From Liolophura sinensis (Eukaryota; Mollusca; Polyplacophora; Chitonida; Chitonidae), in the NCBI RefSeq assembly GCF_032854445.1, contig NC_088305.1, forward strand, positions 7,505,606-7,569,605: DNA of 64,000 nt, read 5' to 3'. Below are positions 1-64,000 of the stretch, in pieces. Each line of letters begins with the position of its first letter. The stretch's first letter is position 1. A model generated the notes under the pieces. The model ran no database searches and was not told where the DNA came from. It worked only from the letters and a program-made list of their open reading frames with translations. The position numbers and the translations under genes are program-made.

Positions 1-16
1 TTGTTTTTTCTGGCAG

Positions 17-2869
17 GAAGGAAACTTTTGCTGACCCTGAACAGTTGTTTAATTCTCTTCGCACAGTTTTGCAGTCCGTCAAGGTAAGGTGGCCAAACCA
101 TCTTAACAGTTTAATTCACTCTGCACAGTTCTAGTTAGTTAAGGCACACTAGTTCTTAACAGTTTAATTCACTCTGCACAGTTCTAGTTAGTCATGGTCA
201 GGAGGTCAAAATTCTTAACAGTGTAATTCACTCTGCACAGTTCTAGTTAGTTAAGGCACACTAGTTAAAAACTCTTAACAGTTTAATTCACTCCACACAG
301 TTCTAGTTAGTCAAGGTCAGGAGGTCAAAATTCTTAACAGTTTAATTCACTCTGCACAGTTCTAGTTAGTCAAGGCATACTAGTTAAAAAATCTTAACAG
401 TTTAATTCACTCTGCACAGTTCTAGTTAGTCAAGGCATACTAGTTAAAAAATCTTAACAGTTTAATTCACTCTGCACAGTTCTAGTTAGTCAAGGCACAC
501 TAGTTCTTAACAGTTTAATTCACTCTGCACAGTTCTAGTTAGTCAAGGTCAGGAGGTCAAAATCCTTAACAGTTTAATTCACTCTGCACAGTTTTAGTTA
601 GTCAAGGCACACTAGTTCTTAACAGTTTAATTCACTCTGCACAGTTCTAGTTAGTCAAGGTCAGGAGGTCAAAATTCTTAACAGTTTAATTCACTCTGCA
701 CAGTTCTAGTTAGTCAAGGCACACTAGTTAAAAATTCTTAACAGTTTAATTCACTCTGCACAGTTCTAGTTAGTCAAGGTCAGGAGGTCAGAATTCTTAA
801 CAGTTTAATTCACTCTATATAGTTCTAGTCATTCAAGATCAGGAGGTCAACATTCTTTGCATGTTAAGAAACTGAAGTTAAAGCAATAAGACTAGTCACT
901 GTTTTTATGACTTGATAAGGGTTTTGAAGTAGTTTCCACAGGGGTGTTGTTTTAAGGGTGATTTTAGAACTTCTACTTCATAATAGAATTATAATAATTT
1001 TCATGCTCTAAAATTTATAGAAAGAAAGGAAATATTATTGTGATATGTTGAATATTCTAGCATAACTGATCAATGAGCCACACAGCCAAAGTGCTCTCTT
1101 AGAATCCAGAAGCCCTGATATACACATACATGTACACCTGTATTCTGTTGGGTCCTCTATGACTGAGTGGTTAGCGTGCTATTAACCCAGCACCCGGGCC
1201 CTGCCCGGTTTCCACCCACTATAATGCTGGCCGCCATCGCATAAGTGAAAGATTCTTGAGTACAACATAAAACACCAATCAAATAAATAAGTAAAATTAA
1301 CCCAGCACAATGACCCAGGAGCCCCCATTGAAGAGGCTGCTGTGAGTTCAAGTCAAGCTTATGCTGGTTTCCTCTCCGGACGTACGTGGGAAAGTCTTTG
1401 CTACATTTTCTCCTACCATTATGCTACCTGCCGTAGTGTACATGTAAGTAAATGATCTTCAGTGCGGCGTAATACACCTCTGTTCTTCTTCCACAGGGTC
1501 ATGGCAGTGCTTGGCCATTTCAAAAGCCAGTGGACAAATCTGAGGCTCCTGACTATTATGATCACATCAAATTTCCCATGGGTAGGTACATCCCACCCCT
1601 TACCCAGCAACCCACCCAGAAATACACAGTTGTCTGTAAATTTGAGCTACAAGCAGATGGCATAAAACGTATGATTATGGATGAATTGCATGGACTTAAG
1701 CGGATACAGAATTCTCACTGATTGGCTGATAGCAGAGAGATGATTTTCTGGGTTAAAACCTACAGCCATGGTCATGCTAGAATAAATGCACCATTAAAAA
1801 TCAGCTTAGCCTCCTGTATTTCACCTGAAGTTTGATATGTATATATGCACTTTCTAAATCACATGACCAATTCGGTGACCTGCTGGTTAGAGCGTCCATC
1901 TTGAACTCGAGAGACGCAAGATCAAACCTGGGTTGGGTCATACCAGACTTTAAAAATAATACTTGTTGCTGCTTCGCTTGGTGCTCAGCACTGAGAGGTT
2001 AGAGCAAGAAAAGAGGATTGGTTTCCCCGGTTCACACACCCAATGACTCTTCATTGTCATATGACTGAAAAATGGTTAATTACGACATTAAAGCCCAAGT
2101 ATTCATTCATATATTCTAAATCACATGAATGCCTTAAAATGATACTTTTGATGCCACTACGTAGGTTTTCCTGATAAAAAAAAATAAACCAGACTTCACA
2201 AAAAACTCTCTCTAACGTGGATGAATCAATCAGACTCAAGCGTAAGTGTGTCACCTGAAACATGCTTAACTTAGGTAAATACACTAGGTAATATCCGAAG
2301 TTGTATATCTCTCACACCAGCCAATCGTTGATAGAGGTGTATCCCTTTAAGTTGAAGGTATTCTGAGCTTTGTTTGGAAGACACATTTTGGATGGTACTC
2401 TATTAAGAAGTTTTCACCAATCATATGCATTTCTAGAGACGAATAAAGGTCGTAAAATGTTACTTTTAACCCTGAATTTTCAGCTTATTTTCACATATCT
2501 AAAGCAATCCGCAGAACACCTTGCTTGGAGATCAATAAAGTTCGCAAAATCGGGCAGAATGAATAACTTAGTCATAGATGATTTATTTATTTGATTGGTG
2601 TTTTACACCGTGCTCACGAATATTTAACTTATACGACTGCGGCCAGCATTATGATGGGAGGCAACCGGGCAAAGCCTGAGGAAACCCACGACCATCCACA
2701 GGTTGCTGCAAAACCTTGCCACCTACGGCCAGACAAGCGAGCATGTGCTGCACTTGAACTCACATTGACCCCATTGGTGAGAGGGTTTGGTTAGCGCGCT
2801 AACCAACTGGGCCACGGAGGCCCCTCATTCATTGGTGTATTTTACATATATATCATTCATTGGTCTATT

Positions 2870-2928
<59 letters not shown>

Positions 2929-3307
2929 GAATAATATATAAATATATATATATATATATATGCCATCAACAGTGAGACGTGCTAACCCCTCGGCCAGTCA
3001 TGGGTGATATTTGAAATTTAATACAGTAGGTTAATATATCCAACATTAAATAAATGCATACATGTAACTGTTGTTAATGAGTTCATCTGATCAACTGGTT
3101 TTCTTGACAGATCTGAAGACAATGTCCGAGAGACTACGGAATCGCTACTACTGTCACAAGCGTCTGTTTGTCGCCGACATGACGAGGATCTTCACAAACT
3201 GTCGCTCGTACAATGAGCCAGATACAGAGTATTACAAATGTGCCAATATCGTGGAGAAGTTCTTCCAGCAGAAGATGAAAGATCCGAGTCTTCAAGACAA
3301 GACGTAG
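17..3307 (+). CDS. KAT2: KAT2 (GCN5/PCAF) histone acetyltransferase, last three coding exons with C-terminal bromodomain
   Basis: Exons 17-83, 1497-1581 and 3111-3307 (stop TAG 3305-3307), each with GT/AG borders and matching phases. The 5' part of the gene lies before the window. The exons join to about 115 residues that match the C-terminus of GCN5/PCAF: a DPEQLF segment, the WPF shelf of the bromodomain (SAWPFQKPV), the ZA-loop region ending [16 protein letters not shown], and the BC loop [13 protein letters not shown], whose Asn is the residue that contacts acetyl-lysine in this family. The protein is the acetyltransferase of SAGA/ATAC-type complexes; this end reads acetylated histone tails. 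The family ends a few residues after EKFF, as here ([11 protein letters not shown] then stop), so the C-terminus looks complete. Whether it is KAT2A or KAT2B is moot, because most invertebrates have one KAT2 gene. The first intron begins with a minisatellite built from the exon end (see 84-858). Confidence 0.93.
84..858 (+). repeat. ~60-bp minisatellite starting at the KAT2 5' splice site
   Basis: About 13 units of 53-61 bp fill the first 775 bases of the intron, beginning at the GTAAGG donor. Each unit starts CTTAACAGTTTAATTCACTC, continues GCACAGTTCTAGTTAGTCAAG, and then has one of two tails that roughly alternate: GTCAGGAGGTCAAAATT or GCACACTAGTTAAAAA. The same order of words is present in the exon end and donor (AACAGTTGTTTAATTC, GCACAGTTTTGCAG, GTCAAG, then GTAAGGTGGCC), with two small indels. 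The exon is protein-coding and conserved in KAT2, so the exon is the likely source and the array the copy. Confidence 0.9.
1154..1480 (+). mobile_element. Two partial tRNA-derived SINEs (family A), abutting
   Basis: 1154-1292 has a tRNA-like box A remnant (GACTGAGTGGTTAGCG), then GCCCGGTTTCC and the family tail (GAGTACAACATAAAACACC, AATAAATAAG). 1297-1480 is a second piece with AATGACCCAGGAGCC, the box-B-like GAGTTCAAGTC, GCTGGTTTCCTCTCCGGACG and a decayed tail. The second piece ends about 17 bases before the next KAT2 exon (1497). Confidence 0.8.
1866..2110 (+). mobile_element. tRNA-derived SINE, family B/C relative
   Basis: Starts with a tRNA-like stretch (GGTGACCTGCTGGTTAGAGC, box-B-like GATCAAACCTG) and ends with the tail word CATATGACTGAAAAATGGTT followed by a decayed TTAAAGCCCAAG. 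This tail is shared by the other B and C family copies in the window. It lies in the KAT2 intron. Confidence 0.65.
2345..2540. repeat. Dispersed repeat, copy 1
   Basis: About 190 bp present again in inverted orientation at 16190-16385: shared words include ATTCTGAGCTTTGTTTGGAA, AAAACTTC-type spacers, CATATGCATTTCTAGAGACG and GTCGTAAAATGTTACTTTT. It has no coding potential; probably a non-autonomous transposon fragment. Confidence 0.7.
2580..2823 (-). mobile_element. tRNA-derived SINE (family A), near full length
   Basis: Minus strand, read 5' to 3': GGGCCTCCGTGGCCCAGTTG (tRNA-like start with box A), GTGAGTTCAAGTGCAG (box B), the body words GGATGGTCGTGGGTTTCC and TGCCCGGTTGCCTCCC, and the tail AAAACACCAATCAAATAAAT. 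This is the common SINE of the window. Confidence 0.85.
2868..2961. repeat. (TA)n microsatellite
   Basis: Runs of TA interrupted once near 2925-2945. It directly follows the SINE and a duplicated CATTCATTGGT word. Confidence 0.95.
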
Positions 3308-4220
3308 GTCTTCATGACAAACACACAAGTCACAAGTCCTCACGACAAAGACTGAAAGACGGGGAAGTTACACTTTCGCTTTTACAGCAGAAAGTCAGTT
3401 CAGATCTGTATTCAGTGAAAAGGGCGAGATATTCACATTTACCGTGACTAGGGGGCAGAAAGTAGGATGTGCGGAAGTGAAATGGACAATTGCCAAGATG
3501 CATTGAACTAGGCCTCCGTTTCCAATGAGTCCAGTCTGAGGTCCCTTGTTTTTTTAACAGAATATATCAGATTTTGTGCCAGAAGATCGAAGTTCCTGGA
3601 TGCCGTACTTAGCACACAGACTCGTTTAGCTTCTTTGCAAAGAAATAGTGTTCTTTTTTTTCCCTGTGCAAATGTTAATGAAAAGGTCTACTGAGGGTAT
3701 TTATGTGCTGTTTATATTTATGATAGATGTGTGTATTATCTTTCGAAAAGTTTGGGTTGCTTTTTTGACATATCGCATGGCTTTTGTACAAACCTTCACT
3801 CTTTTATAACGTTTCTCATTATTCATACATCATCAACTATTCCCAGCTAGTAGTAACCATTTTTGAAAACATGAAAGATAACCTTAGGAAGAATAAGCTG
3901 GCAAGGGTAGATCAAGTCCGATGTGTTGTACTGGACGTTGTAAAGCAACTTTGCTAGAAAAAAGAAAAGTGGACCACTCCATACCCAAGTGACACTGGAG
4001 TGAAATCTCAGTTTCTGTCTATATTAATTTATGTTTTTTTCCCTGTTCTAAGTCCGTTTTCAACAAATGTTGAATGATCTGTTGTGTGATGTAAATATGG
4101 TGGTGTCACGTGACCTTCATTGGTATGTAAGGTAAATTCTGATTGGATGAACTAGAGAGTTTGTGGATATGAATTGTTCCAGGGGGTCCATTACGACTTG
4201 TTATTCCATGTGTAAATAAA
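3308..4220 (+). other. KAT2 3'UTR with poly(A) signal
   Basis: Non-coding sequence after the KAT2 stop. AATAAA at 4215-4220 is the first canonical poly(A) signal downstream. A much shorter UTR cannot be excluded because weaker signals are common in AT-rich sequence. Confidence 0.5.
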
Positions 4221-4419
4221 TGATTAGGTCGAAGACTTTATGTTTTTGTAAGTCTACAAATGTTTGTTTTAGCTTTATGCCATATGCATATAGCACAAAA
4301 GTTTTACCCTTTCTGGATATTACAGATATGTACTGACTTAAAGGAGAAGAAAACATAAAAATGGTGCCAAAATCAAATGAAAGAACTTGGCCTTTTATAT
4401 TTTTTCGATATCATCTTTC

Positions 4420-4755
4420 AGGAGAAAATAATATTTGAAAATATTTTTGTATGGTGGTTATATGAGACCTTTTGGTACGATATGTATCATCTTTGCGTAA
4501 TAATGTTCTAAATAAGGATGTGATGCATGTCTAATCTGAATTGTGATAATATTTTTGAATATATTAAAAATCTAAATATGATCAAAATCCAGGTTAAACA
4601 CATTTGTTAGCCGCCAAGACCAAATTCTTTTGCAAATATATTTATTGAACATGTGTTACATCATCATTTATACCATTATTACACAAAGACAAGAGGTAAT
4701 CCCATATACCCACCATACAAAAACTATTTTCAAGCGTCGTTTTTCTCTTTAAAGA
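4420..4755. mobile_element. Short inverted-repeat (MITE-like) element
   Basis: Left arm about 4420-4472 (GAGAAAATAAT, then TTTTTGTATGGTGGTTATAT) is inverted at about 4700-4752 (ATATACCCACCATACAAAAA, CGTTTTTCTC). The interior is AT-rich with no ORF. Confidence 0.5.
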
Positions 4756-6164
4756 AAAACTGAAAAAATTATTGAAGACTACATTTACAACTAACATGTC
4801 GCACTCTTTCATCTGGACTTTGTATACTGTTTATGCTTTCTCCGCATTTAGTGCAACACGTCACTGTTTAAGGCAGATTCCATAAAACCGGTTTCGACAT
4901 TGAAGCAGAATTTGACAGTCTTTTTTGGACCGTAGGAGTCATATTGGCAAACTTTAACAGTGGGTCTACCGAGAAATCCTGTTTCAACACCAACCTTGAT
5001 ACCCATAAATACGAGTTACATTGAAGATCTAAATATTGTGTCAAATATTGTTATGTAGAAAAGTCCCAGGCTCTTATCCTGTATGACATGAATTTATTCA
5101 CTGGGGTTTTGGTAAGAAATATATGTAAAACTGTGAATTACAACGAAATTCCTGTATTCAGAATGACGGTTTTTAATGGAACTTTCTGCCGATGGACGCC
5201 TTCATTTATTTCATTTGATTATCTTTGCAGTTTGTGCACACTACTCCAGAATGATTGACTTACGCGATGGCGATACATACATGTACACTTGGATCAGCTT
5301 ACCACATTCTTTTGGAGAATGTGTATATGTGCTGCATTTGATTCACTAATTCTGTACGAATGAGATCGTGAGTGCGAATCTCGGCCATACTCGTTATATA
5401 CAATACACAGATTGCCATTTTGGTCCTCGGAAACTAGCGTTTACGTGTATATACGGGCACACGAAGGTGGATAACCATTAGTGTCTTGCTTTGGTCATGC
5501 TTGACTAAATCCGCCATACCTATTCTCAGCCTCAATCTTGGTATAGTCTGGACTTAATACCTCTCTGTCACACCAGCCAATCAGAATCGATTCTGCATCC
5601 CTTCTGTAAAAGTTATGATGTCAAAAACTTCACCTTCAGACAGACGGATGGCGATTGTCACAGAATAAAAGAACTGCCTTGTAGAGATTTCAGCGCATTT
5701 TGCGATTCTTTGGCCAATATCCTCCGAGATATAGCAGGATGCTTGTCTAAACCTGTCGGATTCTGACATGGTTACTACAGTGGGTCTGTTTAGGAGATAC
5801 AAACCCATGACCGTCTGATGGTGAAGAACATGTAAGTTAGAATTTGAAAGCTGAATGTGTTTTGATGTGTACAGCGTATGTTACTCACTGCAAACTTATT
5901 TATGTAAGTACATTTCATGCATCATTAAACGATAATGAGAACGTGGATGTGGCGAAGCTTGTGTTTCATCTGTAGGCCTGGATATCACATCGACAGCTCT
6001 TTTTTTCAGATACTGAACCAAAGTACACAGCCCCCCCCCCCCCACCCCTCCACTCCCACCCCCAGCCACCGCCGTTAAAGCCCCTCAGCGGAGAGCTATC
6101 AGATATGAAGGGGAACATTGCTCATTTTTTTAGTTTTTTTTTTTTTTAGTTTTTTTAGTTATTA
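4756..6164. other. Intergenic, no gene seen
   Basis: No coding exon is supported. A C-rich tract lies at 6031-6074. The word ACACCAGCCAATC near 5570 also occurs near 2315, so a small dispersed repeat is shared. Confidence 0.6.
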
Positions 6165-6330
6165 GATTTATTATCTTTTCCGTCATACTCAAGAATATGT
6201 CACTCATACGACGGCGGCAAAACATCACGGTGCGAGGGAACCGTGCAGAGGTTCAAAGAAACACACGACAATCCGCAGGTTGCTGGAAGACCTTCCCCCT
6301 TACGGTCCTAGAGGAAGCCAGCTTGAGCTG
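6165..6330 (-). mobile_element. Decayed SINE (family A)
   Basis: Recognisable words are CTCAAGAATATGTCACTCAT, ACGACGGCGGC, AATCCGCAGGTTGCTGG and GAGGAAGCCAGC. The tRNA-like head is missing. Confidence 0.7.
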
Positions 6331-6774
6331 AACTGGAGTTCATATACCCACAGCAGTGTTAAAATGCTCCTGAGCGTTGTGTATGCGATAGATTGTCTGC
6401 CACAATACATAATATACGTTGTGGATAAATTGAATATCATTTCCTCCAGTGGTCATAAAGGGATAACGTAACGGGGATGTAGAAATGTTCATTTGATTGT
6501 GCTCTAATCTTTGCATAAGGACGACTGTATATTTCAAGGTTTCCATTTCAATAATCCGTCTTATGTATCATACGACATGTCTGCCATGACTATTGTATTA
6601 ACTTTGAAAGCCATTTAGTTTCGGGGGTGGAGAATGTGACGAACTAGGAGATTTGGATCTAGCATTATAATTGACTGGGAACTCCAAATGAAATCGTGGT
6701 TTGTTTCATCCACAAGTTCTGTCTAAAATATATTGTGACAAGGTTCAATGACTGTTGTACTGTGGTGCATATTT

Positions 6775-7250
6775 ATTAAACTCAAATGTAGACCTACACG
6801 TGTGTAACAACAGGCATGTAATAACATGAGTGCAGTGACAGGAGTGTAATATCTGGCGTGAAATAACAAGAGTGTAAATACAGAAGTGTATTATCAGGCG
6901 TGTAATAACAGGCATGTGAATAGTGTAATGGACGAAGTGTATTAACAGTTGTGTAATGACAGGCATGTGGATAACAAAAGTGTCATAACAGGAGTGTAAT
7001 GGTAATGAAAGAAGTAATGTTTATTACCAGGCATGTAATAACAGGAAAGTGAATAACAAAAGTGTCATAACAGGAGTGTAATAAAAGAAGTGTAGTACCA
7101 GGCGTGTAATAACAAGAGTGTGAATAACAGAAGTGTCATAACAGTAGTGTAATTAAAGACGTGTAATAACAGAAGTGGAGTAGTGTAACAAAAGACGAGT
7201 AATAACAGAATAATGTAGTGAAAGGTGCGCAGCCACAAGAATATAATAGT
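6775..7250. repeat. Short-unit minisatellite (GTGTAATAACAGG type)
   Basis: Irregular units of about 13 and 26 bp built from GTGTAATAACAGGCATGTAA and variants with GAATAACAAAAGTGTCATAAC. Both strands stay open for stretches only because the repeat lacks stops. Confidence 0.85.
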
Positions 7251-7394
7251 TAGAACACGTGATCTCAGTTGGGGGCTCGATCGGCAGTAGAACAAACTAC
7301 TTCCGCATCTACTAATCCGTACTGTTTCCTGTTTCGGTTTCGGTTTTTTTTCTCGTCACGATATGGCTGAAATACTGTCAGTGTGGCGTTAAAT

Positions 7395-7680
7395 GCCGTC
7401 CATTTATTCATGAGCTCACTTGTTCATTCAATTATTTATTCACTCATTCACGCCTTCACCCAATCATTCACTCACTCATTCATTCATTTATTGATTCACC
7501 AACTCATTCATTCACTTATTCATTCATTCACTCATTCATCCATTCTGTCTTTCATTCATTCACTTCTTCATTCATTCTTTCATTCACTAGTTCATTCATT
7601 GATTCTCTCGTTTATCATTCACTCGTTCATTCATTCAATCATTCATACATTCATTCTTTCATTCTCATGTGTGCATCAAT
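7395..7680. repeat. (ATTC)n-like tetranucleotide repeat
   Basis: Imperfect CATTCATTCACTCATT repeats. The apparent ORF through it encodes only HSFIHSL-type repeats and is not a gene. A poly-C tract follows at about 7699-7735. Confidence 0.9.
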
Positions 7681-7736
7681 GGCCGCACGCTCCCCATTCC
7701 CCCCCCCCCCCCCCCAACCCCCACCCACCCCCATCC

Positions 7737-8145
7737 TTTCCAAGCGGGCCAGTGATAAACTTAATCCGTGACCACAGCATGTGTTACCATTTCAAAAAGT
7801 TTTAGGCTACGTATATATAATATATGTATATCTATGCTCAATTAAATTCATTGATTAGACATCTCTGACGGACCAGTTTAAAGCGGCGCCAAGGTAGGAA
7901 AACCAGCATGGAGTGTAACAAGTGTTGACAGGAGGTACAACATAATGCTACCACAAGTGCTGAAACATATGTCTACTACATTCCAGTGTATAACTAAAAT
8001 TTGACAAAACACTTATCAAGTAAACTATGTATTTTTTTTAATGATATAAAATGACAAGAGTAAATCCCCACAAGTAGCGCTATCTGGTGTATCGTGTAAT
8101 CTTGCACCCAGTTTCCTCGCCAAGTGAAAGGAACACGCTAAAAGA
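7737..8145. other. Intergenic, no gene seen
   Basis: AT-rich, no exon or recognised repeat. Confidence 0.5.
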
Positions 8146-8310
8146 TAGGATGCCCAAGTGGTTAGCGTGCTAGTGCAACACAATATCCCATAAGGCTCAA
8201 GTCCAGCTCATGCTGGCTTCCTGTCTGGTCCTACGTGGGAAGGTCTGTCAGCAGATGGTCGTGGGTTTCCCCTCTACCATAATGCTGGCCTCAGTCGTGT
8301 GAGTAAAATA
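8146..8310 (+). mobile_element. SINE (family A), tail truncated
   Basis: Contains AGTGGTTAGCGTGCTAG, CTCAAGTCCAGCTCATGCTG, CTACGTGGGAAGGTCTGTCA and CCATAATGCTGGCC. Confidence 0.8.
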
Positions 8311-8329
8311 AAATTTGATCCAAATACTG

Positions 8330-8745
8330 ACAGAGAGACCTACGACGGACAAACCTACCGACATACTGACAAAGAGACATACCAACAGACGACGGACAAA
8401 CCTACCGACATACTGACAAAGAGACATACTGACAGAGACCTACCAACAGACTGACGGGCAGACCTACCGACATACTGACAAAGAGACATACTGACAGAGA
8501 CCTACCAACAGACTGACAGACAGACCTACCGACATACTGACAGAGATACATGCGAACAGACGACGGGCAGACCTACCGACATACTGACAGAGAGACCTAC
8601 GAACAGATTGACGAGCAGACCTACCGACATACTGACGGACAAACCTACCGACACACTGACAAAGAGACATACTGACAGAGAGACCTACCAACAAACTGAT
8701 GGGCAGACCTACCGACATACTGACAAAGAGACCTAGTGACAGACA
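8330..8745. repeat. Minisatellite of ACCTACCGACATACTGACA units
   Basis: Irregular units mixing ACCTACCGACATACTGACA with AAGAGACATACTGACAGAG. It directly follows the SINE at 8146-8310. Confidence 0.9.
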
Positions 8746-8996
8746 GACACACCAACGGATAGAGAGAAACATGTAGCAAAGAATGTGGTAGAATGAATAT
8801 GTACAGGAACTCTTTCTAGAAACGATTGTTGCACATTTGAACACTAACCTGTAGACTGACGGTCATTTGGTCACTTTTACAAAGTACAGTGCGAGTCATA
8901 TATGTCATACCCCAATCGTCGACTACCAGTAACAGCTAAAGGGATTCAGAATCGAACTGACTGGATCACAGTACACATTTGATTTCCTGGGTTTAA

Positions 8997-9250
8997 TATT
9001 TGTTTATTTTGATTGGTGTTTTACGCCTTGCTCAAGAATATTTCAATTATACGACGGTGGCCAGTATTATGGTGGGAGAAAACCGGGCAGAGCCCGGGGG
9101 AACCCACGACCATCCGCAGGTTACTGGCAGACATTCCCACTTACGGCTGGAGAGGAAGCCAGCATCTGGACTTGAACCCACAGCGACCGCATTGTTGAGA
9201 GGCTCCTGGGTGATTACGTTGCGCTAGCGCGCTAACCAACTGACCCCCTG
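8997..9250 (-). mobile_element. SINE (family A), near full length
   Basis: Tail side first on the plus strand (GATTGGTGTTTTACGCCTTG), then CCGGGCAGAGCCCGGGGGAA, GGAGAGGAAGCCAGC, and the tRNA-like head (GCTAGCGCGCTAACCAACTG) at the right end. Confidence 0.88.
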
Positions 9251-10579
9251 GGTTTAACAGAATATTAAGCAAATGATATGCAGGTGTATACAGATTAAAT
9301 TTACAAGCTACAGGACTTTGTGGCCTTTGCCAAGTGGGAAAATCTTTGACCACTTTTTTACCTGTGTAATTAGGTGTAATAAATTCAGGCAGTTTCGTTT
9401 TAAGCTACATCAACGGGTAGCCCCATTATCGATTAAGCACCTTACAATGCACAGTGTGCTTGCTCAAGAGAAGAACAGGATCAGATTCACTTTCTGTTTA
9501 TTGAATACGGTACTGTGTAAAATCACTGTTCCATAAATGTAAAATTCAGCCCATACGTGTAATTCCACTACATGTTACGTGCGACACAGTGATTTGCCCT
9601 TCACATGTTCTCTCTCTCAAGAAGGATTCACGCATATAGTTTCGGTCTGCTTGCCTCATGGTACGTGCACGAATGCTTGAACAATGCTTACAATATTCTT
9701 GAGTACGGCGTAAATCACCAATCAAATAAATAAATAAATAAATCTTACCAACTAATACAGAGATGGAGATTTTAAGCTTGCCAGAAAAGATTGATGACAA
9801 TGTAACTTTACGTTTTAAATTTTACATGACAGACGTTAAGGAAAACAAAGCGTTGACCACACGTAAAAATACAAATGCTTCAAAGTTTCATTGAACTATT
9901 TTTCTGGTTGACGTCGATCTTCATGTAGAAAATCCATCTTCATTTAAAATCACGGATCCCTAATTCAACCGAAAATTATTATTTTTTAACCAAGGGGGCC
10001 TTTTTGGTTAATTGTTACTGAGGAAACATCTCTCCCATGGTCATGTACCTATTATGGGCGTTTCCACCAAGTTTCATTGCTCTGAATTTTGCGCGAATTT
10101 TGAAATTTGCATTTAGTTCCCCTACCCCTTTGGGGCCGATTCCCCGCCTCGCCATATAGGACCATTCTCACTGCCAATAAATAAATAAAAAAAAAACCAG
10201 AAATGCATGTACTTTCCTCTTTCTGTAAGGGAATAAGTGTTAATCGACTGCCAGACATAATTTGCCTCATACAACATTTGTTTTACGATAAGCCAAAATT
10301 GCAGACCTCTGGTCTTTAATTAGAGGTGTCATCTCGTGGTAGATTTGCAAACGACCCCACTGGGCTCTTTCCTTCAGATGTCTCTGCTCTTTCTGCCCTC
10401 TATGATTTAAACCAAAGGATTTTACACAGATAACAAAATTTTATTTAATTTAATTTAACACGATTGTTGTTGAACTTATCCAGTTCTATGACGTATATAC
10501 AGATGACATATTCACGCACTCAAGCCTTATTTACATCGTAAGGTTTCTTTTAAATGTCTGATCGATGTAATGTTTATCC
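9251..10579. other. Intergenic; SINE tail fragment at 9695-9745
   Basis: Only a family-A tail is recognisable (TTCTTGAGTACGGCGTAAAT, CACCAATCAAATAAATAAAT). No coding exon is seen. Confidence 0.6.
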
Positions 10580-10955
10580 TGTTTTTGAGTGAGTGAGTGA
10601 TTGAGTGCCTACGGTTTAATGTCGCACTTAACACTTTTTCAGTCATGTGACCACGAAGGAGTCCTTAGAGTGCATGCACGTGTAATGTGCCTCCTTGTTG
10701 CACGGATTTCCACCGCTCTTTATCTAGTGCTGCTTCACTGAGACGAGTTACAGAAGATAAATAAGTCGCTCCCACTCGAGCCATTATACTAAATACGGGT
10801 CAGCCAGTCGTGGAACTATCCCCTTAATGCTGACGATACTTCCTCTTTTAAGGTCTTAGGTGTGACCCTGTTCAGGATTGACCATGAATCTAGCCCCACT
10901 CTCCTATCCAAAAGCGGCCGCTCTACCAACGGAGCCATCGGTGCCGGTAGCTAGA
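10580..10955 (-). mobile_element. tRNA-derived SINE (family B), near full length
   Basis: On the plus strand it runs tail to head: GAGTGAGTGAGTGATTGAG, TTTTTCAGTCATGTGACC, GATTTCCACCGCTCTTTATC, CGGGTCAGCCAGTCGTGG, and a tRNA-like head (GCGGCCGCTCTACCAACGGA). The same family is in sense orientation at 21298-21667. Confidence 0.8.
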
Positions 10956-11135
10956 ATGATGAATAAGTTGTCCAAATTCACGGGTGTGGTAAATACGCGC
11001 CGATATAAATTGTATAATGACCCCTCAGTATTGCAGGACACCCTACTGTGGAGTCTTTGACATAATTTTGTCAAGGTCACAGGTGTTACCCTTGTCTAAC
11101 ACCACAACCCAGCTGAAATCAATAAAACCGACAAG

Positions 11136-11142
11136 TATAAAA
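11136..11142 (+). promoter_or_regulatory. TATA box of the single-domain carbonic anhydrase gene
   Basis: TATAAAA, 78 bases before the ATG at 11214. That spacing gives a 5'UTR of roughly 45-50 bases if transcription starts about 30 bases downstream. Confidence 0.6.
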
Positions 11143-11213
11143 CTGATCGCAGACGGAATTTTTTAAGTTGCGAGCTGGCAGGTGACATTTGTTGGTGGAC
11201 AAATTAACAAGAA

Positions 11214-14200
11214 ATGAAGGTTTTCTTTTTGTCCCTGGCCGTGCTCATGGTGCAGAGTGCCCACAAGGACTTAGTTCACTTCAATTACGACCCTAATGAT
11301 GAGAATAATGGTAAGCACACCTTCAATTGTACACGCAGGACTAAGTCTCTATATACTCTAAAAAATGTATTAAATTTATTAGAAAGTCTATTGTCTGAGT
11401 GATGCTAGAATGTCACCTGTTATTGCATGCTCAAATATTCTGTTAACTCAGTATAGGATATTCTCTTAGGCTAATAGGATATATTTTGAATATAAGACAG
11501 TATTATGTTATAATGACAGAATACATTTTAGAATCACTCAGACAACAGACTTTGTGTTAAAATGAACAGATTATTTTTTTAGTGTACATCACGGAGAGCA
11601 AAACCAGAGCAGCGATACAGCAGAATTGTGCACGTATTGTCAAATGTTCAAACGTAGCCGGTGAAATCAGGAATCTTGTTCTTTGACCTCAGTTATGGTT
11701 TTACTCTAACTGCTCATGTAAATTGTAACAATTTAATTCACAATCTTCCGCAGTAAATTCTCCCTTTTTCTAACAAAGTTCGACTCAAGTTTTGCTTTTT
11801 ATTCTAACGTTACATTGCATAAAATCTTCGTATCTACATATACACACAATATTTGGCTGTATTTGACGACAAATATTTGCACAACATGTAAATGATGTTC
11901 AAACACAAGTATCTGATGAATGTTTACATCATTTATTTTCCATTGAACTTACGTACACTCTTTTTAGATGTAACCTTACATTCAAGGAATACAAATCTGT
12001 ACTCTTCCATTCACTAATCTGCAACTCGGTAGCTTTCAGGAATGCATGGAGAGCATGTAATCAGTGACCCGAAGATGTCAAATTTATTAAAGGAGAGTAG
12101 TAGTTTTCATTTGATCCGAGCCTCCGGCATACGGCATTTATTTATCCCATAAATGAACAAGCGATACAGTCTACAGAGCATTGATTTCTAACAGAATTTA
12201 AGTACGGTATATATTGTTGGTTTCATCTGGATACTGTCAAAATCAGAGAAGCACAAAGTTTTTAGGCCTATAGAGTAATATTAAAAAAAATAATGGCCTA
12301 CCCAACGTTTCCGTTCTGGGGATTTTACTTAGCCTTCGTGGCGATAGCTCTGTGTCGTAGTCAATGTTGAGGATTTCCACCTTGATTCGATTATCTCTTA
12401 TCACATTTATAACTCTGGCATGTCCTTTTTTGTCAATTTTTACGATACCCCCTGGTCGAAAATCGGCCATGTTGACATTTGCAGACGACAAGAAAAAGTA
12501 GTGCCTGTACAGCCAAGTTATAACTTTTGATTGGTCGATTTGATGAATGAAAAGATACACAGACCAATCAAAATGTCGGATTTTATATTACACGAGGTGC
12601 ATATCAAAACGATACGTCATGCCTTTGTTACCCGGAAAACATTTATGGGAAAAAGGTCTGTACTCTACCATTCGCTAATCTGGAACTCGGTAGCTTTTAG
12701 ATATACAGATCTGTACTCTTATATTCCCTAATCTGGAACTCGGTCTTTTCAGATGTGTTGTCCCCAACGTGTCAAAGCTGTACACTACAAAACCATGTTT
12801 CCGTTAATCCTACAGTAATTCTGACCCCCAACATCACCTACTTATTGGTGAACAATAAAACTATACCGTCACTGTGAACACAAATGTACCTGACGCGTGG
12901 ACAGCAAATCCAAAGTACACTAACTTCCGTGTTCAGTTCGAGTCGGCCGATCCCGGCATTGTCCGGAAAGATAACGTTTGCATGGATTGAAGTCCAGATC
13001 ATGTAATCCATTATAATCGCGATTGATGACTTGTTTGGGGATCTTGGTGTACTTTTTACTGTGATAATAGAGTGTTTAGAACCAGCATCGAAAGACCGAA
13101 GTTCAATCCCGACACTAGATTATGTCACACTCTTCAAATTTGATACTTGTAATGCGAAATCACGTGTAATTTTGTATTGTTCTATGTTAAAATTATTTAT
13201 ATTTTGCTGTCTTGGTCTCTTTATTTAGGGTGACTATTGGGCTGAAAGCAGTAGTGAAAGTAAGGACTGCAATGGTCCAGTGCGCTGTCCACGTGACAGG
13301 GTGGAATGTCATATCTGATGATTTCAGCACAGTGTAACAGTGAGGCTGCACCCAGGATCGGGGTATCTGCTGAAAGTGATCAAACTTAAAGGAAAAACAA
13401 ACAAACAAACAAACAAACAAACAAACCAACAAATGCCAAAAACACTACACAATTTGCTCTAGCTTCAACCATCTTGTGAGAAATTCTCCATTTTAATTAT
13501 TTATATACATGTATTTTATACAGGACCTGGTCACTGGGGAGCTAGTTGCGGCAGTAAGGTCCGGCAGTCTCCTGTCAACATCCGCAGAGCGGAAGTGCAG
13601 TTCGGACAGAGCTTCTCTCTAGAGTACAACCATGATGTTCATCCTGTGGACGGATTGCTCATGAACAACGGTGAGTAATCCGTCTGAAACCATCAGGATT
13701 TATTTATATTTAAAGGCAAAGCTAATGAAACAATATAAAGAAGTATAAAATACATGACAGACCATTAAACTGTCCTGCAAACAGTCTTATTTGTTTTGCT
13801 TCATAACAAGGGCGAGTGCTCTATAGACACAGAATGTGATTCTGTTCCAAGTATTTGATTTTTTGGGGTATAAACAAACAGAAATTGACTCCTTTCCTCT
13901 ACTGCTTAGAATTACAATCTTCAAACTTTTCCCACATAATTTCCATTACCCGTCAATTTATTTAAGCATGTAAGCGGAAAGCTGGAAGCCTTTTGTTTTT
14001 TCTAAGATTATTTTTTTTCTTCTTTGTTTTTCTAACTGTTTTTGTCGTTTTGCGAGAAATCTATGTATCACAGCTGTTAATTTCTTACACAGTTCATCAT
14101 CAAATCGTTTGGGTTCCTAGCTGGTGTATAAATTGAACCCGCCTGTTACCCAATTGCTGCCATATTAGAAAAGTTTTGAAATCCTTCTCCAGAACTACCG

Positions 14201-17200
14201 ATCCGATTACATTGAGTTCAGGTCTTAAAGTGTTATTCTAACTGTTCATGTATAGGCCTAGAAAGTAGCAACCTTTGGTAAAAAGTGATTATACTGCACA
14301 TTATGGGACGTCTCTGGAATATCAGTAATTACTCAAAATGCTGTGTTGTCATCCCATTTAAGACGTAACCACATTACGACAAACCTTACTAAAAGCATGA
14401 TGTTTAATGATGTGTATTCACCTAATTTATCGTTAGTCCACCGTGTCATTTTCTATCTCCTATGGATTATTCGTCAACGAATATTTGCCATAGTATGTCT
14501 CTTGATGGCTTAGATTGAGTTGAAGGAAGAGGAAATGTTTGCTATGTCGCCTTTTCCCTTCTCTTTTCGCTAGGTCACTCGGCGTCCTTCCAACTGGACG
14601 ACTCGTCGTGTGTTTTGAAGGTCACCGGCACACCAGGAATTGGGAACCAGACGTTTGAATTGAGCTCTTTTCACTTCCACTTCGGACCAAGTAACAATGT
14701 CGGGAGTGAGCATCGCATGAACGGCAGGGCTTTTCCGGCCGAGGTACAGTATTTAGGAATTTTATTTATTTGTTTATTTATTTTCAGTTGGTGTATTTGA
14801 AGAATAATTAAGTGACATGTGAGTTCGGACCGAGAGATGGCTTTCGCTCTGACTCGGCTAACAAGCATCTTTCATTGATCTATTTCCCAGCTCATTTAAT
14901 GTCATAACTGACTCTGTAAAACTAGGAATTAAAAAGGATCATTTGGTTACAACGAAAGAATTCGTAAAAATGAACGAAGACTCATCAGACAGACAACTGA
15001 AAACTGTGCACAAAATTACTTTCATTTATTTTTTTAAATAGATTTTAATAAAAAGCTAAATGCAGTCAATTGTTTAAATTCTATATAACCAGCGTTCACG
15101 GGTTTTCCCATCCTAAACACAGTCTTTAATGCTGATACAGCTCTTATTACCCACGAGTGAACGCTTTTTTTAAAAATAATATCATCAAAAATATCCTCTT
15201 TGTGAATGTACATGCAAAAGGCCGAAGTAGTGTCAGAGTACGGTGCGGTATTTCGCTTCTGACGGTATGACCCATAACATCAAAACCTCTGAATGTATAT
15301 TGTTCCATTTTAAAATGTCGAAGAATACGAGTAAAATTATGTACTCTTAGACTAAGTCGTGAGCAGCGTATCTGGCAATGCGTACAGGAATACTTTCTTG
15401 TCCTTTAATTTTCTTTTAAAACGTACTACATATTGTTGTGTTCTGTATAATAATCTGAAGGGAAAGCACCGTGTTGACCGTTAGATCTACTCTATTCAAC
15501 AGTCCAGTTTGTGAGTGAAGTGCTCACTGCTGGCTGTCCTTATAAAGACACAGAAACTGTTGTCAACCACCACGTGTCCCTTCAAGTTACACTTGTGTTG
15601 TGTTCCCTATGGTGACCTAATCCCCAATCAGCGTCTGACTGGACATGGTAACCATAGGACTACTGATTGTTAGACAAAACTCAAGTTAAGGCGAAGCCTG
15701 CAGTTGGCACTGGTTTCCACAATGTAACTAATAAATCTTACGCATCTAGCATGACAAGTAATACACACTAATTCCTACATCTTTGTTAAAAATAAGGGCA
15801 TATTAGTATATAAAAATACAAAATTAACTCGTATGTGTATACCCACATATGAACATACAATAATTCTTTACCTTAATACAATATAAAATACATAGTAGAC
15901 ACCCATATGAAATTTAATAACATATGTACATGCATAATTCATTCACATATGGATATAAACATAAAGCCATACAATAATTCTTTACATTAATACAAATATA
16001 AAATACATAATTGACACCATATGAAAATCTAGTAACAATAGTCTTTAATATCAATTAGACAATCTTTTTAGTTTACGTATACTTCATGTGTACAATACAA
16101 CAATATCTCTGAATGGGATGTACATACACAACAGTAAGATTATACTATTTTACTAAAGTTGTTCAAGCAACAACTTTAATGCAATCTTCAAGCAAGGTGT
16201 TCTGCGGTTTGCTTTAGATATGCCACCGGAACTGGAAAAATGTGAAAATAAGCTGAAACTTCAGGGTCAAAAGTAACATTTTACGACCTTTATTCGTCTC
16301 TAGAAATGCATATGATTGGTGAAAACTTCCCAATAGAATATCATCCAAAATGTACCTTCCAAACAAAGCTCAGAATACCTTTGTACGATCAACAGAATGT
16401 TGGGTCATTTAACACGGGTACCGAACATACAATTTTTTCAACAGGGTGAAACATTACTGACTGGCTAACAAGATAACATGTGCCGTCAGACGATTTATTT
16501 TAATTATCAGATTGCTGTACCTATTTATTATTATTTTATTTTTTATTTATTTAATTGGTGTACTACGCCGTCTATGTTAGGATATAGGATGTTATCAGAT
16601 GGAGGATTACAGGCACTTTGACTGGTTTGATTGACATGACTGAAAGGTGATTTATTTATTTATTTGATTGGTGTTTTACGCCGTACTGAAGAATGTTTCG
16701 CTTATACGACGGCGGCCAGCATTATGGTGGGAGGAAACCGTGCAGAGCCATGGGGAAACCCACGACCATCCGCAAGTTGCTGTCAGACCTTCCCACGTAC
16801 GGCCGGAGAGGAAGCCATCGAATGTAAAGCGAAAGGCAGAGAGCAACGTATGCGCTGTAAGAGGTATGGATGGAAGTGTGGACTCCATACCCAGAGGTCG
16901 CTGGTTCAACCATTCGGATTAATCAGTCAACACACAAATATAGCTTAAAATCAGATGTTTTGTATGCTGTCCTCAGAGAAAATTCAAGACAAGATTTTGT
17001 CCCTTTTAATATTCTAGCTGAATGATTCAACATATGTTAATGCCCATACTAAGTTAGAATTTTGTGCTCCGGCTGAGAATTCTGTAAAGAAAGGGAAATG
17101 TTGACCTTGTATTTCATGGCCCGGCGCGTAGGTACAGAATATAGCTTCAGCTATCAAACACTTCTTGATTAAATCTTTTGAGGCCTCGGTGGTCGAGGGG

Positions 17201-20200
17201 GTTAGAACACCAGCGCGGCGCAATGATCCAGGAGCCTCCAACAATGTGGATGCTCTGAGTTCAAGTCCAGCTCGTTTATGGTCGTGGATTTCCCCTGTGC
17301 TGTGCCCGGTTTCCTCCCATAATAATGCTGGTCGCTGTCGTATAAGTGAAATATCCTTGAGTACGGCGTAAAACACCAATCAAGTAAATAAATAAATAAA
17401 TCTTTTAAGGTATATCAGAGACTTCTTTGTGACCAGTCTGCATACTGTCTTATGCTAATGCTAACTTATTTGTAGTTCTGTTATCAATTAATCAATGTTT
17501 TGTTTTTTTACTGCCAGATACATTTTGTCCATGTCAACACAAAGTATAGTTCTCTGGGCGAGGCGTTGACCCACCCCGATGGGCTGGCTGTAATTGGTGT
17601 CTTCCTTAGGGTAAGCTCTATCGGTTCAGAGTTCGATACCGAGTGTAGTCGTAAAATACTCCAAAGCTTGTAAAATGTTTGAAATTGCTTGAACTTGGGG
17701 AAAGTCCATGTAGCCTGAAAAAACAAAATTACAGGATTTGTAAGGTAGCCTTGTCATTTAGATATTCTCCGTAGTACCTGAGAGAGGCTTGGTGGTTGAG
17801 TGTTTTGTATTTGTTTTATATTTTAGTATAAATGTTATTATTATTAATAACAATTCAAATTAAATAAATAATTTTATTAGTGATTTCCTCGCTTAGCTCG
17901 GCCAACGAAGAAATAAGGAGTTGTCCAAAGTGATAAACAAGATGGAGAGTATCGAAACAAAAGGTGAGAATGGCTGTTTTCTGAGCATAGCTGTTTTCTG
18001 AGCATAGCTGTTTTCTGTGCATAGCTGTTTTTTTTTTTAGCATAGCTGTTTTCTGACCATAGCTGTACGTTAACTAAGTATACAGTTATTCAGCATATAT
18101 CAGCTGAAATGCTGTATATATTATATAGAGCGAATTTAGGCACAGGAGTGTGATCTTTCAAAGAGAAATTTTGCAGGACTGACCTTCCTAAATGAGAAAC
18201 CTTTCCCTGCAAAGTAATTCGGGTCCAAGCTGTGTAGCATATTGACCAGCCCTACCTTTGCGATGACGTTTTGTAGGCCAATTGGTGGCGTACATGTACA
18301 TATGAAATACTCATGCATTGCAAGAGAACAATGGTGACTCTATAGTCACCCCGAGTCTGTTGCGCGGGAAATGTTTGAATTCATAGTTTAAATGAATGGA
18401 TGAATAATTGGGGTTTGACGTGGTACCAGAAGTCCGTTACCTAGAAGTATGCAACTTCCCTATGGCTAGTCTCTACGGCATAGCGCACACGTTGCGTTAC
18501 CTGTAGAAGCTCATGCAACCTGGTGAAGAAATATGCCAACCTCATGGATTGAAATTGTGAACTAAATCACGAGAAATCTAATGTAAACGGTTCTTACAAA
18601 AACTGGCCACACCTTCAAATCGAAACTACGTAGCGGTATTTAAACACTACGATTTTTAAATTACTGTCACAGACATTGTTGTCATTTTACAAAACTCTCA
18701 GTGGTCGTAATTGTATAAGGTGTCCATTTCAATACAGTAGCGTTTGGGACATTTCTCCCACCATGCAACAGCCGTTTCTCAAACGTTTGGTGCGCAACAG
18801 AGAGAAAAAGATACATGTCTGCGCAGATACGTCACATAATGTGTTTGAGATCGAAGAAAAGCGTAAAATGACTTGCTATAGGGAAGTTGTATACTTCTAG
18901 GTAATGGACTTCTGGTCGTACTTGACAATTATTCATATGACGACAAGGGGTCAGGGGGTGTACACATATAATTTGTCTTCTTGTGACCGGGCGCGCCCAT
19001 GCCGCCAAAATGCTGCCGCCACTGAAGTATCATGCCAAAGACACCAGACATGACACCCTACCCAGTCACATTATACTAACATCGGGCCGACCAATCTCTA
19101 ACCTTTAGGCCACCGAAGCGGTCTATTCACAATTTGATATGAGTTTATGTGAATAGTTGTGCAAAGGGACATTAGCTGTACGGTTTGATAGCTTATTTAC
19201 GGTAAGGGAAACTTCGGCGTGAGAACATCCACCTTATTTGTACGACGATTTATAAAATTGAAGGTATAAGAATTCATGGTGGGAAAAAAGAAAACAAATT
19301 TGTTGCGTATAAGTTTTGCACAATGATAACCTTAAAAGCTACAATGTTGTCATGAAATTGTCTTTCCTTTGCAGAATCCAAAGTTCCGTTGAGTGTGGCA
19401 TTTGCCAAGTTGATGCCGCCCTTGACTAAGGTGTATTCCTACGCCGGCTCACTGACAACTCCTCCGTGCAGCGAAGTAGTGCAGTGGTTTATCTGCAAAC
19501 AGCGCATGGTCATCACGGAAAGTCAGGTACCGTACATTCTTTTCTTATTTGTATCACTGCTGGTGACGATAGCTGAAAGTCAAACATGTTTGATGGAGAA
19601 CGATAAGCCACTTATCACTTTATTGGCCATGGGCCGCCAGGTTTGCGCGGAAAAAGCGACAAAATGCAGCGATATATTGCTGTACGATTATGCACGCCCT
19701 GAACTGAAAGGAGAAGAACAATCATTCAGGTAACTAATCCACCTGCGGTGGGTATCAATCATTCAGGTAACTAATCCACCTGCGGTGGGTATCAATCATT
19801 CAGGTAACTAATCCACCTGCGGTGGGTATTAATCATTCAGGTAACTAATCCACCTGCGGTGGGTATCAATCATTCAGGTAACTAATCCACCTGCGGTGGG
19901 TATTATAGCTCATATGAATAATGTTAGGCACACTTACGTTGCATCCATTTTTTGTTCTTATTTATTCAAAGCAAAACATGTGTGTGAAGCTGAATTACGT
20001 ATATATTCAGGATTATAAAATACATTATTTACATACTCAGACATATAAAATACATTATCCATATACTCAGGCATATAAAATACATTATGCATATACTGAG
20101 GCATATAAAATAAGATATGTATATACTCAGTCATATAAAATGCATTATGTATATTCTCAGGCATATAAAATACATTATGTGTATACTCAGGCATATAAAA

Positions 20201-20629
20201 TACAATATGTATATACTCAGACATATAAAATACATCATTTACATACTCGGGCATATAAAACACGTTATGTATATATTCATTCATATAAACTACATTATGT
20301 ATATACGAAGGCACATAAAATACATTATGTATACACGCAGGCATTTAAAATACGTTATGTATATACTCAGGCATATAATATAAAATACATGGTATATATA
20401 CTCAGCCATGTAAAATGCGTTATGTATATACTCAGGCATTTAAAATACGTTATGTATATTCTCAGGCATGTAAAATACATTATTTACATACTCAGACAGG
20501 TAAAATACGTTATGTATATAGTCAGGCATGTAAACTATATTATGTATATACTCAGGCATATAAAATACATTATGTATATACTCAGGCATATAAACTACAA
20601 TATGTATATACTCAGGCATATAAAATACG

Positions 20630-20723
<94 letters not shown>

Positions 20724-22347
20724 TCAAACATACAAAATACAATGTGTATATACTCAGGCATTTAAAATACGTCATGTATATACTCAGGCATATAAAATAC
20801 GTTATGTATATACTCAGGCATATAAAATACGTTATTTATATACTCAGGCATATAAAATAGCCATTCTGACATGAAAATCACAATTTATTGGGACAAATAT
20901 AACGACTGGACATTATTGTGGTCATAATGGTATACAGGTACCTAGTGCAAAAAGCCCATGCTTCATGAGATACGTCCTTTTGCGAATTTTGATTCCCGAA
21001 ATTTCTTTAAAAAAAAAACAACGTTAACTGAATGTAGTTTCTGAGACCGTATTTTACAAAGCGAGTTTTGGTTTCATTATTCAGTCAAACAAAACACAAT
21101 TCAATCCGATGCGCTATATACGGCCTAAGAATTTGAAGATTTGATACATTTATATTATGACATCGCTGATGTTGTCATTTTGTGGCCCAACAAGATAAGC
21201 CTTGAATATAATTTTCGATTTAGACTTATTTCCAGCTTTGTGGCATGTGTCCCGCATATACTTGTCAGTGGACTATCTTACATCACATTAAATTTGAAAG
21301 GCCAGCACAGGTGGTGGAGCGTCCGCTTCGGGAGCGGTAGGTCCAGGGTCAATCCTGAATCCTCGAGTCACACCCAAGACTTTAAAAGAGGATGTTTTAG
21401 CTCCCTCGTCTGGCGTCCAGCATAAAGGGGATAGTGCAGCTACTGGTTGACCCGTATCAGTATAATGGCTCGGGCGGGGCGGCTTACTTGCCTTCGGTAA
21501 AGCGTGAAGCAGCACTAGCTAAATGAGCGGTGGAAATCCGCCCTGCAACAAGGAGGCACATTACATGCATTCCAAGGCTTCATTCGTCGTCATATTGTTA
21601 AGTACGACGTTAAACCCCAAGCACTCACTCACCCACTCACTCACCCACTCACTCATTCACTCACTCACAATGACCGTAATTCAGTATGAATAGTGACTAA
21701 GGATACCTGAACTAATAACTGGCTTATCTGAAAAATATGTTATGAGTACTGATGTCACGGTGCTAAGGGACGTGTAAATTGGCACATTTTAAGCACTTAT
21801 GGGAATAGTTAGAATAAAACTCTGAGATAAATTGACAAACGGCCTGATATGACATATGTCACTCGCGTGCGAAAATTTGACAGCTATCAAACTGTCGTCG
21901 CTGCTCTAATTTTGCTGTCTATGCAGTAGTCTTTGATAATTTGGGTTACATTAACAATTGACGTACCCAGTATTTTATATTGTTTAAACAAGTGTCAGCA
22001 AAAGTCCTTAATGGCATAGCATAAAGTTGTGAAAACGGGAATATCACATGGATTATGGATACCTCTGACAGTTTATATCCTCTATTTCCGACATCTGGCG
22101 TTACACTGTAAAATAAGCCTTCTTCAACTAGAATCGAACTAGGGATGTTAATGGTTTGACATAAACAATATTACCACCCAATGGAGTGTATTTCATTATG
22201 TTTATGTTGTTGCAGTTGGCCCAGCTGCGCATGCTCAAATCAGGCGATCAGTCATCGGATTTCATGTCGAAGTTCGGGAATTTTCGGCCAATCCAACCGA
22301 ATCAAGGGAGGCAAGTGATGGCGAATTTCGGGACAAATCAAGGGTAG
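11214..22347 (+). CDS. Secreted single-domain alpha-carbonic anhydrase, complete, 7 exons
   Basis: Exons 11214-11310, 13524-13670, 14574-14743, 17518-17610, 17897-17963, 19375-19526, 22216-22347 (stop 22345-22347); 858 nt, 285 residues, all phases consistent. It catalyses reversible hydration of CO2 to bicarbonate. Residues 1-16 look like a signal peptide ([16 protein letters not shown]), so it is secreted. The domain opens with [14 protein letters not shown] and RQSPVNI. The zinc ligands are all present: His115 and His117 (SFHFHFG) and His140 (EIHFVH). The proton-shuttle position is His83 (NNGHS), the gatekeeper GSEH motif follows the FHFHFG strand, and the substrate Thr is in SLTTPPC. Cys in ASCGSK and TTPPC are placed for the disulfide usual in secreted CAs. 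NQT at 106-108 is a possible glycosylation site. The start codon has a purine at -3. There is no acidic or Gly-Asn repeat of the nacrein type. A shell or mantle role is plausible but not shown. Confidence 0.93.
11370..11590. mobile_element. Palindromic MITE-like element
   Basis: A long imperfect palindrome in intron 1. The left arm has TCTATTGTCTGAGTGATGCT and ATATTCTGTTAAC; the right arm has their complements (AGAATCACTCAGACAACAGA, GTGTTAAAATGAACAG). Related copies lie at 24070-24215 and 63425-63530, and a half copy at about 22440-22520. Confidence 0.7.
11591..12242. other. Intron 1 sequence; first copy of a 3'-splice-site-like repeat at about 11995-12045
   Basis: Mostly AT-rich without features. 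The block CTGTACTCTTCCATTCACTA, AACTCGGTAGCTTTCAG at 11998-12042 recurs twice at about 12657-12752. Confidence 0.55.
12243..12470 (-). CDS. Hypothetical 75-residue ORF on the opposite strand (unrecognised)
   Basis: ATG at 12470 reading leftwards, stop at 12243-12245. The first 50 or so residues look coding ([17 protein letters not shown], then a basic strand-rich stretch ending [10 protein letters not shown]), while the last residues look random, so a splice donor may lie near 12330. Upstream, within 90 bases, is an inverted pair of CCAAT-type words (TTGATTGGTC near 12533 and GACCAATCAAA near 12563) that could be promoter elements. It lies inside intron 1 of the carbonic anhydrase gene, on the other strand. 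I do not recognise the protein. It may be a nested gene's first exon, a transposon remnant, or chance. Confidence 0.25.
   Translation of the reverse strand: MADFRPGGIVKIDKKGHARVINVIRDNRIKVEILNIDYDTELSPRRLSKIPRTETLGRPLFFLILLYRPKNFVLL
12656..12752 (+). repeat. Tandem pair of ~50-bp 3'-splice-site-like blocks
   Basis: Two copies of TCTGTACTCT, CTAATCTGGAACTCGGT then TAGCTTTTAG or CTTTTCAG. With the copy at about 11998-12042 there are three. Each ends in a pyrimidine tract plus AG. The last AG (12751-12752) directly precedes the coding-like relic at 12753. Confidence 0.6.
12753..13337 (+). pseudogene. Coding-like relic of two exons in carbonic anhydrase intron 1 (family unrecognised)
   Basis: After a good acceptor (CGGTCTTTTCAG), 12753-12990 reads [19 protein letters not shown] and on to VNNKT, then meets a stop at 12875-12877. 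In a shifted frame from 12862 it reads [18 protein letters not shown] and on through [16 protein letters not shown] to a stop at 12988-12990. A second piece with an acceptor (TCTCTTTATTTAG) runs 13229-13337: [20 protein letters not shown] and on to a stop. Beta-strand-like alternation and sensible codons suggest a broken gene with one frameshift. Both pieces are in phase 1, like the host gene's flanking exons. I do not recognise the domain; it does not look like carbonic anhydrase. Confidence 0.4.
13397..13433. repeat. (CAAA)n microsatellite
   Basis: About nine CAAA units. Confidence 0.9.
13671..14573 (+). other. Carbonic anhydrase intron 2, no features seen
   Basis: Starts GTGAGT, ends TTTTCGCTAG. 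AT-rich. No repeat or exon recognised. Confidence 0.6.
14744..15851 (+). other. Carbonic anhydrase intron 3, first part, no features seen
   Basis: AT-rich intron sequence without a clear repeat or exon. Confidence 0.5.
15852..16035. repeat. Tandem duplication of about 112 bp
   Basis: CATACAATAATTCTTTACCT through CATATGAAATTTAATAAC recurs from about 15968 with few changes. Confidence 0.6.
16190..16385. repeat. Dispersed repeat, copy 2 (inverted relative to 2345-2540)
   Basis: AAAAGTAACATTTTACGACC, CTCTAGAAATGCATATGATT and CAAACAAAGCTCAGAATACC are the complements of words in copy 1. Confidence 0.7.
16650..16832 (-). mobile_element. SINE (family A), head truncated
   Basis: GATTGGTGTTTTACGCCGTA, ACGACGGCGGCCAGCATTAT and CGTACGGCCGGAGAGGAAGC are clear; the sequence diverges before the tRNA-like head. 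Confidence 0.85.
17180..17402 (+). mobile_element. SINE (family A), internally deleted
   Basis: tRNA-like head (GAGGCCTCGGTGGTCGAGG, GAGTTCAAGTCCAGCTC), then the tail GAGTACGGCGTAAAACACCA with AATAAATAAATAAAT. The middle part around the GGAAGGTCTG region is missing. Confidence 0.85.
17964..18070 (+). repeat. 17-bp minisatellite starting at the donor of carbonic anhydrase exon 5
   Basis: Intron 5 begins GTGAGAATGGCTGTTTTC, directly followed by TGAGCATAGCTGTTTTC units, about six in all with a T-run in the fourth or fifth. The intron's own first bases (TGAGAATGGCTGTTTTC) are the first, most diverged unit. Confidence 0.8.
18390..18950. mobile_element. Inverted-repeat (MITE-like) element, about 560 bp
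   Basis: Left arm about 18397-18466 (GAATAATTGGGGTTTGACG, ACCAGAAGTCCGTTACCTAG, AACTTCCCTATGG) is inverted at about 18876-18945 (ATAGGGAAGTTGTATACTTC, TAGGTAATGGACTTCTGGT). The interior has no recognised transposase. Confidence 0.65.
18975..19125 (-). mobile_element. SINE family C fragment
   Basis: Words ACTGAAGTATCATGCCAAAG, ACACCAGACATGACACCCTA and CAGTCACATTATACTAAC are shared with 43840-44015, 44365-44530 and 50019-50275. Confidence 0.65.
19727..19911 (+). repeat. 37-bp minisatellite, five donor-like sites
   Basis: Five tandem units of exactly 37 bp, each starting CAGGTAACTAATCCACCTG. CAG/GTAACT is a good 5' splice site match, so five lie in a row. The array is 200 bases after the real donor of exon 6 (19527), and the reading frame of exon 6 stays open up to its first unit. 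Confidence 0.9.
19995..20862. repeat. 30-bp minisatellite with an internal (TA)n expansion
   Basis: About 25 units of 30 bp (TATGTATATACTCAGGCATA then TAAAATACAT) flank a pure TA tract at 20631-20722. Because 30 is a multiple of three and few stops occur, both strands are open for long stretches (a [10 protein letters not shown] repeat on plus); this is not evidence for a protein. Confidence 0.92.
20870..21297 (+). other. Carbonic anhydrase intron 6 sequence, no features seen
   Basis: No exon or repeat recognised. Confidence 0.5.
21298..21667 (+). mobile_element. tRNA-derived SINE (family B), full length, sense
   Basis: tRNA-like head (GTGGAGCGTCCGCTTCGGG, GGTCCAGGGTCAATCCTG), then ACTTTAAAAGAGGATG, GACCCGTATCAGTATAATGG, GCGGTGGAAATCCGCCCTG and the tail GACGTTAAACCCCAAGCACT with CACTCAC repeats. 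Confidence 0.85.
21770..21930. repeat. Dispersed repeat shared with 28990-29140
   Basis: Both copies have TAGAATAAAAC, GATAAATTGACAA or GGTAAATTGACAA, a GGCC..TATG word, and CAGCTATCA(A/C)ACTGTCGTCG in the same order. Confidence 0.6.
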
Positions 22348-22439
22348 ATGGAAATGTTGACCGGAACAAACCCATAATATCAAACCTATGACGTCTTTTA
22401 CCACCTACGTGTGTTCTAATGTATACGTACTGTTAAGTT

Positions 22440-22566
22440 TAAGAGAAGGTCTGTCGTCTGAATAATGCTGGAATGTATTCTGTTACTATGACATAATGCT
22501 GTTTTAGATTGTAACGACAGGACTATCTGCGTTACTTCTGGCTGCTCTCCAACTCTAATGATTAAA
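22440..22566 (+). other. Carbonic anhydrase 3'UTR end: half MITE and poly(A) signal
   Basis: ATTAAA at 22561-22566 is the likely poly(A) signal, about 215 bases after the stop. The sequence 22440-22520 (GTCTGTCGTCTGAATAATGC, TGTATTCTGTTACTATGACA) resembles one arm of the palindromic element at 11370-11590. Confidence 0.5.
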
Positions 22567-22878
22567 GCTGTCGGTCTGACATATCAACGGAGTTTTAGTT
22601 CCATTTATATTCATGTTGTTGTTGTACTGGATTGTCAAACACACAGCAACTTTTATGGCATTACGATTGGTGTGTATGCTAACTGCTTATATTCGAGTAA
22701 CGAACATTTCAAGCCGATCTGAACTCGACATGAAATACCTATACCTGAAGGCTTTATTATGTCTGATTTCCTTCTTTTTCCTACATGGAGAATACGGACT
22801 GAAACGTTGACTGCCATCTTGTCTAGCTCCTGCTCACGTGCAGCGGAAGTGTTGCCATAAGGAATGGCGCAATGCGGC

Positions 22879-23082
22879 AATCCCTCGTAGTGTGAGGGAT
22901 TTTGATTGGTTAAATGCGAGGTCATGGCTCGTAACCTTTTAGTATAAATAATGAGCCCGCAAGGTCGGCATTTTCGGAAAAATAGCAAAAGCACAGTTTA
23001 CTTACAGCTATCCGACCAGAGATGGCACAGCGATAGCCGAGTGCGGTTGATGGCCATCGCACTGTAAGTAAAATTACAGTGC
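22879..23082 (+). promoter_or_regulatory. Orphan core-promoter-like module (weak)
   Basis: In order: a perfect 8-bp stem (AATCCCTC / GAGGGATT, 22879-22901), an inverted CCAAT word GATTGGT (22904-22910), TATAAATA (22943-22950), a tRNA-like box A word (TAGCCGAGTGCGGTTGA near 23033), and a perfect 9-bp stem GCACTGTAA / TTACAGTGC (23059-23082). No convincing coding exon follows, so a short RNA or a transposon remnant is as likely as a gene promoter. Confidence 0.25.
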
Positions 23083-24069
23083 ATGGTTTGTTACTGGTGA
23101 GGAATATCGGTACACCAAGCACATGGCTAATTATAATATTTATGCTATGTAGATCATTACAACGTCACCAAATTCGGTGGAATCCCAGTTGTACATTTCA
23201 CTGTCTACCATATAGACAGAGATTACACTGGCTTAATAACTTAATATCGATACTACGAGTCTATGCGGGGTGGAAGTTAGTAACCTGCTACTCACCATAC
23301 CAATCTTGAGATCCTTTATGAATAATTTACCTCAAACAATACGTGAGGGTGAATTCGGAGTTTATCCAATCTACTGTCAACCCCACCAAATCCGGTAATG
23401 GATGTTGACGGACTGTTCCTTGGGGATTTCTTACGAGTATAGCTGTTTATAGACTGGCGTTTGGGAGAAAATCTGGCTGTTGACAGCTTGTTAAAGTGTC
23501 ACTGTGATTTATGCCAGTTTTCGTAGAGATCGCGACAATTGAGGACTAGATGATACTGAAGAGATGTGTTATTTAGGTAGCGTGGACTGAACATTCCACC
23601 AATTTAGGTGTATTCTGTTTCTGTCCTGGTAGTAAATGTCTCAAGCTCATATAAATACATAGGCCCGTTTATGACCTTGGAAACCAGTTATATGGAGATG
23701 CATATTATTTAATCTGAATTGAACATACCACCATTTATGGTGATATTAGTTTCAATATCCAGTTTATTATGCATTACCTCGTTTTCACCATATTAGGAAC
23801 TGGAAGATTACAAAAGCTTACCCTGCCTATCTGGTACCTGGAAGATGACAGAAGCCCCCGAGAGATACTTTAAATATTCGTGAATCGTTTTATTCCACTC
23901 TAAAGTTATTTCTTTAGATCATTATGCTGTCTTATAGCACCCAGGAACCCTATAGGTTACCAGGGTACCTAAAACTCTAATGTCAGTTCTTCCTCTGGGA
24001 TCTCATGTTTGGAGATTTATTAGAGAATTTCCTACAATAACAATTATCCTGGGGGTAGGGCGCGACAAT
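23083..24069. other. Intergenic, no features seen
   Basis: No exon or recognised repeat. Confidence 0.5.
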
Positions 24070-24215
24070 TTTCAACGTAATATTCTGAAGCATTGTGTTA
24101 AATTAACAGAATATTTGTGCTACATTTAAAAGAATAATCGGCTGCAATAACAGAATGCAATCTAGCATCACTCTAACAACAAAATTTCTATTAAATTGAA
24201 CACATTAGTTTTTGT
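24070..24215. mobile_element. Palindromic MITE-like element, second copy
   Basis: GCATTGTGTTAAATTAACAG, AATCTAGCATCACTCTAACA and CTATTAAATTGAACA match arms of 11370-11590 and 63425-63530. Confidence 0.55.
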
Positions 24216-24634
24216 GAGTAGCTCGCTGCTGAGAATCGTCTTCCTAACTTTGCCCTACATGTTGAAAGCCTGTGCTCACTTTCACAGAACTTCGTAAAGT
24301 CTAATTTCTCGTATAAACGTTTTTCGTAAAAAGATGTTATCTAGGTTATAGTACCACAAGGTGACGCCATTTACCAGAAAAGTTAAAAAAATCTGAATTA
24401 GTAAGTTCAGTGGAAATTGCCCCTGGATCTACTCCATTCGTGGAGACTACACATCCGCCCTCTATATAAGGGCGAATTTATGCCCACACAACACAATCTG
24501 TCCCCAGTCGTTTATTAATGGTTTATTAATGCTGCTTTTATAATAAAGTATGGAACATGGGATATATGGGACTTTATTCCCATTGAATTTACCACTGATG
24601 TTGCCCATATTTTGATATCTGCTATTATGTATGT

Positions 24635-24740
24635 ATGTATGCTTCGGGTTTTACGTCGCACGTTACAAATTTTTTTTAAGTCATATGACGGCGAGGTCTG
24701 ATATTATGGTGAATAAACAAACAAACAAACAAACAATACT
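24635..24740. mobile_element. SINE family B/C tail fragment plus (CAAA)n
   Basis: GCTTCGGGTTTTACGTCGCA and TAAGTCATATGACGGCGAGG are the shared tail, followed by a short CAAA run. Confidence 0.55.
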
Positions 24741-25077
24741 TGGACGTGTCACAGAGCAAGATTTATTTTAGCTTCGGATTTATTTTGATTTGAATTATTT
24801 TAATACAAACTATTTATATGAATGTTGTTTAATGAAACACTCGAGAGTTTTTTTTTTAAGGAAGTGAAATAATCCGAGGATCTCCAGTCGGTGATCCTGT
24901 GGTATCGGCGGGAATGGAATGTTTGACTGAGTTCAATCTCTGTGATACTAGAGGGTCACGAGTTGTCTGTTTATCCCCTAAATACAACGACGAGAAAAAA
25001 GTACGAAATTGAGCATCAAATCAGCGAAATATGTTGTCATGTTTCTCTGTTTATACAAGCGGACTAATGTAAGGATG

Positions 25078-25321
25078 TGACGTCAGCCATTCGGCCTCAC
25101 ACCATAGCGCAACATTGGGGAGGCGACACATTTTTTAATCCCGTGAGGTGGCGCTAGTGTGAAGCCGGGACGGGAGCCATTGTTACGTCAAGAATGGATT
25201 GTAGTGTAACGTCTACACCATTACAATGTATCAGATTCTATTGCGACGTCGTAGTGTCTTTAATGTGACGTCATTATGGTGAGTTGGATGAGGTACAATT
25301 GACGTCAATAAAATGACGTCA
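25078..25321. promoter_or_regulatory. Cluster of four perfect CRE sites (TGACGTCA)
   Basis: TGACGTCA at 25078-25085, 25266-25273, 25300-25307 and 25314-25321. This palindrome is the full binding site of CREB/ATF bZIP factors and is expected about once per 65 kb by chance. Further half or variant sites (GTTACGTCA near 25185, GCGACGTC near 25241) are interspersed. The cluster lies about 2.6 kb before the ATG of the three-domain carbonic anhydrase gene. It could be an enhancer for it or belong to a transposon; the sequence alone does not decide. Confidence 0.5.
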
Positions 25322-25954
25322 CCCTCCTGCTTTAGGTCGTTTGTCGGGTTTTCACTGAACATACGTGTAGGATAAACCTATGCCACACAAAATAATTCAA
25401 CTTCAGAACTGTTTTTGCCGACCCAAGATTGGCTGGATTTTTTACATTATCATCTAAATTTATATCAAAGAAAAAAACCCCGAAAGGCTGAAAATTGTCT
25501 GCAAACAGTGCATGACCATGTTTGTCAGACAAAGGAAGACCTGGAAGACAGAGTGAAAACAGTGATGACGACACTGGTGAGTAGTAGAGTGCAAGTCAAC
25601 ATGCGTCAGATTATTCAAAGAAAATCAAGAAGAACATCATTATTACATAACAATGCAGAAATGAAATTGATAAAAGAATCTCCAAGGCATATACGGTTAA
25701 AGTCTACATATACTCGAACGTTTGCACCCGATGCAGACAACAAAATCACGTCACGTCAAAGTAGTTCGACGTTTGTGTATGCGTATCTTTGATTGGCTGA
25801 TTTTTATCAATTAACTGCCATGAACCAATCAAATACAACTCTTAACTTTTGTTGCCGTAACAGGGTATACGATATTATCCCAAACACCTCATCATTCGTT
25901 CTGTGTCACAAGAGTTTTGAAAAGTGCACCATCGGCGGCTTATTACGGCTACGG
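25322..25954. other. Intergenic; inverted CCAAT pair
   Basis: TTTGATTGGCTGA (25789) and GAACCAATCAAA (25825) form an inverted pair about 30 bases apart, similar to the pair at 12533-12573. An open frame here begins with TTG, not ATG, and matches nothing I know. Confidence 0.4.
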
Positions 25955-26130
25955 GTATGTATTTATGTATATATATATGTGTGTGTGTGTGTGCGTGTAT
26001 GCATGTGTGCGTCTGCGTGTACGCGTGTGCGTGCGTGTGTGTGTGCATGTATATATGTATGTCTGTATGTCTGTATGTATGTATGTATGTATGTATGTAT
26101 GTATGCAAGCATGTATGCATGCATGTAGGT
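25955..26130. repeat. Compound (TA/GT/TATG)n microsatellite
   Basis: TATATATGTGTGTGTG, GTGCGTGCGTGTGTG, then about 12 TATG units. Confidence 0.95.
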
Positions 26131-27895
26131 ATTTGACAGCATACTCTATTTGTCTAGATTACATACACTAATCTAGGATTAATACGATTTTCGCCTTGTA
26201 ACGGAAGTATGTTAATATAGCACAATGGGTCAATTACGTAGGTCTAAATAACAAATAAAGTTAAACGTGATTTGTTATAGAATGGGAGTATAAGTATATT
26301 TTTGGAGTTCAGAATTGCCTTTTCTGGGTAAATGACAGATAAAATACTGTTAATACCAACCTGTTTTGGGATATATTCCTCTGACAATTCTTAACTGTTA
26401 GCAAATAACCATGCAAGTTAATCAAAGTGCTATGTACTTACTTATCTCATTTCCTGTTACCATCCTCTTTCTCAATATCCAGTGTATAATTACGAGGTTA
26501 AGTTCTGAATGTTGTTAACCCCTACCCCAACCCCCTAGTTCGTAACAGTTCCTAGTGAAGTAACACGTTTATTCGTTTATCGTCCCATCAAACAAAAGCG
26601 GAGATCAACCTGAGTACTTATCGACGCCATTTTGCGTAGTGATGTTAGAAATCTGATGGGGCGGAGTTTTGCGGCCGTATTTCCGCCGAATTTCAGTCTC
26701 TTGTTATAGGCTGTTTTATGTGGCCTAAATTCTCTTAAATTTATGAGATCCTTATTCTAAAGAAACCAGTTAAATAAAGCCAAAATTTCAAAAAAAATAT
26801 TTTGTAAACAAAGCTGTGGATTACTCCTGACAAGAAGAAACATGTCTGTGAAAGAAGTGCGTGTTTCTACGATCGAGGTCTACTCGGTGTTCGTGCAACC
26901 GGGATGTTTCTTGATGTGTGTCCACGAATGTCACTTGGAGAAGACCAACCTCAATTTCGAGTTGACCGTCTCACCGGAAGTCAGCTCTCGACTCTTAAGT
27001 GGACATCCAGGGGTGAAAAGGCAGCCGGTCATATTTTCTGAAGGCATTCGGTAATCCCTGGGAATAATCAACGCCTGACTTGAAGTGTCTCTGATTTCAC
27101 TTATAAGCATTATTTCCACAAGTTCGTCCGAAGAACTTATATGGCAAATGTGTAAGCCAGAGCGGTCACCTCCACCCACAAACCTGTTAGATGGCGGATA
27201 AATAATTTAATCAGCATTTATTTAATTGCCTGAGCGATGAAGGCACATGTATTTTTCACTTAAACGAGACTAATTAGATTTATACGGGTGGAATGCCACA
27301 TGCCTGACAAACGTTCTGACTCAGCTGGGTTCGAATCTACCACCTCACTGATCAGGCGCCAAACTGCCAAAGGGGGAAAAAGAGATAGCTACTGTGCCCC
27401 AATCCAGTATCTATATTTTGAACAAAATTCGTCGTGGTAAATTTTATGCCATTAATCATTTTGGTAGGCTTACTTTAGGGTGTTTAGATGGATTTCGTAT
27501 GCGACAATACATCGGCATTTAGATGAAATATATCACCTCACTGCCTCTACATGTACAACTACAATGGCTATAAGATATTCCCTGCCTCAGATCTTTAGTT
27601 TGGGGTCTTATTTACATGCTGAATAACGCGTAGTCTTCAGCGCTTAAACCAGCCTGGCAGAGAACAAAATGGTCGGCGACTATGTCAGAGTTTGTCGTTG
27701 GGTTTTCTCATTGGAGTGTGGAGGGTACTGTTTACTCCTTCCAGCACTCACACCAATGTAGTAGGGGGTGACTTGGAGGAGAATTTCACCATCCACTGGA
27801 AAACAACACTCTGTTTTTGGCCTCTTTGTCGAATATTTCAATGCTCAAAAGGTTAAGTTAATTTATCCGGAGGGAGTTGGATAAAATAAGAGACA
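26131..27895. other. Upstream region of the three-domain carbonic anhydrase gene
   Basis: No exon is supported. A 70-codon ATG frame at 26842-27054 is open but unrecognised. No clear TATA box sits at a normal distance from the ATG at 27896, so the promoter is unplaced; an untranslated first exon further upstream is possible. Confidence 0.4.
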
Positions 27896-30800
27896 ATGCG
27901 TTTATTACGAGTTGTGAAGTGGTGCCTACTGTTAGGTTTACTAGATAACTGTAGCGGCAGCCCTGTCGAAAGTTTGACTGTGGAAGACAAGGCCATGGGA
28001 AATTCAGCACAAATAGGTGAGAATACGCAAAGCCATAGAATTTGTGTTTTCGCGCCATTTTGATAAGTATGGTCAAAATATTGTGTTTACTCCCTCTTCT
28101 TCCTTTCTTTGTTTTGAAAATATGCTCTTCCCACAATGTGCGTATAAGCATTTTTTTTACTTTAATACGCTAAGAATCTGTCACTTTGACCTTGTTTGTT
28201 CATTTTGATAAGCATTTCCCACAAAGATGTCGGTATGAGCATAGTTAAATGTTTCCCTCCATTTTAACAGTATATTGGGCTTACAATGGTATACCGCATA
28301 GGTAGAGTATCTTACGCCATCATGTTATACGTAGGTCTTTGTATGTACGTACGTACCTATGTATGTGGTCGTGGGTTTCACCCGGGCTCTGTCCGGTTTC
28401 CTCCCGCCATAATGCTGGCCGCTGTCATATATATGAAATATGTAAAACACCAATCAAATAAATAAATATATAAATATGTACATGTGTGTATGCATGTATT
28501 GTTGATATGTATATTTACTTCTCTTGATGTTTCGCAGCAGCCTGCGCATGGCTGTGGTGGATGATAAGAATTAAGTGACTCATTACCTATACGATTTATG
28601 GTATTAAACTGATTCTAAAAAATTTAAAATGCGACCCGCTTTAGAACTATTCGAAACTTTATTAACCATTCATTATTCGGGCTACTATAAAAAAAACGTT
28701 TGAAATTCGAATACATATGCGCTGATCAAATCTTGTGCTAAGCATCTGAGGTGAACATCTTTAAGTCATTCATGTGGGGGAATTTAGATAGCCGACCTCA
28801 TGTGGCTAGGTGGTGTACCTGACAAACCTGACGGTTATAATGATGAAGTTAGACTCACACTGGTGATCTCACCTTACATTTGCCAGCACTGCATTTGAAG
28901 TAATTCTACACTATACTGACTTATTATAAATTGCATGTTTTTGAACCTGCTTCTCCTTTAGCCATGCTGCTAGGGGGCGTGTACTCTGTTACTATTTAAA
29001 CATTTACATGAACATTTAGAATAAAACATAAAACCCTGGCTGAGGTAAATTGACAAGAGGCCGTATGTCATCCGTTACGTTTGACCATTTGCCAGCTATC
29101 ACACTGTCGTCGCTGTCCGTGTGCAGAGTCTTACGATCGACATAGCCCACTTCTCTTCAAGCAGTAAGGTATGCATATCGTCTTAAGTATGGCGTTAAAT
29201 AACAATCAGATACATTAAATACATTAAATACATTAATCAATATAAGTCTGCTGGGGATCGTTCACCCGAGGCTGGAGCAACACTTTGTACGTTAAGTAAG
29301 AATCTGATCAACGTTGAAGACCATCAGTTGAAGCCATCAATTGCAAGAGCTTAAAATATCAAACGCGACTAAAGAAAAGACTGAAATTGTGAGTGGTACA
29401 TTTTTCTGCAGTAAAAACACCAGCGTATAAATTTTAAACTTCCTGCAGTTAAAAATATTTTAATTTTAGCTGTGTTCGAATTTTGGACTTCAGTCTTAAG
29501 ACGTTTGATAAATATGGGTCCCGAATTCATATATACATTTGGAGTGTTTGGACAAGCTAACAAAATAAAACATCTGGCTAATTATATAACGTAATTTTTA
29601 GGCCTACATTAATTATTTACGGCTTGCAACACAAGTTGTAGGCTTATATCAATTGTTTACGGCTTGCAACACAGGTTGTAGGCTTATATCAACTGTTTAC
29701 GGCTTACAACACTGTTGTAGGCTTATATCAACTGTTTACGGCTTACAACAAAGGTTGTAGGCTTATATCAATTGTTTACGGCTTCCAAAAGAGGTTGTAG
29801 GCTTATATCAATTGTTTACGGCTTACAACACAACTTGTAGGCTTATATCAACTGTTTACGGCCTACAACACAATTTGTAGGCTTATATCAATTGTTTGGA
29901 CTTGCAACACAAGTGGTAGGCTTATATGTAACTTGTTTACTATGAATCCCGTTTAATAAGTAAACCGATGGTTTACAAAGGACGAGTATACTACTTGCGA
30001 CAGAAATTACAAAACGTACCCTAGAAATTCGGACACACGGTAAACTATAATTATAGTTCCATATGAGGACATACAAGCTGATGTGAAACCGATAATTAAG
30101 CTATGTGTGTTCAGCCCTGGCCTTGGCCAATGAATTTGTAGATTCCTGAAGACCTCGCTATTTTTGGGGCCTTGGTGACAACAAGGACAACAAGTGGTCG
30201 AGGACACTCATATGACCACTTCGCCAGAGTAACATTCATCGAAGACCGCTCGACCAATATGATGTGTAGGCCTATATCTGTACGTCACACTTGAGAAAGT
30301 TCATGGTAACTTGTCAAACTGACAGGGGTTTTCTCCGGGCATTCCGGTTTCATCCACCTATAAACTGACCACCATTGTATAAGTAAAAAAAAATGAGTAT
30401 TGCGTTAAATAAATATTAATTAGATAAATACATCGTGCAACTGGGCAAAGACTACACAGACTGTTCATAGTGTGAGGTAAAGACTTACACTAAATTATTG
30501 ATTTACACAAAAAATCCGTAATACCGACATTTTAACCCACAGATTATTAAGTAAGTATTGTACAGTTGAATCTCATGAAAGTTATTTCGTTTAGTTTAGA
30601 GCGCACTATACACAGCTGGTTGAATTTTTATATATATTTTTGTACAAGTTATATGAAGAAAAACCATTCTCCGTACAGATTAAAGTGAGCATGGGAAAAC
30701 CTATTTAAAACCAATTATTTTTTGTAAGATAATCTTTATCTGTTGAAGTAATCAAGTTAACTGAGATAAATTGTTTCCGTGACCATTTTATTCAATTTTA

Positions 30801-33800
30801 CTTCAAAGTTTATCAATTTAAGTAATACCTGCAAATGTGGTGGAGTGGGGTGGCGGGGAGGGGCTCTCATTGTATTTTGACCAAAAATGTACTAATTTAA
30901 AGTATCTTAGAACATAGGTTTTTGGACATACATTCGATACATTCCTCCTGCAATTCAATTATCTGCGTGGCTTACACAGAACAGTACATGTTCAGTGCTG
31001 AAATATCGTTTTTTATCCTCAGAAATTCAGCACAGTTCAATTTCATGACTGAAACAGAATATTTTGTCATCTTCAATTACAAAAAAAAAACAACTTCTGA
31101 CTTATTACTAAAACAGTACCTTTCGTTACCAGGAATAAAAATCTACCGTACTTGTTTATCGCTCAAACAGTACCCTTCGTCACCACAAATGAAAATGTAA
31201 AAAAGTTGTTCAATGCTAAAACAGTACCTTTTGCCACCAGGAAAGAAAATGTACCGTACTTATTCATCCAAAAACAGTATCCATCGTTACCAGGAATGAA
31301 AATGTACCGTACTTGTTTGTCGCTCAAACAGTACCCTTCGTCACCACAAATGAAAATGTAAAAAAGTTGTTCAATGCTAAAACAGTACCTTTTGGCACCA
31401 GGAAAGAAAATGTACCGTACTTATTCATCAAAAACAGTATCCATCGTTACCAGGAATGAAAATGTACCGTACCTGTTCATTACTAAAACAATACCCTTCC
31501 TTACCAGGAGTAAAAATGTATCGTAATTGTTCATTACTAAAACAATACCCTTCCTTATCAGGAATGAAAATGTATCGTATTTGTTCATTACTAAAACACT
31601 ACCCTTCGTTACGAGGAATGAAAATGTACCGTACCTGTTCATGACAAAAACTGTACCCTTCGTCAGCAGGAATGAAAATGTACCGTACCTGTTCATGACA
31701 GAAACCGTACCCTTCGTCAGCAGGAATGAAAATGTACCGTACCTGTTCATCGCTAAAACAGTGCTCTTCGTCATCAGGAATGAAGATGTACCATACATGT
31801 TTATTACTAAAACAATGTCCTTCGCCAACAGAAATGAAACTGTACCATATGTGTTCATTACCAAACAGTAGATCTCGACACAAAGAATGAAACTTTACCG
31901 CATATATCCGTTACTAAATCAGTACCATTCTAATAAAATAACACCGTTTATGTGCAATACTGAAGCAAAATCAAACAAACATTGACCATTTTACTACCGT
32001 TAGACACATATCAAGTTCCTACTCCCCCCTCCCCCATCTCTGAAATGTCGTTGTTACATTAGCTTAATTAATCGCCAACTGAGAAACTTTACCACTCATG
32101 TACTTTGCGGGAACTGGTGGATTTTTTTCTAGCACAATTTATCAGTTATTCCAGTTTTCTTCCCCCAGAATTTCCAGCGTTCTGTGTTCTCACCGAAGGC
32201 CGGTTTCTCCAGCGATTTGACGGAGCTACCCGAACTTTACCGACGGTTGGTGGGGAGACCGTCACGAGCCTTTGTTCAGATCCCAACCAGTTTCACGTGA
32301 CTGTAACGATAACGGGATCCTACGAGAACAAAACCGCTCATCTATTCCTGACGGTCAAGGACGGTACCAGGGTAGTCAAAGCAAACTTGAGGCAGCAACA
32401 GGACTTCCAGGTAAATATAATTAAAAACTACATGAAATATTTTAACTAAAGGGAAGTAAATGAAAATAAACCTGGAAACAAATAATACTGCCCACTCTCA
32501 CAGAAAGGGGATTTTGTGGCGAGGGAACTCGCCGTTCAAAACATGAAAGAATTAAAGAGAGTGCGACCAAAATCTTAATGTTAGAAAGTCAACTTTAATT
32601 ATTTTAAAGGAGGCAATACTGGGAAAATTTTAAATAAGTTCTTGACTATATTATCTTTTGGAGTGCAAAGGGACAGCATCCATCGATTTACCTAATGCTT
32701 GATTCCAACGCCCTATTGTTTTTGGCTGTTTTAAGGCGATATGTTCAAGTACTGCAGCAGTATTGACGTGTAGAATTGCAATGCAGTATTAGATAAAAGA
32801 GATCTTCACTAAGTCAAACTGTCGAAATCTTTACTAACCGGTGGTCATGAGATCTTCGCCAGGTTGTGTAGTCAAAATCTTCACTAAGTCAAGCTGTCGC
32901 GATCTTTAGAAACCGATGGTCATGAGATCTCCTGCAAGTTGTGCAGTCAAGATCTTCACTAAAGTTGTGCAGTCAAGATCTTCACTAAGTCAAGCTGTCG
33001 CGATCTTTATAACCGGTGGTCATGAGATCTCCGGTAAGTTGTGTAGTCAAGATCTTCACTAAGTCAAGCTGTCGAAATCTTTACTAACCCTTGGTTACGA
33101 GATCTTCGCCAGGTTGTGTAGTCAAAATCTTCACTAAGTCAAGCTGTCGCGATCTTTACAAACCAGTGGTCATGAGATCTCCGGCAAGTTGTGTAGTCAA
33201 GATCTTCACTAAGTCAAGCTGTCGCAATCTTTACTAACCGGCGGTCATGAGATCTTCACCAAGTTGTGTAGTCAAAATCTTCACTAAGTCAAGCTGTCGC
33301 GATCTCTACAAACCGGTGGTCATGAGATCTCCGGTAAGTTGTGTAGTCAAAATCTTCACTAAGTCAAGCTTTCGAAATCTTTACTAACCGTTGGTTACGA
33401 GATCTCCGGCAAGTTGTGTAGTCAAGATCTTCACTAAGTCAAGCTGTCGCGATCTTTACTAACCGGCGGTCATGAGATCTTCACCAAGTTGTGTAGTCAA
33501 AATCTTCACTAAGTCAAGCTGTCGCGATCTTTACAAACCGGCGGTCATGAGATCTCCTGCAAGTTGTGCAGTCAAGATCTTCACTAAAGTTGTGCAGTCA
33601 AGATCATCACTAAGTCAAGCTGTCGAAATCTTTACTAACCGTTGATCATGAGATCTTCACCAAGTTGTGTGGTCAAAATCTTCACTAAGTCAAGCTGTCG
33701 CGATCTTTACAAACCGGTGGTCATGAGATCTCCGGCAAGTTGTGCAGCCAAGATCTTCACTAAGTCAAGCTGTCGAAATCTTTACTAACTGTTGGTCATT

Positions 33801-36800
33801 AGATCTTCACCAAGTTGTGTGGTCAAAATCTTCACTAAGTCAAGCTGTCGCGATCTTTACGAACCGGTGGTCATGAGATCTCCGGCATGTTGTGTAGTCA
33901 AGATCTTCACTAAGTGAAGCTGTCTTGATCTTCGGCAAGTTGCGCAGTCAAGATCTTCACTGAGTCAAGCTGTCGCGATCTTTACTAATTGGTGATCATG
34001 AGATCTTCACCAAGTTGTGTAGTCAAGATTTTCACTAAGTCAAGCTGTCGCGATCTTTACTAACCGTTGGTCATGAGATCTTCGCCAGGTTATGTAATCA
34101 AGACCTTCACTAATCAAAATTTTGACGAAATATTTTGCAGTACAATTCTTACAACGATGGAGGCTATGACTGTCTCTCCATGGCTGGCGTACAGACTGTA
34201 GTACGGAATTTCGGCGAATCACTGGTTATAGAAACAGGTAGGCACAAGTTTTGATTTGTATCCATTTCATCGTTGGGGATGGCGGTTAGGCTTGTGTCTG
34301 GAGGAAACAGGAAAGAAACCTGCCGGGCACCGGTCAAACCTCCTGCCGTAAAGCCTCGACTGGATAAGTTGAAGCTGGATCCGAACTTCCCACCTCTTTC
34401 ATCTAGCGTAGTAGTACCAGTATGTTGGCAAAACCCCGTTAGACTAGATGACCAACAAGAGCTGGGAGAGCATCACATTTTGACCATGGGGCTTCCGTGG
34501 TTCAGTTGGTTATCGCGCAATGACCCAGGAGCCTCTCAATGCGGTCGCTGTGAGTTCAAGTCCGAGCTGGCTTCCTCTCCAGCCGTAAGTGGGAAGGTCT
34601 TCAAACAACCTGCATATGGTCGTGGATATCCCCTAGGCTCTGTCCGGTTTCGTCCCACCATAATGCTGGCCGCCGTGGCATAAGTGAAATATTGGCCTAA
34701 AACACCAATCAAATAAAGAAATAAATAAATCATTTCGGCCATCACCCCCAACATCTTCCCTCCCCCAATATATTCTATCGGTTCACTCAGTGATTAATCA
34801 GTTGCAACTTACAGCCTTCAAACAACTTGGCCTAAGCAGGATTAGGGTAACAAAAAGTTGCAGTGACGTGAGACGTCTGTAAATACTCAAAATGATGTGC
34901 TGTTGTCATATTTGTCAAAATAATATAGAATGTTAATTTGACAAAACATTAAGCAGTACAAACGGAACAAAAACTGTTAATGTAAATTCCTTGCGTGATA
35001 TTCCTATCGTCGATAACTAAAGGTCATTGATCACAACCGATATATGCAGGATTTGCTTTACTTTCTTTCTAGGGGCATCCATAGCTTGGTTAGTGTGCTA
35101 GAGCAGCAAAATAACCCAGGAATCTTGCACTTATGCTATGGCTGTAAGTTCAAGTCCAAATCATGCTGGCTTCCTCTCCCGCCGTGCATAGGAAGGTCTG
35201 TCCGTCAGCTTGCGGATAGTCATGAGTTTCCCCTGGGCTGTGTCCGGTTTCCTCCCATGATAATACTGGCAACATCCACATTGGTGAAATAGTACTGGTC
35301 GGAGCGTAAAACACCAGTTAAATGAACACCAGTTAAATTAAATTGTTATACTGTTGCCATTGTCCCAAACTACAAACAGATCTACCATATTTTTGCACTA
35401 TATCCTCTGTTATGAACTCTTCAATCTTGTTCAGGGTTTGCGTCCATTATCGTGAACAGGGACCTGAAACTTGAGACTTACATGGTGCAGAATCCCCGAT
35501 CTCCGCTGTGCGGCACGTGCGGCTACGTGCCAGACATGAGCGAGGTCTGCTCTAAGCAAGGTACGAATCTGTCATATCCTTCCCTTTCTTCATAAAAAGT
35601 TCTAGTTTCATTACATTTTTTTCAAATATAGTAGTTAGATACAACTACTTGCTGAATGTTTCCAGTACACTCTCAGGAAAAAAATTGTCTTTGTAAAATT
35701 TTGAAGAGTTGTGTTTTCACAGGCATACAAGGGTCGACTGATTTATGACACGTATAAGTAATGCAGAGAAACGAATAAAACATTGTGCATTTGAGGTTGT
35801 ATTCTTAAAGTCCGACACATTATATCCTTTAGGTGCATTTATTTGCAGTTCTTATCCTCGAGCCAATGTCTGCCGGTTTGAAGGATGATGGGAACGAGGC
35901 AGTGAATTCCGGTAACGACAAAGAGGCCGATGATCACTTGGTACATTGGTCGTATGACATGCACGGAGAAGGAGGTTTGTGAATCGTTTAACAAACGCTA
36001 TAAACATTGAGGAACAGGAATACAGCGAGCCATTGCATGTGCTGGTTTTGCACATGTCTGGGACATTATGATATATCTTTTTAAATAAATTGACGACATG
36101 GTTTCCATTCTTTTCAATAAACAGTTCTATTTTTTATTAAGGCTATGACAGTTTGTTTCTTTGGATTCAAAATCACGTTCAATATTTATTTTTGTATAAT
36201 CATGACGTTATCTCCTTTAAACCGGCAGCTGTCTTTATAGTGCTGTATCAGTAAAATACAATGCTGAAGACACCACACATAATTCTCCACGACATGACAG
36301 TCAATTGACATCAATACAACAAGATTTTACAGCATAAAGAGTAAAACCAGAACAATGGCAACAGTACAACAGCCAGCAAATGGACATACGTGACACGACC
36401 TCATGCCAATTTACTAGTTAGGGTTAGGGTTAGGGTTTTATTCTAACTGTTGATGTACATGCTGTGGTTTTCACCCTCGCCTCCAGGTCCCGATCACTGG
36501 TCTCAGCTGGATGCGGAAAAAGTCGCTTGTGATGTGACTCGTTCCTTTTCCCGCCAGTCTCCTATCAATATCGAAACCGGAACCACAAAGTTGGACCCGG
36601 CTGCACCCGTACCGCATTACACCATCACCAATCCATACGCGCAAGGCAAATTGGTGAATTCCGGTAAGACGAAACAGGGGCCCTTTTCTTTTTATAATAC
36701 TACTATTTAAAATTCATTTCTCATCTAGGTTGCATGTTCTTGTGCCTATGTTCCTCGTTTGGCTGCGGCTTTAAGCCAGTGGGTACCAGTATCTCGAGAA

Positions 36801-39800
36801 TGGCGGTAAATTCTTCCAGGCACTCCGGTGTTATCCTACCATAAACCTGATTGATTAATAAATACAAAGGTTTTCCTAATTTTTACATCTTTCTGCCGGT
36901 GTACGTGTGGAGGTCTGACAGCAACCTGCGGATGGACGTGGGATTCCACCGGGTTCTGCCCGGTTTCCCCTCCCCCCCCCCCGCTCCCAACCATAACGCT
37001 GGTTTTAGTCGTATAAGTGAAATATTTTTGAGTATGGTGTAAAACACCAATAAAATAAATAAATGCATCTTTCTGCTCACTCTATTATATCAGACGACAG
37101 CAAAACAGCATTGAGTTTCAAACAGATTTCCTTTTTAGACTGCCTGAAAATAATCGTGGACTACAAGAAATATCAGAGTTGGTTTTATATTTTTCTTTTA
37201 TCTCCAAAGGAGCAACCTACTTTAAACTGATAACAGGTTTGAAAGTATAAAATTCCTTTCACATTAATATGTGTACAATGCTTTGTGATGCGTGTCATTA
37301 AAAATACTGTGAGTAATTGCTTTGTAGGCCACGCCCCCTCTTTGACGCCTGTGAACGCCTCCTATATCCTGAAAAACGTTCCGTATAGCCTTGAAGAATA
37401 CACTCTGCTAGGACTGCGCATACACTTCGGACCAAATAGCAATTCCGGCTCGGAACATACGGTGAACGGAAAGACCTACTCAGGGGAGGTAAGTCGTTCG
37501 AGAGGTTTATCGTTTCAGATTGTTGCGCTATCGAAACAGCGTACTGCTTTTTTAATAGGGTATGTTATGTACGGATTATTATGTATATTTTTCCATATCA
37601 TCTACCAGGACTCATACCAATATGGGTACATTATAGTCTATAATAACAACATATCCGTTTAACAATCTATAAATTGACGAGCAGGAACGATGAGTGATTG
37701 ACAGACGGAGACATGACATGCAGACAGTCTCCGTTGGGCGTGAAATACAGAAATAGAGAGACTCACTCTAGCACGCGCAGCAAAAAAATATTAATTTAAT
37801 GATATCAGCCCGAGGCTGATATGTACTTTTCGGACCCCACCACACAGAGGTGCAGTTTTACGTGTATTGTTGGGAGATATGTTATAAATATTTCTTTTGC
37901 TTGCTTAAAGGAGGAAGTTGTAGCTTCCTCGCTTGGCGTTCAGCATGAAGGGGATCGCGCAAACGACTTGTTGACCCGTATACTTGTTGACCCGTATCAG
38001 TATAATGGCTTACTTGCCTTCGGTAAGTCGTGTCAGTGAAGCAGCACTAGATAAAAGAGCGATGGAAATCCGGTCTGAAATAAGGGGGCACATTACATGC
38101 ACTCTAAGGATTCCTTTGTCGTCATATGATTGAAAAATTATTAAGTTCGACGTTAAACCCCAAGCACTCACTCATTCACTCTTTTGCTTACTATTGAACA
38201 GTTGTATAATTTTTATTTTCAGGTTAGGTTCATAATTCCGTTTTTCATATTTCTACACCCAGATTTGTTTGAAACTCGATGCAATAAAAGCCACCTATTG
38301 TGTTCTTTCCCAAGATTCATTTCGTGAACTACAACACACGGTACGGTGGACTCCGAGAGGCCTTGAAACACTCTGACGGATTGGCTGTCATTGGCGTTTT
38401 CCTGGAGGTGTGTTTGACGAATTCTGATTGGTGGACGGGATACGACCATCACGCTGGTTAAACCCTCTGTAACTCAACCTGTCATCACATAAACCCGATC
38501 ATATCGTATGACTTCCACATCTAACGAGTTTTAAACCAGGTGAAATCCCTTTTAACTTAAAATCGATCAGTTTTTGAACTTATGGCCCACAAGTGGAAAG
38601 ACACATCTGTCTGCAGATGCTTCAGTATTTGAAAGCTTAAACCACCATAAAACGCGTGGGAAATCTCCGAAAAAGAGACCACCAAAAGAGCACAAGCCCA
38701 GCCATACAAATAACCTATTTCTGCTTCTTTTGCCTTCAGTCAAAGTCTGATTGACGTCGTATAAGCGGTCAAGTTTATTCATGATTATATCAACAAGCAT
38801 ATAGGCAGTGGATTTGAACCAACGATTTAAGGATTATAAATTCAGGCTTTTACCGCTAAACCAATCGGAAACTCACCGAGCCATAAGGCTGATCTAGCTT
38901 GTATCCCGTGATACATGTGCGCATGACAAAATCAAACCACTGATGTGAGAGAAATATTGTTGTAATTTTACAGGTTTCGGATGGACCTCCCGGTGCCAGC
39001 AACAACGAGGAATTGTCAAGAGTCCTGGATCATCTGGACGCCATCAGCAACAAGGGTACGACTAAAAATTTTTTGTTGAGATATTTGATTTCCTACTCAC
39101 TGCTGCAGTATTACATACAACCAGTTTTTGATGTTTTGAGGATTTGCTTAAGTTGCTTATACAACAATTGCCACATTTACCGATTGAGACAATGTGGCAC
39201 TACCGCTGGGTTTTTTTTTTTTTTGACACACGAAACTTTATTTTACAGAGGAAACTTTATTTTAGAGGGGACATTTTATCATACAGAGGAAGTTTTATTT
39301 TACTTTTATCTTATATTTTACTTCCATGTTTACCCTTTAATTAATGCCCTGCTTTAATTAAACTCTCCACAACTTTTATATACCAGATTCTCCTTTTTCT
39401 CTTGACGAAGACATATTTGACATATAAGTTAGGCTTGAGACACATCCTCATTCATGGGTTGGGGTTTACTAGGCAAGTTACAAGTTAACGAATCTGGCAC
39501 GTTTCTATCTATATGCCAGACAATGAAGCATTCCTGCCTGTGGATATGTCAAAAATCCTTCCAACGGAATCGGACCTCAGCTCTTACTACACATACGATG
39601 GCTCCCTGACCACCCCCGGGTGTGACGAAATCGTACGATGGATCGTCCTGTCCCGTCCCTGGGGAATGACTGAACGTCAGGTGAGGCTATGTTTTCTAAC
39701 CTATATCTGGAATACCACGACGCCAGTTGAATGTTTGGAAAATTAAGGCTGCCTTAAATCTTAATCCATACATGTATACGTCTTGACCAAATACAAAAGT

Positions 39801-42800
39801 GGGGGGGGGGGGACTTGAGTCAAGACTAAAGCCAATACCGGTCGTAACACCCTAATCCTTACCTCCCCTAACATCCTAACCTAGCACTAACGCCCTAACC
39901 CTAACCTAGCAGTATCACCCTAACCCTACCTACCCACCCCCCACTTAACACCCTAGCCTAGCACTAACACCCTAACCCTCTTCCCCTTAGCACCCTAACA
40001 TAGCAGTAACACCCTAACGCTAACCTATCATTAACATCCTAACACTAATCTAGCACTATCATCTTAACTCCAACCTCCCATTAACACCCTAACCTAGCTC
40101 TAACAAACTAACCTAACCTATCCTTAACATCCTAACCCAAACCAAGCACTATCATCTTAACTCTAACCTCCACTTAACACCCTAACCTACTACTAACACC
40201 ATGACTCTAACCAAACCCTAGCCTAGCACTAAAACTCTAACCCTAACCTAGCTCTAACACCGTAACCCTAAGATAGTATTAACACCCTAACCCTAACCTA
40301 GCACTAACACCCTAACACTAACCTAGCATTAACCTCCCCTTGACACCCCTAACTTAACACTAATACCCTAACCTAGCCCTGAGGCCCTAACCCTAACCTC
40401 CCACTAACATCTTAACCCTAACCTAGAACTAACCTAACACTAAGATCCTAACCTAAAGTATCCCTAACACCACAACCCTAATGCACTGACACCATAAGGC
40501 TAACTTTGCACTAACATCATATCCTAAAGTATCCCTAACACCATGAAATAACACTGACCCTAATCCCAAACACTATCCCGCCCGAATCCGACTAATCCAC
40601 CGTTTGTTCCAAACACATTAAGCATGGTGAGCTCTTCCACGGCATGTACATGGGGTTAAGCCCTAATTATTCATTCCACGCCATGTACAGCATACCAATA
40701 CGTGCACACATCCGCAAGGAGAATGTGCTAATATTTTCATCAGGAAATTCAAACATGCTGAATCGACTGAGCGTTTAAGTCATTAGATTTGCTATCTACA
40801 TGATAAAGGCACGTTTTTGTTCGGATTTTTTCCTCTACTTCTTAACTTGGTTTTCGTCGTAAAGTTGGCAGATTCTTACTATCTTCAAGTCCTATATATA
40901 AATCTATTAATCGTAAATCCACCATCTATGCAGCGTTGGAAAATGGAAAGAATTTATGATACAGGGTAAATACTTTTTGTATATGAACAAGCTGCATGTA
41001 TATCAACAAACTGTAACTTTAACCTTTACCCTGCTACATACATGTAAGACCTATCAGTTTTTAGAAAACAGATCCAGATCTCCTATGCGAAATGTTTTAT
41101 GGAATATATCATCTACGCGTTTCAGTTGAGCGCGTTACGTTTGCTGCGGACGGGCGGAAACGAGTCCGAGCCGATGGCTGTCCACGGAAACTACCGACCA
41201 GTGGCGCCACTGAATCGACGAACGATCATCAGGAGTAAGTACGGAAGACTTTCGCCTTTGCCTGATTGACCGCAAGACATTTAGAAAGTGGTTCTAGTCA
41301 CAGTTTTATCACAGGTTAAACGCATTTTGTATTGGATAAATTTTTAGAAAAAAATTCTGCAGGGGGCGTGGAGGGGGGGGGGGGCTCCGTGGCAGAGGTG
41401 GTTAGCACGAATGACCGAGGAGACACCAATGCGGTCGCTGCGAGATTAAGTCCAGCTCATGCTGACTTCTTCTCCGCCCGTAGTTGGGAAGGTCTGACCG
41501 CAACCTGCAGATGGTCGTGGGTTTCCCGCTGGTTCCGCCTTGTTCCCCCCCCCCCGCCCCTTAATGCCAGCCGCCGACGTACAAGTGAAATATTCTTGAG
41601 TACGGCGTAAAACACCAATCAAATAAATAAACAAATAAATACGGTATATATATTCTGAGCTTTATTGTTCTCGGCACGGTATGGCTGGGATATTGCCGAA
41701 GTGGCCATAATAATTCATTCACCTTAAAGCCACTTTAATTGTCACCCTTCAGAACAACACAGAACAGATTAATTAATTGAAGTAAATAATTAAAAGAATT
41801 AATAAAATAATTAATTAATAAAATTAGTAACAATCTAAGTGTTGTTTAACGTCATATTCAAGAATTTTTCACTTGTACGATGGCGGGCAGTTGAATGGAG
41901 AGAACCAAAGTAAACGGCGAAAAGCACCGACCTTGGGCAAGTGAACTTTTCTGACATGTGACTTACATATGGGTATCTGTATTCGTGGAACAGAACAGAA
42001 CAAAACTGATGATGTAAGCTTATTATTCAAAAATAAATCTCGTTAATATTCACCATTCATGGGCTGACGTGATTTAATCTGACCTTTGACGTATACGAAC
42101 TACTACATGGTGGAACCCATCACGGTGGATTGAAGTTTACAAACAGTTGATAAGCAGACTTTGATATTGTGGATACTCGTATCAGGAAGCTTTCTTGTTT
42201 TCAGGAGAACCGGGACTTCACACGGAACCTTTGGTGCCAGGTAGGAGAATGTAATCTTTTTACCTCAGCGTGGTTCATCTAGGATAACTTATGGTAAAGT
42301 AAGCATCGCCTGGAGCAGCTTGTGATACAGTAGGCATCGCTTGTGGCAATTTGTGATACAGTAGGCATCGCCTGTGGCAACTTGTGATACAGTAGGCATC
42401 GCTTGAGGCAATTTGTGATACAGTAGGCATCGCCTGTGGCAACTTATGATACAGTAGGCATCGCTTGAGGCAACTTGTGACACAGTAGGCATCGCCTGAG
42501 GTAACTTGTGATAAAAGTAGGCATCGTCTGGGGCATCTTGTATACAGTAGGCATCGCCTGAAACAACTTGCGATATAATAGACATGGTGCAAAACAAGCT
42601 CTTATACAGTAGGTATCGCCTGAGACAACTTGTGATACAGTAGGCGTCGTCTGAGGCAACTTGTATACAATAAAATTCGCCTGAGACAAATTATAAAACA
42701 GCAGGCATCGCCTTAGGCAACTTGTGATACAGTAGATAAGCAAACTTTGATATTGTGGATACAAGTGTGGATACTTGTATTAGGAAACTTTCTTGTTTTC

Positions 42801-45800
42801 AGGAGAACCGGGGCTTTACATGGAACCTTTGGTGCCAGGTAGGAGGATGTGATCCTTTTACAAGATCAGAAAAAGTTGTCTTGCTGGAGATCAGTTAAAA
42901 TAAAATATATGTATTGTGGGAGTTAGTACAAAGTGTGGTTCACTTAGGATAACTTATGATAAAGATGGCATCGCCTAAGGCAACTTGTCATGTAACAGAT
43001 CTCGCCTAGGTATCGGGTAAATTATGATACAGTAGGTATCGCTTGAGGCAACTGGTACAGTAAGCATCGCCTTAGGCAACTGTGATACAGTTGGCATCGC
43101 CCGAAACAACTTACCATACAGTAGGCATCGCCCGAGGCAACCTGTGATAAAGTAGGTATCGCCTGAGGCAAGCTGTGATACAGTAGGCATCGCTTGAGGC
43201 AACCTGTGATACAGTAGACATTGCTTGAGGCAACCTGTGATACAGTAGGTATCGTCTGAGGCAGTTGTCATTAAACATCGCCTGAAACAGTTGATGGCAC
43301 ATTAGGCATGCCCTGAGACAACTTGTGACAGAGTAGTCATGACCTCAGACAATATGTGATACAGTAGGCACCGCTTGAGGTACTTGTGATATAGTAGGCA
43401 TGGCCTGAGACAACTTGTGACAGAGTAGTCATGACCTCAGACAATGTGTGATACAGTAGGCACCGCTTGAGGTACTTGTGATACAGTAGGCATGGTCTGA
43501 GACAACTTGTGACAGAGTAGTCATGACCTCAGACAATGTGTGATACAGTAGGCACCGCCTGAGGTACTTGTGATACAGTAGACATGGCCTGAGACAACTT
43601 GTAATACAGTATCGCATCTCGTGGTATCTTTCAGCAAAGTATAGATCACAGGAGGCAACTCATGACACGGTATGCATGGACTGGATAAGTACTTGCGAAG
43701 CAGCATATATTACTTGAATACAACAATGTTCGACATAACACTGTATGAATTACCTAATATACGTTATGAAGAGTAAGTATGGCCTAATATAACCACTGAG
43801 ACAATGTACATAGCTGTGAAATAACTTATACCCCAGTGAATGAATAGATATTTAACAATTTTTCAGTCATATGACCTCGATGTATCACATAGAGTATAAA
43901 CCACCGAAGCTGTTTATACTAATGCATGCCGCCGCTGAAGCATCATGCCGAAAGCACCAGACATGACACCCCACCCAGTCACAGTATACTGACACTAGGT
44001 CGACCAGTCATTTTCAGTCTTTGCATGGCTTAGCTCAAATGTCTTCATCTCTGTATTTAGGGACTAACAAAATTTTCGTATATCCCAAAACCAAGAAGAA
44101 AGAATCATTGAAAATCCATTAACCAGTCTGATTGTTGTTTTTGTTTTTTTTTTCCATTCGAAGACCTCCCCTCGCTGGAGCAGAGAGCATCTGACATCGA
44201 GGGTCCCACAAGACCCGGCACAACACCCCGAAAGACAGCTCGCAAAGACTACACATTCAATTATGACGTCAACTCCCCGTCAGGTATGATGCTGTTTTCC
44301 TTTCAGTCATTTAATCCCTGGTACAAACCGATCAAACTGTCTTCGTTCTTATTTTACTATATGTATCTATGCTTGGGGTTTAACGCCGTACTTAGCAATT
44401 TAGTCATATGACCATGGCGTCATTTGGTGTACGTGCATGTATTGTGTCTTGTTGTGGCAGGGCGAGTCCATGCCGCCTAAGTGCTGCCTCCACTGAAGTA
44501 TCATGCAGAAGATATCAGACATGACCGAGTTATCTTTTATTTATTTCACTGGTGTTTACCGTCGTGTTCATGAAATTTTTAAGAGAGGTAGATTCGAACT
44601 CACAGCCTCATTGACCAAGGACTTGATATTCGCACTCAACTAGCGCTTTAACCGTATGACATACCGAGGAACCTAAATGCTAAAATACATATATATTCGT
44701 GTGTATATCCTTTCTTTTAAAGGACATGCGCATTGGAAAGATCAGGGTCCAGGGCCGGGAGCCTGTGACGCTAGTCGTGCCGCCAGTCGACAGTCCCCCG
44801 TAGACATCATCACGCCGGCACTGAAGAGAGCTATTGTTCGGGACCCTCTCGTCTATAACCACCAATCGGGAGCTTTGGCGGGAAACCTGAGGAATAACGG
44901 TAAAACAAAAGTGTTGTCATAATATTCTACACTTGTAAACTTTACCAGAAACCACTTCAGAGTCACTCTGATTTAAGGCTCTTATTCATACGGCCTACAC
45001 AGAGACACATTTTGCCATTTCTGAAATGAACACGTCAGATTTACCACATATTGTTTTAAGTATTCAAGGATTATGTTGTTTTTTAAATATACTTCAAATT
45101 TATAGCATTCATTGTTTGGAAGTTCACTTTCACATTTACGCAGTTTACGCGCATCCTTACCGCTATTGTGTGTGTGTGTGTGTTTTTAATTAATTTCATG
45201 GGTCACTTTGAGGTATTGCCTCAAATTGGTATTGCCCCCTGCCACATCTAGCCAAACAGTCAAACAGAACACATTTCATATTGAAATAAGATCTTTTCTT
45301 CTGAGGATTTCATCGAAGTACTTGCGATTTCGCCAAACAAATAAAAGCGACCGTATTCTGTTGCAGATAAATACAGTATCTGTAAGATTATTTAGAAACG
45401 TTTTAGTATGTTGTAATCAAGCTACATTTAATGTGGTTTTCGAATTATAATTGATTTCTTTTCATTTTTTGTTGCTTTAAATTGTGCCTTTTTTCTATTT
45501 TTACTTTTGGAAGTTTCTATTTTAAGATCGAAACCATATAAATGTTTCCTGGTTCTAATATGTTTTCACCACGACATGAATGAAATACTTCGATTATGAT
45601 TTAAATCCCAATAATTAAGACTCAATTACTCAATATATGTGTGGTCATACTTCTTTGTGCCTTCCAATGCCGTACGTCATGCTCTACACAGGCCATTCGC
45701 CGGTGTTCGAATTTGACATCCCTGACCGCATCCTGAGCGGTGTGCCCAACACGACAGATGAGTACGAGCTACTCCAGTTCCACATGCATTTCGGCCCAAA

Positions 45801-48800
45801 TGACGTCACTGGATCGGAGCACCTACTGGATGGCAGCGCGTTTCCGGCTGAGGTATGTGTGTCTGTTTACAACAACGGCGGAGGCGTCTTCTGAGCTTTG
45901 CATTATCCGGAAAAGTGCAAAGATTTTAAGATGAATGCTCAGTTTTCGCTTGCTTCTTTTTCATGTATGATATCTGGATAGGTCAGACTCTGGTTTCAAA
46001 GCCCGGATACCGAATCGTTGTTTGTAATAATCGATATCTGGATAAGAAAAGGCTGTGAAAAGGGGAAAACCCGAATACTACATGTCTGCTTGCCATGACC
46101 GGTATCAAGATGGGACAGGCTCTGGTTTCACGGAAACGTAATTGTAGGCCCAGCATTCAGCTCAGTTCTACGTGTTTGTGTGTATTTTTGTTTTCGCCTT
46201 GCAGCAACGCTGGAGTTCATTTTACACTTTCAGGTTTCACTGATTATGGTTCCCTAATAGAGATCTAAGTCGTACAGACTTGGGACTCGTCTACATCAAA
46301 GCCAACATCTTTGATATGCTATTGGATTTATTCACTTGATTTATTTGATTGGTGTTTTACTCCGTACTCAAGAATATTTCACTTATACAACGGTGGCCAG
46401 CATTATGGTTGCTTGAAAACCTTCCTACCTACGGCCGGAGAGGAAGCCAGTATGAGCTGCACTTGAACTCACAGCGACGAACGCACAGCGACCGCATGGG
46501 TGAGAGACTCCCGGGTCATTACGCTGAGCCAGCACGATAACCAACTGAGCCACGGAGGCCCCCTGTTATGCGACTGGAGCAATTAAAACTGTGAAAACCG
46601 ATAGATGATCTTTTGTTACGATCCTCTATCGAAAAATTTTATGCTATTAACTTAGACGTTTAAGAGTTACCGTCTCGCACCAGAACAAAAGCAGGAGCCC
46701 GCTTACAATAAATTGCCTAAGCCAGCAGTTTTTGCTTAAATCCTACATGGAGTTTTCCTCGGCAAAACCTATATTAACCACTGCCTGTTTGTAATTACTG
46801 GTTTTATAGACAAGCCAGGACACGGTTTCAAAGCCGGCGTATTTGAATTAACAATTTGAGTTCAATTCAAATACATGTAGCCACGTCTCGGCCAATGAAG
46901 TACTAGAGCGAAGGAGCTGCTGTGAACGGTCAGAGAGTCCGTATTAATTGTGCACCGATCACACAACTTGGTTCTCAACATGAACAACATGTGACTGAGG
47001 ATATGTACTGGGAGATTTCATTGGATGGCCTTGTTAGGAATAACTGAGGGGAACAGCCTGTATTCAATTCTGTAATGTTTAGATGACGTTGACCTCATTT
47101 ATAGTAATGTATTTTGCTTATGTTTGTTAAGCAAAGGCATTTACTTAAGCAAAACGACTTTCGTGAAACCGAGTCCATCAATCCAAAAATCATACAGAAG
47201 AAATAGAATGAGTTTTTTTTTCTTTTTGGCGATTATAAATGATGGAGTTTCCCCCTTTATATCTCATATTGTCGTGTTTTGCAGTTACACTTTGTACACA
47301 AAAACCGGAAGTACACATCGATTGGAGAGGCTTTGAAACACGAAGACGGACTTGCCGTTATTGGTGTATTTGTGGAGGTAATATTTATTTATTTTTCTTT
47401 ATTTAATCTCATTGGAGGTCAACACCCCACGAAGGTATTAGCACACAGATCTACGGGAAAAAGAAGTCGTCGTAATTAAAGGATTTAGATGTTTCAGATC
47501 TGTGGGTAAAATACCTTTAATTACTTTTTAAGGCTGTCCTGAAGAGAACCAATAACCATAAATAAATAGTTTGTCGTTAGTGACGTCACACGGATTTTAC
47601 GTCTGGTTATTAACTGCATTCTAAAGGCAATTTTAGAGTAGAAATAGGCAGTGCATCAAAAGTAAATTCCCCCCAAAACCGTGTTTGCTCAATCGTTGTG
47701 AAATTTTGCACACAGTCTTTCAGTAATCAAGTCAACACACTGTAACAAGGGTTACCCTGTAGATACAGATGTGCTCCAATGAGCATGCGCAAATGCATTA
47801 GTGATCGGATTTTGAAATATTTACTTTTATGGACGACAATGCTTGTTTACATCCTGCCAGAGTGATAAATGTCTTCTTTGAACATGAAATCATTGAGCAC
47901 ATGCAATGACCCGCCGATTCCTCATATCTCAATCCCAACTGAACATTTGTGGGACCAGTTGAAGCCAGCGGTGTATCGCCATATTACGATGGTGTCCGAT
48001 CTTGATGACGTTAGACATCTGCTTCAGGAGGAGTGGTTAGTCATCCCTCAAAATCGGATCACTTGCCTCATTAAAACGATGCGAGCTCGCTTTCTCAGTG
48101 TGATACAAAAGCATGGTGGTTATACCAGATTTTAACATTATCTGGTCGCACAGGTAGTCAAAATTATCTTCAGTCAAAATCCGAACGATAATGCGTTTGC
48201 ACATACTCATTGGAGCACATCCGCATCTGCAGGGTATCCTTGCTTCGGTGTGTTGACTTGATTACAGAGAAGCTGAGTGCAAAATTCACACTCAGAATGA
48301 ATACCTTCGATTCTATTCAAGAAATGTCAAAACAAAAGATATGTTGTATACGTTTTTAGATGACACTGGCTTCATTTTATCACATGAAATCTGTATGCAT
48401 ATCCCTGTAAAATGAGTAGACCTTCACCATAGAGACTGTGTGTTCTAATCCGATCGCTGACTTAGGGAATGAGAACGTCCAGGAAACCTGTGAAACACGA
48501 CGGGATCCTCCGTGGCCTGCGTGGTGCCTGATATACATTAAACAGATAAATGCATCTATGAAAACAGTTTGCTCCATTTAAAACGCAGCTCCAGCTCTTG
48601 CGATTTCGGATGCATCTTTATTTCTGTATTCGATTGGCGTTGTACGCCCTACTCAAGAATATTTCACTTATACGACGGGGGCCAACATTATGGTAGGACG
48701 AAACCGGGCAGAGCCCGGGCGGAAATTCACAACCATCCGCAGGTTTCTGGAATATCTTCCCACGTACGGCCAAAGAGGAAACCAGCATGAGATGGATTTG

Positions 48801-49943
48801 AACTCACAGTTGCCACATTGTTGGGGAGCTCGGCTGCGTCTTTAAGTTAGGAGATGTGTTTGCGAAGGTCGGGGATTTATTCTGGTTTCCTGTAACCATA
48901 AACCTGACCGTTTGCATAACTTGAGCAAAGCGTTTAACACCAATAAATCAACCAATCAGTCGATGAATCTATGTGCTGGTTTTACACAAATTATTCATCA
49001 GTACAATACGCGTTCCATTCGTGATTGTTTGAGGTCGCCTTAATGTCTGAGAGTATTAATACTTTGTTTGTTATGGGTCCTATCGGATTCAACCATCCAT
49101 TCAACCGAACATCCATTTTCAGAAGGTACAGAACTTTATGTACCTTTCTTGCTGGAATGTTTCAGAATTCCTCTTCTTTATCTGATTCTACCATCCACTT
49201 AACAATTGTCCCTTTTTCAGACAGGCATTTTATGTATTTTCGTACCCGACTTTGACCTTTTTATTTCAGCTATCACCGTACATGACTGATGCCCCCTTGT
49301 TAGAGATTGTCAACAATTTTCCTAAGATACAGACGGTTGGTGCGTATTATTAAATGCAAATGAGTAGAAACTTTTTTAAATAGATTTTTAATACTCCGCC
49401 AGATAAAACATTAAGCGTTTAGATGTTTTCGACAACCTTGCTTGATTTAGTTTTCGCTAGCAGGTCGCATTTTGCTACAGAATTAGAGCTGGACCTCATA
49501 GTTTATTCATATCAGTCTTATTTCCATGTGGCCTTACATGCAGATAACCCCAGTCGCAATAACGTTCATGTCAGTGTTTTATCAGTGTGATGTCACATGC
49601 AGGTCATGACGTTGAACTCTCTGTGGATCCCAATCTTATGTTACCGACGCCGACTGCGGGACGTTGGGGGGAGTACATGACCTACCCAGGTTCTCTTACA
49701 ACTCAGGGATGTTTTGAGGTCGTTCGTTGGATCATACTACCCGATAACCTCCAAATCACCTCAGCCGAGGTACGCCATTCCCACTATACCGGAGGTCATA
49801 CCCCCTTCATCTCTCCAGAGTTAACTGGCATCTTTGGTGAATAAATTGTGTTCAATTCCAATAAATGTTCCCACGCTTCGGCCAGTAGAGCGCTAGCTGT
49901 TCTGAGCAATCGTAGTTCTCTCCCTTTGCCCACAATGCCAAAG

Positions 49944-50019
<76 letters not shown>

Positions 50020-53000
50020 TTCGGGTGTAACGTCGTACTTAACAATTTTTCAGTCTTGAGAGGACGAGGAGGCATTTGATGTGTTCTATGTATACTGTGT
50101 CATCTTGTGGCAAGGCGAATCCATGCCGCTCAAGTGCGGCCACCATCATGCCATAGACCAGACATGACATCCCACCCAGTTACATTGTGCTGACGCCGGG
50201 GTCAACCAGTCCTGTTTCCTCTCTCATTGCTGGGCGAGGACTCCCTAACCATTAGGCCATCCAAACAGTCCTGAAATAATAATTCATCTTGACATCCTTA
50301 TGACTTGTGATAAGAGCTATCAAGGAAACTGAAATTGCATTGTGTGGTGATCCACCCGAAAAAAAAAAACAATGTGAAAGTTTACAGAACTGTACAGAAT
50401 TAAAAAAATACTATTCATATACAATGTACATTGAGGAATATAAAGAACCTTCCTCCAGTATTAAATCTGGCTGTTAAGATTATCAAAATAGCTTAATACA
50501 CCTTATTATGACCCTCCGTATAATTCATTAGCTATACGGTATGTTAAATAACGGTCTCATGCTGAGTTTCCTGGATTTCATGTTAAGATGTTTCATCTAA
50601 ATACTATATGTTGTCTCGTGTGCCATCCATGCCATTCTTCAAAGACATACCGCTGAATATTATTTCAAAAACGCCGTTTTCAGCTGGAAAAAGCCCGGGC
50701 CCTGCTGACAGGTAGAGCTGGGTCTGAACCGTTTGGAAAAGTGGGGAACTTCCGCCCACCTCAGCCAATGAACGGCCGAAAAGTGGAATACGTCACAGTC
50801 AGACCAGACGCGCCAGCGGCTGAACATAAAGGACTTTCGCACACGTTTGATTATGATTTGAAGTCTCCTTCAGGTAAGCTCAACAAGTTATACAATTAGT
50901 TTCTTCGTAAATATAAACGTAATAGAATAAGATCACAAATTAACATTAAACCCTTCAGTTAACGAGATTCTGTTATAAAATTTATTAACATAATTTTTTT
51001 ATTCGGTTAAGTATACGATTGATGAAGTGTGTGGGAAAAGGGCAGAAACCGGTTTCCCCGGAAACAATCACCCATTGGAGGAGGGTGGGGGGGGTCCCTG
51101 TGGGCATACAGGTCGGGCCTGCATTAGCAAGATCTGGATTCAAACTGTGACCTCACTCATTTCCGTTGCTAAGAGTTTAAAACGTGACACGATACTCAGT
51201 CAATCGTTTTGTGTCTTCAGGACCTTTACATTGGGCGGAACTAGACCCTGGCTGGGAGGCATGCGATGCCAGTCGTAACGGAAAACGTCAGTCGCCTATA
51301 GACGTTCCTCTTCAGTCCTTGGTCCCGACTTCTGGAGGCGTGCTGACGTACAACACGCTGTCTGGGCGACTGAGCGGTAGTCTAAGGAATAATGGTATGT
51401 CCTAGTTGGGAGCTTCTATATAACTCATATAATAATGTGCGTGCGTGCGCGTGCGTGCGCGTGCGTGCGCGCGTGTGTGTGTGTGTGTGTGTGTGCGGGC
51501 GTTCGTGCACACCCCACTGAGGATCGATGTAGAGATACAACTCTAATACTTCACTCGCTTAGGATCGCTGTAGAGATACAAGTCTGAGACTTCATTCACT
51601 GAGGATCCCTGTAGAGATACAGGTCTAAGACTTCACTCACTTAGGTTTGCTTAGAGATACAAGTTTGAGACTTCACAGGCTTAGGATGGCTGTAGAGATA
51701 CAAGTCTAAGACTTAACTCACTCAGGATTCAGTTCGGTAAAAGTTGAAACAACTGACAGTTAACAAGAACCGCTGAAAGAATCATGGCCCACGGACAAAA
51801 TTTTACAACCGTATTATCCTATTTTAGGGGGAGGAACGAGAGAAAAAGGAGGGAGGGGGGAGTGGTTCGGTGCATTGCGTTGGATAATGATTGTTTTCCA
51901 TTCCCGGACATTGCAGGTCATTGGCCGGTGTTTGAGTTTGACCTTCCGGAGAGAGTGTTAACAGGAGTTCCGTACAGTTCCGATGAGTATGAACTGCTCC
52001 AGTTCCACATCCACTTCGGTCCAGATGACACCAGCGGATCTGAACATCTAATGGGAGGAAAGGCTTTCCCAGCAGAGGTAATTGTACAGGGCGTCTGACA
52101 GACGGTACACATACAGGGCATCTGGTAGAAGGGAAGGCGTTGTCAGCTGTTGTACATGTATAGGGCATCTGATAGAGGGGAAGCCTTTGTCAGCAGAGGT
52201 ACATGTATAGGGCATCTGATAGAGGGGAAGCCTTTGTCAGCAGAGGTACATGTATAGGGCATCTGATAGAGGGGAAGCTTTTGTCAGCAGAGGTACATGT
52301 ATAGGGCATCTGATAGAAGGGAAGGCGTTGTCAGCAGAGGTACATGTATAGGGCATCTGATAAAGGAGAAGGCGTTGTCAGCAGAGGGACATGTATAGCA
52401 CATCTGATAGAAAGGAAGGCGTTGTCAGCAGAGGTACTTGTATAGGATATCTGGTAGAAAGGGAAGCGTTGTCAGCAAAGGGACATGCATAGGGCATCTG
52501 ATAGAAGAGAAGGCGTTGTCAGCAGAGGCATATGTATAGGGCATCTGATAAAGGAGAAGGCGTTGTCAGCAGAGGTACTTGTATAGGGTATCTGATAGAG
52601 GGGAAGCCTTTGTCAGCAGAGGTACATGTATAGGGCATCTGATAAAAGAGAAGGCTTTACCAACACAGGGTACGTGTATAAGCATCTGGTGTGGTAATTG
52701 TTCTAGCACAAGGAGTACGTGTTTTTTCAAGTAAACTAGAAGTCTGTTTTATCAAATAGCTCACTTTGGAAGATCAGGTCTGTCCATGAACGCAGAGATA
52801 GACATATCCGGACAACGATGCAACAAAGTCTTATAAAAACGTGTATCCCTTGAGAATAACTGGTGACTGTTGCACATTTCCTGGGATACAATTGCTTGTT
52901 GACGAATGTTATAAGTATTTGAAATATATTTAAAAAGTGAGGTATTAGTGATATGACATTATTTTAGTTTTACCAAATCATTTTAAATTTGGCTTTATTG

Positions 53001-55774
53001 AAGCGTATATTGTTTACATCGATATTAATTGAATTTTTATACCTATTTCCGGTCACAGATACATTTTTTACATAAAAACCGGAAGTATCCCTCAGTGAAA
53101 GAAGCTCTGCAGCACGAAGATGGCTTGGCTGTGATTGGCGTTTTTGTACAAGTAAGACTAATGACTTTTGTAATACATGGAGAAGTTTTGATATCATTTG
53201 TATAAAGGTTTATGTCATGTCATTTCATGACGCCAATGTTCTACCAAACCAAACACTCCGGGACACACCTCGCTTAAAACTGTAATACGTAATGGTGCTT
53301 AATGGAGGATTTCTTTTTAAACTGAACGGAGACTGAAGTTTGATTTCCTTGAACACCTATACGGACTGTATTAAAAGAGGGCACACATTGTACAGAGATA
53401 AACTTTCAAGTCATCAACACGATGTCATTATCTAATGGCTAACAAAAAAAATGAGCCAGTACCGCTATCTTAACACATCAATGTTTTTATGACCGTGTAC
53501 ATCACCTTGGGGCAATATGACGGTGTCACTAACGTCACACGATCTGGCGTCAGATCACGATCCGACGTCATGCTATGCAACACCAGCTCAGCGATTTGAG
53601 ATTTTGGAAACGTAACGCATACATTTACCTTTGCTACATCATGTTACCAGGTAGGTCCCACGGGAACCAGTGAGACTTTACAAGAAATTGTATCTAACCT
53701 AGATGCCATAAAGGCTGTGGGTAAGTTCATCCTTTAGCTTGGAATCATGTTATAGTTACAAATTTATACTTGCTGTAAAAATAAATGACACAGAATTTCA
53801 AGGTTTTCTGATTCGTTTAACAGTTCAGACAAATTCACCTTCATATATGTACCTTGTAGTAGAGTTGCTTATGGTAAAATCCCATTCTCCTTCTACATGT
53901 AACACATGTGGCGTTCTGTACGCTCGCTTTACATCACTGCCAACACTGGACAAGTGTGACCTGTCGAACCTGTGATACGCGCATAGATATGCCCAGGCTC
54001 AGCCTCAACACTGGTGTCCTCTCGCGGAACTATTTAATCAACATTTTAATCAACACTATACTGTGCACATTGTAGATGAATAGAATGCATGTGCATAAAG
54101 TATTTTTAGAAATTAGGGTTGAGACAGAGTTTTTGTGTTTTCTGACATCATTTCCCGCCGCATCACCGTGACCTGAGTGACGGTTAAGATTTCTGTACAA
54201 AATTTGCTAGTCGGGGACATTGTTGTAAAACGAACTCCGAGAACAGCACATGCGCTGTATGTAGTATGATAAAACTCGTGTAAACAGTGAATTCTTCAAT
54301 CAACAAGTGGGTCAATTCTTTTCTTTCAGGTCCAGGACTTCCTTTATTGCTTGACCCTAATGACCTTATGCCGTCGCCTGGCAACTGGTCCGAATACATA
54401 ACTTACCCAGGCTCCCTGACAACGCCCGGATGTTTTGAGGTAGTTCGCTGGCTTCTCCTTCAGGACCCCGTCACCATCACCGCAGACGAGGTAAAGATCA
54501 TTGCTCTCCGAGCCTCTTATATGTAATTATTTATTTATTCGATTGAAGACTATTTCACTTATTCAACGGGAGTCAGCATCATAGTTGGCGGAAACCGAGT
54601 ACAGCGCAGGGAAAATGCACTACAATACGCAGGCTGCTGGCGGACCTTCCCACGTACGACCTGAGAGGAAGCAATCATGAGCTAGACCTGAACTCACAAC
54701 GACTGCATTGGTGAGAGGCTCCTGCGTCATTGTTCTACGGTAGCATGCCAACCACTAAGTATCGAAGGCCCCAGTCTGTCATATACCATACACATTACAA
54801 TATCAAGCATATCCGCGTTGGCTGTGTAGGAGTTTCTCATATTTAGCGGAGGCTCTACACATTTATATTTGACAATGTTGCTGACTAGATTGATCCAAAA
54901 CATGAAACTTCGCTTTTATAATCTCTGCATGCATTTAAAAAAATTATATATATTTAAAAATAATAACGCTTCGAAGTTCTGCCATCTGAATCGTGTCATT
55001 TTGTTTTATGGCGGCAATACTACTGAAGTTCAAGAGTAATGATTCATTTATTCGTTCATTGTTCAGGGAAGCTAGGCCTCAGCAGATTGAATAATTATGG
55101 CCACAGAGTTAACATGCCGGTTTAAACAAAGGAGATAGGTGAAGAAGTGGTCAGCATTATAGCAGGTGTACTTACCACCATGATACTTTGCCATGATGAA
55201 AACTAAAATGCGAAATTCGATTGAGTTTATACAAGTTTACCCTTCGTCCGTTCCTCACTCCGTCTGTCCGTCAGTCCATCAGTGCGTCAGTCAGTCAGTC
55301 CGTCACTCAGTCAGTCAGTCCGGCTGTCGGTCCGTCACTCCGTCAGTCAACTGTAACTGTTCATCTTTTTTCTTTATTTATTTATTTGATTGGTGTTTTA
55401 CGCCGTACTCAGTAATATTTCACTCATGCGACAGCGGTCAGCATTGTAGTGCGTGGAAACATTCAATATTACACACGAAATATTAGTTGTCTGTTTTCAA
55501 CAAAATTATGCCCGTTTTGGCTCTCCTATGGACTTTAATGTACCGGTAGTCAAGTCAAGAATGCTTGTTTTTGCTCTTTCACTTTTGGAATATGTAATAT
55601 GTGTAATATGTCAGACCATCAGTAGGTAAAATATTTCATTTTCGTTTTCAGCTTCAGAAATTCCGCACGTTACTAACAGGTGATGCTGACTCCGAGCCCA
55701 TGGGGACAATGGGGAACTTCCGGCCCCCTCAACCTTTGAACAGTCGGCAGGTAGAACTGGTTCAAACAGCCTAA
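27896..55774 (+). CDS. Secreted VWD-like / triple alpha-carbonic anhydrase protein, 26 exons, about 1108 residues
   Basis: Exons: 27896-28016, 32169-32410, 34141-34237, 35435-35560, 35849-35974, 36487-36663, 37328-37488, 38315-38407, 38974-39055, 39520-39680, 41126-41234, 42205-42240, 42803-42838, 44164-44283, 44723-44899, 45692-45852, 47285-47377, 49270-49339, 49603-49769, 50684-50873, 51221-51394, 51917-52077, 53059-53151, 53651-53720, 54330-54490, 55652-55774. They sum to 3327 nt with every phase matching, ending in TAA (55772-55774). Order of parts: signal peptide (1-22, MRLLRVVKWCLLLGLLDNCS), VWD-like region (about 41-195), acidic linker (196-237), CA domain 1 (238-498, one zinc ligand lost), Pro-rich linker with duplicated micro-exon (499-562), CA domain 2 (563 to about 825), short linker, CA domain 3 (849-1108). 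The start has A at -3. The product should be a large extracellular protein with two working CA units. Two-domain CAs are known from giant clams; I know of no VWD-CA-CA-CA protein. The model assumes one transcript; two genes cannot be wholly excluded, but no new signal peptide or stop occurs between domains. Confidence 0.88.
28360..28465 (+). mobile_element. SINE (family A), 5' truncated
   Basis: GGTCGTGGGTTTCACCCGGG, GTCCGGTTTCCTCCCGCCAT, AATGCTGGCCGCTGTC and the tail ACACCAATCAAATAAATAAA. Confidence 0.85.
28466..28985 (+). other. Intron 1 of the triple-CA gene, no features seen
   Basis: No exon or repeat recognised. Confidence 0.5.
28990..29140. repeat. Dispersed repeat shared with 21770-21930
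   Basis: TAGAATAAAAC, GGTAAATTGACAAGAGGCC and CAGCTATCACACTGTCGTCG match the earlier copy. Confidence 0.6.
29590..29940. repeat. 40-bp minisatellite
   Basis: About eight units of TAGGCTTATATCAATTGTTT, ACGGCTTGCAACACAGGTTG. Confidence 0.92.
29941..31089 (+). other. Intron 1 of the triple-CA gene, no exon seen
   Basis: A decayed SINE-like tail lies at about 30340-30430 (GCATTCCGGTTTCATCCACC, ATTGTATAAGTAAAAA). Otherwise featureless. Confidence 0.5.
31090..31925. repeat. 54-bp minisatellite with a 162-bp higher-order period
   Basis: About 15 units of ACAGTACCCTTCGTTACCAG, GAATGAAAATGTACCGTAC, TTGTTCATTACTAAA. In the first part three units form a 162-bp block that is repeated almost exactly (compare 31155 onward with 31317 onward). 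The length is 18 codons, so frames on both strands stay open without being genes. Confidence 0.92.
32169..35560 (+). CDS. Exons 2-4 of the triple-CA gene: divergent von Willebrand type D-like region
   Basis: Exons 32169-32410, 34141-34237 and 35435-35560 encode residues 41-195. The order of landmarks fits a VWD domain: a first Cys (46) followed by RFDGATRTL (FDG at 57-59), a second Cys (76) before QFHVTVTITG, repeated beta strands (AHLFLTVKDGTRVV), a Cys in GGYDCLSMAG, GFASIIVNRDLKLETY, and near the end LCGTCGYVPD (179-187), which resembles the CGLCGN..D signature of VWD. Six Cys in all. In other proteins VWD domains assemble or bind matrix. The match is by eye and the domain is short (about 155 residues), so it is a degenerate member at best. 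Exon 5 (35849-35974) follows with an acidic linker rich in D, E and N and ends in an unusual GTTTGT donor. Confidence 0.6.
32740..34120. repeat. 75-bp satellite made of three 25-bp monomers
   Basis: About 17 units fill intron 2. Each 75-bp unit consists of three related 25-mers starting AAGATCTTCACTAAGTCAAG, GCGATCTTTACTAACCGGTG and GAGATCTTCACCAAGTTGTG. All share GATCTT near the start. Some units lack one or two monomers. The array ends only about 40 bases before exon 3. Confidence 0.92.
34488..34730 (+). mobile_element. SINE (family A), near full length
   Basis: GCTTCCGTGGTTCAGTTGGT, AATGACCCAGGAGCCTCTCA, GAGTTCAAGTCCGAGC, GTCCGGTTTCGTCCCACCAT, tail AAAACACCAATCAAATAAAG. Confidence 0.9.
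34731..35071 (+). other. Triple-CA gene intron 3, no features seen
   Basis: No exon or repeat recognised between two SINEs. Confidence 0.5.
35072..35338 (+). mobile_element. SINE (family A), diverged full length
   Basis: GGTTAGTGTGCTAGAGCAGC, AATAACCCAGGAATCTTGCA, GTAAGTTCAAGTCCAAATCA, GTGTCCGGTTTCCTCCCATG, tail GCGTAAAACACCAGTTAAAT. Same orientation as its neighbour at 34488. Confidence 0.85.
35975..36486 (+). other. Intron 5 of the triple-CA gene
   Basis: Contains three TTAGGG units at 36418-36435, otherwise no features. Confidence 0.6.
36418..36435 (+). repeat. Interstitial telomere-type repeat, (TTAGGG)3
   Basis: Three perfect TTAGGG units, 50 bases before the first exon of CA domain 1. 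Confidence 0.85.
36487..41234 (+). CDS. Exons 6-11 of the triple-CA gene: carbonic anhydrase domain 1 with one zinc ligand lost
   Basis: Six exons (177, 161, 93, 82, 161, 109 nt) encode residues 238-498. The fold is intact: GPDHW, RQSPINIE, GHAPSL (proton-shuttle His298), GSEH, IHFVNYNTRY (third zinc His352), [21 protein letters not shown] and GNYRPVAPLNRR. The strand that normally carries the first two zinc ligands reads LLGLRIHFG, so the first His is Arg327 and only His329 remains. The same His94-to-Arg change defines the catalytically dead CA-related protein VIII of vertebrates, so this domain probably does not hold zinc normally and is probably inactive. It is the most diverged of the three domains. 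It may serve in binding or folding. Confidence 0.9.
36895..37066 (+). mobile_element. SINE (family A), head truncated
   Basis: GTACGTGTGGAGGTCTGACA, GCAACCTGCGGATGGACGTG, then the tail GAGTATGGTGTAAAACACCA, within intron 6. A similar minor SINE tail lies at about 36790-36865. Confidence 0.8.
37489..37904 (+). other. Triple-CA gene intron 7, first part
   Basis: No exon or recognised repeat before the SINE at 37905. Confidence 0.5.
37905..38180 (+). mobile_element. SINE (family B), head truncated
   Basis: TAAAGGAGGAAGTTGTAGC, CCCGTATCAGTATAATGGCT (its start duplicated locally), GCGATGGAAATCCGGTCTG and the tail TTCGACGTTAAACCCCAAGC. Confidence 0.8.
38408..38973 (+). other. Triple-CA gene intron 8, no features seen
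   Basis: Starts with the weak donor GTGTGT. No repeat recognised. Confidence 0.5.
39224..39302. repeat. Four ~19-bp tandem units
   Basis: GAAACTTTATTTTACAGAG and variants, in intron 9. Confidence 0.75.
39845..40600. repeat. Degenerate CCCTAA/CCTAACC repeat field
   Basis: About 750 bases of C-rich, telomere-like words (CACCCTAACCCTAACCTAGC, ACTAACACCCTAACC) with no fixed period, in intron 10. The C-rich strand is the plus strand, opposite to the TTAGGG units at 36418. Confidence 0.85.
40601..41125 (+). other. Triple-CA gene intron 10, last part, no features seen
   Basis: Ends GCGTTTCAG before exon 11. Confidence 0.5.
41385..41640 (+). mobile_element. SINE (family A), near full length
   Basis: GGGCTCCGTGGCAGAGGTGG, AATGCGGTCGCTGCGAG, GGAAGGTCTGACCGCAACCT, and the tail GAGTACGGCGTAAAACACCA, AATAAATAAAC. 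Confidence 0.9.
41641..42147 (+). other. Intron 11 of the triple-CA gene, no exon seen
   Basis: AT-rich. A weak family-A tail remnant may lie near 41845-41890 (CATATTCAAGAATTTTTCAC). Confidence 0.45.
42148..43620 (+). repeat. Segmental duplication: micro-exon plus 31-bp array, twice
   Basis: Unit 1 is about 42148-42735 and unit 2 about 42736-43620. Each has GATAAGC(A/G)(A/G)ACTTTGATATTG, a 3' splice site CTTTCTTGTTTTCAG, a 36-nt exon, the donor GTAGGA(G/A)(A/G)ATG, a GTGGTTCA word, GGATAACTTATG, then a 31-bp array (GTAGGCATCGCCTGAGGCAA, CTTGTGATACA). The arrays hold about 14 and 21 units; the end of array 2 shows a 91-bp three-unit period (43327, 43418, 43509). Confidence 0.9.
42205..44283 (+). 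CDS. Exons 12-14 of the triple-CA gene: linker with duplicated 36-nt micro-exon
   Basis: Exons 42205-42240 and 42803-42838 are 36 nt each, phase 1 on both sides, and encode EPGLHTEPLVP and EPGLYMEPLVP. Skipping either keeps the frame. Exon 44164-44283 (120 nt) encodes DLPSLEQRASDIEGPTRPG and on to TFNYDVNSPS, which leads into CA domain 2 just as FNYDPN leads into the single-domain enzyme. The linker between domains 1 and 2 is thus about 64 residues, Pro-rich and basic. The strand of 33 identical or near-identical bases between the micro-exons shows the duplication is young. Confidence 0.85.
43840..44015 (-). mobile_element. SINE family C
   Basis: TTTTTCAGTCATATGACCTC, GAAGCATCATGCCGAAAGCA, CCAGACATGACACCCCACCC, GACACTAGGTCGACCAGTC. 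Confidence 0.75.
44365..44530 (-). mobile_element. SINE family C, truncated
   Basis: GCTTGGGGTTTAACGCCGTA, TTAGTCATATGACCATGGCG, CATGCCGCCTAAGTGCTGCC, AAGTATCATGCAGAAGATA. Confidence 0.75.
44537..44665 (-). mobile_element. SINE (family A), internally deleted
   Basis: TATTTCACTGGTGTTTACCG (tail) joined to a box-B complement GATTCGAACTCACAGC and a decayed tRNA-like head. Confidence 0.5.
44723..50873 (+). CDS. Exons 15-20 of the triple-CA gene: carbonic anhydrase domain 2, active site intact
   Basis: Six exons (177, 161, 93, 70, 167, 190 nt). Motifs in order: GHAHWKDQ, ACDASRAASRQSPVDI, RNNGHSP (proton-shuttle His623), LLQFHMHFGP (zinc His652 and His654), GSEHLLDG, ELHFVHKNRKY (zinc His677), [25 protein letters not shown] (substrate Thr), GNFRPPQPMNGR. 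All residues needed for zinc and catalysis are present; the Pro that usually follows the two Thr is Gln. Cys in ACDAS and TTQGC can form the disulfide of secreted CAs. Exon 20 also encodes the linker to domain 3 (RPDAPAAEHKGLSHTFDYD). It closely resembles domain 3, so the two arose by a later duplication than domain 1. Confidence 0.93.
44900..45691 (+). other. Triple-CA gene intron 15
   Basis: Holds a short (GT)n run at 45167-45182, nothing else recognised. Confidence 0.5.
45853..46332 (+). other. Triple-CA gene intron 16, first part, no features seen
   Basis: A word (GATATCTGGATA) recurs near 45970 and 46032. No exon seen. Confidence 0.45.
46335..46562 (-). mobile_element. SINE (family A), internally deleted
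   Basis: GATTGGTGTTTTACTCCGTA, ACGGCCGGAGAGGAAGCCAG, and the head ACCAACTGAGCCACGGAGGC at the right end. Confidence 0.88.
46563..47284 (+). other. Triple-CA gene intron 16, last part, no features seen
   Basis: Ends GTGTTTTGCAG. No exon or repeat recognised. Confidence 0.5.
47680..48300 (+). mobile_element. Tc1/mariner-like transposon relic with long inverted repeats
   Basis: Inverted arms of about 118 bp: 47696-47815 (AATCAAGTCAACACACTG, GATGTGCTCCAATGAGCATG, GATCGGATTTTGA) and 48174-48291 (TCAAAATCCGAACGATAATG, CTCATTGGAGCACATCCGC, TGTGTTGACTTGATTACAG). Between them, 47869-48135 is the 3' end of a transposase: PTEHLWDQLKPAVYRH (the Glu is the third catalytic residue of the DDE family), RHLLQEEWLVIPQNRI, then KHGGYTRF and stop. 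The first two catalytic Asp and the DNA-binding part are missing, so it cannot move by itself. It sits in intron 17. Confidence 0.88.
48301..48624 (+). other. Triple-CA gene intron 17, no features seen
   Basis: No repeat or exon recognised. Confidence 0.5.
48625..48960 (-). mobile_element. SINE (family A), followed by a second SINE-like tail
   Basis: 48625-48835: GATTGGCGTTGTACGCCCTA, CCGGGCAGAGCCCGGGCGG, CACGTACGGCCAAAGAGGAA, box-B complement TTTGAACTCACAG. 48860-48960 is another diverged tail in plus orientation (TCTGGTTTCCTGTAACCATA, GCGTTTAACACCAATAAATC). Confidence 0.75.
49945..50018. repeat. (TA)n microsatellite
   Basis: Pure TA tract in intron 19, directly before a SINE tail. Confidence 0.95.
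50019..50275 (-). mobile_element. SINE family C, near full length
   Basis: CTTCGGGTGTAACGTCGTAC, CAATTTTTCAGTCTTGAG, GGCAAGGCGAATCCATGCCG, CAGACATGACATCCCACCCA, and a tRNA-like head complement near 50245-50270 (CCTAACCATTAGGCCATCC). Confidence 0.8.
50276..50683 (+). other. Triple-CA gene intron 19, last part, no features seen
   Basis: Ends CGCCGTTTTCAG. Confidence 0.5.
51221..55774 (+). CDS. Exons 21-26 of the triple-CA gene: carbonic anhydrase domain 3, active site intact
   Basis: Six exons (174, 161, 93, 70, 161, 123 nt), residues 849-1108. Motifs: GPLHWAELD, ACDASRNGKRQSPIDV, RNNGHWPVF (proton-shuttle His908), LLQFHIHFGP (zinc His937 and His939), GSEHLMGG, EIHFLHKNRKY (zinc His962), YPGSLTTPGCFE (substrate Thr), GNFRPPQPLNSRQ. 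The protein ends seven residues after the family's usual last strand (VELVQTA), with no GPI signal or membrane segment, so it should be soluble and secreted. Exon lengths equal those of domain 2 except the first, fifth and last. Confidence 0.94.
51435..51730. repeat. (GTGC/GT)n microsatellite and 45-bp minisatellite
   Basis: 51435-51495 is GTGCGTGCGCGTG-type sequence turning to pure GT. 51525-51730 holds about five 45-bp units (TGTAGAGATACAAGTCTGAG, ACTTCACTCACTTAGGATC) in intron 21. Confidence 0.9.
52078..52690 (+). repeat. 47-bp minisatellite starting at the donor of CA exon 22
   Basis: About 13 units of 47 bp: GGGCATCTGATAGAGGGGAA, GCCTTTGTCAGCAGAG, GTACATGTATA. The last 36 bases of exon 22 plus the first 11 of the intron (GAACATCTAATGGGAGGAAA, GGCTTTCCCAGCAGAG, GTAATTGTACA) align to the unit without gaps, 34 of 47 identical. 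Nearly every unit keeps CAGAG/GTAC, a usable-looking donor. 47 is not a multiple of three. Confidence 0.92.
52691..53058 (+). other. Triple-CA gene intron 22, last part, no features seen
   Basis: AT-rich. Ends TTTCCGGTCACAG. Confidence 0.5.
53152..53650 (+). other. Triple-CA gene intron 23, no features seen
   Basis: A short stretch near 53530-53570 has several ACGTCA words (TAACGTCACAC, CGACGTCATG), reminiscent of the CRE cluster but without a perfect site. Confidence 0.45.
53721..54329 (+). other. Triple-CA gene intron 24, no features seen
   Basis: Ends TTTTCTTTCAG. Confidence 0.5.
54527..54770 (-). mobile_element. SINE (family A), diverged
   Basis: TTATTTATTCGATTGAAGAC, TTCCCACGTACGACCTGAGA, GACCTGAACTCACAACGACT and a decayed head. 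Confidence 0.8.
54771..55244 (+). other. Triple-CA gene intron 25, no features seen
   Basis: AT-rich, no exon or repeat recognised. Confidence 0.5.
55245..55350. repeat. (CAGT/CCGT)n simple repeat
   Basis: GTCAGTCAGTCAGTCCGTCA type units. Confidence 0.85.
55372..55475 (-). mobile_element. SINE (family A), tail half
   Basis: TTTGATTGGTGTTTTACGCC, GTACTCAGTAATATTTCACT. Confidence 0.85.
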
Positions 55775-56065
55775 AATATCAGCAGCTCGATTTCATGTAA
55801 ACTGATGGTACATACGAGTAGTTTTCTGTGCGTCGAAACAGACATTAGTCTTGCAACCGATTACATAATAGTACCGAAATTGACATTTCTGTTTGCACAC
55901 TCTTACTGTGTAGTCTACAGAAGCCTATTGGTGCTACCGTAAATAAATAAAATGTGTCCAACTAATTCGCTAAAACGGAATAGTAATCCGTTTTAACATC
56001 GGAATAGTAATCCGTTTTAACATCAGAATAGTAATTCGTTTTAACATCGGAGTAGTAATCAGTTT
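55775..56065 (+). other. Triple-CA gene 3'UTR, poly(A) signal, and 24-bp repeat
   Basis: AATAAA at 55942-55947 (overlapping a second AATAAA) is the likely poly(A) signal, about 170 bases after the stop. Just beyond, 55975-56065 has four units of GAATAGTAATCCGTTTTAAC. Confidence 0.6.
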
Positions 56066-57930
56066 TCACGAATAAGCTGGACACATTTTTCATTTACACT
56101 GACACCAATACGCTTCCGCAGTAGCCCGTGGCAGAATACTTGTATAAACTTAATTAAAATATTTCTTTCACACTTTAAAGTAAGTGACATTCTTTATTTG
56201 TTTAGCTTTTGTTGTTGTTGTCCTGTAGGCATGACCGGTTTCTTGTCGTGCGTTTTTGAAATGCGCATGTGTCGCAGCTTATGACCACACAGTAACAACT
56301 TTTCTCGTTTCCATTCGAGAAGTCGTGTGATGTACGACGCCTACTCTCTTAAACCATGTGTTAAAATGTCCACATGTTGTAACACAATGCTAAATTAAAA
56401 AATTTGTAACATTTAAAATGCCGAACACAACACGTGAAAGAGTAGCATCTAAATATTTTGTCAAATGTCAAATTTCTAGCACTTGAAAAAGGGTTAAGGT
56501 AACATGACAAAGGGTTTACCTCCTCATCACTGCTGAAATTTCGGATTTAACCCTATTAAAGTTACATTTCAATATTCAGTTGTAAGATACAAGCCTTCCC
56601 AAACAAAAGCACCTTTTCATATTTGCTTCCGGTGGTTTCACAATAGCCGCGGGGAACCTGCTTGGTACCTCAAAATATCGAAAATATTCCGAATACAAAT
56701 CATGTTGTCACGGACACAAAGACTCAAGACACGAATAATTACAAATCTCACTTGTACTATTCCTTTTATTGAAAACAAAAATATTTTATAAATTTACAGC
56801 AAAATGAGAAATTTCTGCATGTGCATCTATTGGGATCCATTAAATGTGTTTTTTTCGGGAAATAAGATGTTAAATCGTAACACGATTCCGGATCACAGGT
56901 AACACGATTTCATTTAATTCCTTTATATATTCCTTTATTTACATCGTTGGTACATTTATTATCTTATTTAGTTGAATCTGTTCAGTGATCACTCGTCCAT
57001 GGATGGTTACGTACTACTCTTCTAGTCCTGCTTTCTTGAGTGAGTGAGTGCTTGGGGTTTAACCTCCCAACTCTACCAACTATGCTATCGGGGCCGGTCC
57101 TGCTTTCTTGAAGCTCACTTGTAATTAACTCAGTATGAACACTTGTAGCATGCTACGATGTGCACTTAGCCGCCGTGTGTTACGGGTAAATGAATAGTAA
57201 CAAAGGTTGCCTAAATTATTCACAGGTCACATGATAGAGTATGGCGGTTTTTTTACGTTTAACGACAAAAGAGTTCGAACTCGAAACTGTCCTCTTATGA
57301 TGTAAAGCTGTGCGATATCCCCTAGCGTTCTTAAGTAGGATGGCGTTGAGGTTTCAAACAAACCCTCTCAAAATGGAAACTGGGAGGCTCCCTGAGTTGA
57401 CTGTTTCCGAACACTGAACACGAATTCAATAATTCTTTCGGCTGCTAGATGTATCTTTACTTTCACCAATTCGTGTTGGCAGAAAACCTATCTATTTCAC
57501 GTGCTTTGCAGAACGGGTCGCCATGGTACGTGGTCGCTGACCTCCGTGCAATGATGATTGGCACATAGTCCAATGGAAGCCATTTTAACCGTGCTGGCGG
57601 CTCAGTTTGGTACATTACGCTGCGGTCAAAGATGAGTCTTGATTCTGAAAGGTGAAACTCATCGCTTGTGTTAGCTGGCCATTGCCATTAAACCGGCCAG
57701 TGGGCAGATAACAACATACCACGAAGGCGTCAGCCTCGGCGAATGGGCAAACAATGAATAAAGTAGCTTCAGGTCATCTAGAAGGGTGTATCCTGAAAAA
57801 TAAAATACAGAAAAAATAATTACTGTCCAACCAAAACGATATTAAAGGTGTAATAATGGCAGAGGGACAGGTTACACAAAGGGGAATGTATCGCGTCACA
57901 TCGCTTTCGGCCATGACGCCGCGATGTTTG
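56066..57930. other. Intergenic, no gene seen
   Basis: A possible decayed palindromic element near 56355-56480 (GTTGTAACACAATGCTAAAT) and a SINE B tail fragment at 57040-57105 (GAGTGAGTGAGTGCTTGGGG) are the only recognisable pieces. The minus-strand EGF gene's 3'UTR must lie somewhere in the right part; TTTATT near 56764 would be AATAAA on that strand. Confidence 0.45.
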
Positions 57931-57948
57931 TGTACTTCCGGAAGTACA
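57931..57948. promoter_or_regulatory. 18-bp perfect palindrome with two ETS-type cores
   Basis: TGTACTTCCGGAAGTACA: two CCGGAAGT cores head to head, the high-affinity site type of ETS factors. It lies about 430 bases beyond the stop of the minus-strand EGF gene, so its target is unclear. Confidence 0.35.
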
Positions 57949-58379
57949 TAGATGGAGAGAAGCATGCCACTGCGTTATTTTGTCACGGGAGCAATGTTAC
58001 TAAAATATTTGTTTGCGATATGGAGGGATTGTAGAAAGAAATTTGTCGTCTGCAGGTTACGGCCAGTACTGTCAAATTTATCTGGTGCGACCTCACATTA
58101 GGTATGGTCAGACAGCAAAAATGTAGCCAGTTGAGGAGATATGTGTTGAAGGCGGGAAGGAATTTTTAGAATGCAGTCATATATATTAATTAATTGCCGA
58201 GGCAGGCGTTTTACTCCCGAGATCACAGTGGCCCCTAAATATTTGTAAAAATATACAATAAATTGTTTTTTTATCTACATATTATATTTAAGTAGTTACG
58301 ACAGAGTGGTGGAAGTCTGTATTCGCTACGTAAATCTCAAACAAGAAAGAAAAAAAAACAAAAAAAAGCAAGAAGGCAG

Positions 58380-61300
58380 CTAAACTATCGCACCTGTCTC
58401 CTCGCGAGGGACGCTGGGAGCGGAAGTCACGATTGCTTTGGCCATGTCTTCGACGTCATGGTGTCTCACGCAAATTTGTATGGCCGCGTCCCAACTGTAG
58501 CCATACAAACACTGACACTTGTAACTACCCACCGTGTTCTGACAGTACTCGTGACTATGACAGTCGTAGGTACCGTCATAACACTCGTCTATGTCTGCAA
58601 AAATGATGACAAAAATACTATAGATCTTCTCTGCAACTTTGTAACTTCCTGCAGTGTTCTGGCAGTACTTGTAGTCAGTAATACAGATACTTACTGGACA
58701 CCGTCGTCGTTCTGATGAAATTATGATCGTATGTATATCGTTTTGTTAACAACAATCTAACACACTTCCTACTGCCGGCGCGTTCAAAGGATGTGTCAAT
58801 CACAGACGCGCTGCTTGAAACAAGGCAGCAGTCAATGAGCCAAAGCTGGGGGTAACTTATGGAAAATCACGAGTCGTGACTCAACAGCCAAGCAAGAACA
58901 TGGCGATATCTGGCCGTAAAACAGATAGTACCGTTTTACTGATGTTATACTCCTATCGGTCAGTTGCTTCAGTATGACGAACTTAAATCCTCAGAACAAA
59001 CAATCGTTTGAACCAATTGATAATAGGCTTTCTTTGGCATGTCCACCATATTGCTCGTCTAAGCTACTTCGGCTGCAGAAATGGCACTTCCCCTTTTATC
59101 CGACAGACATCGACTGTTCCTGGCGAAAACGTCCTCTTTAGAAAGCCTCATACTGATTGGTTGCTAATGACATCAATGACCTCTGGTTGTTCACCAGAGG
59201 TCAACGAACTCGCTGATGATGGGAAGTGTGCCAGATCGTTGTTAGTTATATACGTACGAGCTGATTTTAACTTGCACCGTCGTATAAGTGAAATATAATT
59301 GAGTAAGATGTAAAACACTACTCAAAAATAAAAAGACACTTGCTGTAATAAAACTTGGGCCACTTTAACAACATAAGTCACAAGTCCTTTTTCCCGTAAA
59401 TGACGTTGCCTGTGTGTTACAGTGCCATATGGTGACGTTATTTACTTTCATATGTACTTTTCCCAAATTTTCATATGTGAAAACTGATCACTGTACATAA
59501 AACCAGATAAAATCACCGTACTTCTACCAACTGTATTACATTTCTGACACATAGTCCAAGCTGGCCATAATACGGTGAGAAGAACGGACAACCTTACCAA
59601 CGAATTGGTCCAAACTCGCTGTAATACAGAGAGAACAGACAACGTAACAAACAAATGGTCCAAGCTGGTCATAATGCAGAGAAAGGAACGGACAACCTTA
59701 CCAACATATGGTCCAAACTGGCCATAATACAGTGAGAAGAACGGACAACCTTAACAACATATGGTCTAAACTGGCCATAATAAAGTGAGAAGAACGGACA
59801 ACCTTACCAACGCATAGTCCAAACTGGCCATAATACAGTGAGAAGAACGGACAACCTTACCAACACATGGTCCAAACTGGCCTTAATGCAGTTAGAAGAA
59901 CAGACAACCTTACTAACACATGGTCCAAACTTGCCATAATACAGCGAGAAGAACGGACAACCTTACGCACACATGGTCCGAACTGGCCATAATACGGCAA
60001 AAAAATAAACGGACAACCTTACAAAGGCATGGTTCAAACTTGCCATAATGCAGCGAGAATAACGGGCAACCTTACCAACATATGGTCCAAACTGGCCATA
60101 ATACAGTGAGAAGAACGGACAACCTTAACAACACATGGTCTAAACTGGCCATAATAAAGTGAGAAGAACGGACAACCTTACCAACGCATAGTCCAAACTG
60201 GCCATAATACAGTGAGAAGAACGGACAACCTTACCAACACATGGTCCAAACTGGCCTTAATGCAGTAAGAAGAACAGACAACCTTACTAACACATGGTCC
60301 AAACTGGCCTGAATACAGTGAGAAGAACGAACAACCTTACCAACACATGGTCTAAACTGGCCATAATACACGGAGAAGAGCGGACAACCTTACCAACACA
60401 TGGTCCAAACTGACCATAATACAGAAAGAACAACCCACAACCTTACCAACACATGGTCCAAACTGGCCATAATACAGCGAGAAGACCGGACAACCTTAAC
60501 AACACATGGTCCAAACTGACCATAATATAGTGAGAAAAACGGACAGCCTTACTAACACATGGTCCAAACAGGTCATAATACAGCAAAGAGAACGGACAAC
60601 CTTACCAACGCATGGTCCAAACTGGCCATAATACAGCAAGAAGAACGGACAATCTTACCCACACGTGGTCTAAACTGGCCATAATACAGCAAGAAAAACG
60701 GACAATTTTACCAACGCATGGTCCAAACAGGCCATAATACACGGAGAAGAACGGACAACCTTACCAACACATGGTCTAAACTGGCCATAATGCAGGGAAA
60801 AAACGGACAACCTTACCAACACATGGTTCAAACTGGCCATAATACAGCAAGAAAAACGGACAACCTTACCAATACATGGTCCAAACTGGCCATAATACAG
60901 CAAAAAGAACGAAGAACCTTACCAACGCATGGTCCAAACTGGTCATAATACAGCAAGAAAAATGGACAACCTTACCAACACATGGTCCAAACTGATCATA
61001 ATACAGCAAGAAAAACGGACAACCTTACCAACGCATGGTCTAAACTGGCCATAACACAGCAAGAAAAACGGACAACCTTATCAACGCATGGTCCAAGCAG
61101 GCCATAATACAGCAAGAAGAACGGACAACCTTACCAACACATGGTCCAAACTGGTCATAATACACCAAAGAGAACAGACAACCTTACCCACACATGATCC
61201 CAACTTGCCATAATACAGCGAGAAGAACGGACAACCTTACGCACACATGGTCCGAACTGGCCATAATACGGCAAAAAAATAAACGGACAACCTTACAAAG

Positions 61301-63262
61301 GCATGGTTCAAACTTGCCATAATGCAGCGAGAATAACGGGCAACCCTACCAACATATGGTCCAAACTGGCCATAATACAGCGAGAAGAACGGACAACCTT
61401 AACAACATATGGTCTAAACTGGCCATAATAAAGTGAGAAGAACGGACAACCTTACCAACGCATAGTCCAAACTGGCCATAATACAGTGAGAAGAACGGAC
61501 AACCTTACCAACACATGGTCCAAACTGGCCTTAATGCAGTAAGAAGAACAGACAACCTTACTAACTCATGGTCCAAACTGGCCTGAATACAGTGAGAAGA
61601 ACGAACAACCTTACCCACACATGATCCCAACTTGCCATAATACAGCGAGAAGAACGGACAACCTTACGCACACATGGTCCGAACTGGCCATAAAACGGCA
61701 AACAAATAAACGGACAACCTTACAAAGGCATGGTTCAAACTTGCCATAATGCAGCGAGAATAACGGACAACCTTACCAGCACATGGTCCAAACTGGTCAT
61801 AATACAGTGAGAAGAACGGACAACCTTACCCACACATGGTCCAAAGTGGCTGTAATACAAGGAGAACGGACAACGTAACCAACAAATGGTCCAAGCTGGC
61901 CATAATACAGTGAGAAGAACGAACAACCTTACCAACACATGGTCCAAACTGGTCATAATACAGCAAGAAGGACAGACAACCTTACCAACACATGGCCCAA
62001 ACTGGCTGTGATACAGGGAGAACGGACAACGTAACAACCAAATGGTCCAAGCTGGCCATAATACAGTGAGAAGAACGGACAACCTTACCAACACATGGTC
62101 CAAACTGGTCATAATACAGTGAGAAGAACGGACAACCTTACCAACACATGGTCCAAACTGGTTATAATACAGCAAAAAGAACGGACAACCTTACCAACGC
62201 ATGGTCCAAACTTGCCATAATGCAGCGAGAAGAACGGACAACCTTAACAACACATGGGCCTAACTGGCCGTGATGCAGCGAGAAGAACGAATAACCTTAC
62301 CAACGCATGGACCAAACTTGCCATAATGCAGGGAGAAGAACGGACAACCTTACCAACACATGGTCCAAACTGGTTATAACACAGCAAGAAGAACGGACAA
62401 CCTTACCAACATATTGTCGAAACTGGCCAGTATGCAGCGAGAAGAACAAACAAACTTACGAATGCATGGTCCAAACTGCCCATAATACAGCGAGAAGAAC
62501 GGACAACCTTACCCACACATGGTCCAAACAGACCATAATACAGTAAGAAGAACGGCCAACCTTACCAACACATGGTCCAAATTGGCCATAATACAGCGAG
62601 AAGAACGGACAACCTTACCAACACATGGTCCAAACTGGTCATAATACAGCAAGAAGAACGGACAACCTTACCAACACCTGGTCCAAACTGGTCATAATAC
62701 AGCAAGAAGAACGGATAGCCTTACCAACACATGGTCCAAACTGGCCTTAATACAGTGAGAAGAACGGACAACCTTACCAACTCATGGTCTAAACAGGCAT
62801 AATACAGCGAGAAGAACGGACAACGTTACCAACGCATAGTCCAAACTGGCCATAATACAGAGAGAAGAACGCAAAACCTTAACAACGCATAGTTCAAACT
62901 GGCCATAATACAGAGAGAAGAACGGAAAACCTTAACAACGCATGGTCGAAACTGGTCATAATATAGCGAGAAGAACGAGCAACTTTACCAACACATAGTT
63001 CAAACTGGCTATGATGCAGCGAGAAGAACCTTACCAACGCATAGTCCAAACCGCGAACTCCATTCGAATCCTTTGGTGACCTGCGCACAATTGCAAGTGT
63101 AATTCAGCCGGTTTCTAATCAAATCTTCGAAGTTAATATTCCTGAGTCTCGGGAAATCGCACTTTCCATCTGCAATCTCCCTACAGGGATTACTACTGGC
63201 TTTCCAACAGTCTTGGGGTTTGGAGATCCCGGATTCGCTGATGCGTCGACCACAACATATAT
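58380..63262 (-). CDS. EGF-domain protein, last two coding exons (3' end)
   Basis: Exon 63035-63262 (228 nt) and exon 58380-58594 (215 nt with stop TAG at 58380-58382), both entered in phase 1 as is usual for EGF exons. The last exon is a textbook calcium-binding EGF module: DIDECYDGTYDCHSHEYCQN, then TVGSYKCQCLYGYSWD and a final Cys in QICV, six Cys in the right order with the Asp/Asn/aromatic residues that bind calcium. A 27-residue tail (RHHDVEDMAKAIVTSAPS and on) ends the protein. The previous exon is a longer, diverged EGF-like unit with eight Cys (ICCGRRISES, QDCWKASSNPC, GKCDFPRL, NYTCNCAQV, FGLCV). Upstream exons are beyond the window. Probably extracellular; the parent family cannot be named from two domains. 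Confidence 0.85.
58595..59279 (-). other. EGF gene intron, 3' part
   Basis: Apart from the decayed EGF exon at 58615-58700 nothing is recognised. Confidence 0.5.
58615..58700 (-). pseudogene. Decayed partial copy of the calcium-binding EGF exon
   Basis: Minus-strand reading gives SICITDYKYCQNTAGSYKVA, which parallels TYDCHSHEYCQNTVGSYKCQ of the real exon 30 bases further on; the DNA word AGTACTGCCAGAACACTGCA matches AGTACTGTCAGAACACGGTG. The Cys pair C-x-C after GSYK is lost and the ends do not have matching splice sites. It is a failed tandem exon duplication. Confidence 0.6.
59280..59335 (+). mobile_element. SINE (family A) tail fragment
   Basis: GTCGTATAAGTGAAATATAA, GATGTAAAACACTACTCAAA. 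Confidence 0.65.
59570..63034 (-). repeat. 53-bp satellite (about 65 units) starting at the EGF exon's 5' splice site
   Basis: On the gene strand the unit is GTTTGGACCATGTGTTG, GTAAGGTTGTCCG, TTCTTCTCGCTGTATTATGG, CCA. The real exon end and donor at 63030-63051 read GTTTGGACTATGCGTTG / GTAAGG, and the intron goes on TTCTTCTCGCTGCATCATAG, CCA, so the first unit is the exon-intron junction itself: 17 exon bases plus 36 intron bases. Most units keep TTG/GTAAGG unchanged, so dozens of donors identical to the real one lie downstream of it. Larger blocks recur (59960-60070, 61230-61340 and 61650-61760 share a unit with AATACGGCAAAAAAATAAAC). Confidence 0.95.
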
Positions 63263-64000
63263 CTGCGTGAAAGACAAAAAGCTGCGCGTTAAAAATGAAA
63301 ACCATGTCAAAGTTACTCTCAAAATTTTTTTTGTTAAATTTAGCGAAAGTCTAGAATGTATTATGTCATTGCAGCGAATTATTTTCATATGTATAACACA
63401 TATTTTATTAATTCTATTAGACTAATGAATGAATATTTTGAATATGACACGGCATTGTGTTACAATAACAGAGTACACTCTAGCATAACTCAGACAATAG
63501 ACTGTCTGTTAAATTTAACAGATTATTTTTGGGATAAGCGGGCAGTGTATTTTCATATTTTTTAAATGATTTTTTGTCTTTTTGCAACGGTTTCATTGTT
63601 ACCCCTCGGCAACAAATTAGCTTAAGAGTATTGTCGTTTTTGGCTTCCGTCTATCAGTCAGTTCACATATTTGTAAACACGTTTTTTGAAGGCTTGTAGA
63701 ACGGGTTCACCAAACTTCCATCACATGTATATATACTTACGCGGTGGGTTTGAACCATTTACCTGGTGACTTTGATCTGGAGTTTTCTTTAAAAGGTTAT
63801 TGGGGTCAGTAATGTCTATCTTTCTTTAAGCACTTTTCCTCAAACTTGTATCACGTGTGTATCTGGTCTCACAGAAGAACCACACTGTTTTTCCAGTAAT
63901 TATGACCTGTCCTTTTTTTCAAGTCGTTGAGTCTGTGTCCACGTTATCTTCTCTCGAACGGTTGTAGCCATTGCTTACTAAATTTATATCACGTACACAC
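63263..64000 (-). other. EGF gene upstream intron; palindromic MITE copy at 63425-63530
   Basis: 63425-63530 has ACGGCATTGTGTTACAATAA, CTCTAGCATAACTCAGACAA and TGTTAAATTTAACAGATTAT, matching 11370-11590 and 24070-24215. No further exon is seen to the window end. Confidence 0.5.

Follow-up and report, generated by a model that had tools for sequence, protein, structure and literature searches.

Minisatellite arrays lie at four 5' splice sites in one 64,000-nucleotide stretch of the Liolophura sinensis genome (contig NC_088305.1; hereafter the window), and three of them extend across the exon-intron junction. Outside the window, junction-crossing tandem arrays were found at 11 of 174 sampled conserved donors (about 6%), corresponding to 9 independent events. 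The arrays are probably mirage-type minisatellites which come from general intronic repeat growth and are tolerated over donors since splicing would continue to take place at the authentic donor in front of the copies. We take this genome to be the one published under the name L. japonica.

The window arrays were determined by TRF and by direct reading of the sequence (Table 1). Both confirmed the report of the first-pass annotation that arrays are located at the donors 84, 17964, 52078 and 63034, three with units composed of exon end, donor and early intron and the fourth with units of intron start. The KAT2 unit consists of 37 nt of exon end and 22 nt of intron, the triple-CA unit of approximately 22 nt of exon and 25 nt of intron, with similarity starting at about 52056 inside the exon according to the alignment, and the EGF unit of 16 nt of exon and 37 nt of intron, the first copy beginning at 63050 in the exon. 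The EGF array alone (about 66 units) occupies approximately 3.5 kb of a 4.4-kb intron. At 17964 the unit comprises the first intron bases after the donor and no exon sequence; this array is therefore not a repeat across the boundary. The units of the three junction-crossing arrays (59, 47 and 53 bp) are mutually unrelated by TRF and, as had been annotated, the four differ in sequence and length, which rules out a single mobile repeat.

Table 1. Arrays at or near 5' splice sites in the window and the introns that bear them
Feature	Position	Strand	Basis and details
KAT2 (GCN5/PCAF-type) junction-crossing minisatellite	47..857	+	TRF, sequence reading; 59-bp unit x 13.9
KAT2 array-bearing intron	84..1496	+	Next exon encodes bromodomain start; bromodomain E 2e-24 (Pfam)
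Single-domain CA array	17965..18066	+	TRF; 17 bp x 5.8; donor 17964
CA-intron array	19719..19903	+	TRF; 37 bp x 5 copies, 98% match
Triple-CA junction-crossing minisatellite, third CA domain	52056..52690	+	TRF 52099-52688, 47 bp x 12.5; alignment
Triple-CA array-bearing intron	52078..53058	+	Donor model and self-alignment
EGF-gene junction-crossing minisatellite	59547..63050	-	TRF 59547-63029, 53 bp x 65.7; unit parse
EGF-gene array-bearing intron	58595..63034	-	Phase 1; next exon begins DIDEC; EGF_CA E 2.4e-11 (Pfam)

The reading frames across the window junctions are intact. A carbonic anhydrase (CA) domain was recognized in the window (Pfam, E 5.9e-54); the triple-CA gene model lacks at least one small exon. 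The EGF donor exon itself has no Pfam match and is joined to the gene by its frame (GTTG/../ACATAGACGAGTG). The array at 19719 starts 192 nt inside the CA intron 19527-22215. Every one of its units has a donor-like CAG/GTAACT (donor score 7.4), and the exon before this intron can be read on in frame, with no stop, as far as the array. It is possibly an alternative donor and was left out of the counts.

Self-alignment across the 25 modelled donors of the window gave scores of 51 for triple-CA, 45 for EGF, 43 for KAT2 and 28 for the single-domain CA gene; the next donor reached 22 and the best of the 28 modelled acceptors 19. When 200 random positions of the window were self-aligned in the same way, 18.5% scored at least 40. 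Minisatellites are so abundant in the window that a repeat merely near a donor has little meaning; the relevant observation is that an array runs across the junction. The argument from repeat coverage was dropped, random positions lying in repeats as often as donors (18.5% of 200 versus 3 of 25), and edges and crossings alone were used as evidence. Array coverage beside donors (first 50 nt) was 0.074, lower than the 0.12-0.16 of deeper intron.

For the sample outside the window, whose loci carry L numbers, 80 exons were picked from rows without stop codons and 60 loci were taken as given. An array was counted as crossing when it overlapped the junction by at least 8 nt. The sampled donor arrays belong to myosin, kinesin and CA genes; their units are unrelated, with TRF periods of 30-180 bp. 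Automatic splice sites were corrected by eye for two donors, L068 and L106, and for the acceptor L040_4562919; after this, the L106 array overlaps its junction by 10 nt and counts as crossing, while L068 and L040_4562919 do not. Among 168 sampled acceptors, 2 or 3 of which lie too near the locus end for an array to show, crossing arrays were found at L044 (23 nt) and L071 (9 nt), or at three if the 7-nt overlap at L042 is counted. Thus both intron boundaries are affected, and the restriction to 5' splice sites that the first-pass annotation had implied does not hold. Window and sample together contain 16 junction-crossing arrays, 14 at donors and 2 at acceptors. The window itself is no hot spot, as 3 of 25 donors compare with 11 of 174 outside it (P = 0.21). 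From a fresh family, 0 of 6 SNF2 donors were crossing, one of these (L153) having no clear donor within its 351 bases. A further 28 exons from the genes of the first sample yielded 2 crossing donors and, by the 8-nt rule, 0 acceptors.

Uniform placement of duplications predicts approximately 2.8 donor-crossing and 2.7 acceptor-crossing arrays in the sample. The 11 observed donor crossings exceed this number (P about 0.002 for the 9 independent events), while the 2 or 3 acceptor crossings are near uniform; donors thus look three- to fourfold enriched. An alternative test based on the local rate of array starts gave 9 versus 3.6 (P 0.011), and 7 versus 3.5 (P 0.066) for the first 7 independent events. 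The contrast between donors and acceptors is borderline (P 0.02-0.14), depending on the handling of the one 7-nt overlap and of three paralogues.

The donor excess and the near-uniform acceptors would be expected if duplications were directed to 5' splice sites, with U1-bound nascent RNA, R-loops, transcription-replication conflict or AGGTAAG microhomology raising the duplication rate there. In addition, array starts are concentrated between +25 and +60 downstream of donors: this interval of 35 nt contains 6, whereas a rate of 15 per 290 nt would give about 1.8. However, the numbers are small, the independent events do not go beyond P 0.066 in the local-rate test, the donor-acceptor contrast is borderline, and the 34 added donors on their own gave 2 crossings versus 0.54 expected (P 0.10). 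Moreover, a single array start falls within [-8,+25) of a donor, and none is pinned to it. A recurring process at 5' splice sites, as originally proposed, finds support in the crossings above uniform expectation; an exact start at the donor and the specific U1, R-loop or template-switch trigger do not. We regard donor-directed seeding as rather unlikely.

The tolerance of mirage-type minisatellites is the reading that we favor. The sampled genes amount to 178 kb once redundant sequence is removed, and minisatellites (60 arrays) make up approximately 14.6% of it; the raw minisatellite process is therefore general. The genome produces intronic minisatellites in bulk, and a founding tandem unit of 30-180 bp (the TRF period) would by chance span exon end, 5' splice site and intron start and then expand by slippage or unequal exchange. 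The first, exon-bound donor would stay in place, be transcribed first and adjoin the intact exon, so that the later copies would become intron. Copies crossing an acceptor would place extra acceptors upstream of the correct one and may be purged more often, which would lead to a donor bias. Tolerance alone covers the excess of donors over acceptors, but not that of donors over the intron interior.

The history of the CA genes shows that the arrays sit in old introns. Three paralogous CA domains share the position of the triple-CA intron but have no such array there (14744, 37489 and 45853; self-alignment scores 16, 12 and 17 versus 51), so that one of four paralogous introns bears an array. 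Consequently, the triple-CA array is not the origin of its intron. Among the members of a cluster of CA genes, a single ancestral duplication survives in several states: a decayed second copy without donor in L135 and L137 (by eye), about 2-3 copies in L139 and L141, and about 6 copies in L136. The cluster documents growth and decay of one array over gene copies.

The fate of the repeated donors differs between arrays. GT is kept in 133 of 161 intronic units of 13 donor arrays and thus lost in a minority. Only 54 of these 161 units score as high as the authentic donor, and 7 of the 13 arrays contain no such unit. Such decoy weakening matches the expectation if selection acts on the authentic donor alone. 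It had been proposed that the arrays flood the intron with decoy donors. This applies to the EGF array, in which 56 of 66 units have GT, 47 have GTAAGG and 38 match or exceed the real donor; the persistence of these strong decoys counts against tolerance. It does not apply to KAT2, where 5 of 13 inner units have GT and none a donor score of at least 6.

The GTAAG retained in 50 of 68 parsed EGF rows would also be in line with functional arrays, in which selection keeps extra U1 sites as a shield of long introns from premature polyadenylation or for splicing regulation, or in which inner donors are used as in human IFI6. Nevertheless, GT in the EGF units (0.85) is no better kept than the other unit positions, which are approximately 0.91 identical, and units in KAT2, L039, L019 and L022 have lost or weakened donors. 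We consider such a function very unlikely. Alternatively, duplications might originate evenly and those including exon sequence might outlast the others, the selection-fixed exon copy re-seeding or homogenizing the array. In several arrays the exon part of the unit is at least as conserved as the intron part (identity 0.97 versus 0.84 in KAT2 and 0.99 versus 0.87 in L019), a broad contrast only, since the junction column is misplaced for KAT2, CA3, EGF and L022 and L057 is absent. In several others, EGF among them (0.92 versus 0.91), exon and intron parts are alike, and anchoring ought to act at acceptors too, yet no excess is found there. This makes it an improbable explanation.

Assembly errors are known at tandem arrays. 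However, the chiton assembly was generated, according to an excerpt of its description, from HiFi reads with a mean length of 8,347 bp at 14X, longer than the arrays. Point changes distinguish the units, and 16 junction-crossing arrays have unrelated units. An artefact or chance is thus hardly conceivable.

The first-pass annotation knew of no description of such arrays, but the class is known. Canestro 2002 is said to be the founding paper on amphioxus mirages. Excerpts of two papers describe mirages as minisatellite-like tandem duplications over exon-intron boundaries, at both intron ends and of variable array length, in Adh3, the globins BflGb6 and BflGb9 and PGBD5, with troponin C also named; units measure 10-72 bp in Adh3 and 150-160 bp in globin, and AG/GT is kept by many but not all (PMC3087553, PMC3902484). 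The chiton arrays share the boundary crossing, the variable and unrelated units, the partial retention of splice signals and the occurrence at both intron ends. In contrast to amphioxus mirages, they belong to a mollusc and are spread over several gene families that are not related to one another; about 6% of the sampled donors bear one, and far fewer acceptors do. Amphioxus mirages are backed by RT-PCR and polymorphism data, whereas the chiton arrays are known from the genome sequence of one haplotype.

A cousin is the minisatellite at an exon-intron boundary of human IFI6 (6-16), which gives multiple splice donors (Turri 1995, via an excerpt of PMC4526556). Like the chiton arrays it is a tandem repeat with donor-bearing units. 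IFI6 in that account splices from inner donors into several mRNAs, whereas the inner KAT2 units have no usable donor. The Rogers model reportedly holds that introns are gained through tandem genomic duplication. A potato RdRp case of such intron gain is given in an excerpt of PMC4974935. The duplication of a segment carrying splice signals is common to both; the chiton CA introns, however, predate the array, and no new intron arose. In the open-licence PMC literature no mollusc report of boundary arrays was found, which is weak evidence of absence, and the main text of those chiton genome papers that were examined does not mention minisatellites. The novelty lies in the phylum, in the frequency of the arrays and in the comparison of donors with acceptors.

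Mirages were once regarded as a lancelet oddity and known from few genes; here they recur in a mollusc genome at about 1 donor in 16. For gene predictors and assemblers the arrays call for caution, as false exon ends may result. The start points of minisatellites and the spliceosome's disregard of dozens of good nearby donors become countable in public genomes and RNA data; for the chiton, RNA data of digestive gland, foot, gill, gonad and heart are available (PMC11068029). Should 5' splice sites be preferred duplication points in chitons, or even in every animal rich in intronic minisatellite growth, a notion that we think doubtful, transcription or splicing would shape the birth of minisatellites, and some multi-donor introns such as that of the EGF gene (about 66 copies) may hold U1.

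Gene models built from translated exons placed 25 donors (5' splice sites) and 28 acceptors (3' splice sites) of four genes in the window, where minisatellites are abundant (109 TRF rows). For each donor, 40 exon and 20 intron bases were aligned with the following intron. The highest scores belonged to the donors at 52078 (51), 63034 (45), 84 (43) and 17964 (28); the next-best donor scored 22 and the top acceptor 19. Coding sequence of 16–37 nt is present in every unit of three arrays, and the fourth (17964) starts inside the intron. The first-pass annotation had described four arrays at 5' splice sites, three with the exon end in the unit, and this was right.

The donor-like site at 19730 may be an alternative donor, and its 37-bp array possibly a fifth boundary array. 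The exon-like fragment ACTACAAGTACTGCCAGAACACTGCAGGAAGTTACAAAG, about 100 nt upstream of an EGF exon whose sequence it resembles, is either a single partial acceptor-side duplicate or an alternative exon. The first domain of the three-domain carbonic anhydrase (CA) presumably lacks one zinc-binding histidine, which domains two and three retain.

Features of the window (contig C11 of assembly G000, 7505606-7569605), of other contigs (C) and of sampled loci (L)
Feature	Position	Strand	Remark
KAT2 gene, 3' end only	window		Pfam bromodomain, 2e-24
Single-domain and three-domain CA genes	window		Pfam carbonic anhydrase, 5.9e-54
EGF-domain gene	window	minus	Pfam EGF_CA, 2.4e-11
Open frame after CA exon ending 19526	19527-19730		68 further codons to donor-like CAG/GTAACT at 19730
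37-bp array opened by CAG/GTAACT	19719-19903		5 copies, 98% identical
GTTAGG repeats	36417-36437
First domain, three-domain CA gene	37328-37488		LGLRIHFG vs FHxHFG in other domains
Degenerate telomere-like CCCTAA/CTAACCTAGCA repeats	39982-40544		within intron of three-domain CA gene
Exon-like fragment	58615-58675	minus
CA gene clusters	C1:90.98-91.22 Mb, C6:70.72-70.74 Mb, C10:12.75-12.89 Mb		108 exon matches
Receptor-type tyrosine phosphatase exons	C7 (5.8-30.1 Mb), C15, C3		very many tandem copies, at least 151 matches
Acceptor-crossing array	L044 773-1529
Acceptor-crossing array	L071 1-405
Acceptor-crossing array	L042 20-1201	sense

The assembly (609,464,459 bases, 632 contigs) appeared under the name Liolophura japonica (PMC11068029); a published correction now names the species Liolophura sinensis (PMC12441733). 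In order to find out whether the window is special, conserved exons were drawn from Pfam families: 60 loci flanked by 1.5 kb per side (30 myosin, 30 kinesin) and 80 stretches with 400-base flanks per side (20 myosin, 40 kinesin, 20 CA). Splice sites of the oriented sequences were predicted by weight matrices derived from the window, and an array was scored as crossing if it reached 8 nt or more into the exon as well as the intron. Among these 140 exons nine donors (L026, L039, L057, L106, L107, L130, L136, L139, L141) and two acceptors (L044, L071) were crossed. Being tandem gene copies, L136, L139 and L141 were counted as one event. The flanks held 28 extra exons with two crossing donors (L019, L022); no acceptor among them was crossed by the 8-nt rule, L042 crossing by 7 nt. 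None of six SNF2 donors was crossed. In total, arrays crossed 11 of 174 donors, or 9 of 172 when only independent events are counted, and 2 of 168 acceptors (3 if L042 is included). One acceptor-crossing array consists of a polypyrimidine tract and AG followed by GTATTTTC, repeated about 44 times.

The 60 large loci contained 60 distinct arrays covering 14.6% of 178,411 distinct bases. If duplications were placed uniformly within introns, a repeat unit of length p could cross a given junction by the 8-nt rule in p-16 positions. At 15% exon content the summed rate was 1.6% per junction, giving 2.8 expected donors (P 1.5e-4 for 11; P 0.002 for 9 independent) and 2.7 expected acceptors (P 0.5 for 3, including L042). 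A second test, based on local array-start density 60-250 nt into the intron in the first 140 exons, was weaker (9 donors vs 3.6 expected, P 0.011; 7 independent vs 3.5, P 0.066). The 34 added donors alone were not significant (2 vs 0.54, P 0.10). Compared directly, 11 donors against 2 or 3 acceptors gave P 0.020 or 0.053, and independent events P 0.061 or 0.139; including the window, which was selected for showing the pattern, gave P 0.0035 or 0.011. The window rate of 3/25 crossing donors fits the sample (P 0.21). An excess at donors is thus likely but not proven; the 168 sampled acceptors showed no excess over the uniform model.

In the CA cluster on C1, L139 and L141 carry about 2-3 copies and L136 about 6, and L135 and L137 apparently a decayed second copy with its donor lost (seen by eye; TRF gave no detection). 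From these sequences we read a single founding duplication, with growth in one gene copy and decay in others. The CA gene clusters fit the biomineral life of the chiton.

Either replication slippage or end joining would create the founding tandem duplication, and donors could also attract it. The arrays would then grow by slippage or unequal exchange, as suggested by repeat patterns, among them the recurring blocks of the EGF array. Donor-crossing arrays may be tolerated because the first donor stays beside the exon, as the position of the intact frame suggests; the donor and acceptor counts suggest that acceptor-crossing arrays would be purged more strongly.

The first-pass annotation knew of no such class. 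However, minisatellite-like duplications of this sort are described from amphioxus as "mirages": exon-intron boundaries repeated in tandem in Adh3, globin and PGBD5 genes, with variable unit length, unstable copy number and normal splicing by RT-PCR (PMC3087553, PMC3902484). The chiton arrays share this boundary duplication. We found no mollusc report in the open-licence literature; the arrays belong to the known class, and, as far as that literature shows, the phylum and a first sample-based frequency are new. In human IFI6, repeat-unit donors are used in splicing (PMC4526556, citing Turri 1995).

The exon portion of the donor arrays measures 10-113 nt. In 13 donor arrays GT is retained in 133 of 161 inner units; by the window's matrix 96 score at least 6 and 54 reach the score of the authentic, exon-bound donor. 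Seven arrays (KAT2, three-domain CA, L039, L107, L139, L019, L022) have no inner unit at that score. Since inner donors drift across the 13 arrays, the authentic donor is under selection and the copies are not. The EGF array is exceptional, with inner units as strong as the real donor in 38 of 66; large numbers of strong decoy donors can nonetheless be carried.
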